Source: a virus
Strand: one strand, 5' to 3'
DNA length: 31,659 bases
IMG/VR virus record: IMGVR_UViG_3300037076_000157
Coordinates: 1 to 31,659 of that record
Positions 1 through 31,659 of this stretch are shown here, piece by piece. Both the position numbers and the translations under genes were made by a program. The notes beneath the pieces were generated by a model. That model was not told the origin of the DNA, made no database searches, and was given only the letters and a program-made list of their open reading frames with translations. Position 1 is the first letter of the stretch; every line of letters begins with the position of its first letter.

Positions 1-141
1 GTGATTGTAGATCAGGCCAGCCTATTGTACTTGGACGGCGCTGAAGTCGATTACGTCGAAACGTTGGAAGCATCGGGGTTCAAATTCAACAACCCAAATG
101 TGAAGTCCACGTGTGGTTGCGGTAGTTCCTTCCAGGTGTAA
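1..141 (+). CDS. A-type Fe-S cluster carrier, ErpA/IscA/HesB-like (C-terminal part)
   Basis: Only the last 46 residues are present; the gene enters from the left edge. The frame reads through a segment with [11 protein letters not shown], then F-x-NPN, then STCGCGSSF and stop. This is the hallmark C-terminus of ErpA/IscA/SufA proteins, whose paired C-x-C cysteines, with one upstream Cys outside the window, bind or transfer a [2Fe-2S] or [4Fe-4S] cluster. HesB/IscA homologues are known in some marine T4-like phages. The role here is inferred: maturing phage or host Fe-S enzymes during infection. The upstream Cys cannot be checked. Confidence 0.88.
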
Positions 142-150
142 TAATAAAAC

Positions 151-312
151 ATGAAGACCAAAAAATGTAGATGGGTATTGTGCTCGACAGAGATTGAGTA
201 TCCTGATGAACAGGAGTACCCAGATTATGTCTATTGCTCAATGAAGTGCGCCATACTTGATGGTGCAATTCAGACCTCAAAAGAACCCGGCAGCACGGTG
301 ATACTTCCATGA
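151..312 (+). CDS. Small Cys-rich protein (53 aa)
   Basis: A 53-residue ORF starting MKTKKCRWVLC and containing YCSMKC at about residues 28-33, so two Cys pairs (C6/C11 and C29/C33) could form a minimal zinc knuckle. It starts 9 bases after the Fe-S gene stop and its TGA overlaps the next ATG (ATGA), which fits a coupled plus-strand operon. I do not recognise the family. Evidence is operon packing plus the paired Cys. Confidence 0.65.
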   Translation: MKTKKCRWVLCSTEIEYPDEQEYPDYVYCSMKCAILDGAIQTSKEPGSTVILP

Positions 313-512
313 CAACATCAGAATACATCGTAGGCATTGTAGATAAGAGTTTGCAAAAATTTGAGATCGAAGAAGCCATCGCTCTCGCACAAAAACAGAC
401 AGCGGAAGAATGTGCATTGATGGCACAAGAAGCCGGTGACAATAACTTAGCGTATGACATTCTTCTTCACTATATTTGGAAAGTAAATGAGAAAGGCGAT
501 GATGTACTTTGA
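309..512 (+). CDS. Hypothetical protein (67 aa)
   Basis: Acidic, mostly helical protein of 67 aa (MTTSEYIVGIVDK...). It shares an ATGA junction with the preceding gene and its tail overlaps the next one, so it is the third member of a coupled operon. An Ala/Glu-rich central stretch (residues about 20-42) predicts an amphipathic helix. No family is recognised. Confidence 0.65.
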   Translation: MTTSEYIVGIVDKSLQKFEIEEAIALAQKQTAEECALMAQEAGDNNLAYDILLHYIWKVNEKGDDVL

Positions 513-711
513 CGGGATCACACATGCGAACTGCGGCGGCGACATTGGACTAGACTCCTATACTTTCATGCACCGAATAATCAACTGCTCGAAATGCAAG
601 TTCACGTATGAATGCGAAGACCTGGAGCGTCCCATTGAAGCAGTCTATCGTTTTATTGCAGAAGGTGTGCTTGAAGAAGACGTGGACGAAAATGGTGACA
701 TCTTCATCTAA
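487..711 (+). CDS. Hypothetical protein with one Cys pair (74 aa)
   Basis: 74 aa with C-x-x-C (CSKC, about residues 34-37) followed by a lone Cys (YEC), and a very acidic C-terminus (EEDVDENGD). It overlaps the preceding gene by 26 nt from the first ATG. The ATG at 502 lies 5 nt after a GAAAGG sequence and is an equally good start, giving 69 aa. Last gene of the left-edge plus-strand operon; it converges on the minus-strand HNH gene 10 nt away. Confidence 0.65.
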   Translation: MRKAMMYFDGITHANCGGDIGLDSYTFMHRIINCSKCKFTYECEDLERPIEAVYRFIAEGVLEEDVDENGDIFI

Positions 712-721
712 TGCGACGAAT

Positions 722-1297
722 CTACAGTAAGGAATGACGATAGTCAATAGTTTTAGTTCCTTTGTGTCCCATGTCATTGCAAGTGCGGCACAATGGTTGA
801 ATGTTCGATATCCAATTTGACCCGCCCTTTGTTACTGGCACGATATGATCTTGCTCCAGAACACGTTTAAGTTCTGATTGATGGCGTCCGCAGCACAAAC
901 ATCTATTGCCATATCGTTCTCTAAGGGTTATCCATTCTTGTGTCGTGTAAGAGCCTTCGGCTTGCAGTCGTATTGCACGATTTTTGGCGGTCGATATTTG
1001 ATGACTTTCACGAACCCGTTCTGGATTGGTTTGCTGCCAGTTTTTGACTCTCTCACGAACCTTTTCAGGATTGGCTCGATACCAGTTTTTAGCACGGGTA
1101 CGAGTTTTTTCTAAATTTGCTCGATACCATTTCTGACCAATATCATGACATTTTTGAGGATTCTCTTGCCGCCATTTTTGATCTTGTTTATGATTACAGG
1201 CAACACAACATTTTTTGTTAATGTACCTTGTAGTCGATCCACACTTCACGCATGGCGTTCCTTCAAAATATTTGGATGATAAATTGTCTGTAGGCAT
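722..1297 (-). CDS. HNH homing-type endonuclease with zinc finger and linker repeats
   Basis: Domain order: N-terminal Cys motif (CVKCG, then CCVAC), then three tandem arm repeats of the type WYRANxEKxRxRxKNW (roughly residues 55-100), then a C-terminal HNH domain with CLCC, LEQDHIVPVTKGG, NIQPLC and CN. The DH pair and following His/Asn residues form the beta-beta-alpha metal site. It is paralogous to the plus-strand HNH at 13093. I chose ATG 1297 because a GGAG sits 9 nt upstream; ATG 1306, three codons earlier, is too close to that site. A late-type box and a hairpin precede it. Free-standing HNH genes are typical selfish elements of T4-like phages. Confidence 0.9.
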   Translation of the reverse strand: MPTDNLSSKYFEGTPCVKCGSTTRYINKKCCVACNHKQDQKWRQENPQKCHDIGQKWYRANLEKTRTRAKNWYRANPEKVRERVKNWQQTNPERVRESHQISTAKNRAIRLQAEGSYTTQEWITLRERYGNRCLCCGRHQSELKRVLEQDHIVPVTKGGSNWISNIQPLCRTCNDMGHKGTKTIDYRHSLL

Positions 1298-1320
1298 GAC
1301 GGGCATCTCCGTTGTGTTTA

Positions 1321-1353
1321 GGTGGATGCGGCGTATCAGGCGTCACATCCACC
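1321..1353 (-). promoter_or_regulatory. Inverted repeat in the leader of the HNH gene
   Basis: GGTGGATG (1321-1328) and CATCCACC (1346-1353) form a perfect 8-bp stem with a 17-nt loop. On the minus strand it starts about where a transcript from the late box at 1359-1365 would begin. There is no U-tract on either side, so it is not an obvious terminator. Confidence 0.6.
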
Positions 1354-1358
1354 GTTTG

Positions 1359-1365
1359 TATTTAT
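1359..1365 (-). promoter_or_regulatory. Late-type promoter box ATAAATA for the HNH gene
   Basis: ATAAATA on the minus strand matches the T4 late consensus TATAAATA at seven of eight positions. It lies upstream of the HNH gene and abuts the plus-strand -10 of the HAD gene, so the intergenic region is divergent. Confidence 0.55.
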
Positions 1366-1366
1366 G

Positions 1367-1375
1367 TGATATAAT
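1367..1375 (+). promoter_or_regulatory. Extended -10 promoter TGATATAAT, 5 nt from ATG 1381
   Basis: Perfect TATAAT (1370-1375) with an upstream TGn extension. Only five bases (AAATT) separate it from the ATG at 1381, so transcription should begin at or next to the start codon and leave no Shine-Dalgarno leader. Confidence 0.6.
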
Positions 1376-1380
1376 AAATT

Positions 1381-1872
1381 ATGATATTTTGGGACATGGA
1401 TGGCGTGCTTTGCGATTTTGATGGGACGTATACCACAATCGCTGGCATGAAGTGGGATCACGCCACTGCGAAAACCAGAGAACAAAAGCGAGAGAAGTGG
1501 TCACGGCTTGATGCACACCCACGATTCTTTGCTGAACTGCCTTGGATGCCGGGTGCGAAGGACATGCTGCTGCGCATTCGTGAGAAGGTCGGCGCAGACC
1601 ACATTGGCATCTTGTCGGCGGCTGCAAAGCATCTGCCTGATTGCCCTGCACAAAAATTGGAATGGCTTGAACGTGAGACGCCGTGGATCGAACCACAGAA
1701 CCGTTTGATTGTGCTTCGCAAGCGGGACAAGACTCTTCATGCGTGCGGCAACATGCTGGTGGACGACATGGACCTCAACATTGAAAATTGGGCAAAGGCT
1801 GGTGGTTGTGGTGTGCTGTATGTTGATGCACTCCAGGCCGAAGCTGAAATCAACAAATGGCTTGGATTCTAA
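1381..1872 (+). CDS. HAD-superfamily 5'(3')-deoxyribonucleotidase-like phosphatase
   Basis: 163 aa starting MIFWDMDGVLCDFDG. The DxDGV motif gives the HAD nucleophile and acid/base aspartates. ILSAA (about residues 78-82) fits motif II, and MLVDDMDLN (about 124-132) is motif IV with metal-binding aspartates. The family dephosphorylates nucleoside monophosphates; in a phage this suggests nucleotide-pool control or polynucleotide end repair. A paralogue lies at 9444-10088. The promoter suggests a leaderless early message. Confidence 0.82.
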   Translation: MIFWDMDGVLCDFDGTYTTIAGMKWDHATAKTREQKREKWSRLDAHPRFFAELPWMPGAKDMLLRIREKVGADHIGILSAAAKHLPDCPAQKLEWLERETPWIEPQNRLIVLRKRDKTLHACGNMLVDDMDLNIENWAKAGGCGVLYVDALQAEAEINKWLGF

Positions 1873-1965
1873 ACAAAGACGTACAAGTTACGGAAACGTG
1901 TACAGTGCCAGAAGTAATCTCTCGGTCGGCTGTGGGCAGAAAACCGGGTTTACATCCTTCACACC

Positions 1966-1972
1966 CTAAATA
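1966..1972 (+). promoter_or_regulatory. Late-type promoter box CTAAATA upstream of 2017
   Basis: CTAAATA in the 144-nt gene-free stretch after the HAD gene. The next start codon (2017) is 44 nt downstream and has a CGAGG site 7 nt before it, so this copy would give a normally led message. Confidence 0.5.
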
Positions 1973-2016
1973 CTATACGGTGATACCCATACCACCAAGC
2001 ATTACGAGGCTGCTGT

Positions 2017-2268
2017 ATGAAAGAGCCACCAAACAGAGAATTGCTTCTTTCCTTATCTGAACACGAGATTGACGAAGCTCCACCCATCGAAGAAGAGCGC
2101 ACGGGCGAATGGACCTGTCCCGACTGCCGCAATATGTTTTCATTTGAAGATGGTACACGCACATGTACTCGCTCGAAGACGTGTAAGTGCTCTACAATGC
2201 CAATGCAGATTCGTAGGCAACGGATCGCAAAAGGCCGACTTGAACAAGGGGTGTTAGGAATACAATGA
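2017..2268 (+). CDS. Zinc-ribbon-like protein (83 aa)
   Basis: 83 aa with WTCPDC (about residues 32-37) and a second Cys cluster C-x5-C-x-C (CTRSKTCKC, about 50-58), consistent with a small zinc ribbon. The N-terminus is acidic and the C-terminus basic (IRRQRIAKGR). It is followed by a coupled gene through an ATGA overlap. No specific family is recognised. Confidence 0.7.
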   Translation: MKEPPNRELLLSLSEHEIDEAPPIEEERTGEWTCPDCRNMFSFEDGTRTCTRSKTCKCSTMPMQIRRQRIAKGRLEQGVLGIQ

Positions 2269-2426
2269 CACGTGACGAATTGATTGCACAGTTGATGCAA
2301 CTCCCCAATACGGAAGTTGTGTTTGTGAAAAATGTCTGGTCTGGTTTGGGCGCATGTTATGACCAATCTGTAGCCGGTGGTCAAGTCCAGTGGAATGGCA
2401 AGGTTATTGTCATCAACGTACACTAA
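2265..2426 (+). CDS. Hypothetical protein (53 aa)
   Basis: A 53-residue ORF from ATG 2265 (MTRDELIAQLMQLPNTEVVF...) to TAA 2424-2426. It overlaps the preceding stop as ATGA and is followed after one base by the next ATG, so translation is likely coupled. The predicted fold is a short helix followed by beta strands ending VIVINVH. No family is recognised. Confidence 0.7.
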   Translation: MTRDELIAQLMQLPNTEVVFVKNVWSGLGACYDQSVAGGQVQWNGKVIVINVH

Positions 2427-2427
2427 C

Positions 2428-2604
2428 ATGCCCTGCATCTGTCATGGATATTGTGGTCTTCAATCAGATTGCAAACGTTATCGGCCTTGTGGCTGTGGCG
2501 AAGAGCATTGCGAGTACTGTCTACTGCCACCAGTAAAGGGCGACACAATGACATGCCCGGAATGCGGTCAGTCTCTCGACGGCGCACCACGAATCAAAGT
2601 TTAA
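2428..2604 (+). CDS. Cys-rich mini-protein (58 aa), double zinc finger
   Basis: 58 aa with about ten cysteines: CICHGYC near the start, then CGCGEEHCEYC, then CPECG. The spacing fits two small zinc-binding knuckles. It starts one base after the previous stop and converges on the DUF4031 gene with an 11-nt tail overlap. The function is not recognised; small Cys-rich proteins are plentiful throughout this window. Confidence 0.7.
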   Translation: MPCICHGYCGLQSDCKRYRPCGCGEEHCEYCLLPPVKGDTMTCPECGQSLDGAPRIKV

Positions 2605-2815
2605 CGCTACCACGATGAACAATATTCACTATGTCTCTTGACGTAACGAATCCACATTGAGCTTCAATCTCTTTGATCCGGCGCTTTGGAATGTCATAGT
2701 GATCTAAGTGGAACCAGCAGCGCTTGATGCCTAGCGCTGCTGCCATGATGTGCAAATTTTCTTTGGAGTAAGGCACACAGATTAGATGTCTCGCACCATC
2801 TGTTAGATAGTTCAT
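2594..2815 (-). CDS. DUF4031 protein
   Basis: 73 aa starting MNYLTDGARHLICVPYS. The pattern H-L-I ... E-N-L-H-x-M-A-A-x-L-G ... WFHLDHYDIPKRR is characteristic of DUF4031, a small uncharacterised family common in phages and bacteria. The start at 2815 is preferred because it makes an ATGA overlap with the upstream stop. Last gene of a five-gene minus-strand operon beginning at 4428. Confidence 0.8.
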   Translation of the reverse strand: MNYLTDGARHLICVPYSKENLHIMAAALGIKRCWFHLDHYDIPKRRIKEIEAQCGFVTSRDIVNIVHRGSVKL

Positions 2816-3210
2816 TGTTCGTCCGGTCCATTGCCAACAACAGGCTTCACTGCACATGTTCGATCCTTCCAGAATGCTTTTGCGTCATCTGTCTGTGTGT
2901 CTGATGGTACGATTTTGCCCACCTTCAATTCGATTGCATCGTACATGCTGGTCGCCACACGCTTCCTACGCCAGTCTGGATGCACCTGGATGAAATGAGC
3001 GTGGTGTGCTCCATTCTGGCGCAAGAATCGAGCATAGCCGATCATGTTGCGATGCGTAAAGCCATCGGGCGGCTCAAGCAAGTAGACCTCGGTGTACATC
3101 GAATGGAAGTCTGAATCCGCTTCATGACAATAAGCCGTCACGTGATGACCGGCTGGACTCGATAAAATTTGAACGGTAGGATTACACTGTGACTGGTTTT
3201 GCATCGTCAA
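2812..3210 (-). CDS. GNAT-like acetyltransferase
   Basis: 132 aa. The block IGYARFL, then HFIQVHPDWRRKRVATSMYD resembles the GNAT core: beta-4, then the acetyl-CoA pyrophosphate loop (R-x-x-R-V-A). It is followed by KVGKIVPS and FWKDR, typical of the C-terminal beta6-beta7 region. The substrate is unknown. Its stop is joined to DUF4031 by ATGA and its start lies inside the end of the preceding gene. Function is inferred from motif A only; the protein is shorter than most GNATs. Confidence 0.65.
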   Translation of the reverse strand: MTMQNQSQCNPTVQILSSPAGHHVTAYCHEADSDFHSMYTEVYLLEPPDGFTHRNMIGYARFLRQNGAHHAHFIQVHPDWRRKRVATSMYDAIELKVGKIVPSDTQTDDAKAFWKDRTCAVKPVVGNGPDEQ

Positions 3211-3622
3211 GTGGTTTCATTCCTTTCAATGTCTGTGTGCTGTTCCAACGCTGCCAGTATGCTAATGTGCGCTTGTATGTGTCTTCGCTCATCGGCTGGT
3301 CCTTGGCTGTGCCGTCCTTAAATCGAATGGTAAGAGTGTCACCATCGTAATACATGCGGTTGATTGGATGCTCGACACACAGCTTATAAAATTCTCGTGC
3401 TTCCTCTTCAACCTTGGGCAGAAGAGCATCGAAGTCAGCTTGACGTAGTTCATCCAACTTCGTTGCAAATTCTTCTTTCGCAATGCGGTCGGCACGCTGC
3501 TTCAATAGGTCTTTGATTTGTTCTTGGATCTGCTCGTGTGTCGGCGCAGAGAAGAATTGTTTGTTTGTGCTCTTGAATGCTAGGCGTGCGTCCTGGAGAC
3601 TTGTCGCAATACCTTCGCTCAA
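3182..3622 (-). CDS. Hypothetical protein, TTG start (146 aa)
   Basis: 146 aa, rich in Lys/Glu and largely helical from about residue 25 to 90, suggesting a coiled coil. The frame is closed upstream by a TAG and offers no ATG or GTG, so TTG 3622 is the likely start, 4 nt after the preceding stop. No Shine-Dalgarno is visible, so initiation probably depends on coupling. No family is recognised. Confidence 0.65.
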   Translation of the reverse strand: MSEGIATSLQDARLAFKSTNKQFFSAPTHEQIQEQIKDLLKQRADRIAKEEFATKLDELRQADFDALLPKVEEEAREFYKLCVEHPINRMYYDGDTLTIRFKDGTAKDQPMSEDTYKRTLAYWQRWNSTQTLKGMKPLDDAKPVTV

Positions 3623-3626
3623 TGCT

Positions 3627-3800
3627 TTATAAATACATGTCTTCTGCTAATAGCGCAGATTCTTCTTCCGGTTGCGCTTTCTTTTCGAGAGACTTTTGAA
3701 GTAACTCAAGAAATTCTGCAATTCCTGTGATACCTCGTTGCGTCAGTTGTTCTACTACTTCTTGATACCGAAGTGTGATTGTTTGTGTGAAAATTCCCAT
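3627..3800 (-). CDS. Hypothetical protein (57 aa)
   Basis: 57 aa from ATG 3800 (MGIFTQTITLRYQEVVEQL...) to TAA 3629-3627. Mostly amphipathic helix with an acidic tail (EEESALLAED). It is packed between the zinc-finger gene stop at 3802 (TAACATG junction) and the TTG gene at 3622, which supports it as real. The family is unknown. Confidence 0.65.
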   Translation of the reverse strand: MGIFTQTITLRYQEVVEQLTQRGITGIAEFLELLQKSLEKKAQPEEESALLAEDMYL

Positions 3801-3801
3801 G

Positions 3802-4428
3802 TTAGTTTCCTATTGTACCCGACATTATCTGTGCTTGATCCTTGAGGCTGATGAGTGCCGGGTGTGCCGTGTCATCGCATCCACACGTTGAGCAACGAAT
3901 TGTACGTTCCAATGATGCAGCGCCACCATGTGTAAGATGGTCTTTCATTGTGTGTTTGCAGAATGGACAGAAAAGTTGATCCTGGCGAGGCTTCTCTTTG
4001 TCGGTGGCGTAATGCTTGTTTCTGTACTCGCTCACGCTTTCATATTTGCCGTTGTTGTAATAGCCTTTTCCCATGTCGGCAACTCTCATATCATAGATGT
4101 GAGCTACCATTTGTTCCGCAGACATTGGTCCTCGGGTATGAGCAACCGCAATCAATGATTCGATGATTTTGTGCAGACCTTTCGGACTGATGTTCATCTC
4201 AATCGTTTTGGTGAGCTTATGGAGCGTACCTTCATCTACAATGGGAGTATGGATGAATGTTTGTTTGGCGTCGATGGCCTCGCCGGTAATGGCGCACTGT
4301 GGCGTGTTCATTACCCTATGCACAGCGGCGGGAAGAGACGGATCTTTTTTCGGCAGCACTGAGTAAGATTCGACAGTCTCGCCTCTCAATACTCGTTCAG
4401 CGGCTTCAATTTCAGTTGCGATTGACAT
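3802..4428 (-). CDS. Hypothetical protein with C-terminal zinc ribbon (208 aa)
   Basis: 208 aa. Residues about 155-185 contain CPFCKHTMKDH and RCSTCGCDDTAH: two Cys pairs plus His residues, consistent with a treble-clef or ribbon zinc site. The N-terminal half is helical with CAITGEAID, a possible half-site. First gene of the five-gene minus operon; a TATATA element lies 9 nt upstream of the ATG. The function is not recognised; nucleic-acid binding is a guess. Confidence 0.7.
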   Translation of the reverse strand: MSIATEIEAAERVLRGETVESYSVLPKKDPSLPAAVHRVMNTPQCAITGEAIDAKQTFIHTPIVDEGTLHKLTKTIEMNISPKGLHKIIESLIAVAHTRGPMSAEQMVAHIYDMRVADMGKGYYNNGKYESVSEYRNKHYATDKEKPRQDQLFCPFCKHTMKDHLTHGGAASLERTIRCSTCGCDDTAHPALISLKDQAQIMSGTIGN

Positions 4429-4470
4429 AACATGATGTATATATCATTCGCTTTATGCCAATGAAATCGA

Positions 4471-5004
4471 CTACTTGGGAACGATCATTACGAACGCTTG
4501 CTTGCCTTCTTGTCGTGGAGGGAATTCAGCCTTGCCTACGTCGGCTACATCAGTCAAAAGGCGTTGAAGCAATTCCAAGCCGAGATTGGCGTGTGTGACT
4601 TCTCGACCTTTGAATTGGACAATAGCTTTGACTTTGTGCTTTTCTTTGAGAAAATTGACGGCGTGATTACGTTTGAAGTCGTAGTCATGTTCCTCGGTTC
4701 CTGGACGGAACTTTAGTTCTTTGACCTTGATGACATGTTGATTGGCTTTGGCTTCCTGTTTTCGTTTTTTTTGTTCGTACTGATACTTGCCGTATTCGAC
4801 CAGCTTGGCGACTGGTGGGACGGAGTTAGGAGCAATAAGAACTAAATCTAATCCGGCGTCCTTAGCGGACTGAAGAGCGGTTGCGATTGGTAAAATTTGC
4901 GGAGTGCCATCCGGGAAAATTACTCGTAGTTCTCTTGCACGGATGCCTTCATTCAGGTTGGGGTTAAGTTGACGGTGCTTTTGGTACGGTTTCTTAAAAG
5001 ACAT
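4471..5004 (-). CDS. infC: Translation initiation factor IF-3
   Basis: 177 aa, close to the full length of bacterial IF-3. The N-domain has NEGIRARELRVI, then DLVLIAPNSVPPVAKLVEYGKYQYE, the family signature. A Lys-rich linker (KKRKQEAKAN) leads to the C-domain with IKVKELKFRPGTEEHDYDFK, RFL-like NFLKEKHKVKA and FKGREVTHANLG. IF-3 binds the 30S subunit, prevents premature 50S joining and monitors start codons; in E. coli it also disfavours leaderless mRNAs. It starts with ATG, not the ATU-type codon of autoregulated cellular infC, and no Shine-Dalgarno precedes it. The first 11 nt overlap the end of an HNH-like gene, so it probably depends on that message. Confidence 0.95.
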   Translation of the reverse strand: MSFKKPYQKHRQLNPNLNEGIRARELRVIFPDGTPQILPIATALQSAKDAGLDLVLIAPNSVPPVAKLVEYGKYQYEQKKRKQEAKANQHVIKVKELKFRPGTEEHDYDFKRNHAVNFLKEKHKVKAIVQFKGREVTHANLGLELLQRLLTDVADVGKAEFPPRQEGKQAFVMIVPK

Positions 5005-5524
5005 GTGTTGATTTTTGAATTTGCCTCAATATTTGACGAGCTTCGATGTCACTTAGATCGCTTTTCAATCTGTTGTACCACCATGTTACAATCTGTATGT
5101 TGTCCTCTGTGTAGCCCAGGCCAGGAACTTTTTGATCCAGAGACGGCGCATTCGGATGCTTGGGAGCGAAGTTGAAATCCATACCTGTAACTTCACACTT
5201 ACCATTGAGCTTTGTCAAGTACGCCTCTACAATGTCAATAGTCAATGTAAATGGCAAATTTCGTGCTTTGGCTCGTTTCTTTGCGGCGGCGCACAAGAGA
5301 CCAGCCCTACCACGAATTGTCTGACTATAACGACGGTACTGAGCATGGCTAACAACTTTGTAGTGCTCTGTGTTCCTAAATCTTCGATGACGGTCTTTCC
5401 CGGCGTCGGTTCGGTTGTACTGTTGTTGCCATTCAGCTTCTTTAGCCTTTACCTCTGGTTTGTGCCGGTAGCGTTGGGTTGTTTCTCTCCCAAGAGTGGA
5501 TTGACGATATTCACGAGTGCTCAT
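4994..5524 (-). CDS. HNH-like homing endonuclease upstream of IF-3
   Basis: 176 aa. A basic N-terminal region rich in Arg/Gln/Tyr (about 1-75) is followed by a conserved block: GRAGLLCAAAKKRAKAR, KCEVTGMDF, PSLDQKVPGLGYTEDNIQIVTWWYN. The C-x-x-T-G, P-S-L-D-x-K and GY-x-x-D-N-I-Q-x-V-x-W-x-x-N series matches a group of phage endonucleases with an HNH-type metal site; the gene at 22761 is its paralogue. A CTAAATA box ends 6 nt before the ATG. The stop lies inside the IF-3 gene, suggesting insertion immediately upstream of infC. Confidence 0.78.
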   Translation of the reverse strand: MSTREYRQSTLGRETTQRYRHKPEVKAKEAEWQQQYNRTDAGKDRHRRFRNTEHYKVVSHAQYRRYSQTIRGRAGLLCAAAKKRAKARNLPFTLTIDIVEAYLTKLNGKCEVTGMDFNFAPKHPNAPSLDQKVPGLGYTEDNIQIVTWWYNRLKSDLSDIEARQILRQIQKSTHVF

Positions 5525-5530
5525 CGTTTC

Positions 5531-5537
5531 TATTTAG
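5531..5537 (-). promoter_or_regulatory. Late-type box CTAAATA, 6 nt from ATG 5524
   Basis: CTAAATA on the minus strand with six bases (GAAACG) before the start codon. If transcription starts 6-7 nt downstream, as at T4 late promoters, the message is leaderless. Confidence 0.6.
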
Positions 5538-5563
5538 CAAAGCGACGATTTTGCAACAGGCGG

Positions 5564-5635
5564 CTAAGAGGATACAAATCTAAAGAGCGACATTCCTTCA
5601 CTTTTACCCTTTGGTGTTTTTGGTGGTGGTGTCAC
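5564..5635 (-). CDS. Possible mini-ORF (23 aa), GTG start
   Basis: A GTG at 5635 overlaps the stop of the membrane protein gene (GTGA) and opens a 23-residue frame, MTPPPKTPKGKSEG then MSLFRFVSS. An internal ATG sits 4 nt after a GAAGG-like site. It fits the operon packing, but length alone gives little support. Confidence 0.3.
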   Translation of the reverse strand: MTPPPKTPKGKSEGMSLFRFVSS

Positions 5636-5982
5636 GACTTCATCGACTTAAGACTTGCTTGCAGTCCTTTTATCTTTATCGTAATGACCTCTGAATCAGT
5701 TTCGTTACAACCAACCTCAATCAACAATTTGGAATGGGTTTTTAACTTTGCAAATCCATCTGCAATAACGAATTTAGTGACAACACCATCCATTTGGTTT
5801 GTCGATGGTTGTGAAATCGACCAATCACTTTCTGGTTCTGGTATAGCAACCTTCGGTATAGGTTGTATTATGGACGCCGCTTCTTGTGTTGACCGTGAAC
5901 CGATGCCGGTCATTCCGAAGAAGCCAAGCGCCAGTGCCGCCACACCCGCCGCCACCACGATCAATGCTAAAATTTTTCTCAT
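5632..5982 (-). CDS. Membrane-anchored or exported protein (116 aa)
   Basis: 116 aa. MRK is followed by a long hydrophobic stretch, ILALIVVAAGVAALALGFFG (residues 4-23), then a Ser/Gln/Pro-rich linker and a C-terminal beta-rich part. This looks like an N-terminal membrane anchor or uncleaved signal with the rest outside the cytoplasm. A strong ribosome site, GAGAAGGAGA, precedes the ATG by about 8 nt, unlike the leaderless genes nearby. The function is not recognised. Confidence 0.75.
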   Translation of the reverse strand: MRKILALIVVAAGVAALALGFFGMTGIGSRSTQEAASIIQPIPKVAIPEPESDWSISQPSTNQMDGVVTKFVIADGFAKLKTHSKLLIEVGCNETDSEVITIKIKGLQASLKSMKS

Positions 5983-6017
5983 GTTCTTTCTCCTTCTCTA
6001 CTTCAACAACTTTACTA

Positions 6018-6647
6018 TTATTCGTCGTCTTCAGGATCGTGACACAGATCATCCCAACGCTTCACTGTCTTGATGACAAAGCCTTTGCCTCGCTTGGTCT
6101 TTGGTAGGTCGGCTAATGGCATTGCTTCCATCAACACGACACCAAAGTATTCTTCTGTTGGAAGACGACCCTGGCCTTTAGCCTTACTCTTTGATGCGTA
6201 CCGGCCAGCGAGTTTGTTATCTTTGTTGAAACCTTTGTAGAATTCGAGTGTCATGTCGTCTAAGTTGACGATGTATGCATACTCGCAAAACACAGAGGCC
6301 AGCAAGAACGTGTGATTGTCGGACATGAACGGCAGCTTGCCGGTCAGATACGGCGCAAGTGATCCCTGTGCGCCCCGTAGCAGACAATACCAATCCGATG
6401 TTGATTGATCGCCCACACCAAGGTCAGTGAATTCCGCACAGAGTTCAATCTGCTCTTCTGTCGGCGGCTCGTTCTGGTCGATGAAAGTTATATTGCGGAC
6501 TGCTGTTTTCACAGCCTCCCAATTCTTGATGCCGCATAGTTCTGTAAGAAGTTCGGCACCTACACCTGACGGATACGAATCGAAATGGTTGTATGTGACT
6601 TTATCCTGTCCGTCCAGGCGAAAGCCTATTGCACCACGTGTTCCCAT
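6018..6647 (-). CDS. Conserved phage hypothetical protein (209 aa)
   Basis: 209 aa starting MGTRGAIGFRLDGQDKVTYNHFDSYPSG. This N-terminal pattern (G-T-R-G-x-I-G-F-R ... Y-N-H-F-D-S-Y-P-S) recurs in a widespread phage and bacterial family of unknown function. The start at 6647 was chosen because AAAGGAAC lies just upstream and the family begins here; an in-frame upstream extension exists but overlaps the next gene. A C-terminal KRGKGFVIK and acidic tail (DPEDDE) are present. Confidence 0.8.
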   Translation of the reverse strand: MGTRGAIGFRLDGQDKVTYNHFDSYPSGVGAELLTELCGIKNWEAVKTAVRNITFIDQNEPPTEEQIELCAEFTDLGVGDQSTSDWYCLLRGAQGSLAPYLTGKLPFMSDNHTFLLASVFCEYAYIVNLDDMTLEFYKGFNKDNKLAGRYASKSKAKGQGRLPTEEYFGVVLMEAMPLADLPKTKRGKGFVIKTVKRWDDLCHDPEDDE

Positions 6648-6660
6648 ATTGTTCCTTTCT

Positions 6661-6813
6661 TTAAGAGGTTTTGTCTCTGTCGAAGGCATCACCCCAATCA
6701 TCCTCATCATCTTCTACGATACACTCAGGACATTCGATGAAAGCCATTACAACGGTTCCATCTGGCACTTCGGTAGAGACCGGCTTACCGCAGACATTGC
6801 ATTTCAGTGTCAT
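6661..6813 (-). CDS. Zinc-ribbon mini-protein (50 aa)
   Basis: 50 aa from ATG 6813 (MTLKCNVCGKPV) to TAA 6661. CNVC (5-8) and CPEC (28-31) form a classic two-knuckle zinc ribbon, followed by a very acidic tail (EDDEDDWGD). The ATG overlaps the preceding stop as ATGA. Function is unknown; possibly a protein-protein or nucleic-acid adaptor. Confidence 0.75.
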   Translation of the reverse strand: MTLKCNVCGKPVSTEVPDGTVVMAFIECPECIVEDDEDDWGDAFDRDKTS

Positions 6814-7160
6814 ATCAAGTCTTCGTGCGGCTCACGGCCTTGTGCGTGTTCATCACACAGAGTCTTGATCCATCCCCCTTGACGTGGTTTGCCAACAGCA
6901 CCACAAGTCTCGCACGTCCGGTATGATTCGCTTTCGGCGGCGGTAATAAGAGTTTCCATGTCTTCGGTAGTCTCGCCGGTGTAGAACCGCAGGCCACCAA
7001 ATTTTTCTTTGCACTGAAGTATAACGCCATTCCAACCTATCGGAAACAGTGCTTCAGTGAGGCGTTCAATGATGCCAGCCCAACCGGGTCCAACTTCTTC
7101 CTGGAGTTGTGCAAGGGTGGCTTCTCTGCCCCTAAAACCTAGACGTATGATGTCAGCCAT
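6810..7160 (-). CDS. Conserved phage hypothetical with Cys pairs (116 aa)
   Basis: 116 aa. The middle carries CKEKFGGLRFYTGE, then ESYRTCETCGAVGKPR and LCDEHAQGRE. This arrangement (K-E-K-F-G-x-L-R-F-Y, then a C-E-x-C-G zinc site and C-D-x-H) is a recurring phage family without known function. The TATAAT six bases upstream of the ATG implies its own leaderless start; the next gene is coupled by ATGA. Confidence 0.8.
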   Translation of the reverse strand: MADIIRLGFRGREATLAQLQEEVGPGWAGIIERLTEALFPIGWNGVILQCKEKFGGLRFYTGETTEDMETLITAAESESYRTCETCGAVGKPRQGGWIKTLCDEHAQGREPHEDLI

Positions 7161-7166
7161 AGAATC

Positions 7167-7175
7167 ATTATATCA
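7167..7175 (-). promoter_or_regulatory. Extended -10 promoter TGATATAAT, 6 nt from ATG 7160
   Basis: TATAAT (7172-7167) with TGA directly upstream; the TGA doubles as the stop codon of the preceding gene. Six bases separate the box from the ATG. Confidence 0.6.
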
Positions 7176-7463
7176 CATCGGGCGGAAGACCCAACCCCAA
7201 TACGCCTGTGCGCCTTTCATGCCGAAAACTGGGAAGCATTCGCCAACCTTCGGGTCTACGTAGACACCGTTGCTCTGCTTCAATTCGACTACTTCTAAGA
7301 CATAGTTGTAGTCTCGCTGTGTAGTTTTGTTTTCGACCACTTTACAGAGGATGATTTGGCCGTCTTCATCGTACAAAATTTGATCGCCTGATTTGAGGGT
7401 GTTCATTTGATCGGGCGAGAGGCAAGGCTTCCAATCGGAGTTGTATACAGAACGAAGGCTCAT
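7173..7463 (-). CDS. Hypothetical protein (96 aa)
   Basis: 96 aa, starting MSLRSVYNSDWKPCL and ending YWGWVFRPM. Predicted mainly beta (GDQILYDEDGQIILCKVV, YNYVLEVVEL), so a small beta-barrel or SH3-like domain is possible. A TAAACT -10 lies six bases upstream. Family not recognised. Confidence 0.65.
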   Translation of the reverse strand: MSLRSVYNSDWKPCLSPDQMNTLKSGDQILYDEDGQIILCKVVENKTTQRDYNYVLEVVELKQSNGVYVDPKVGECFPVFGMKGAQAYWGWVFRPM

Positions 7464-7469
7464 GCTATG

Positions 7470-7499
7470 AGTTTAGCACGTGTTGTTGCGGGATGCTAA
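7470..7499 (-). promoter_or_regulatory. Sigma70-like promoter, 6 nt from ATG 7463
   Basis: TTAGCA (7499-7494), 18-bp spacer, TGC then TAAACT (7475-7470), then six bases to the ATG. Each hexamer matches four of six consensus positions. Confidence 0.42.
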
Positions 7500-7684
7500 T
7501 TGATGTAATCGGATGACGCAGAGGCAGAGAGCGCTTTGGTCGCCGGGTGCTCTTCTACGTCGGATCGAAGCATATCAAATTGTGACCTGATCCACGCCAA
7601 TGTGTTCTCTAATCCGGTTACGACTTCCTGCCCGACTTTGGTTTCGTCAGCCATCGAGCGATCAATGTTTTGTACCATTTGCAA
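7496..7684 (-). CDS. Hypothetical protein (62 aa)
   Basis: 62 aa of predicted helix (VGQEVVTGLENTLAWIRSQFDML). TTG 7684 lies 5 nt after GGGGAG and ATG 7678 lies 11 nt after it; either could serve. A TATAAT at 7704-7699 gives a short leader carrying that site. It is divergent from the gene at 7754. No family is recognised. Confidence 0.6.
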   Translation of the reverse strand: MQMVQNIDRSMADETKVGQEVVTGLENTLAWIRSQFDMLRSDVEEHPATKALSASASSDYIN

Positions 7685-7698
7685 GAAAACTCCCCTTC

Positions 7699-7704
7699 AT
7701 TATA
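7699..7704 (-). promoter_or_regulatory. -10 element TATAAT for the 7684 gene
   Basis: Perfect TATAAT on the minus strand, 14 nt before the TTG start and followed by AAGGGGAG, so this unit has an ordinary short leader. It forms a divergent pair with the plus-strand promoter at 7721-7748. Confidence 0.5.
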
Positions 7705-7720
7705 TAGCCATGTTGACGCT

Positions 7721-7748
7721 TTGAAACCACAACTTGATGTGATACAAT
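7721..7748 (+). promoter_or_regulatory. Promoter TTGAAA-16-TACAAT, 5 nt from ATG 7754
   Basis: TTGAAA (7721-7726), 16-bp spacer, TGA-extended TACAAT (7743-7748), then five bases (GAGAT) to the ATG. Another leaderless arrangement. Confidence 0.6.
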
Positions 7749-7753
7749 GAGAT

Positions 7754-8056
7754 ATGCTTAAACCTCTGTCCAGCAAAATCCTCAAATACGTCCACGGAAC
7801 GGTAATGGATTGGTTCGGCGTCGATTTGGCCGATGACCAGATCCAAGAAATTGGACGCACTGATCGTGATCTTTGGCACGACCTGGAGGATGACAATTTC
7901 GATACCGTTGCCCGTGAAAATTTTGCGGATGCGATGGCACGATTCGTACTTGGCTCCGGGCAGCGATGGCCTCGATACAGCGGAATAACACCAGCAGAAA
8001 AATTTCGTGAAGAATTCGAGCGGGCGGCACGCAGTAAAGGAATCAAGGTTCTATGA
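7754..8056 (+). CDS. Hypothetical protein (100 aa)
   Basis: 100 aa, helical and acidic (DLADDQIQEIGRTDRDLWHDLEDDNFD), with a C-terminal basic end. The sequence ARENFADAMARFVLG...WPRYSG is reminiscent of small conserved phage proteins, but I cannot name a family. It is coupled to the next gene by overlap at ATGATG and driven by the leaderless-type promoter just upstream. Confidence 0.7.
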   Translation: MLKPLSSKILKYVHGTVMDWFGVDLADDQIQEIGRTDRDLWHDLEDDNFDTVARENFADAMARFVLGSGQRWPRYSGITPAEKFREEFERAARSKGIKVL

Positions 8057-8283
8057 TGCACAGATGCCCAAGATGCGGATACGAACCGTTACCTACACCT
8101 ACAAGCGAACCTGTTGTTGATAACACATATGGCAAATGGCGTGTGATGGTTTGGACTGAAGAGTGCCACGAACATCGGTGGGTTAGTGAGTATGATACAG
8201 AAGAAGACGCTAACATCATTGCTAGTTTGCTTAATGAGCGACTACGTATGCGTGGGATTGAAAAAGAGGATGATACGGATTAG
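8053..8283 (+). CDS. Zinc-ribbon-like protein (76 aa)
   Basis: 76 aa starting MMHRCPRCGYEPLP; one CPRC knuckle near the N-terminus, and C-x-E-H in EECHEHRWVSEY could complete a site. The rest resembles a small two-strand/helix unit (YDTEEDANIIASLLNERL). It overlaps the previous gene by four bases. The second ATG (8056) is an equally good start. Confidence 0.65.
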   Translation: MMHRCPRCGYEPLPTPTSEPVVDNTYGKWRVMVWTEECHEHRWVSEYDTEEDANIIASLLNERLRMRGIEKEDDTD

Positions 8284-8285
8284 GT

Positions 8286-8360
8286 TGGTAGCCCCCGAAA
8301 GGAGTTGAACCTTTGTCTCTACCGTGTCGTGGTGGTGTTCTACCGTTGAACTACGAGGCT
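8286..8360 (-). tRNA. tRNA-Val-like gene (anticodon GAC), atypical
   Basis: On the minus strand the 75-nt segment has a D-arm GTTC-AACGGTA-GAAC, a T-arm AAAGG-TTCAACT-CCTTT and an encoded CCA. The anticodon arm reads CCACC-ACGACAC-GGTAG; with standard numbering the anticodon is GAC (Val), and the arm closely resembles bacterial tRNA-Val(GAC). Oddities: position 33 is C rather than the near-universal U, pair 28-42 is a C/A mismatch, and the acceptor stem contains a G/G apposition or a bulged G. It may be degenerate, or a deliberately altered phage tRNA. Confidence 0.68.
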
Positions 8361-8403
8361 ATGTGTTGAGATTATCACGGTTGTGCCATGAAATCAACTT
8401 CGA

Positions 8404-8410
8404 TATTTAG
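8404..8410 (-). promoter_or_regulatory. Late-type box CTAAATA upstream of the tRNA
   Basis: CTAAATA on the minus strand, 43 nt upstream of the tRNA 5' end. It may drive the tRNA late in infection; the plus-strand early promoter at 8423 is back-to-back with it. Confidence 0.4.
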
Positions 8411-8422
8411 GTGCGACCGGGT

Positions 8423-8451
8423 TTGACAATGCTTTTTGTTTTTGCGATACT
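8423..8451 (+). promoter_or_regulatory. Strong sigma70 promoter TTGACA-17-GATACT
   Basis: Perfect TTGACA (8423-8428), 17-bp spacer, TGC-extended GATACT (8446-8451). Transcription would start near 8458, giving a leader of about 33 nt with AAAGGA before the ATG at 8491. A conventional, led early promoter. Confidence 0.75.
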
Positions 8452-8490
8452 GGTTTTAGGGAAAGCACAGCAGCTTACTCAAAGGAATTT

Positions 8491-9096
8491 ATGACATCAA
8501 ATCTGATGGCTCTCAGTCTTCAAGAGGCAATTGCAAGTGCCTTGGACGAAGCGAAAAAAACCCCCATTGCCATAGGCGAGTCCGTAGGACATACGAACTT
8601 CGCTCAATACGGCGCAAAGAGCGGCAAGCTCGTGGCCTATGAAGGTGATGAAGCGGTCGTAGAACACTCTTCGGGCGAACAAATCCGCTGGAAGACAGAA
8701 GGCATGGTGGACATCAAGCGTGTAACCACTTTGGCCGCAAAATTCGCAGAGCGCTTGGACACGCTTGGGCGGCTGGTTGAAGTGATGGGGATGCTTGGCA
8801 TCTCTCCGCAGGAAAGTCTGCAAACGCTGTTGGGCGGCGGCGATGAAGGCCCGACTCCTGGCTGTGATTGTCCGCATTGCAGTCAGTTCACGCCGGAAGA
8901 GCATGAAGCGGCCCGGTTGAAACTGGCAGCACAGGCTGAAGAAGAAGTTGCTGAAGCCGTAGCAGCACGCCCGCCTGAACCCGGCGAAGAAACGCCAGAA
9001 GCCGCACCAGAAGCAAATGTAGCCAGTGCAACTGCAAGCGGATTTCCATTCGATGCATTTTTGAACAGCATGAATGGAAACGGCAACAATCAGTAA
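8491..9096 (+). CDS. Hypothetical acidic protein with SH3-like segment (201 aa)
   Basis: 201 aa. Residues about 34-66 (GAKSGKLVAYEGDEAVVEH then SGEQIRWKTEGMVDI) look like a small beta-barrel. A Leu-rich helical region follows (LAAKFAERLDTLGRLVEVM), then a CDCPHC cluster at about 131-136, then a long low-complexity Ala/Glu/Pro tail ending NGNGNNQ. It is behind the best sigma70 promoter in the window and has a good ribosome site, suggesting abundant early expression. The family is unknown. Confidence 0.8.
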   Translation: MTSNLMALSLQEAIASALDEAKKTPIAIGESVGHTNFAQYGAKSGKLVAYEGDEAVVEHSSGEQIRWKTEGMVDIKRVTTLAAKFAERLDTLGRLVEVMGMLGISPQESLQTLLGGGDEGPTPGCDCPHCSQFTPEEHEAARLKLAAQAEEEVAEAVAARPPEPGEETPEAAPEANVASATASGFPFDAFLNSMNGNGNNQ

Positions 9097-9212
9097 GTAT
9101 CGTCATCCCACTCGGGAAGCTCAACGGTCTGACCTTTGAGTGAGTGGTAACAATCAGGTAGGAATTGAATCTTGCCGTCCGTCACAAAGGAATGACACTG
9201 ACGTTCCGGCAT
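9090..9212 (-). CDS. DUF6527-type mini-protein (40 aa)
   Basis: 40 aa from ATG 9212. It carries CHSFVTDGKIQFLPDC followed by SLKGQTVELPEW, the conserved C-terminal signature of the DUF6527 family (usual form C-H-S-F-x-x-D-G-x-I-x-F-L-x-D ... L-x-G-Q-T-V-x-L-P). Full-length members are about 100 aa or more, so this is only the C-terminal module. It overlaps the end of the methyltransferase fragment in another frame and overlaps the 201-aa gene tail by 7 nt. Activity cannot be inferred. Confidence 0.75.
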   Translation of the reverse strand: MPERQCHSFVTDGKIQFLPDCYHSLKGQTVELPEWDDDTY

Positions 9213-9451
9213 ACTACATCGTGCCCTTTCGAGCGCAGATGTTCGGCATGAATAGCTTTGTGACCGGCACCAAAATCGAGAATCTTACGCTTTCCCTTTT
9301 CGTCTGGGTGGTGCGTGTTCTCATGGTGCTCGACATAGCGTGGCACGATTGCCTTGCCACTAACAGCCCCGGCAGCACGGGATGTCTTATTGGCTGTCTT
9401 TACTTCGTCGTCAGTGAAATTTTCATTGAGCCATTGGCTAAAGCTAATCAT
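9182..9451 (-). pseudogene. Truncated SAM-dependent methyltransferase (N-terminal fragment)
   Basis: 89 aa from ATG 9451. The sequence KILDFGAGHKAIHAEHLRSK followed by GHDV is motif I of a class I SAM-binding domain, but the frame ends ten residues later (VCRNVSVIPL) without motifs II-IV. A complete enzyme needs well over 100 further residues. The lost part is replaced by the DUF6527 module in a different frame. It still has a late-type ATAAATA box 6 nt before ATG 9451, so it may be expressed. The GTG at 9457 is a less likely start. Confidence 0.6.
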
Positions 9452-10088
9452 GCTCACTATTTATGTCGTGTCCAGCTTCGATCATCTTCCAAAGGCTGTC
9501 AAATGCTTCAGTTACATTTGGCACTGGCGGCGCATCTTGGATATGTTCAAAGGCTTCAACAACATTGGAAGTCTCGACGTGAGTAAGTGCTTCGACCACA
9601 TGAGCGGCGTCGTGGTGCTTCATCAAGATCTGGAGTTGCCGAATTGTTTCATCGACAGTCTTGTGATGGATTGCAATGCCACCAGCACGGACCCAATCTT
9701 CGCAATTCTGCTTCTTGTCGTCAATCAAGACGGCCCCAGGCTTGGCGTACTTCCACTTATCCTGTGGGTAGTTACAGATGATGACACGTGGGCCTTTCGG
9801 AATGTCAAAATACTGGTGAACCCACAGTTCTTTGTCTTCCCGGCTGGTCTTCAAATAGTTTGAGGCGGCGCTGAGAAACTTTGGATGATATTGCTTCACA
9901 AAGTTCCACAGCTTCATCGCATTCGGCAGCAATGGCAAGTCACGGTAGAAGTGTGGGAAGTTACGAAAACGGTTGAATTTGTTCTTGCCCTTCTCAGACG
10001 GATCTCCACCAGTCAGGCGCTTGTATTCGCCTTCGTAGTCGGCAAATACGCCGTCAAGATCGAGATAAAGATCGTCTAAGATGTGCAT
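9444..10088 (-). CDS. HAD-superfamily 5'-nucleotidase-like phosphatase, second copy
   Basis: 214 aa starting MHILDDLYLDLDGVFADYEG. The DxDGV nucleophile motif, FLSAA (about 73-77; motif II) and GAVLIDDKKQNCEDW (motif IV) define a HAD phosphatase like the one at 1381. Unlike that copy, it has a tail of about 55 residues with three short V-x-E-A-(L/F) repeats (VVEALTHV, VVEAFEHI, VTEAFDSL), which may mediate assembly. CTAAATA lies 6 nt before the ATG, so it is predicted to be a late, leaderless gene, whereas the 1381 copy has an early-type promoter. Confidence 0.8.
   Translation of the reverse strand: MHILDDLYLDLDGVFADYEGEYKRLTGGDPSEKGKNKFNRFRNFPHFYRDLPLLPNAMKLWNFVKQYHPKFLSAASNYLKTSREDKELWVHQYFDIPKGPRVIICNYPQDKWKYAKPGAVLIDDKKQNCEDWVRAGGIAIHHKTVDETIRQLQILMKHHDAAHVVEALTHVETSNVVEAFEHIQDAPPVPNVTEAFDSLWKMIEAGHDINSEHD
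9458..9464 (-). promoter_or_regulatory. Late-type box ATAAATA, 6 nt from ATG 9451
   Basis: ATAAATA on the minus strand inside the C-terminal coding end of the HAD gene, six bases (GTGAGC) before ATG 9451. Confidence 0.5.
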
Positions 10089-10090
10089 GG

Positions 10091-10177
10091 TCAGTATTTA
10101 GGATCGTGCTTGATCCGTTTGTCTTTCTTCGGCTTCTTCGGTAGTTTCGGTTTGATGGGCTTGATCTCTTTGCTCAT
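10091..10177 (-). CDS. Lys/Pro-rich peptide (28 aa)
   Basis: 28 aa from ATG 10177 (MSKEIKPIKPKLPKKPKKDK...KY) to TGA 10091. About 40 percent of residues are Lys and 18 percent Pro. Its last codons overlap the late box of the HAD gene. It is preceded by TAAAATAGGGC, which could act as a -10 or a ribosome site. Such short basic ORFs occur in phages, but function is unknown. Confidence 0.5.
   Translation of the reverse strand: MSKEIKPIKPKLPKKPKKDKRIKHDPKY
10095..10101 (-). promoter_or_regulatory. Late-type box CTAAATA, 6 nt from ATG 10088
   Basis: CTAAATA on the minus strand followed by CTGACC and the ATG of the second HAD gene: the same 6-nt spacing as at 5524 and 9451. Confidence 0.6.
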
Positions 10178-10180
10178 GCC

Positions 10181-10393
10181 CTATTTTACCATACCGACAG
10201 CCCAACCCTCTGGCGATGTCTTGCCGGTGGCGAGAAAGTAGTACGGATCGAAGTCAAGATCTTGGATACCACGACGCAGCCACTTGTCGGGATTTTCTGT
10301 GGGCGCATCGTGGTTTTGAATTGAACGGTCTCTGGATGTTGTGGAGAATTCCAGCCCGGTTTTGAGCACCCGAAATACAAGGTCCATTCTCAT
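10181..10393 (-). CDS. Hypothetical protein (70 aa)
   Basis: 70 aa starting MRMDLVFRVLKTGLEF and ending EGWAVGMVK. The start at 10393 gives an ATGA overlap with the previous stop; a longer in-frame GTG-type extension would overlap coding sequence and is not needed. Contains PDKWLRRGIQDLDFDPYYFLATGK. Family unknown. Part of the coupled operon running from 11436 down to 10091. Confidence 0.6.
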   Translation of the reverse strand: MRMDLVFRVLKTGLEFSTTSRDRSIQNHDAPTENPDKWLRRGIQDLDFDPYYFLATGKTSPEGWAVGMVK

Positions 10394-10653
10394 TTGAACA
10401 TCATCTCCACACAGCCGGGTCTGCCGCAATCGTAAGCGCCACGGTAATGCAAACAGCCGGTGTTTTCGTCGGCGTCACCGGGTGCCCATTTGATACGGCC
10501 ATCGGAGTCATACGACGTTCTGACAGTCTCGCCGCATTCATCGAACGGGCAGACGGCGATGAATTGTCCTTCAACGCCGCCATTTGCAATTACGCTTTTC
10601 ATAGGTGATCCAATTCCAACCAGATGACGATTCAGTGTTGCGGCGGCGTTCAC
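10390..10653 (-). CDS. Hypothetical protein with Cys pairs (87 aa)
   Basis: 87 aa if it starts at GTG 10653, which overlaps the upstream stop as GTGA; ATG 10602 (MKSVIANGG) is the alternative, giving 70 aa. CPFDEC (about 35-40) and CGRPGC (about 75-80) provide four Cys for a zinc site, with GCLHYRG between. Likely a small zinc-binding protein; family unknown. Confidence 0.62.
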   Translation of the reverse strand: MNAAATLNRHLVGIGSPMKSVIANGGVEGQFIAVCPFDECGETVRTSYDSDGRIKWAPGDADENTGCLHYRGAYDCGRPGCVEMMFK

Positions 10654-10853
10654 GGCAGTGTGACTTCCTCTCCGTCGTTGACCTCTTGAGCATCCACGTA
10701 GCGTTGGAGAACAACCAATGCTTCGTGATAGTGCTCTGTGATTGATTCGGCGGTCTCCTGGCTTATGTTGGTCCAGTCAACCAAATGGCGCTCGTGCTCG
10801 AAGACGAGTGAGCGGAGTGTATCAATGGCTTCGTCGGGTGTGAGTTCGGGCAT
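10650..10853 (-). CDS. Hypothetical protein (67 aa)
   Basis: 67 aa, acidic and helical (PDEAIDTLRSLVFEHERH, ITEHYHEALVVLQRYV). Its start overlaps the upstream stop as TAATG and its stop is coupled to the next gene as GTGA. No family recognised; position in the tightly coupled early operon is the main support. Confidence 0.65.
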   Translation of the reverse strand: MPELTPDEAIDTLRSLVFEHERHLVDWTNISQETAESITEHYHEALVVLQRYVDAQEVNDGEEVTLP

Positions 10854-11119
10854 TAGATTCGTCCTTTCTTGGCGGCATCCAATAGCGCAGCCAATTCGGT
10901 ACTGGAGAGTTTTGATACGGCGATGCGAACCTTTTCGTCCACTTGAGATTGACGAAATTCTTCTACCGTATCGAAGAGCGAGACCGGCTCGATGTTGTAT
11001 CGTGAGTCGCCGTTTTTCAATTTCTCGGCAGCGGCTCTGTTTGTGAAGTTGGCGAGGAACTGATAACCTCCACGCCCGTCTTCGGAATTGTCAACTTTCA
11101 CTTGATGGATGATTGTCAT
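10853..11119 (-). CDS. Hypothetical protein (88 aa)
   Basis: 88 aa, MTIIHQVKVDNSEDGRGG at the start and KLSSTELAALLDAAKKG at the end. Mixed beta then helix. Coupled at both ends (TAATG with both neighbours). Second gene of the early operon behind DUF2958. Family unknown. Confidence 0.65.
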   Translation of the reverse strand: MTIIHQVKVDNSEDGRGGYQFLANFTNRAAAEKLKNGDSRYNIEPVSLFDTVEEFRQSQVDEKVRIAVSKLSSTELAALLDAAKKGRI

Positions 11120-11436
11120 TACTCGTCTCCGTGGAATTTTTTGATGTCGGCCAGCGGCGTGGGCTTGAAGTACATGTCACGCTCGATCTTGAGGTTGAAC
11201 CGGCCACGCACGCTCTGAAGCTCCGACAGGGTGAAGTAGCCAAGCTCTTTTTCCTGCCCTACGACGTAGCCAAAAAACAGCCAGTCGCCGTCTTCCTGCT
11301 TCTCGCCTTCGGTGACGTACCAAGTCCAATTCGACCACGGCGTGAAGAACTTCGCCTGGACGGTCGGATTGGAATTTTTCTCCTGCGAGTACAGGGCGGG
11401 AATCCTTGCTTCGACTTCTTTTGTCATCATCTTCAT
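11119..11436 (-). CDS. DUF2958 protein
   Basis: 105 aa. FFTPWSNWTWYVTEGE, then WLFFGYVVGQEKELGYFTLSEL, then GRFNLKIERDMYFKP follow the DUF2958 pattern (F-x-P-x-x-x-x-T-W-x-x-x-E, ELGY-x-x-L-x-E-L, I-E-R-D-x-x-F). The family is common on plasmids and phages and has no assigned activity. It heads a coupled early operon and has a TTGACA-17-TAGGAT promoter only six bases before its ATG. Confidence 0.85.
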   Translation of the reverse strand: MKMMTKEVEARIPALYSQEKNSNPTVQAKFFTPWSNWTWYVTEGEKQEDGDWLFFGYVVGQEKELGYFTLSELQSVRGRFNLKIERDMYFKPTPLADIKKFHGDE

Positions 11437-11442
11437 AACTAC

Positions 11443-11481
11443 ATCCTACCAAATCCAGGCTCGAATGTCAATAGATGTATC
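11443..11481 (-). promoter_or_regulatory. Early promoter with conserved upstream box, 6 nt from ATG 11436
   Basis: Minus strand: box GATACATCTA, TTGACA (11471-11466), 17-bp spacer, TAGGAT (11448-11443), six bases, ATG. One of five copies in this window sharing the box joined to the -35. Confidence 0.72.
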
Positions 11482-11645
11482 TACTTTTTTTCAGCGACCG
11501 GCGACCATTCTTCTTCGTTCGGTTCGGCACCGGCATCGGAGTTGGCACGGCAAGAATCGCAGACAATGAGGCCGCAATAACGACCGCTCTTTAGTTCACT
11601 AACTGGTTTGCTTTCTTCACAAACTTCACAGTTCAAGGTTTTCAT
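11481..11645 (-). CDS. Zinc-knuckle mini-protein (54 aa)
   Basis: 54 aa from ATG 11645 (MKTLNCEVCEES) to TAG 11481. C6/C9 and C24, C29 and C32 (YCGLIVCDSC) give a treble-clef-like zinc pattern, followed by an acidic tail. Two A/G-rich sites (AGAGG, AAAGG) precede the ATG, so this early unit has a true leader of about 14 nt. Its end overlaps the next promoter. Family unknown. Confidence 0.7.
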   Translation of the reverse strand: MKTLNCEVCEESKPVSELKSGRYCGLIVCDSCRANSDAGAEPNEEEWSPVAEKK

Positions 11646-11665
11646 ACCTTTTTACCTCTAGCCTA

Positions 11666-11705
11666 AGAATAGCACGCCAGTCAACAAAATGTCAATAGGT
11701 ACATC
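11666..11705 (-). promoter_or_regulatory. Early promoter with GATGTACCTA box upstream of 11645
   Basis: Minus strand: GATGTACCTA, TTGACA (11695-11690), 18-bp spacer, TATTCT (11671-11666), then 20 nt to ATG 11645 with a ribosome site in between. Confidence 0.68.
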
Positions 11706-11709
11706 AAGA

Positions 11710-12276
11710 TTATTCAGCAGTGGCTTCGATCAGGTTTTTGCGTGCTCTAGCCTCATAGAGCGTTCGGAAGCGTAGGGTGTAGTAAATGACCGGACGGCCT
11801 AGAAAACCCCGCAGAATGCCTCTACGGGCCGGGAAAAAGGTTTCTGACGGCACGTCTGGATACTCTTCCTTCACCCATCCCGTGCGTTCGGCAAAATTGT
11901 GTGCGGCCAGCGGACCCAGATCAATGTCGCACATGAACATTTCATCGTTTGTTTGAGGTAGGTACGATAGTTCTTGGCTGTGCTTCGTCACCAGAATTAG
12001 CCGGTGTACGATCCGGGCGAAAGTCTCTGGGTAGCCCAAAGAAAGAGCGGCTTCGTAGCCTTTGGTGGCAGAACGCTCTTCATCGTCTTTGTGATCCTGG
12101 TAGTAGTCGTGAAACCAAATTGCCAGCCGTAGCGCTTCTTCATTTTCGACCAGATCAATATTCTTGTTCATTTCATCGAACAGTTCGGTGATGTGGTTGA
12201 GATTGTGGTAGCGGCGTCCTGGCGCATTGTATGTGTAATACAAATCAATCGACATGTTCGTCCATGCGTGCTTCAT
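11710..12276 (-). CDS. HD-domain metal-dependent phosphohydrolase (COG4339-like)
   Basis: 188 aa. RRYHNLNHITELFDEM (first His), then AIWFHDYYQD (the HD pair), and later FMCDIDLGPLA (final Asp) match the predicted HD phosphohydrolases of the COG4339 type. The family probably hydrolyses a nucleotide or other phosphoester, with substrate unknown. It overlaps the preceding stop as ATGA, so it shares a message with the 93-aa gene. A nucleotide-pool role is an inference. Confidence 0.82.
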   Translation of the reverse strand: MKHAWTNMSIDLYYTYNAPGRRYHNLNHITELFDEMNKNIDLVENEEALRLAIWFHDYYQDHKDDEERSATKGYEAALSLGYPETFARIVHRLILVTKHSQELSYLPQTNDEMFMCDIDLGPLAAHNFAERTGWVKEEYPDVPSETFFPARRGILRGFLGRPVIYYTLRFRTLYEARARKNLIEATAE

Positions 12277-12554
12277 AGATCGGTTCCTGCTTCTTCTAAC
12301 ATTTTAGCACGCCGTGTTTCGTAGATCATGGCATCCGCATTATCGCAGAAAAAACAGTCGCCAGATTTGCAATTGCGTTCGTGAATGAATGCGGGAGAGC
12401 GGAGGGCGTGCTCGTAATCTACAAAGTCAATGATAGGCTTGTATGGAAGAGGAATAATCCTAGTGTCTGGTGGAGCCTTCGCAAGCAGAACTTTGATGTC
12501 GTACTCTAATGCGAGTTTCCGCAGTTCTTTTGCGGTGTCGTCTAGTGTTGGCAC
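12273..12554 (-). CDS. Hypothetical protein with Cys cluster, GTG start (93 aa)
   Basis: 93 aa; CKSGDCFFC (about residues 62-70) is a compact three-Cys motif. The N-terminal half is helical (TAKELRKLALEYDIKVLLA). It starts at GTG 12554 six bases after a TATACT box, so a leaderless GTG-initiated message is predicted. The gene is coupled to the HD hydrolase. Family unknown. Confidence 0.65.
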   Translation of the reverse strand: MPTLDDTAKELRKLALEYDIKVLLAKAPPDTRIIPLPYKPIIDFVDYEHALRSPAFIHERNCKSGDCFFCDNADAMIYETRRAKMLEEAGTDL

Positions 12555-12560
12555 GATACC

Positions 12561-12589
12561 AGTATACTACTTCACGTCGTCGGCGTCAC
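12561..12589 (-). promoter_or_regulatory. Promoter GTGACG-17-TATACT, 6 nt from GTG 12554
   Basis: Minus strand: GTGACG (12589-12584), 17-bp spacer, TATACT (12566-12561), six bases, GTG start. The -35 lies within the end of the upstream gene. Confidence 0.5.
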
Positions 12590-13013
12590 CTTTGGAATTG
12601 CATTTGTGACAGTGATAGCGTTCGCCAGCATCGTGGTAGCCGGTCTCAGATGATTGACCAAAATCGAATGGATGAAATGAAATATGCTTGGCACCGGCTC
12701 CGCAATCGGGGCAAGATGGACCTTTGCTCTTGGTTTTCTTGCCGGGACCAAGTGCAGCTTCCATCATAGTGTCAAGCTCTTTTTCGTACACACTCTTTAC
12801 GTGGACTTTGGGCTTTCTAGTAACTTCTTCCAAAATGTTTCTTGCGACGGCATCAGCATCAGACAATGCAACATCCAAGGAGCGTTCAAGCTCTTCTTCC
12901 ACAGCCGGGTCTTGCTTGTTAGCAACGGCCTGTGTCAGTTCTTCATCCAGGTGCAGAATCTCTTCTAGCAAGCTCTGTCCGAAGTATCTGGCGTATGATT
13001 TGTCGGATAACAT
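12567..13013 (-). CDS. Hypothetical protein with C-terminal zinc ribbon (148 aa)
   Basis: 148 aa starting MLSDKSYARYFGQSLLEE. The N-terminal 90 residues are acidic helix/coil. The C-terminus has CPDCGAGAKH and RYHCHKCNSKGD, a two-pair zinc ribbon. ATG 13013 is preferred over GTG 13028 because GAGGAAAG sits 5 nt before it. A CTAAATA box 19 nt upstream makes this a led late gene. Function unknown. Confidence 0.72.
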   Translation of the reverse strand: MLSDKSYARYFGQSLLEEILHLDEELTQAVANKQDPAVEEELERSLDVALSDADAVARNILEEVTRKPKVHVKSVYEKELDTMMEAALGPGKKTKSKGPSCPDCGAGAKHISFHPFDFGQSSETGYHDAGERYHCHKCNSKGDADDVK

Positions 13014-13032
13014 GATGTCTTTCCTCACTCAT

Positions 13033-13039
13033 TATTTAG
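13033..13039 (-). promoter_or_regulatory. Late-type box CTAAATA for the 13013 gene
   Basis: CTAAATA on the minus strand, with a leader containing GAGGAAAG before ATG 13013. It is divergent from the late box at 13071. Confidence 0.6.
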
Positions 13040-13070
13040 CTTTCATGCTGATATCACAACGACTTTGGTG

Positions 13071-13077
13071 ATAAATA
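13071..13077 (+). promoter_or_regulatory. Late-type box ATAAATA for the HNH gene
   Basis: ATAAATA followed by a 15-nt gap containing GAGGGAGAG and ATG 13093. A led late promoter for a homing endonuclease. Confidence 0.6.
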
Positions 13078-13092
13078 TGAGGGAGAGAATTT

Positions 13093-13662
13093 ATGTCCAA
13101 AACAACATATAACGGAAATCCTTGTCGAGTGTGCGGTGCCACTTTACGATATTATGCGGCAGGAAAATGTGTGGCGTGTCAACGACGGCACAAACAAGTG
13201 TATCGTCAATCCATTCGAGGAAAGCGAAAACAAGCTGAGTGGAGTAAGACGTATGCTCAATCAGAAAAAGGAAAACGAGCCAGAAAGATTCAGATTCACA
13301 GTACCGCACAAAAAAGAAAAGCCGCTTTGTACGCCCGATGGTATCGAACGACGGATAAAGGAAAAATGGTGAATCAAGTTGGGCAATCCAAATGTAAAGC
13401 TAAAAGACTTAAAGCTGAAGGCACGCATACAACAATTGAATGGATTGCCCTTAAAGAAATTTACCAACATCGGTGTCTGCGGTGTGGTAAGCATGAATCA
13501 AAACTTTCACAACCACTCCAAGAAGACCATGTTATCCCACTATCTAAAGGCGGTACTAATTGGATCACGAACATTCAACCGCTGTGTAAAGAATGCAACG
13601 GAATGGGCGGAAAAGGAGTTAGTGATATGGATTATCGCACAGTTTTCCGTCTCCATCTATAG
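13093..13662 (+). CDS. HNH homing-type endonuclease, paralogue of 722-1297
   Basis: 189 aa. N-terminal zinc motif (CRVCGATLRYY, CVAC), basic linker repeats (EWSKTYAQSEKGKRARK, RWYRTTDKGK), then the HNH domain with CLRC, LQEDHVIPLSKGG, NIQPLCKECN and a GMGGKG tail. It shares layout and motifs with the minus-strand HNH at 722 but has different linker repeats. It is flanked by minus-strand genes, is under its own late box, and its last codons overlap the next gene by 6 nt: a typical selfish insertion between genes. Confidence 0.9.
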   Translation: MSKTTYNGNPCRVCGATLRYYAAGKCVACQRRHKQVYRQSIRGKRKQAEWSKTYAQSEKGKRARKIQIHSTAQKRKAALYARWYRTTDKGKMVNQVGQSKCKAKRLKAEGTHTTIEWIALKEIYQHRCLRCGKHESKLSQPLQEDHVIPLSKGGTNWITNIQPLCKECNGMGGKGVSDMDYRTVFRLHL

Positions 13663-13923
13663 TTTGTACTTGTCAATGATCGTGAAGAGGGCGTCTTCAA
13701 CTTCTAACCAAATAGCGTCGGCTTGGACCTCAGTTGAGGCTTTCTGATATGTTTGTAGACGATCAGAAAAATGTTCCAGCCATGCTTTTTGTTCATCTAA
13801 TACATGTTGTTTCATTTGAAATTCCTTAGTAAAATCATGCTCTGCCCATGCTGCACAGTAAAGGTTCCACTTCTCGTGTCCAGCACGATCTCTACGACAT
13901 AAATAGCATTTTACAGACGGCAC
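13657..13923 (-). CDS. Hypothetical protein with N-terminal zinc motif, GTG start (88 aa)
   Basis: 88 aa, MPSVKCYLCRRDRAGHEKWNLYC at the N-terminus gives C6/C9, H and a later Cys for one zinc knuckle. The remainder is helical (FSDRLQTYQKASTEVQADAIWLEVEDALFTII). It starts at GTG 13923 inside the end of the preceding gene and converges on the HNH gene. Family unknown. Confidence 0.6.
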   Translation of the reverse strand: MPSVKCYLCRRDRAGHEKWNLYCAAWAEHDFTKEFQMKQHVLDEQKAWLEHFSDRLQTYQKASTEVQADAIWLEVEDALFTIIDKYKL

Positions 13924-14228
13924 AAGATTGACTTGAGACTGCGGTTGATGCTTTCGATCTTGCTTGCGGCCCTTCTTGCTTGCGATTCAAGGTTGATGAT
14001 GCCCGGTTCCTTTGACATGGAATCGTTCTTGGCTTCGCCTTCACCAAATAGCTTGCTGCGGAAGTCATCCACCAACTCAGCACTAGTGTTGAGTTCACCT
14101 AACAGCCGGTCCATCACTTGTGTGACTCGTTCCTTGTCTTCTGCAAGGTCCGACTCTTCCATTTTGTTGTATGCGGCTGGTGGGAACACAGTCGTCTTGC
14201 GGTGTGGTACGTCTTTTGCGTTTGCCAT
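13911..14228 (-). CDS. Hypothetical coiled-coil protein (105 aa)
   Basis: 105 aa; residues about 24-60 and 75-100 are strongly helical (SDLAEDKERVTQVMDRLLGEL, ESQARRAASKIESINRSL). AGGAAAA lies 6 nt before ATG 14228, and the preceding gene ends one base earlier. No family recognised. Confidence 0.65.
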   Translation of the reverse strand: MANAKDVPHRKTTVFPPAAYNKMEESDLAEDKERVTQVMDRLLGELNTSAELVDDFRSKLFGEGEAKNDSMSKEPGIINLESQARRAASKIESINRSLKSILCRL

Positions 14229-14229
14229 A

Positions 14230-14511
14230 TTATTTTCCTGGTGTCTTTTGTGCAGGTCTGTTGCGAGGCCATTTGTTGATTATGTCGAGCGGACGATCCC
14301 ATTCTGACGGGCAAGGAATGAGTGTCTTGTCATACTCTTTGCCTGTAGAATAGTCAGTTGCTTTCACAGTATCTTCAGAGTGGCCGGTGAAAGCGATGCC
14401 CCACGCTTCACGAAGTTCCTGCCATTCAGGATGTATGTCACAATACACACATTCATTTTTACGATGTAAAACTTTTGAGTCACAATGAGGAAATTGTTTT
14501 ATATGTTGCAT
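14230..14511 (-). CDS. Conserved phage hypothetical with zinc motif (93 aa)
   Basis: 93 aa with CVYCDIHPEWQELREAWGIA followed by FTG, and later LIPCPSEWDRPLDIINKWP. This combination recurs in small conserved proteins of tailed phages with no assigned role. The first 13 nt overlap the end of the HNH gene upstream, so the HNH gene appears inserted directly in front of it. Confidence 0.72.
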   Translation of the reverse strand: MQHIKQFPHCDSKVLHRKNECVYCDIHPEWQELREAWGIAFTGHSEDTVKATDYSTGKEYDKTLIPCPSEWDRPLDIINKWPRNRPAQKTPGK

Positions 14512-15050
14512 TCTTTTCGTTGTCCTGTTGCTATTGCTCTAAAGTGTGTTCGTGTAGAATGACAATTAGCGCACACAACATCACACTTGTTGATCTCTGT
14601 AGTGAGTTTTTGTAACGTGCCTTGTCCAACTAACTGTGAGACTGTTGGTCCGGTTCGACCATCAACATGATCGTATTCCATCTGAAACCATTTATACTCG
14701 ATGCCACAATCAGCACACGGCGTATTCTCTCTAACCCACCGACTGTACCAACGGCATTGTTCAACTCTTGCTCGTTGATGTGCCGCCAAATATTCCCGAT
14801 TTTGTGCCGCCCATTTTTTACCAAGTACCCAACGGCATTGTCCGCATTGCACTCCTGTAAATTCAGTACCACACTTAATACAAGTCTTTGTGTGGTCTAC
14901 CTGTTCTACAGATAGTTCTAGCTTCGACAGACACGCAGTGCATCCACCATTAGATGTAAATCTAGGAACAGTATGCCCATTGGGACATGTTTTGCCGGTA
15001 AAGTAATACTTGTTTCCGTTTTTCTTCGCTGTGCGCCTTTCACTGTACAT
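14499..15050 (-). CDS. HNH endonuclease with multiple zinc motifs (183 aa)
   Basis: 183 aa. Three Cys clusters (CPNGHTVPRF...CTAC; CIKCG with CGQC; CADCGIEYKW) precede the catalytic region FQMEYDHVDGRTG ... VSQLVGQGTLQKLTTEI ... CDVVCANCHSTRTH. This is the HNH layout with D-H-V-D-G and C-x-N-C-H. It differs from the 722/13093 pair and from the 4994/22761 pair, so it is a third HNH type in the window. It overlaps the start of the next gene. Confidence 0.88.
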   Translation of the reverse strand: MYSERRTAKKNGNKYYFTGKTCPNGHTVPRFTSNGGCTACLSKLELSVEQVDHTKTCIKCGTEFTGVQCGQCRWVLGKKWAAQNREYLAAHQRARVEQCRWYSRWVRENTPCADCGIEYKWFQMEYDHVDGRTGPTVSQLVGQGTLQKLTTEINKCDVVCANCHSTRTHFRAIATGQRKECNI

Positions 15051-15092
15051 GTAGATATGTATACATGAAGTAGTTTGGCATCACAGCGACCT

Positions 15093-15413
15093 TCATCTTC
15101 CTTCACGTTCCCAATACGAAGCCATGTGCATTTGTTCCAGCAAGCGTGCATAATCTTCCATGAGCATTAGTGTGTTTTCGGAAATTTCCGGGTCGATGTT
15201 GAGTGCGCCCATCTCTTGCAATGCTTCGTTAGCTTTTTGTAGCTCACTCATCGCATTAGCAAGAGCATTGTACTGAGACTTGGTTGCTTTGTAATGATAT
15301 TGGAATTCTTCTTCGGACATGCCGGTGAGATCAGTCTGCGCTTCTTTGAACGAATCACTCGTCTGAAAGTTCGCCTCACCACTGAAGATGTCGGGTTCGT
15401 TTGGGTTCCACAT
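15093..15413 (-). CDS. Hypothetical coiled-coil protein (106 aa)
   Basis: 106 aa starting MWNPNEPDIFSGEANF. From about residue 35 to 100 it is almost continuous helix (EFQYHYKATKSQYNALANAM, ELQKANEALQEM, MLMEDYARLLEQMHMA). It follows the frameshifted gene by two bases. No family recognised; possibly oligomeric. Confidence 0.65.
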   Translation of the reverse strand: MWNPNEPDIFSGEANFQTSDSFKEAQTDLTGMSEEEFQYHYKATKSQYNALANAMSELQKANEALQEMGALNIDPEISENTLMLMEDYARLLEQMHMASYWEREGR

Positions 15414-15415
15414 AG

Positions 15416-15624
15416 TTATTCTGGTTCTACAGCATAAGAGACTTGAGTATCAAGCTCATGCTTTCCGCACGTCCTGCAACGTCGGCGCTGGTCGATGTAT
15501 GTGCCAAGAGTATCGTCGGTCCAGGTATTGCTATTGTACCGAGTGATCTCGCCTTCTTTTACAATCTCCCATACATCCCAATCGTGGGTGTGCGGTGGGA
15601 TTGTGAATCTACTTCGTTTGCCAT
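15416..15624 (-). pseudogene. Zinc-motif protein gene frameshifted just after its start codon
   Basis: The frame ending at 15416 reads KRSRFTIPPHTHDWDVWEIV, then KEGEITRYN, a C-R-T-C-G-K-H zinc motif, and SYAVEPE. It has no ATG, GTG or TTG before the upstream stop. An ATG at 15624 sits 8 nt after AAAGGA but is out of phase; the distance (209 nt) is one base short of an open frame. Restoring one G after the ATG (ATGGGC instead of ATGGC) gives a continuous 69-aa protein. Either a real 1-nt deletion or an assembly error. Confidence 0.6.
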
Positions 15625-15750
15625 AGGAAATTTCCTTTCATCAAGATCTACATAGGTGCCATACCCGGAGCACTCGCCATACTCGATGCGGTCTTCATCT
15701 TCATCGTGGTCTTCAAACCGTTCAAGCAAATTGTAAAGCCATGCCCACAT
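15559..15750 (-). CDS. Hypothetical acidic protein (about 63 aa)
   Basis: Starts MWAWLYNLLERFEDHDEDED; the ATG overlaps the preceding stop as TAATG. The frame runs on into the start of the frameshifted gene downstream (the MANEVDSQ segment). The natural protein may be this long, or may have ended earlier if further indels exist here. Acidic and short; function unknown. Confidence 0.5.
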   Translation of the reverse strand: MWAWLYNLLERFEDHDEDEDRIEYGECSGYGTYVDLDERKFPMANEVDSQSHRTPTIGMYGRL

Positions 15751-16034
15751 TATTTTATCTCGGTTGCACCGCTGAGATTGGAATCCATCTCTAGGTCTCC
15801 ACGGTGTTCTTCCCCGTGGAAGTCACCATAAAGAACCCATCTTACGTAGACTTTATGTTCTGGTCCTGATTCGCCGCTGGAGTTGTGTACTTCACAAGGA
15901 TACCAGACAACATACTTATCGTGTGTGTCGCAGGTGCGTCCAACTTCAACTCATCCTGGCAAATCCATCACTCGATTCAGTACACGCTTGAAGCCAGCTT
16001 CGCCCCATGCAACATTTTGTTCTACGTTTGTCAT
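15750..16034 (-). pseudogene. Hypothetical gene interrupted by an in-frame TGA
   Basis: From ATG 16034 (AAAGGAATAGC upstream, coupled to the AAA+ gene stop) the frame reads MTNVEQNVAWGEAGFKRVL, NRVMDLPG, then TGA at 15953-15951. It then continues in the same frame as VEVGRTCDTHDKYVVWYPCE and on to ATEIK and TAA at 15752. The distal part has no ATG, GTG or TTG until near its end, so it cannot start independently. Total 94 codons with the TGA as codon 28. A CGA-to-TGA change would explain it. TGA is a normal stop elsewhere in the window, so global recoding is excluded. Confidence 0.6.
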
Positions 16035-16035
16035 G

Positions 16036-17151
16036 CTATTCCTTTGGACGCCACCCACTAATTTTCTCTAACCGCTCAAGGAATCTTTCTTCTTGTGGCG
16101 TTCTGATGCGTGCTTCCTTGCTAGGAGCTTCGTCATCGCTGAATCCGGCGCTGCCCTTACGGAAGCCATCAACAAACTTCGGCTTGTCCGTCATGCTCTT
16201 CAGCCGCTTCAATGTGACCTTGTATTCCTGATCCAAGCAGTAGCAAGCCGCTACCAATTCACGCAAGTGAGCGATGCTGAAGTTTTCAGTATCAGAGACC
16301 CACTTATCCAGTTCTTCGTTTTGTAGATCCGGCGCAGCAAACTTCAAGTATGTTCTACGTGCAGTCTCAGACGGCATACCAACGAAGATACGTTCGTCAA
16401 AGCGAGAAGGCCGGTTCACAATACGTGCGCCCAATCTCTCAGGATAGTTAGTAGTTGCAAGATACACGACATTAGCGATTTGATTTTCGCCGTCCAACAT
16501 AGAGAGGATGGAGTGTTCTCCATGCTTCTCAATGATTTCGTCAATATCTTCCAGAACAACAATGATGGGCCTATTCGGTTCCATCTGGCGAATGCGTTGC
16601 AACATGTGTGCTAAGAATTCCGGGTGGCCGCACAACAGAACGATACCTTCCAGGCTGATGAGTTCCTTCATCAGCAAGTTAATCGTCACGCTTTTACCAG
16701 ATCCGGGCGGTCCCCAGAGCAATACGCCACGTTTATATACGAAGCCAAACTTTTCGTAGCGATCCTTACGAGTCCAAAACTTTTTCATGCCACCCAATAC
16801 GTGAGTATTCGCAGTGTCAGGTAGTTCAACGATGTTGTCGCTGATTACATTCTGAAGCTGTAGGTAGAGACCGGCGTCATCTTGCTCGATCTTGTATACG
16901 CCGGAAGGCAGGTTCGCAACAGTCCTGGCAGCGGCTCGATACTTTCCATTCGGGCCAACTTGCCATTGCGAATAGTCCATATCCGTTTCGGTTTTGGAAC
17001 TTATCTTCGTGTTTGGCACTTCTGATTCGTCTCCGTCTTCGTCGTCAAAATAATCGTCTCGCATGGTTGTTTGTGTCGATGTCGATGGTGGTCCTGCTAT
17101 TGCGTCTGGCCGGTCAGACCTGAAACCCATGTTGGTGTTTTTCATTGACAT
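16036..17151 (-). CDS. AAA+ ATPase (FtsH/CDC48/BCS1-type module)
   Basis: 371 aa from ATG 17151. A disordered acidic N-terminus (DDYFDDEDGDESE) is followed by a beta-rich segment and the AAA core: GVLLWGPPGSGKS (Walker A, about 147-154), IIVVLEDIDEI (Walker B), ATTNYPERL (sensor 1) and NRPSRFDERIF (arginine-finger region). A helical lid and a Lys/Arg-rich tail end in GWRPKE. Single-domain AAA+ proteins of this type occur in large phages with unresolved roles, such as remodelling of protein complexes. It shares a divergent promoter region with the 206-aa gene. ATG 17145 and 17130 are alternative starts. Confidence 0.85.
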   Translation of the reverse strand: MSMKNTNMGFRSDRPDAIAGPPSTSTQTTMRDDYFDDEDGDESEVPNTKISSKTETDMDYSQWQVGPNGKYRAAARTVANLPSGVYKIEQDDAGLYLQLQNVISDNIVELPDTANTHVLGGMKKFWTRKDRYEKFGFVYKRGVLLWGPPGSGKSVTINLLMKELISLEGIVLLCGHPEFLAHMLQRIRQMEPNRPIIVVLEDIDEIIEKHGEHSILSMLDGENQIANVVYLATTNYPERLGARIVNRPSRFDERIFVGMPSETARRTYLKFAAPDLQNEELDKWVSDTENFSIAHLRELVAACYCLDQEYKVTLKRLKSMTDKPKFVDGFRKGSAGFSDDEAPSKEARIRTPQEERFLERLEKISGWRPKE

Positions 17152-17155
17152 TACC

Positions 17156-17183
17156 AGAGTACCGCACTTTTTGAATCTGTCAA
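17156..17183 (-). promoter_or_regulatory. Candidate promoter TTGACA-16-TACTCT for the AAA+ gene
   Basis: Perfect TTGACA (17183-17178) on the minus strand, 16-bp spacer, weak TACTCT (17161-17156), four bases before ATG 17151. Its -35 lies within the spacer of the opposing plus-strand promoter. Confidence 0.4.
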
Positions 17184-17198
17184 CTCCATTGCTATATA
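17171..17198 (+). promoter_or_regulatory. Promoter TTGAAT-16-TATATA, 5 nt from ATG 17204
   Basis: TTGAAT (17171-17176), 16-bp spacer, TATATA (17193-17198), then GAAGC and the ATG. Divergent from and overlapping the AAA+ gene promoter. Confidence 0.52.
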
Positions 17199-17203
17199 GA
17201 AGC

Positions 17204-17824
17204 ATGGAATTAGAGAAAAGACCGACAATCGACAATCCATTTGATCGCAAAGGATCGTCAAGAAACCGTGCCTCTTCACCACGAGTTCCCCCCTGCCAGC
17301 CCACAGCGCCGCAACAAGGCCCGAATACGACAATTGAAAATCCATTTGCTCACAATACAGCATCTCGAAAGCGGCCATTTGCTCCACGGAAGCGTCCAGT
17401 CGATGCTCCAAAAATTTCTCCAGATAAGAGCACTCCAGAGAGTATTCCAGAAAAGAGCACCCTGTATGAACCACCGTTTTATGTTTCACATTCAACAAAA
17501 ACGTATGTCGCAGCCCAACTTGAAAAAGGGAACCTCGACGCCGACGAATTAGAAAAGATCTACACGATGGCGCAAGTCATTGGTAGGTTCTTAAGTCGAA
17601 GCATTCATAGCGACGGACGTAAAGCTCCCACACTTACAGACATCCAATTGGCTATCAAAATTCGCACAATTGAATACGCACGCAAGTTGGCGTCCGGTGA
17701 AGAACAGCTAGACATCGTTCCATACGACAAAGCATTGGAAGTTATGCAACGAAAAGATCGACTCCAATTTTGGAAGTATGTAGCGGAGCAAGTTGTCGCT
17801 GAGTACGATAAAACAACGACCTAG
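17204..17824 (+). CDS. Hypothetical protein with N-terminal repeats (206 aa)
   Basis: 206 aa. The N-terminal 75 residues are Pro/Arg/Ser-rich with two copies of a T-I-(D/E)-N-P-F motif (TIDNPFDRKGSSRNR and TIENPFAHNTASRKR), probably disordered. From about residue 90 a folded helical domain follows (TKTYVAAQLEKGNLDADELE, LTDIQLAIKIRTIEYARKLA, FWKYVAEQVVAEYD). It starts 5 nt after a -10 element. Family unknown. Tail overlaps the next minus-strand gene by four bases (CTAG). Confidence 0.75.
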   Translation: MELEKRPTIDNPFDRKGSSRNRASSPRVPPCQPTAPQQGPNTTIENPFAHNTASRKRPFAPRKRPVDAPKISPDKSTPESIPEKSTLYEPPFYVSHSTKTYVAAQLEKGNLDADELEKIYTMAQVIGRFLSRSIHSDGRKAPTLTDIQLAIKIRTIEYARKLASGEEQLDIVPYDKALEVMQRKDRLQFWKYVAEQVVAEYDKTTT

Positions 17825-18076
17825 TTGCTATCGTCTTCCTCATCGTCTTCTTCGTATGAGTCTTCTTCTTCCCACATACCGTCGATGATACCGCCAGCAA
17901 TGAACAATCCATCTTTCAAAACAACCCACACACAATCTTCGTATGTGTTGTTATTCGAGCACCATTTCTTCGCTTCCTTCTGTGATGCGAAGTCCGGTGA
18001 TGTTTGTGGGGGCTTGATCGTAGTTAAAGATCGTGCCGATGTAAACTGGGAGTGCGGACTTTCCTGTGCCGTTCAT
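17821..18076 (-). pseudogene. Hypothetical gene with a 1-nt insertion in a C5 run
   Basis: ATG 18076 (AAAGGAAGAG upstream) opens NGTGKSALPVYIGTIFNYDQ but stops at 17951. The downstream frame reads SPDFASQKEAKKWCSNNN, VWVVLKDGLFIAGGIIDGM and a Glu/Asp-rich end. It has no start codon of its own. The two frames join into one 84-aa protein if one base is removed from the run of five C (five G at 18008-18012 on the plus strand). The span (256 nt) is exactly one base too long. Sequencing error, mutation or a +1 frameshift are all possible. Confidence 0.6.
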
Positions 18077-18090
18077 AGTTGTCTCTTCCT

Positions 18091-18365
18091 TTAACCTGGA
18101 CCCATGCTGTTAGTTAAGTGCATGGATTTTGACGACTCACCATACTTCGTATACCAGCGAGAGGAAACTGTCCCGCCGTCAGGATGCGATTGAAGCCAAT
18201 GCACCTTTGGTCCATAAATTTTCACATCGCCGTGGACCGGGCACTGGATGTGAATGTGCTGCCCTGGCTGAATGACGATGTAGAGTATTCAAGCTCTCCC
18301 CAAATCTGCCGGATGAAGATGGCCCGTACTTCTTCTTCGGTGTACTGTCGTGGTTTTTCACTCAT
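18091..18365 (-). pseudogene. Hypothetical gene with a 1-nt deletion
   Basis: ATG 18365 overlaps the previous stop (ATGA) and opens SEKPRQYTEEEVRAIFIRQI then WGELE. That frame soon becomes nonsense, while another frame reads LYIVIQPGQHIHIQCPVHGD then VKIYGPKVHWLQSHPDGG to TAA 18093, with no start codon. The span of 275 nt is one base short. Adding one A in the GAATA segment (giving GAAATA) restores an open frame of 91 aa. Confidence 0.58.
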
Positions 18366-18661
18366 GGTATGATCTCGTAGCGCACCAGCCCGACTCGCAC
18401 TAGTTCAAACAATGCGGCCAAAATTTCGTCGGTGGTGTGAGACTTATCAGCATGATACAGATCTTCGTATGAACACACATTGTCCATCAACTTGAGGAAG
18501 GTCGTACCCTTCATACTGTCGAGCATGTGTCCCACGAAGCCGCCAGCATGGATCTGCGATTGCCAGATGGCTTCCTGTTCTGGTGATAGGGTTTTCGGCC
18601 AAGGTTTTGGTTCGCCGGTCCCGTCTGGAAGAAATTCATGCGTGTTGCGATAGAACAACAT
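18362..18661 (-). CDS. Hypothetical protein (99 aa)
   Basis: 99 aa starting MLFYRNTHEFLPDG. The body is helical (LSPEQEAIWQSQIHAGGFVG, DEILAALFELVRVGLV), with one Cys. A strong sigma70 promoter lies just upstream. The stop is coupled to the next gene. Family unknown. Confidence 0.7.
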   Translation of the reverse strand: MLFYRNTHEFLPDGTGEPKPWPKTLSPEQEAIWQSQIHAGGFVGHMLDSMKGTTFLKLMDNVCSYEDLYHADKSHTTDEILAALFELVRVGLVRYEIIP

Positions 18662-18676
18662 TTTCGTGCTGTGTCC

Positions 18677-18705
18677 ATTATCCCACGAAGCAGGGAAACT
18701 GTCAA
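18677..18705 (-). promoter_or_regulatory. Strong sigma70 promoter TTGACA-17-GATAAT
   Basis: Perfect TTGACA (18705-18700), 17-bp spacer, GATAAT (18682-18677), 15 nt before ATG 18661. Divergent from the late box that serves gp53. Confidence 0.75.
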
Positions 18706-18713
18706 ACCGCCGC

Positions 18714-18720
18714 CTAAATA
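18714..18720 (+). promoter_or_regulatory. Late-type box CTAAATA, 5 nt from GTG 18726
   Basis: CTAAATA directly upstream of the gp53 start codon: a structural gene with the T4-late-like element, as expected for this class. Confidence 0.65.
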
Positions 18721-18725
18721 GGAAT

Positions 18726-19277
18726 GTGCCAATTCCATATTTCCAAAAAATTCCCGTGATCGGCTACGATATCGACGGCTCCGGGGAAAAGATCCTGGCG
18801 GTTGATATTTTGCAGCGCATCAAAATTCGTGATGTCCTGCTCAACAACTACCTGATTTTTTATACGTATACCGTCAAAGATGGCGAGACGCCGGAAATCA
18901 TCGCAGAAAAGCTGTATGGTAATGTATTGTACCACTGGATTGTGCTGTTGGCAAACAACATTGTGGACCCTGTGTACGATTGGCCGATGAGTCAAGAGAA
19001 CCTACTCAACACCATTCACTCTCGATATGACCAACCACAAGTGGACGGCTTGGTGTATGCTTACCAAACCATTGACCACTATGAAGATAGTCACGGAAAT
19101 ACTATTGACGAAGAGACCTATAAGTCATTGCCGGTTTCGATGCGAAAAATTGTCATGATATACGACCAAATGATTGCAGACAATGAAGCAAAGCGTCAAA
19201 TCAGACTTTTGGACCCTAAGTTTGTAAGTCAAGTGGATGTTGAGGCCGACAGTTTGATGAAGCGGGCGTTAGTGTAA
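18726..19277 (+). CDS. 53: Baseplate wedge protein gp53
   Basis: 183 aa. From GTG 18726 it reads MPIPYFQKIPVIGYDIDG, then NNYLIFYTYTVKDGETPEII, then AEKLYGNVLYHWIVLLANNI, VDPVYDWPMSQ. This is the T4 gp53 family (LysM-like start Y-x-V-x-D-G-E-T-P-E-x-I-A-x-x-x-Y-G, then Y-H-W-I-V-L-x-A-N-N), a wedge component of the contractile-tail baseplate. The GTG is preferred because the family starts here, although an upstream GTG at 18666 is in frame. It lies outside the usual tail-gene cluster, with early genes on the opposite strand around it. Confidence 0.92.
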   Translation: MPIPYFQKIPVIGYDIDGSGEKILAVDILQRIKIRDVLLNNYLIFYTYTVKDGETPEIIAEKLYGNVLYHWIVLLANNIVDPVYDWPMSQENLLNTIHSRYDQPQVDGLVYAYQTIDHYEDSHGNTIDEETYKSLPVSMRKIVMIYDQMIADNEAKRQIRLLDPKFVSQVDVEADSLMKRALV

Positions 19278-19294
19278 ATATCATTACAACCTTT

Positions 19295-19612
19295 ATGGGT
19301 ACTCGCATGGTCCCGGCATCCTTGGGCGCACCGGAGACTACAGAACAAATTGCCCACACCCCAATCGAAGAAGTTTTAAGGATCGCAGGAAAGAACTGCA
19401 CAGAACCATTTTGCAGCACATTCGGACCTGTCCCTGGACCCGGCTCTAAACCTGCCTTTGCTGCGCTTGTGCTGGCCTACAACACATCGGGCGGCTTGGA
19501 TGCGGCCTGGATGTCAGAACCCATATTCGATTCGTCTGAGGCGGCACAAGACTACGCAGAAGACGTATGTGGACCTGAGATCTGGTCTATTCTTGGTGGA
19601 TGTGAGTGGTAG
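19295..19612 (+). CDS. Hypothetical protein (105 aa)
   Basis: 105 aa, MGTRMVPASLGAPETTEQIA. Four Cys (NCTEPFC, VCGPE, GGCEW) and a Gly/Pro-rich centre (FGPVPGPGSKP). A GTAAATA sequence overlapping the gp53 stop could serve as a weak late box. No ribosome site is evident. Family unknown; its tail overlaps the opposite-strand zinc protein by 26 nt. Confidence 0.6.
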   Translation: MGTRMVPASLGAPETTEQIAHTPIEEVLRIAGKNCTEPFCSTFGPVPGPGSKPAFAALVLAYNTSGGLDAAWMSEPIFDSSEAAQDYAEDVCGPEIWSILGGCEW

Positions 19613-19838
19613 GCACTGCCTCAGTCATCGAATGACCTATGTGACAGTAGTAACAAAAAGGACAGCGATACGGATCTAAGATCTCACCCGGCGACTTCAC
19701 TTCCAAATTGTATGCTGCTTTCGTAGCAAGCACCATGTTGGCGTACCGAATCTTTGAGCCACATGCCCGTTCTTCACCAGATGCAAGTGCAAGTGCCCGG
19801 TCGTCTTCAAATTTTTTGATGATGACTGGTGGGTACAT
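19587..19838 (-). CDS. Phage zinc-motif protein (83 aa)
   Basis: 83 aa. The end carries PYRCPFCYYCHIGH, a compact C-x-x-C-x-x-C-H zinc motif seen in many small phage proteins. Before it there is a conserved-looking KIRYANMVLATKAAYNL helix. It overlaps the membrane protein gene upstream by 32 nt. Role unknown. Confidence 0.7.
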   Translation of the reverse strand: MYPPVIIKKFEDDRALALASGEERACGSKIRYANMVLATKAAYNLEVKSPGEILDPYRCPFCYYCHIGHSMTEAVPTTHIHQE

Positions 19839-20052
19839 TTCGTCCAGTTCTTTCTTTGAAGTCCTGGAGTAGTCTTGTCACATTGCGTTTGCGGCGTGAT
19901 ATTTTCAACTGGACAACATCGTCTTGCTTGCACTTCGCATCGGCTCCACAGTTCCGGCAATGGTCTTGTTGGTCGGCTCTACCTTTGCAGTAGATGACCC
20001 AACCGGCCAGCAGGAGTGCCACTAGTGCGAGGATGTTCCCAATGATTACCAT
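19807..20052 (-). CDS. Small membrane protein with Cys motif (81 aa)
   Basis: 81 aa from ATG 20052, which overlaps the preceding stop. MVIIGNILALVALLLAGWVI (1-20) is a transmembrane helix, followed by CKGRADQQDHCRNCG and C-K-Q-D, and a basic C-terminal tail (KISRRKRNVTRLLQDFKERTG). A type I or signal-anchor topology is likely. The longer in-frame start would overlap more coding sequence and lacks support. Confidence 0.65.
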   Translation of the reverse strand: MVIIGNILALVALLLAGWVIYCKGRADQQDHCRNCGADAKCKQDDVVQLKISRRKRNVTRLLQDFKERTGRNVPTSHHQKI

Positions 20053-20231
20053 GATCGGAGTGTAACATCCTTTCCACAGTGAGCGCAGATGATCCATTCA
20101 CGGCCATCCGGTCCACCTGATATGTCGGTGCCACTGTACAGTTGTACGTCATTTGGAACGTATTCCAACGTGGCTCCACACTTGCGACAGATGCACTGTT
20201 TGAGAACTTCCGGCGATGGTTCGACCTTCAC
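20046..20231 (-). CDS. Zinc-ribbon protein (about 61 aa)
   Basis: The recognisable protein begins KVEPSPEVLKQCICRKCGAT then LEYVPNDVQLYSG and ends CAHCGKDVTLRSW. CICRKC and CAHC form a zinc ribbon, and the K-V-E-P-S-P-x-V-x-K ... G-x-T-L-E-Y-V-P pattern is common in phage mini-proteins. No ATG fits; GTG 20231 is 24 nt after the previous stop and matches the family start. The longer frame to 20306 overlaps 52 nt of the upstream gene. Confidence 0.68.
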   Translation of the reverse strand: MKVEPSPEVLKQCICRKCGATLEYVPNDVQLYSGTDISGGPDGREWIICAHCGKDVTLRSW

Positions 20232-20254
20232 TACTCTGACTGCTATTTTGCCTC

Positions 20255-20641
20255 TTATTTCGTTTTCTGTACTAGCTTCGTGACCGAGCGACCACATTGC
20301 GGACAACCCACATGGTCAGTCCACGGTGCCCACGAATCCATTGTAGCATCGTAGTGGCAGTGAGGGCAAACTACCTTGCCTTTTTCGTTGGGATTAAGCT
20401 CCAAAACGAAGCGAGGCTTGTTGTCTTCCGGTCGGTTCTCTTGTACCAAGACGAACCCGAAGACGCTCAAGTAAAGCTCGTTCTGGCGTGGTGGGCGGAA
20501 TGCCGAAATTTTCAGGAAGGATGGTAAAGCGACGTGCTTGCTGTTGTAGGAATGCTTGCCACGGCAACCACAAGCGCAGCCGTGTTTGCCGGAATAGACG
20601 CTCATGACCTGATCGGTAGTAACGGAGAGGATGTTCTTCAT
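20255..20641 (-). CDS. Cys-rich protein, possible fusion (128 aa)
   Basis: 128 aa. The N-terminus, MKNILSVTTDQVMSVYSG then KHGCACGCRGKHSY, resembles a stand-alone phage family with the G-C-A-C-G-C-R-G-K-H motif. The second half (VVCPHCHYDATMDSWAPW, GCPQCGRSVTKLV) is a separate two-knuckle zinc ribbon. It heads an early operon (20641 to 19587) behind a GATGTACCTA-type promoter and is predicted leaderless: the -10 lies 7 nt before the ATG. Confidence 0.72.
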   Translation of the reverse strand: MKNILSVTTDQVMSVYSGKHGCACGCRGKHSYNSKHVALPSFLKISAFRPPRQNELYLSVFGFVLVQENRPEDNKPRFVLELNPNEKGKVVCPHCHYDATMDSWAPWTDHVGCPQCGRSVTKLVQKTK

Positions 20642-20648
20642 ACCTTAA

Positions 20649-20688
20649 ATCCTACCACAGACCCGGCTCAAATGTCAATAGGTACATC
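20649..20688 (-). promoter_or_regulatory. Early promoter with GATGTACCTA box, 7 nt from ATG 20641
   Basis: Minus strand: GATGTACCTA, TTGACA (20678-20673), 18-bp spacer, TAGGAT (20654-20649), seven bases, ATG. Confidence 0.72.
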
Positions 20689-20693
20689 AAAAT

Positions 20694-20801
20694 TTATGGT
20701 GTGAACAGAAGCCACATGATGACGTAGGCGACATTTAACACAACGCCAACCACCAGCCAAAACAGGAAAACTCCCACCACGAATTTGATGAGAGTTTTCA
20801 T
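20694..20801 (-). CDS. Single-pass membrane peptide (35 aa)
   Basis: 35 aa from ATG 20801 (ATGA overlap with the preceding stop) to TAA 20694. MKTLIKF is followed by about 25 hydrophobic residues (VVGVFLFWLVVGVVLNVAYV and onward), i.e. one transmembrane helix with a short positive N-terminus. Possible inner-membrane modulator; function unknown. Confidence 0.6.
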   Translation of the reverse strand: MKTLIKFVVGVFLFWLVVGVVLNVAYVIMWLLFTP

Positions 20802-21040
20802 AGCTTGCGGCGACGGCCTTGCTTTTTGTTGGCGAGTTTCAACGCCTTACGTTCGGCCCGGAGCTTGTCGGCTTCCGCTTGGGCGGCTCGTTGATAGGCG
20901 GCTTCGATGTCCATCTGGAACACTTTACGCTGCCCTTTCAGACGAAAACCCAACCACGTAGGATGGATCGTTACCGCAATCTCCCGGCCCCTATACATGC
21001 TGTACGAGAGGCGTGTGGTGGGCTTATCAGCTTTGGTCAA
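20798..21040 (-). CDS. Hypothetical basic protein, TTG start (80 aa)
   Basis: 80 aa. RLSYSMYRGREIAVTIHPTW then LGFRLKGQRKVFQMDIEAAY is a beta sheet followed by a long Lys/Arg/Ala-rich helix (KLRAERKALKLANKKQGRRR). Similar small proteins recur in large phages. TTG 21040 has AGGA 6 nt upstream. Probably nucleic-acid binding on charge alone. Confidence 0.65.
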   Translation of the reverse strand: MTKADKPTTRLSYSMYRGREIAVTIHPTWLGFRLKGQRKVFQMDIEAAYQRAAQAEADKLRAERKALKLANKKQGRRRKL

Positions 21041-21055
21041 ATCGTTCCTGCTTTC

Positions 21056-21277
21056 TTATCGCACCTTTACTAGATCACGCTGAACTGCACTTGCCTGACT
21101 CAACATTTCCGGGATCGAACCCACAAAAATAAATGTCATGTCCGGGTTGTTGGCAAACGACACCTGAATTTCATTGAGGGTGTCGAGTACCGTCTTTCCA
21201 TACGTGACGGCCATGAATTGCAATACCTTCTTGGCCTTTTCTTCTTCATAGTTGTCAAACTTGACTGCTCTTACCAT
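21056..21277 (-). CDS. Hypothetical protein (73 aa)
   Basis: 73 aa starting MVRAVKFDNYEEEKAKKVLQF, alpha/beta (TFIFVGSIPEML). AAGGTG lies about 9 nt before the ATG and is partly paired in a hairpin with the end of the preceding gene. Family unknown. Confidence 0.65.
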   Translation of the reverse strand: MVRAVKFDNYEEEKAKKVLQFMAVTYGKTVLDTLNEIQVSFANNPDMTFIFVGSIPEMLSQASAVQRDLVKVR

Positions 21278-21287
21278 TGTGTTTTCA

Positions 21288-21312
21288 CCTTAGTGGCGTT
21301 TTCGCCTAAAGG
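21288..21312 (-). promoter_or_regulatory. Intergenic hairpin covering the ribosome site of 21277
   Basis: On the minus strand CCTT..GGCG-AAAA-CGCC..AAGG folds on itself. The 5' side contains the TAG stop of the upstream gene and the 3' side contains the AAGG ribosome site of the next gene. This is the geometry of a translational-coupling hairpin. Confidence 0.45.
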
Positions 21313-21665
21313 TATATACACAACGAGGAAACTTGGAACCCGGCTGGTAGACCGTAGACCCAATCAACTCCGTTGAAAATCGTGAGAGCAACGTCCATCG
21401 AAGGCACGTCTTGTTCGTACCCGGTATCGTCGGCTCCCCAAATACTCACACGCCACAAAGAACTTTTCTTGTCGATGGCGGTATCCGGCCCGTACAACTG
21501 AGTTACAGCGACCCTGGCGTAACCACCTTCGCCACGCTCTAACCCAAGCTCACGATACGTCTTGCCGTCTGATGTGGCGAATGACGGAGCTAAGTCGATT
21601 TCGCATGGCACAAACTTGACATGCCTGCAAATACTGTTGTCGGTGGCTTTCTTAGGCTTACTCAT
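21306..21665 (-). CDS. Hypothetical protein (119 aa)
   Basis: 119 aa, MSKPKKATDNSICRHVKFVP. Mixed beta content (YARVAVTQLYG, SSLWRVSIWGADDTGYEQD). Its start overlaps the end of the next upstream gene by 8 nt. No family recognised; part of the coupled early operon from 22671. Confidence 0.65.
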   Translation of the reverse strand: MSKPKKATDNSICRHVKFVPCEIDLAPSFATSDGKTYRELGLERGEGGYARVAVTQLYGPDTAIDKKSSLWRVSIWGADDTGYEQDVPSMDVALTIFNGVDWVYGLPAGFQVSSLCIYL

Positions 21666-21864
21666 TGTTGGTGTCCAGGAGCATCACAGCGTATTCCAAA
21701 GCGGCGAGGTAGCCGTTCAATTGGGCGATGCGGGATTTGATTTCTGAGACACGATGAAAGTCCACTAGAGAGCAATCAATCTTGTCGATGATTTTTTGTT
21801 CGGCTCTCGCTTCGTCACGCTGACAGCGGATCTCATCCATCTTGGCGGTCAGTTTGAATCTCAT
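21658..21864 (-). CDS. Hypothetical coiled-coil protein (68 aa)
   Basis: 68 aa. Nearly all helix: MDEIRCQRDEARAEQKIIDK, then RVSEIKSRIAQLNGYLAALE. The Y-L-A-A-L-E-Y segment resembles the GYIAALEFTL segment of the 22282-22671 product, so the two may be distant paralogues. Sits between two coupled genes. Confidence 0.62.
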   Translation of the reverse strand: MRFKLTAKMDEIRCQRDEARAEQKIIDKIDCSLVDFHRVSEIKSRIAQLNGYLAALEYAVMLLDTNNE

Positions 21865-21868
21865 GTTA

Positions 21869-22063
21869 TTAGTTTGCCTCGATTGGCATGACGCCTTCGA
21901 GAGTCTGAAGAACCAGACCGCCGCCCGGATTTTGCCACACCCAACCTTTTGCAGTGGTGTTGAGCAGCGTGAAACCCAAAGACCGCAGTGATTTCGTCAT
22001 TGCATGAAATGCAGCAGCGGGTAACAAAACGGTGTCTTTTTGGAGCGGTGTATTTGCAAGCAT
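21869..22063 (-). CDS. Hypothetical protein (64 aa)
   Basis: 64 aa from ATG 22063 (MLANTPLQKDTVLLPAAAFH), ending MPIEAN. Alpha/beta with FTLLNTTAKGWVWQNPGGGL. ATG 22063 is preferred over GTG 22078 because the latter lies upstream of the predicted transcription start. The -10 is five bases before the ATG, so the message is predicted leaderless. Confidence 0.65.
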   Translation of the reverse strand: MLANTPLQKDTVLLPAAAFHAMTKSLRSLGFTLLNTTAKGWVWQNPGGGLVLQTLEGVMPIEAN

Positions 22064-22068
22064 GTCTA

Positions 22069-22108
22069 ATACTAGCACACTCGGACCCGGAATGTCAATA
22101 GGTACATC
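22069..22108 (-). promoter_or_regulatory. Early promoter with GATGTACCTA box, 5 nt from ATG 22063
   Basis: Minus strand: GATGTACCTA, TTGACA (22098-22093), 18-bp spacer, TAGTAT (22074-22069), five bases, ATG. It overlaps the stop of the upstream gene. Confidence 0.72.
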
Positions 22109-22280
22109 TATTTTTCAGCAGAGCGATTTCTTCCAGTAGAGCGGCGATTTTTCCAACCAGCGACGGCCCGGATCGTGTGCCAAGGATTTTGCGGGCTTCG
22201 ACGGCATACTCTTCTGGAATGTCTCTCCAAGTGCCGCCACCTTGCAATCCGGTTGGTCCTTCGGTGTCCAGATACCACAT
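22095..22280 (-). CDS. Hypothetical protein (61 aa)
   Basis: 61 aa from ATG 22280 (MWYLDTEGPTGLQGGGTWRD), one base after the upstream stop. C-terminal helix VGKIAALLEEIALLKN. A start at 22343 would overlap 62 nt of the preceding gene and is less likely. The TGA stop lies within the TTGACA of the next promoter. Family unknown. Confidence 0.6.
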   Translation of the reverse strand: MWYLDTEGPTGLQGGGTWRDIPEEYAVEARKILGTRSGPSLVGKIAALLEEIALLKNRCTY

Positions 22281-22281
22281 G

Positions 22282-22671
22282 TTACGCCGTCCAACGGGCA
22301 GCAGGGCGGGGGTGAGCGGCGGCGTGCTGTTTACGGTACTCATCCTCTACGGCATCGTTGGCGGGCTTCATATGGGCATTGGTACAACCACCAACATTGA
22401 GGAAGCATCCGCCTTCGACCAGCGTCTTGCGACATTCGTCCAGGCTGTGAATCAGTTCCGGCTGTGTGTTGCAGTTTTCTTCCAAGGTGAATTCCAAAGC
22501 GGCAATGTAGCCACCGGCACGAGCGTGCTGTTCACGGAGATCGCATACCGTGTCCATGCTCACAAGCATGGCCGGAATCAGTCTGCTCAACTCTTCCATT
22601 CGAGCATTGATCTCAGCGTACTTCTTCCGCCACTCAGCCAGCCTTGCTTCGATTGCTGCTTTGTCTCTCAT
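22282..22671 (-). CDS. Hypothetical coiled-coil protein (129 aa)
   Basis: 129 aa. Helical N-terminal half (AAIEARLAEWRKKYAEINAR, MEELSRLIPAM) followed by RAGGYIAALEFTL, and a Cys-containing middle (CNTQPELIH, DECRKTLVEGGCFL). It heads the early operon running to 20694 and is predicted leaderless: TAAGAT lies 7 nt before the ATG. Family unknown. Confidence 0.68.
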   Translation of the reverse strand: MRDKAAIEARLAEWRKKYAEINARMEELSRLIPAMLVSMDTVCDLREQHARAGGYIAALEFTLEENCNTQPELIHSLDECRKTLVEGGCFLNVGGCTNAHMKPANDAVEDEYRKQHAAAHPRPAARWTA

Positions 22672-22678
22672 ATTTTTA

Positions 22679-22708
22679 ATCTTACAACAGATGCATCTAC
22701 TTTGTCAA
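22679..22708 (-). promoter_or_regulatory. Early promoter TTGACA-18-TAAGAT, 7 nt from ATG 22671
   Basis: Perfect TTGACA (22708-22703), 18-bp spacer, TAAGAT (22684-22679), seven bases (TAAAAAT), ATG. The GATGTACCTA box is not conserved at this copy. Confidence 0.65.
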
Positions 22709-22728
22709 GCGGTAAGGGTAAAAATTTT

Positions 22729-22735
22729 CTAAATA
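22729..22735 (+). promoter_or_regulatory. Late-type box CTAAATA for the HNH-like gene at 22761
   Basis: CTAAATA with a 25-nt gap to the ATG; GAAAGG and GGAAG sites lie in the leader. Divergent from the early promoter at 22679. Confidence 0.58.
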
Positions 22736-22760
22736 CTTCAGTGAAAGGTACACGGAAGTC

Positions 22761-23261
22761 ATGAACAGAAAGAAAACAAAAGATTTGTCTATACACACCA
22801 AACGAGATCGAGGAATTCCACTAACAGCAGAAGAAATGGAACAATGGAAAATGTGGAGTCGTGATTGGTCGAAACACAGCCACACAACCACGAACGGTAG
22901 GGCCGGTGTGCTATGCCGGTCTGCCAAAAGAACTGCAAAAAATTTAGGTATGGGGTTCGACTTGACCAAGGACTGGATTAGAAAAAAACTGGAAACTGGT
23001 CGTTGTGAAGTCACTGATTTGCCATTTGATTTGTCGAACCGCAACAAAAACATAAAAGGAGCAGGCAACGTTCAAAAATATGCACCTTCTCTTGATCGAA
23101 AAGACCCATTAAAGGGATACACAAAAGACAATGTTCAACTTGTTGTTTGGATGTACAACGTGGGCAAACAAACCTATACACACGAGGATTTGGTTGAGTT
23201 TGCCCACGCTCTAATAGCAGCGGAACTACAGGTTGAACATAGTTCCAAGCAGTTGGGATGA
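22761..23261 (+). CDS. HNH-like homing endonuclease, paralogue of 4994-5524
   Basis: 166 aa. Basic N-terminus, then GRAGVLCRSAKRTAKNLG, RCEVTDLPFDLS, APSLDRKDPLKGYTKDNVQL followed by VVWMYN. This is the same series of motifs (C-E-V-T, P-S-L-D, GY-T-x-D-N-x-Q) as the gene upstream of IF-3. It is AT- and Lys-rich compared with the DUF932 gene it converges on, overlapping that gene's 3' end by 36 nt. Single insertion on the strand opposite its neighbours and under a late box. Confidence 0.78.
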   Translation: MNRKKTKDLSIHTKRDRGIPLTAEEMEQWKMWSRDWSKHSHTTTNGRAGVLCRSAKRTAKNLGMGFDLTKDWIRKKLETGRCEVTDLPFDLSNRNKNIKGAGNVQKYAPSLDRKDPLKGYTKDNVQLVVWMYNVGKQTYTHEDLVEFAHALIAAELQVEHSSKQLG

Positions 23262-23987
23262 CTCCAACAGCAGATGAGGCTTCGCAGCGTATTCCGTGCG
23301 AAAAACCTCAGTGTAGCTGTTATGAAGGCTCCACATTGTGCGAGGCTCGAACTCCTTGTGCGGCGGCTCGAAATACATCTGGCCGACCTTCGGCAGAAAC
23401 GCCTGGGGAATCACGCCCTTGACCACGGCATCGTAGATGTTGGCCTTGGCATCGGTGTCGCTGATGAACTGCTGCTTCAACAGGTCGATGTTGACACCGA
23501 AAGAGCCAAACCGGGCGATAGCCTTGCTGAGACCGTTGTCCACAGCGGTACGGAGGGTGTACTTGTCCAGGCCCGAAGTGTGCTTGCGCCACAAGAGATC
23601 GGCTTCACCGCAGAGCGCCATGTTGTCGCAGACGAATACACGGCAACCGGCTACCAGTTCGATAGCCATGCTCTTGTCGTTGGCGGCACGCAGCCCCAAG
23701 GCAAAGGCAAAGTCGTCGCAGGTTTGATGCTTCAGAACGAGAGTGGCGAAGAGCTTGGCTCCAACGAGCGCCTTGCCATCCAGCTTGCCATCCTGGACTG
23801 CAAATTCGCTGTTCATGATGCCGAAACCCCGGTGGGTGAGGTTCTTTTCAACGAGGTCGATCAGGTTGCTGTGAGCAACGGGCATAAAAGAAACGGTGCG
23901 AGGCGGCGTCGGAATGTGGATGAGGTCGCCACGGGAAATTTTGACTGCCCCACTGTGGGCGCAGAGAGTTGCGGTTGCGGTTGACAT
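23226..23987 (-). CDS. DUF932 protein (phage/plasmid-like)
   Basis: 253 aa. IHIPTPPRTVSFMPVAHSNL, then YAVQ-like SEFAVQDGKLDGKALVGAKL, then LGLRAANDKSMAIELVAGCR, VFVCDNMAL follow the DUF932 layout (central R-x-S-x-D-K-x-x-A ... G-x-x-V-x-V-C-x-N-x). The family is widespread on phages and plasmids; its activity is unknown. Strong early promoter, 18-bp spacer, with a true leader and GGAAGGAAG ribosome site. Its codon usage is more GC-rich than that of the overlapping HNH-like gene. Confidence 0.85.
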   Translation of the reverse strand: MSTATATLCAHSGAVKISRGDLIHIPTPPRTVSFMPVAHSNLIDLVEKNLTHRGFGIMNSEFAVQDGKLDGKALVGAKLFATLVLKHQTCDDFAFALGLRAANDKSMAIELVAGCRVFVCDNMALCGEADLLWRKHTSGLDKYTLRTAVDNGLSKAIARFGSFGVNIDLLKQQFISDTDAKANIYDAVVKGVIPQAFLPKVGQMYFEPPHKEFEPRTMWSLHNSYTEVFRTEYAAKPHLLLESSQLLGTMFNL

Positions 23988-24013
23988 TGTGTGTCTTCCT
24001 TCCTTTCAAAACC

Positions 24014-24050
24014 AGCATAGCAGATCAGCTTTTAAAATGTCAATAGGCAC
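24014..24050 (-). promoter_or_regulatory. Early promoter TTGACA-18-TATGCT upstream of DUF932
   Basis: Minus strand: GTGCCTA, TTGACA (24043-24038), 18-bp spacer, TATGCT (24019-24014), and about 20 nt of leader with GGAAGGAAG before ATG 23987. The upstream box is partly conserved. Confidence 0.68.
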
Positions 24051-24085
24051 TTTAAATCTTTTCTGAGCGTGGTCTACATAATGGT

Positions 24086-24724
24086 ATGGCGGGCACAATC
24101 TACCTCCTTGAAAACCAACAAAATGGAAAACGTTACGTAGGACAGACTATCCGCATTAAACGGCGGCTACACGAACACAAACATCATAATCGTTCTGGGG
24201 TGCTCTCCAAAGCAATTGCAAAATATGGTTGGGCTGCATTTAAACACACCATTCTTGAAGAAGATATTGTTACAGAAAATCTTAACGCCCGTGAAAAATT
24301 TTGGATTGCTGAATTACAAACAAAAGCCCCAAATGGATACAATTTGACAGATGGCGGAAAACAAGCAACTACATATAGCGATGAATTTTGTCATCAGGCC
24401 GGAATAAGGGCTAAAGAGCGATTAAAAAATCCCATTTACTTGGCGAAATGGAAGAAAGCTGCCGCAAAGGGATTAAAAAACAGAACAGCGGAAGATCAAG
24501 GTAAATGTGCGAAGGCAACGGCTCGATTGTGGCAAGTAACGTACCCTAGCGGCCAGAGTGAAATTATTCTGAATCTTGCCGAATTCTGTAGAAAACACAA
24601 ATTAAATCAATCTTGTATGAGCGGAGTTGCATTGGGAAAATACAAACACCACAAAAAATTCTTGTGTCGGTGTGTAGACCCAAAACCACACAAATCCGGT
24701 TTTAAATGGAGCAAAAATGAGTAG
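24086..24724 (+). CDS. GIY-YIG homing endonuclease
   Basis: 212 aa. The N-terminal domain has TIYLLENQQNGKRYVGQT (the GIY and YIG equivalents), RIKRRLHEHK (catalytic Arg), a conserved Glu in AREKFWIAELQ and NGYNLTDGG. The C-terminal half (KNPIYLAKWKKAAAKGL, LAEFCRKHKLNQSCMSGVAL) is a DNA-binding region of the NUMOD/helix type. It overlaps the start of the putative baseplate gene by 8 nt, a typical position for a free-standing homing gene next to a structural gene. Confidence 0.92.
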   Translation: MAGTIYLLENQQNGKRYVGQTIRIKRRLHEHKHHNRSGVLSKAIAKYGWAAFKHTILEEDIVTENLNAREKFWIAELQTKAPNGYNLTDGGKQATTYSDEFCHQAGIRAKERLKNPIYLAKWKKAAAKGLKNRTAEDQGKCAKATARLWQVTYPSGQSEIILNLAEFCRKHKLNQSCMSGVALGKYKHHKKFLCRCVDPKPHKSGFKWSKNE

Positions 24725-25952
24725 CTATACCGGAGACTTTGAAATTCTCAATTTGCTGTTGACAACCGTGGATGGGCAGACGCACAATCTGCGCTACATC
24801 ATGACGGAGATCAACGTCTATGAAGACCTTTGGAGCAATCAAACCACGTGCGATGTGCTGGTGAATGATGCTACCAACATGATCCAGAATCTTCCGCTCT
24901 TCGGCTTTGAAACTCTTCTACTCGAATTCCGCACGCCTAGCAAACAGTCCTTCTCCAAGACAATGCGCTTGGTTCGCATCACAGATCGAAAGCTAATCCG
25001 TGAGAGACAAGCCGGATACGTCATGCACTTCGTAACAGAAGAAGCAGTCAATAACCTAAAAGTGCGAGTAAGCAAATCGTACAAAGGCAAATTGATCTCT
25101 GACATCGTAGATGACCTTCATAACAACTGGTTGGGTGGCGGGGCGATCAACATTGAGCAGACCAAATATCAACACCACATTGTCATTCCGAAGATGCCAC
25201 CGTGTCTTGCAATCAACTGGCTTGCGACCCGTGCCAATTCTGCATCGTATAATGGAGCAAACTATCTCTACTACGAAGACAACGCTGGATTCAACTTTGT
25301 GTCGATGGAGTCACGCTTGGCTCTACCAATTGCGAAGTTTTACACATTCCAGGTCGCCAACATCCGTGAAGATCAACTCGGATATAAACCGGAAGATTTG
25401 GCGGCGAACACCATTGCAATCCAGGCGCATTCGTTCGAGCATTACAGCGACATTTTAGAAAACATCCAAGCTGGCATGTATGGCAACGAGCTTATGACGC
25501 ACAGCAACGCTCGAAAGATTTGGAAGGATTACACATTCGATTACCCCTCGACGTTTGACGACTACAAACACTTGTACGCATCAAACTTATTGTTCAATCC
25601 AATCTTCGGTGACAATGTGCCTACTAGTAAATTGAAACTGCATTCCACCGGCCACGATCAAGACAACTACCCGGCACTACCAGAACTATGGATTCCGTGC
25701 CGCATCTCTCAGCTACAGCAACTCCAGAACATCAGAGTTGCTGTGACAATTCCTGGTGACTCAGAACGTACTATAGGGCAGGTTGTGGAACTGAGAATCC
25801 CATCACCAGAACCACCGATCAACAACGAGCAAGTGAATGACAAGTACTTCAATGGTCGATTCCTAGTGAGAGCGTTGCGTCACAAGATCGACACAGACAA
25901 GTACACAACCATTATGGAGCTTATCAAAGACTCTACTCTTGTTCCGTATTAG
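24717..25952 (+). CDS. Putative baseplate hub or tail structural protein (gp27-like size)
   Basis: 411 aa. The motif region RERQAGYVMHFVTEEAVNNL, then KVRVSKSYKGKLISDIVDDL resembles baseplate hub proteins of contractile tails (x-Y-x-x-x-F-x-x-E-x-x-x-N ... S-x-x-Y-K-G-x-x-I-S-D-I-V). The length is near T4 gp27 (about 390 aa), and it lies a few kb from gp53. A beta-rich C-terminus (NGRFLVRALRHKIDTDKYTT) is consistent with hub folds. The hub call is inferred; another baseplate role is possible. The start overlaps the GIY-YIG gene and may share its message. Confidence 0.5.
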   Translation: MSSYTGDFEILNLLLTTVDGQTHNLRYIMTEINVYEDLWSNQTTCDVLVNDATNMIQNLPLFGFETLLLEFRTPSKQSFSKTMRLVRITDRKLIRERQAGYVMHFVTEEAVNNLKVRVSKSYKGKLISDIVDDLHNNWLGGGAINIEQTKYQHHIVIPKMPPCLAINWLATRANSASYNGANYLYYEDNAGFNFVSMESRLALPIAKFYTFQVANIREDQLGYKPEDLAANTIAIQAHSFEHYSDILENIQAGMYGNELMTHSNARKIWKDYTFDYPSTFDDYKHLYASNLLFNPIFGDNVPTSKLKLHSTGHDQDNYPALPELWIPCRISQLQQLQNIRVAVTIPGDSERTIGQVVELRIPSPEPPINNEQVNDKYFNGRFLVRALRHKIDTDKYTTIMELIKDSTLVPY

Positions 25953-25971
25953 GTGAGAGATATACACTTTG

Positions 25972-25978
25972 CTAAATA
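25972..25978 (+). promoter_or_regulatory. Late-type box CTAAATA for 25995
   Basis: CTAAATA with a 16-nt gap containing GAGGA about 7 nt before ATG 25995: a conventional led late promoter. Confidence 0.65.
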
Positions 25979-25994
25979 GCGTTCGAGGATCATT

Positions 25995-26600
25995 ATGTTT
26001 GAAGATGTATTATTTGAAGACCGAAAAGTGTCATTAAACACTATGGAAGATTTTGAGAAATTCAAGAAGAAGGCGGCTGAGAACCCTATGCCGAATCCCA
26101 TCTTTGTCGGAACGATTGAAACCAAATCTCTCTGTAATATGGGCGGGCATCTCGTGATGACGCCAACGGAAATGAAAGATCCTGACGGAGAAGTCGTAAG
26201 TATCAAGAATCTCAATCTGGTTCTGTGCGGCTCATTGGCAGATGATCTCCCTACTATTCAGCCGAAACAGATGAAGGATTTTGCTGTAGCAGTCGCACGG
26301 ACGGCAACCTATCAGCAACGCCATCTTCCAATCTGGCAGAAGCTAGTTTTGTTGTGGAAGGTATTCGCAGAGTTGTTTCTCAACAAGAGCTACATCACCG
26401 AAGGAGATCCTTATGTGATGGTCGCAAATCAGTGGTATCGCAAACAGTTGATCCCCGCTCCTGCAAAATTGCGCTTGAAAATTCTCTGGCGGCGCATTCG
26501 TGATATGTTTGTCTACACGCCCGATGCGGAGCCAATCGACACGTTTGGTATGCCCGGATTTCAAACCTTTAAGCGCACACCATCTAGCCAGACGTTTTAG
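25995..26600 (+). CDS. Hypothetical late protein (201 aa)
   Basis: 201 aa, starting MFEDVLFEDRKVSLNTMEDF. No domain recognised. The C-terminal half has aromatic and basic helices (WQKLVLLWKVFAELFL, KLRLKILWRRIRDMFVY) that could be membrane-proximal or structural. Position after the putative hub gene and behind a late box suggests a virion or assembly protein; this is inference. Tail overlaps the ClpB-like gene by 17 nt. Confidence 0.7.
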   Translation: MFEDVLFEDRKVSLNTMEDFEKFKKKAAENPMPNPIFVGTIETKSLCNMGGHLVMTPTEMKDPDGEVVSIKNLNLVLCGSLADDLPTIQPKQMKDFAVAVARTATYQQRHLPIWQKLVLLWKVFAELFLNKSYITEGDPYVMVANQWYRKQLIPAPAKLRLKILWRRIRDMFVYTPDAEPIDTFGMPGFQTFKRTPSSQTF

Positions 26601-27705
26601 CACGTCGAGTTTTTCTTACTGAGCTACCCTCATTGGCAGCAGCGGCAGCAGCGGCAGCAGCTTCAAGTTCAGCCGGTTCAGAAACTACATCAATCCGGGC
26701 TTCGGTGATGTCCCATACAATGTGGTCAGTATCAACTCTACACGATACTATGCTGTTTGGCGAGATCCTACCATCCACAAAGTCATCTGCAAGAGGATTC
26801 AAAATGTGGCGTCCTAACGTTCTCTTGAGTTCTCTTGCACCATACTTGATGCTCGTGCCAGTAGTCGTAAGAAATTCGAGAGTGTCATCACCATAAGCAA
26901 AGGTGAACGCCTGTGGACCTAACCTTACCGCAATGTGCGTCTGAATCTTGCGAAGCTCCATGTCAGTAATTTTGGAAAGAGTGTCGTGATTCAAGTTGCG
27001 ATACGTAATGATTTCATCCACTCTATTCTCAAACTCTGGCGGAAACTTCTTCGACATTGACCCCAGGCCGATTTTCTCAATTGCCTTTTGTTGTGCTTCT
27101 GTTACCTCAGTGGTTGAAGCTGTCACATCAAATCCAAAATGCGGCTCCAATAAATTACTGATCTCTTTTGCGCCGACGTTAGAACTAAGAAAGATGACAC
27201 ACTTCTCAAAATTCACTTGTGTATTGTCACCAAGACGCAGAGTTGCTTTGTCGAGGATGCCAAGGATCGCACGCCAGACACCTGGGTGTGCCTTCTCTAT
27301 TTCGTCAAACAGGATGATGCTGAATGGACTTTTAGTAGAAGAAACAGCATTGACTTTTGCTTGTGTGAAAATTGGTTGTGTTTCTCTGTGACCCAAATAT
27401 CCAGGCGGCGCACCAATGATTTTTGCGGCCTCGTGTTCCATCTGGAATTCTCCACAGTCCACCCGAATGAGCATCTTCTCATCGCCATGCAACAATTCAG
27501 CCAAGGTTTCAGCGGTCTTGGTTTTGCCTGTTCCAGTCGGCCCCATCAAGAAGAAGATTCCGATAGGTCTGTTTGAGGCATTCAATCCTGCTTGTGCTCG
27601 TATTAAGTACGGTGTAATCTTGTCAATTGCTTGATCTTGTCCGACAATTAACTCTTTCCACGCTTCAGCGAGTTGATGTGTACTCATTCCTTTTTTACGT
27701 CCCAT
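26584..27705 (-). CDS. ClpA/ClpB-type AAA+ ATPase, single D2-like module
   Basis: 373 aa. VGQDQAIDKI start motif, GPTGTGKT (55-62, Walker A), GAPPGYLGHRE (aromatic pore loop around Y103), SIILFDEIEKAHP (130-141, Walker B), LSSN (sensor 1), FENRVDEI (arginine finger near R228), and SIKYGARELKR (sensor 2). This equals the second AAA+ module of ClpA/B without the N-domain and first module. An Ala run near 350-359 and a basic tail follow. Proteins of this type in phages may unfold or remodel targets, alone or with a host peptidase. Confidence 0.9.
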   Translation of the reverse strand: MGRKKGMSTHQLAEAWKELIVGQDQAIDKITPYLIRAQAGLNASNRPIGIFFLMGPTGTGKTKTAETLAELLHGDEKMLIRVDCGEFQMEHEAAKIIGAPPGYLGHRETQPIFTQAKVNAVSSTKSPFSIILFDEIEKAHPGVWRAILGILDKATLRLGDNTQVNFEKCVIFLSSNVGAKEISNLLEPHFGFDVTASTTEVTEAQQKAIEKIGLGSMSKKFPPEFENRVDEIITYRNLNHDTLSKITDMELRKIQTHIAVRLGPQAFTFAYGDDTLEFLTTTGTSIKYGARELKRTLGRHILNPLADDFVDGRISPNSIVSCRVDTDHIVWDITEARIDVVSEPAELEAAAAAAAAANEGSSVRKTRRAKTSG

Positions 27706-27721
27706 GCCAACAATTTACTCT

Positions 27722-27988
27722 CTACTTTAGCTTGCCCAACATGTCTTTCAGTCGTTGAGCATCTTTGGGTTGCATTATAAAGCAATCCCAATGTCCGTAC
27801 TTACACGTGTATCCAAACACGTATTTGATGGCTACCCACATCCGCTTGAAAAAATTTCTGTATTGGCGCAGGTAGACCTCAGTATAGATTTCATTATCTT
27901 CATCATCCCAGGCAAACCGGAGGGTGTGTTCTGGACTGTGGCAAGCGCAATCAAAGTGTTGCGTTTCTAATGGTTCGATGTCGGTCAT
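27722..27988 (-). CDS. Conserved phage hypothetical (88 aa)
   Basis: 88 aa. FDCACHSPEHTLRFAWDDED followed by a Tyr/Phe/Trp-rich middle (RNFFKRMWVAIKYVFGYTC) recurs in small proteins of large phages. C-A-C-H with C in TCKYGHWDC could bind a metal. CTAAATA lies 9 nt before the ATG. Function unknown. Confidence 0.72.
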   Translation of the reverse strand: MTDIEPLETQHFDCACHSPEHTLRFAWDDEDNEIYTEVYLRQYRNFFKRMWVAIKYVFGYTCKYGHWDCFIMQPKDAQRLKDMLGKLK

Positions 27989-27997
27989 CTCGTTGAA

Positions 27998-28004
27998 TAT
28001 TTAG
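27998..28004 (-). promoter_or_regulatory. Late-type box CTAAATA, 9 nt from ATG 27988
   Basis: CTAAATA on the minus strand directly after the Hsp20 terminator, so the 88-aa gene is an independent late unit. The predicted 5' leader would be only about 3 nt. Confidence 0.58.
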
Positions 28005-28010
28005 GGAAAA

Positions 28011-28045
28011 CAAAAAAGCCGAAGATCCTTGTGAGATCTTCGGCT
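28011..28045 (-). terminator. Rho-independent terminator after Hsp20
   Basis: On the minus strand AGCCGAAGATC pairs perfectly with GATCTTCGGCT (28045-28035 and 28027-28017) around a 7-nt loop and is followed by a T-rich run (TTTTTTG). 11-bp stem plus U-tract: a textbook intrinsic terminator. Confidence 0.92.
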
Positions 28046-28125
28046 GTTCCTTGAGAACTGCAAGAAGGGTGGGGCTTACCATTTCTGGTATGAACACAGG
28101 GGCTTTGCAGTTTTCAAACCTTTTA

Positions 28126-28572
28126 CTACTTGATGTCAAATGCTGTGCGAGGCGGTGTGGCTGGCTTCGTAGAGGTCACATAGACCGTCAGAATACCGTC
28201 CTTCAACTGCACGTCAGACACTTCGGTGCTTACATTCATCTCAAATGTACGCAGCCAAGCGGCGTTTGTGATTCCACGGTGACGCAGCACGTCAGTCGTG
28301 TCCAGTTCCGCTGGTTTGCCGGAAATGATGAGGACATTGCCTTCCTTTTCTACGCTAATGCGGTCTTTGGTGTAACCGGCAACAGCCATTTCCAGACGGA
28401 CTTTGCCATCAGTATTTTCGATGATGTTGTATGCTGGAAAGTTTCGGAACGCATTAGTTGTGCTAGTTACCGAAACAAATGGGAAGTCAGGATGTTCAAG
28501 AACGTTCCAGAAACTATCAACTATCTGTTCGCTCCTTTTCATGATGCCATCTACTACTTTTTCGTAAGTCAT
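28126..28572 (-). CDS. Small heat-shock protein Hsp20 (alpha-crystallin domain)
   Basis: 148 aa, the usual length. FPAYNIIENTDGKVRLEMAV then AGYTKDRISVEKEGNVLIIS begins the alpha-crystallin domain, and FEMNVSTEVSDVQLKDGILT then VYV closes it. The C-terminus lacks a clear I-x-I anchor (KPATPPRTAFDIK). ATP-independent holdase chaperones of this kind occur in T4-like cyanophages and may aid capsid or tail assembly. Strong AAAGGAG ribosome site, with an upstream hairpin and mini-ORF; terminator downstream. Confidence 0.93.
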   Translation of the reverse strand: MTYEKVVDGIMKRSEQIVDSFWNVLEHPDFPFVSVTSTTNAFRNFPAYNIIENTDGKVRLEMAVAGYTKDRISVEKEGNVLIISGKPAELDTTDVLRHRGITNAAWLRTFEMNVSTEVSDVQLKDGILTVYVTSTKPATPPRTAFDIK

Positions 28573-28583
28573 ATTTTTCTCCT

Positions 28584-28631
28584 TTAATGCAAAGCGAGAA
28601 ATTCGCTTTCAGGAACCTCGATGTAGAGCAT
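28584..28631 (-). CDS. Possible leader peptide before Hsp20 (15 aa)
   Basis: ATG 28631 to TAA 28584 encodes MLYIEVPESEFLALH. Its stop overlaps the Hsp20 ribosome site, and a 7-bp hairpin (AAAGCGA/TCGCTTT, 28591-28609) lies within it. It may regulate Hsp20 translation. Support is weak because of its length. Confidence 0.3.
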   Translation of the reverse strand: MLYIEVPESEFLALH

Positions 28632-28639
28632 TCCTAATA

Positions 28640-29350
28640 CTATATAGTCACATTATCTTCAGGAACTATCCCTTCCAAAAATTGAGTTAGATCCGTTGTG
28701 TGGAAATGCGAAGCCACATATCGGGTATCGCAGAACAACCGGAATCCCAAATTCTTGGCGGTATCCTGAAAATAGCAATCGTCAGTGACATTCGTTTCGT
28801 ATGTGGCCGGGTCGAAAAATACTTTGAAGTAAGGCTTCTCCATACGTTCAAATACCCGGCGACGAATGAACCATGAACCACCGCCTACACGATCAACTTC
28901 ATGCAGGCCAGGAGTGAAGTCTGTGAGCGGATGGAAAGCGCCGTCTGACAACACGTTTCCGCCGCTAAGGTATAACGATTCACCAGTAACGGCATTAGTG
29001 TAGTAGCCTTGCTGTGGGAATACCTTGAAGCGGTATTTCATCGGGCACAGCGGACTGATGATGTCAACGGTATCTGGCACATCATCCATCATTCGCATCA
29101 GGTCAGGTGGCGGTACAGTGTCGTTGTCGATAATGCAAAGCCATTCGTAGCCAGCGTATACTGGATTTTCCATGAACGCTTTTGAAGCGCCGTTGGCACT
29201 ACCCGCCAATCCCGACATGCCTATGATAAAGTCAACAGAAATTTGATGACCTTTCTCAAACATCTGAAGAACGAGCCACCTATTCAGCAAAGGATGAATC
29301 CAGCCTTGGCGTTCTAATCCCGATCTTACAGCCAGCAAAATCTTAGCCAT
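28640..29350 (-). CDS. Glycosyltransferase, GT-A fold
   Basis: 236 aa. Contains YEWLCIIDNDTVPPPDLMRM, the D-x-D metal/nucleotide-sugar site, after SANGASKAFM; then GGGSWFIRRRVFERM and a distal acidic motif with a His (TDDCYFQD, ASHFHTTD). These fit an inverting GT2-like glycosyltransferase with a single Rossmann-like domain. Phage enzymes of this kind modify DNA bases or virion proteins or alter host surface glycans; which applies cannot be told. Coupled to the dUTPase gene by TAATG. Confidence 0.78.
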   Translation of the reverse strand: MAKILLAVRSGLERQGWIHPLLNRWLVLQMFEKGHQISVDFIIGMSGLAGSANGASKAFMENPVYAGYEWLCIIDNDTVPPPDLMRMMDDVPDTVDIISPLCPMKYRFKVFPQQGYYTNAVTGESLYLSGGNVLSDGAFHPLTDFTPGLHEVDRVGGGSWFIRRRVFERMEKPYFKVFFDPATYETNVTDDCYFQDTAKNLGFRLFCDTRYVASHFHTTDLTQFLEGIVPEDNVTI

Positions 29351-29889
29351 TATCGTCCAGTTGAACCGAAGCCACCAGCACGTTCACTCTTTTGTTGTGG
29401 CTTGTCTGGTGTTTCCTGTGTGTTGTATTTGATGGCGACGACCATTTCACCTTGGGCAATCTTGTCGCCGTGGTAGATGGTCGCCATTGCTGTACTTTGG
29501 TTGTGGAGCAAAATGAAGGTCGGCTCAACGTAATCAGCATCGACTACGCCTTCCTGATTTGCAAGCACAAGACCGCTTTTGAGCGACAGCCCGGAGCGTG
29601 GATGGATGCGTACAGAGTAACCGAGCGGAATGTCCATGATTATGCCGGTGGGCACCATCACACGTTCGCCAGGGAAAATGTTGAGGTAAGACTTCACTGT
29701 CGTTTCGTCGGTCATTTCCCGGCCTACGGTGTTGTGAATTTTCTCGTTGGTCTCACGATATACAGTGATGTCGGTGCCAGCAATCAAGCAGGCTTTGAAG
29801 TCGAAGCAAGCGGCGTGAGTGCTTCCCCATTCCGGCAAAAAGGCTTCTGGAAAGAGCTTGTAGAATTTTAGAGGGTTGGTGATGTTCAT
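29350..29889 (-). CDS. dut: dUTP diphosphatase (dUTPase)
   Basis: 179 aa from ATG 29889 (MNITNPLKFYKLFPEAFLPE). Motif I ACFDFKA, motif II HPRSGLSLK, motif III GVVDADY, motif IV region GEMVVA and motif V RAGGFGSTG identify a trimeric dUTPase, which hydrolyses dUTP to dUMP and PPi to limit uracil in phage DNA. An insertion between motifs I and II (NEKIHNTVGREMTDETTVKS) lengthens it compared with the usual 145-155 aa. TTGACA-16-TCAAAT lies 7 nt upstream. Works with the HAD nucleotidases in nucleotide-pool control (inference). Confidence 0.93.
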   Translation of the reverse strand: MNITNPLKFYKLFPEAFLPEWGSTHAACFDFKACLIAGTDITVYRETNEKIHNTVGREMTDETTVKSYLNIFPGERVMVPTGIIMDIPLGYSVRIHPRSGLSLKSGLVLANQEGVVDADYVEPTFILLHNQSTAMATIYHGDKIAQGEMVVAIKYNTQETPDKPQQKSERAGGFGSTGR

Positions 29890-29896
29890 CAGTTCT

Positions 29897-29924
29897 ATTT
29901 GACCACGGAATCGAAATCTGTCAA
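29897..29924 (-). promoter_or_regulatory. Promoter TTGACA-16-TCAAAT, 7 nt from ATG 29889
   Basis: Perfect TTGACA (29924-29919), 16-bp spacer, TCAAAT (29902-29897), seven bases, ATG of dut. It begins just after the stop codon of the preceding gene. Confidence 0.55.
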
Positions 29925-29930
29925 GTCGCC

Positions 29931-30737
29931 CTATTTTTGCGAAGAGATAAACTGCGCTCCCGTGACCGACAACGACGTGACCGGATTCAGATTTCGATAG
30001 ATGACGACGCCGTTGAGAGCGTAGCCTAACAGCCGGTCGTACCATTTTGGCTTTGTGAGCTTGTTGATGTTGTCGGTGATGCCAGCAATGTTTGTTGTGA
30101 TCTTCGGAAGGTCGGTGGAGAACGTATTCGATATGGTGAGAATGTGGTCTTCAATCTTCGGCATCGTCTCGTTGAACCCCATCATCATTGTGCTGGTATC
30201 CCGGCTGGACTGCCGCACCGCAAACATCGTGTCGCTGGCTTGGCCCTGGAGACAAAGCAAATTTTTGCTGCAATCGAAGTAGCTGGCAAACTGTGTATTG
30301 TACTTGGCACCTACGGCATCTGGAACGCCAGCGTAAGCGTCTGCCAACTTTGTAATGGATTGGTTGGTGGTCGTTAGTTGAGCGTTAAGTGTTTCGTTTA
30401 CGGTCTTCACTAGATCTGTCTGAATCTTCCCTAGCCTACCGTCTGTTGTGGACGTAAGAGAACCGATTCGTTTGTCTGTGAGCGTGGCAAGAGTCGTAAC
30501 TTCTGCGTTGAGCTTGTCCTGTACTGTGTCGATCTTGTCCATGACAGCGGTTTGAACTTTTCCGATTCTGTCATCCACTTGTTTGGGGAGCGCCGTCATT
30601 GTTGCATTCGTTGCCCACAGCAATTGGTTGGTTGTACCTTTGAGTTGCCAAATCGTCATGGCGGTAACTATCATAACCGGCACAACTGAAAAAACGGCTA
30701 ATAACTTAGCCCACTTATAGACTTGATCGAACGACAT
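29931..30737 (-). CDS. Membrane-anchored coiled-coil protein (268 aa)
   Basis: 268 aa. One N-terminal transmembrane helix (LLAVFSVVPVMIVTAMTIW, about 12-30) is followed by a long helical region with repeating D-x-(R/K)-I-G-x-(V/L) units (DDRIGKVQTAV, TDKRIGSLTS, DGRLGKIQTDLV). A later segment has two Cys (DCSKNLLC), then another coil (KIEDHILTISNTFSTDLPKI) and a short C-terminal part. Resembles tethered or fibre-like coils. Sits 4 nt after the thioredoxin-fold gene. Function unknown. Confidence 0.75.
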   Translation of the reverse strand: MSFDQVYKWAKLLAVFSVVPVMIVTAMTIWQLKGTTNQLLWATNATMTALPKQVDDRIGKVQTAVMDKIDTVQDKLNAEVTTLATLTDKRIGSLTSTTDGRLGKIQTDLVKTVNETLNAQLTTTNQSITKLADAYAGVPDAVGAKYNTQFASYFDCSKNLLCLQGQASDTMFAVRQSSRDTSTMMMGFNETMPKIEDHILTISNTFSTDLPKITTNIAGITDNINKLTKPKWYDRLLGYALNGVVIYRNLNPVTSLSVTGAQFISSQK

Positions 30738-30741
30738 AATT

Positions 30742-31038
30742 TTACGTCACCTGTTTGAGAATTGAATCCGACAGAACTGTGTCCTGAACAACCGCCATAC
30801 CTGCGACGAAGAGCACCACCAATGGTACATCACGAACCGAGAATCGCATTACCAGTTCCGGCGACTTGCTGATGTCCACCATTGTAATTTTTACTTTGGT
30901 AGGGTCCAGCTTCATCATTTGCACGGCGATTTTGTTGCTGTTAATGTCCATCGTTCCACCGCTCCACAACACCAGGACCGGCAATTTTTGATTTTGCAAC
31001 ACTTCCGTATCGAAATTCTTACCTGTTAGTTCCAGCAT
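30742..31038 (-). CDS. Thioredoxin-fold protein lacking the CxxC active site
   Basis: 98 aa from ATG 31038 (MLELTGKNFDTEVLQNQKLP, then VLVLWSGG). F-x-x-E-V-L-x-x-x-x-L-P-V-L-V-x-W, KITMVDISKSPELVMRFSVR, DVPLVVLFVAG (the cis-Pro loop) are thioredoxin landmarks, but the redox C-x-x-C is replaced by SGGTMD. So it is probably a binding or structural thioredoxin fold, not a reductase. The longer in-frame extension to 31302 crosses the opposing promoter and is rejected. CTATATAC, 17 nt upstream, may be its promoter. Confidence 0.75.
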   Translation of the reverse strand: MLELTGKNFDTEVLQNQKLPVLVLWSGGTMDINSNKIAVQMMKLDPTKVKITMVDISKSPELVMRFSVRDVPLVVLFVAGMAVVQDTVLSDSILKQVT

Positions 31039-31070
31039 GTCTCTTCTCTCCACGGGTATATAGGTCGCAC

Positions 31071-31098
31071 TTGACAGACTGGAAAACTGTGGTCTAAT
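31071..31098 (+). promoter_or_regulatory. Strong sigma70 promoter TTGACA-16-TCTAAT
   Basis: Perfect TTGACA (31071-31076), 16-bp spacer, TCTAAT (31093-31098; five of six). Start near 31105, followed by a 36-nt leader and then a terminator hairpin before the next gene. Divergent from the thioredoxin-fold gene. Confidence 0.75.
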
Positions 31099-31140
31099 GG
31101 GTGTAGTTCCCGTTCGTCTCTCTCTCCAGTGCGACGGGTC

Positions 31141-31168
31141 AGGCGCATCCTTGGTGGTGCGCCTTTTT
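31141..31168 (+). terminator. Intrinsic terminator between promoter and secreted-protein gene
   Basis: AGGCGCA (31141-31147) pairs with TGCGCCT (31158-31164), extended by two wobble or GC pairs and directly followed by a run of five T ending at 31168. It lies about 60 nt after the predicted transcription start and 13 nt before ATG 31181, so it is an attenuator or the end of a small RNA. Confidence 0.75.
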
Positions 31169-31180
31169 CTATATAAAACT

Positions 31181-31659
31181 ATGAAGAAACTTTTACTCGT
31201 CCTTGCGTTGTGCTCTGTAGCGGCTTTTGCACAGACACCAGAACAACCAATATTTCCTTCGTTCCCGCTTCCGGCAGCAGTTTCCGCAGTGGGATCATTC
31301 AATCAACTTGGTTCGCCTAAATTTTCGATAGGTCTTAGTGCCATCTATCCAATCGTGGGGCAACAAGGCGTCTACGGGAGTACCACGGCTGACATCTATA
31401 CAAAGAGGCTAACCTCACCGACCGGACAGAACTTTTGGGGTTTGGCGACAGGTATTCGTCAAGGGTTGCACAAGAGTTTGATTACCGTAGGACGTACAAC
31501 GTTTCTTCTTGGTGGTGACATTGGACCGTCGGTCAGTTCGGCACAACCAAGTGGACTGAATGTCAACTTTTCAAGTTCGTTCATCTTCACAACCGTGATT
31601 CAGGTTAGCAAGGTGGTCTCAATTGTTGCACCAGAACGAATGCTTTACGTAGGTGGAGC
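31181..31659 (+). CDS. Secreted protein with Sec signal peptide (partial, right edge)
   Basis: 159 codons from ATG 31181 without a stop; the gene continues beyond the window. MKKLLLVLALCSVAAFA|QTP is a clear Sec signal with an A-F-A cleavage site; the Cys at 11 lacks a lipobox (preceded by Leu). The mature part alternates Gly/Ser and hydrophobics (SPKFSIGLSAIYPIVGQQG, NVNFSSSFIFTTVIQVSKVV), suggesting beta strands as in outer-membrane barrels. Exported beta-rich proteins are unusual in a phage. Could be a host-surface or envelope-modifying factor. AT-rich spacer without a clear ribosome site. Confidence 0.75.
   Translation, partial: MKKLLLVLALCSVAAFAQTPEQPIFPSFPLPAAVSAVGSFNQLGSPKFSIGLSAIYPIVGQQGVYGSTTADIYTKRLTSPTGQNFWGLATGIRQGLHKSLITVGRTTFLLGGDIGPSVSSAQPSGLNVNFSSSFIFTTVIQVSKVVSIVAPERMLYVGG

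What the first reader, a model, noticed from the sequence alone, without database searches (positions are those of the whole stretch)
11443..24050. Early promoter family with a conserved box attached to the -35
Five minus-strand promoters (11436, 11645, 20641, 22063, 23987) share a near-identical run in which GATGTACCTA or a variant is joined directly to TTGACATT, with 17-18 bp to the -10. The run contains TGT-N8-ACA symmetry, and conservation beyond the sigma70 hexamers suggests an operator or a contact for a modified polymerase. Searching for this string should define the early regulon.
Basis: seen in the sequence. Interest (0 to 1): 0.58.

Follow-up and report, generated by a model that had tools for sequence, protein, structure and literature searches.

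The report
Palindromic operator at leaderless phage promoters
A group of uncultured T4-like phages carries a short palindromic DNA switch on its strong promoters, most of which seem to start the message right at the first codon of the gene; the switch looks like the docking site of an unidentified repressor that could turn these genes off together.

Summary
In detail: five minus-strand promoters share a run joined to TTGACATT with 17-18 bp to an extended -10. The reading needs changing. The conserved unit is a 12-bp near-palindrome, TAGRTRYAYCTA, not TGT-N8-ACA. Four of the five carry it, the fifth only a half-site, and a sixth promoter (22708) carries it between -35 and -10. In 16 related uncultured phage contigs the box sits just upstream of -35, inside the spacer, or over the start, and it changes form and position between orthologous promoters. 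Of 75 box-blind promoters that did not recruit the contigs, 18 carry it; permuted motifs average 0.25. A movable site argues for a repressor operator and against a polymerase contact. The -10 lies exactly 6 nt from ATG in 29 of 60 boxed promoters (random 0.7%), so the transcripts are predicted to be leaderless. The phages are T4-like; eight named T4-like relatives show neither feature. The repressor gene, host and expression timing remain unknown. If right, it offers a testable answer, in one T4-like lineage, to how early promoters are shut off.

The parts
11472..11483 (-). operator box, 0 mismatches to TAGRTRYAYCTA, just upstream of the -35
11443..11471 (-). promoter: TTGACA, 17 bp, TGGTAGGAT; ATG at 11436 after 6 nt (predicted leaderless); gene 11119-11436 (DUF2958)
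11696..11707 (-). operator box, 1 mismatch, just upstream of the -35
11666..11695 (-). promoter: TTGACA, 18 bp, TGCTATTCT; ATG at 11645 after 20 nt (leadered); gene 11481-11645 (54 aa)
20679..20690 (-). operator box, 1 mismatch, just upstream of the -35
20649..20678 (-). promoter: TTGACA, 18 bp, TGGTAGGAT; ATG at 20641 after 7 nt; gene 20255-20641
22099..22110 (-). operator box, 0 mismatches, just upstream of the -35
22069..22098 (-). promoter: TTGACA, 18 bp, TGCTAGTAT; ATG at 22063 after 5 nt; gene 21869-22063
22679..22708 (-). promoter: TTGACA, 18 bp, TTGTAAGAT (not a TGN extended -10); ATG at 22671 after 7 nt; gene 22282-22671
24044..24055 (-). degenerate site, 4 mismatches to the box, proximal half CCTA only
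24014..24043 (-). promoter: TTGACA, 18 bp, TGCTATGCT; ATG at 23987 after 26 nt with a ribosome site (leadered); gene 23226-23987

Best explanation
The shared run is two things side by side: a strong sigma70-type promoter (TTGACA, 17-18 bp, usually TGN-TANNNT) and a separate 12-bp near-palindromic operator, TAGRTRYAYCTA. The operator is most likely bound by a dimeric repressor. Binding next to the -35, in the spacer, or over the start would block sigma70 polymerase, so these promoters can fire on entry and be shut off together once the repressor accumulates. Many of these promoters place the predicted start point on the A of the ATG, so their messages would be leaderless. SHOWN from sequence: the box, its registers, its enrichment, its presence across a family of phage contigs, and the -10 to ATG geometry. 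INFERRED: binding by a protein, repression, early timing, leaderless start points, and that the repressor is phage-encoded.
For: Register is variable: among 107 promoters picked without regard to the box, it starts at -12 in 29, +9 in 8, +7 in 5, singly elsewhere; backward control 0. Independent of recruitment: 18 of 75 promoters against a mean of 0.25 for 179 permuted palindromes. 19 exact boxes against 0.2 expected in 13 contigs, 16 of 19 within 20 bp of TTGAC, the other three also at a likely promoter or start. RTRYAYCTATTGAC: 28 matches in 11 of 16 contigs, 0 backward. Two boxes can flank one -35 (G001 63041/63062). Orthologous promoters keep a box while its form or position changes. The -10 to ATG distance is exactly 6 in 29 of 60 boxed promoters; random 0.7%; over 813 genes extended -10s peak at 6-7 nt.
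Against: No repressor gene was identified. Dyad positions do not covary: 121 complementary pairs against 132 expected upstream, 62 against 65 in the spacer, so the site is an imperfect palindrome. 18 of 68 boxes with at most 1 mismatch have no TTGAC within 20 bp. One boxed TTGAC in family contig G006 (L228) has no extended -10 at 17-18 bp. Leaderless geometry also occurs in 8 of 47 unboxed promoters at exactly 6 nt, so it is not specific to the box. Nothing is known of timing.
Confidence: 0.68

Rival explanations
1. The box is an activator site: a phage or host protein bound beside the -35 (class II) or in the spacer (MerR-like) stimulates these promoters.
For: The commonest register (-12; 29 promoters) abuts the -35, as class II activator sites do (recalled). 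Spacer sites of 18 bp spacers resemble MerR-type sites (recalled; those have longer spacers).
Against: The promoters already have near-consensus -35 and extended -10, which activator-dependent promoters usually lack. One protein would have to activate from -12, +4, +7, +9 and from between -10 and ATG.
Confidence: 0.12
2. The box is bound by a host regulator, and the phages have placed their genes under it to sense the host state.
For: No phage gene for the binder was identified; the box is shared by phages with little else in common by sequence.
Against: A scan of genome contigs (84,980 species) for ACATCTATTGAC plus extended -10 plus ATG gave 3 matches, all lacking the left half of the box, as chance would give. 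Only one pattern was tried and the host may not be in that set.
Confidence: 0.12
3. The box is an extended promoter element contacted by a modified or phage-supplemented polymerase, as the first reader also suggested.
For: Near-fixed register in the window (five of six promoters) and in the commonest class. T4 early promoters also have extra conserved bases (PMC2988021 passages).
Against: Spacer and start registers, two boxes at one promoter, and shifts between orthologous promoters.
Confidence: 0.05

Closest known systems
T4 early promoters (sigma70, UP/-35/TGn/-10)
   Same: T4-like phages; strong -35, TGN, -10; A-rich stretch just upstream (PMC2988021 and PMC1524935 passages)
   Different: A palindromic box with movable position, and -10 about 6 nt from ATG. 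Eight named T4-like relatives lack both.
T4 middle promoters (MotA box)
   Same: A phage-specific word joined to a sigma70 -10
   Different: The MotA box TGCTT replaces the -35 at -30; here the -35 is intact and the box is elsewhere.
Cluster A mycobacteriophage operators/stoperators (L5)
   Same: Many dispersed sites for one repressor in one genome; some overlap an early promoter (PMC6550527 passages)
   Different: Those are asymmetric, mostly not at promoters, and in one orientation; here the site is a near-palindrome and mostly at promoters.
Operators of temperate phages (lambda, P22 type)
   Same: Palindromic sites overlapping -35/-10 of strong early promoters (recalled)
   Different: Scattered single-gene promoters across T4-like contigs; no repressor or integration locus identified here.
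Leaderless genes
   Same: The -10 lies about 6 nt before the start codon, leaving no room for a ribosome site
   Different: Here many promoters of one phage lineage share this geometry, many of them together with a common operator.

Membership tests
sigma70 early promoters of T4-like phages | near-consensus -35, TGN and -10 with 17-18 bp spacing | tested here: met
sigma70 early promoters of T4-like phages | carried by T4-type phages with separate TATAAATA late promoters | tested here: met
   T4-type genes; TATAAATA 20 against 4 (G001) and 18 against 6 (G002), but 1 against 1 in the window
sigma70 early promoters of T4-like phages | active immediately after infection | not testable with these tools
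   no expression data
T4 middle (MotA) promoters | TGCTT box centred at -30 in place of a -35 | tested here: not met
   TTGACA is intact in all six window promoters
L5-type stoperators | asymmetric site, one orientation, mostly away from promoters | tested here: not met
   near-palindrome in both forms; 16 of 19 exact boxes within 20 bp of TTGAC
repressor operators | palindromic site overlapping polymerase contacts, in more than one register | tested here: met
   symmetry imperfect
repressor operators | a cognate DNA-binding repressor | tested here: inconclusive
   no convincing gene; leads only
leaderless genes | start point at the start codon | tested here: inconclusive
   -10 to ATG geometry met for 4 of 6 window promoters at 5-7 nt and 29 of 60 boxed promoters at exactly 6; start points not mapped

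The most novel reading that the evidence does not exclude
A two-layer switch in a T4-like lineage. A dimeric repressor closes all boxed promoters at once and, because many of their messages are leaderless, a phage-made IF-3 (window 4471-5004, 55% identical to one in G015) then biases ribosomes away from the remaining leaderless messages and towards Shine-Dalgarno-led messages: one operator and one translation factor together enforce early shut-off.
Probability: 0.1. Interest if true: 0.82.

Novelty: new variant of a known kind. Interest (0 to 1): 0.6.

Why it matters
How T4-like phages stop their early promoters is open even for T4: neither loss of modA nor of asiA prevents the rapid decline (PMC2988021, passages). 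A shared operator on such promoters in a T4-like lineage would make the question testable with one DNA element. The combination with predicted leaderless starts would also make these phages a compact system for studying how leaderless and leadered messages compete during infection.

Tried and rejected
TGT-N8-ACA as the dyad: rejected, since it needs -35 bases and fails in two of the five copies. Polymerase contact: disfavoured by the movable register.

Repressor hunt: Pfam scans of 148, 130, 130, 74, 38 and 22 predicted proteins (the sets overlap, and only the first 25 families were shown) and PHROGs for 74 (25 of 40 families shown) gave no convincing DNA-binding regulator. A MazE/AbrB-type protein (2 of 17 records), WYL_2 (G001, G005, G007) and one resolvase-type HTH match in G001 (protein not traced) are only leads. 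Viral scans with the first two found no further relatives. A cross-clade profile comparison returned mostly homing endonucleases and other proteins with no sign of a regulator. Host: not found; the genome scan gave 3 chance-like matches.

Contig choice: the three box scans returned 20, 42 and 62 stretches (some contigs recur). I kept 16 contigs by reading for the promoter-plus-ATG layout or repeated boxes. The rest were dropped as chance or as an unrelated conserved sequence; some dropped single hits could be real, and G007 is a weak member. Counts leave out the near-duplicate contigs G011-G014; counts include them. Control: the bare 18-mer TWGATACATCTATTGACW hit 58 stretches; of 46 new loci, 0 have an extended -10 at 17-18 bp, and most are one conserved coding stretch. 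So the box plus TTGAC without a -10 is not diagnostic.

Literature: searches for the box strings (46 papers hold one of them, 20 listed, none seen to be about a phage promoter) and for T4-like early promoters with repressor, operator and palindrome (0 papers) found no description; some searches were on leaderless genes, IF3 and phage promoters. Only listings, and passages of four papers, were read; no full paper.

Full report
WHAT WAS CHECKED. The window is a whole virus record of 31,659 bases, with no completeness estimate and possibly a fragment. All five have TTGACA, 17 bp (11471) or 18 bp (11695, 20678, 22098, 24043), and an extended TGN-TANNNT. A search of the window for CTATTGACATT gave six minus-strand matches: these five, plus 5231-5241, which is not among the promoters; the backward control gave 0.

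THE BOX IS SEPARATE FROM THE PROMOTER. An exact scan of the viral collection returned one other contig (G001, 166,602 bases), where the 18-mer again forms a promoter with 18 bp to TATTCT and ATG 6 nt further on. Reading the promoters of G001 and the window showed the same word in another place: at window 22708 and at G001 18717, 107199 and 160444 it lies inside the spacer. At G001 63041/63062 two boxes flank one -35, 21 bp apart; at G001 107166/107208 they serve two divergent promoters.

FAMILY. Three pattern scans returned 20, 42 and 62 stretches. I kept 16 contigs by layout. RTRYAYCTATTGAC has 28 matches in 11 of these 16, and 0 backward. They form related groups by shared proteins. T4-type genes are present: gp53 in the window, several in G001 and G002, and a late-transcription coactivator family in one of G006, G015 or the window. 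The window shares mainly endonuclease-like genes and a HAD-like gene (names recalled) with G001 and G005, and IF-3 with G015. The T4 late motif TATAAATA is enriched in G001 (20 against 4) and G002 (18 against 6), one Markov sample each; in the window it is 1 against 1.

STATISTICS. Of 107 promoters picked without regard to the box, boxes with at most 1 mismatch start at -12 in 29, +9 in 8 and +7 in 5; the backward control gives 0. Because contigs were recruited by boxed patterns, I removed every promoter that a pattern could have matched, the window, and the near-duplicate contigs G011-G014: 18 of the remaining 75 still carry a box (seven at -12, five at +7, six elsewhere). 179 permuted palindromes average 0.25; the largest (13, 9, 6, 5) are permutations that remain close to the motif. 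Genome-wide in 13 contigs there are 19 exact boxes against 0.2 expected, and 49 with one mismatch against 8.6; 16 and 34 of them lie within 20 bp of TTGAC. Of the three exact boxes without TTGAC, one has TTGCGT in the place of the -35, one lies between -10 and ATG, and one abuts an ATG (my reading).

AGAINST SIMPLE SYMMETRY. Dyad partners do not covary: 121 complementary pairs against 132 expected in 30 upstream boxes, and 62 against 65 in 14 spacer boxes. Typical sites are TAGATACATCTA, TTGATACATCTA and TAGATGTACCTA: one half is usually TAGATG or its complement, the other degenerate. Orthologous promoters show the box swapping form (G001 54302 TAGATGTACCTA, G005 10520 TAGATACATCTA; protein identity 0.67) and moving (+7 in G001 18717, +4 in G010 19356; protein identity 0.42).

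LEADERLESS GEOMETRY. With a standard sigma70 layout (recalled), six bases between the -10 and ATG put the start point on the A. The distance is exactly 6 in 29 of 60 boxed promoters (27 of 54 if the duplicate contigs are removed from the list) and in 8 of 47 unboxed ones; random places give 0.7%. Over 813 predicted genes, extended -10s peak at 6 nt (41), 7 (24) and 5 (10), with 8 or fewer at any other distance. In the window, four of six promoters have 5-7 nt (11471: 6; 22098: 5; 20678: 7; 22708: 7); 11695 has 20 nt, and 24043 has 26 nt with a ribosome site. So leaderless geometry is a habit of these phages and not exclusive to boxed genes.

NAMED RELATIVES. By one tail protein the best match of the window among annotated phages is about 26% identical. 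Eight T4-like or related myophages (OC, DLP_6, ACP17, BUCT-ZZ01, Melnitz-1, V45v66, Marzo, Vibrio 1.244.A) have 0 boxed promoters and 0 matches to a strict leaderless promoter pattern. The same strict pattern (18 bp, TTGACA only) finds 10 matches in 4 of the 5 family contigs tried; G015 gave none.

MECHANISM. A palindromic site at several registers around one strong promoter type is best read as a repressor operator. T4 itself shuts off early promoters by means not yet known (PMC2988021, passages), so a repressor would be a new solution in this superfamily as far as my limited searches show. The binder is unidentified; see Tried and rejected. The IF-3 link is speculative: IF3 in excess inhibits translation of some leaderless messages (PMC9031893, passages), but IF-3 was found in only 2 of 17 family records, which may be fragments.

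VERDICT. Observation confirmed in part and extended. The operator interpretation is supported, the dyad is corrected, and polymerase contact is disfavoured. Timing, binder and host are open.

Noticed in passing
window 4471-5004 (-): A full-length translation initiation factor IF-3 (both Pfam domains); a 55% identical copy lies in G015, none in the other 15 family records or the 8 named relatives.
   Followed up: partly
window 26584-27705 (-): A ClpB/ClpA-type AAA+ ATPase (D2-like part only, 373 aa).
   Followed up: no
G002 record, L141:11552-12067 and others: G002 encodes several translation-linked genes: peptide deformylase (itself behind a boxed promoter), a PTH2 peptidyl-tRNA hydrolase and an RF-1 domain protein.
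   Followed up: no
L161:758-970, L144:5707-5928 and near-copies: A short GTG-start protein behind a spacer-boxed promoter in several contigs looks like YidD (recalled, not tested).
   Followed up: no
L014:8805-9185 (G001): A homologue of Tad4, an inhibitor of type I Thoeris defence.
   Followed up: no
L191-L236: The bare 18-mer TWGATACATCTATTGACW recurs in many unrelated viral contigs as one conserved coding stretch without a promoter; a warning for motif scans.
   Followed up: partly
window 722-1306, 13093-13662, 22761-23261, 24086-24724: Genes with several relatives in the related contigs; they look like homing endonucleases (HNH and GIY-YIG, recalled for the window copies) interspersed in the window.
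   Followed up: no
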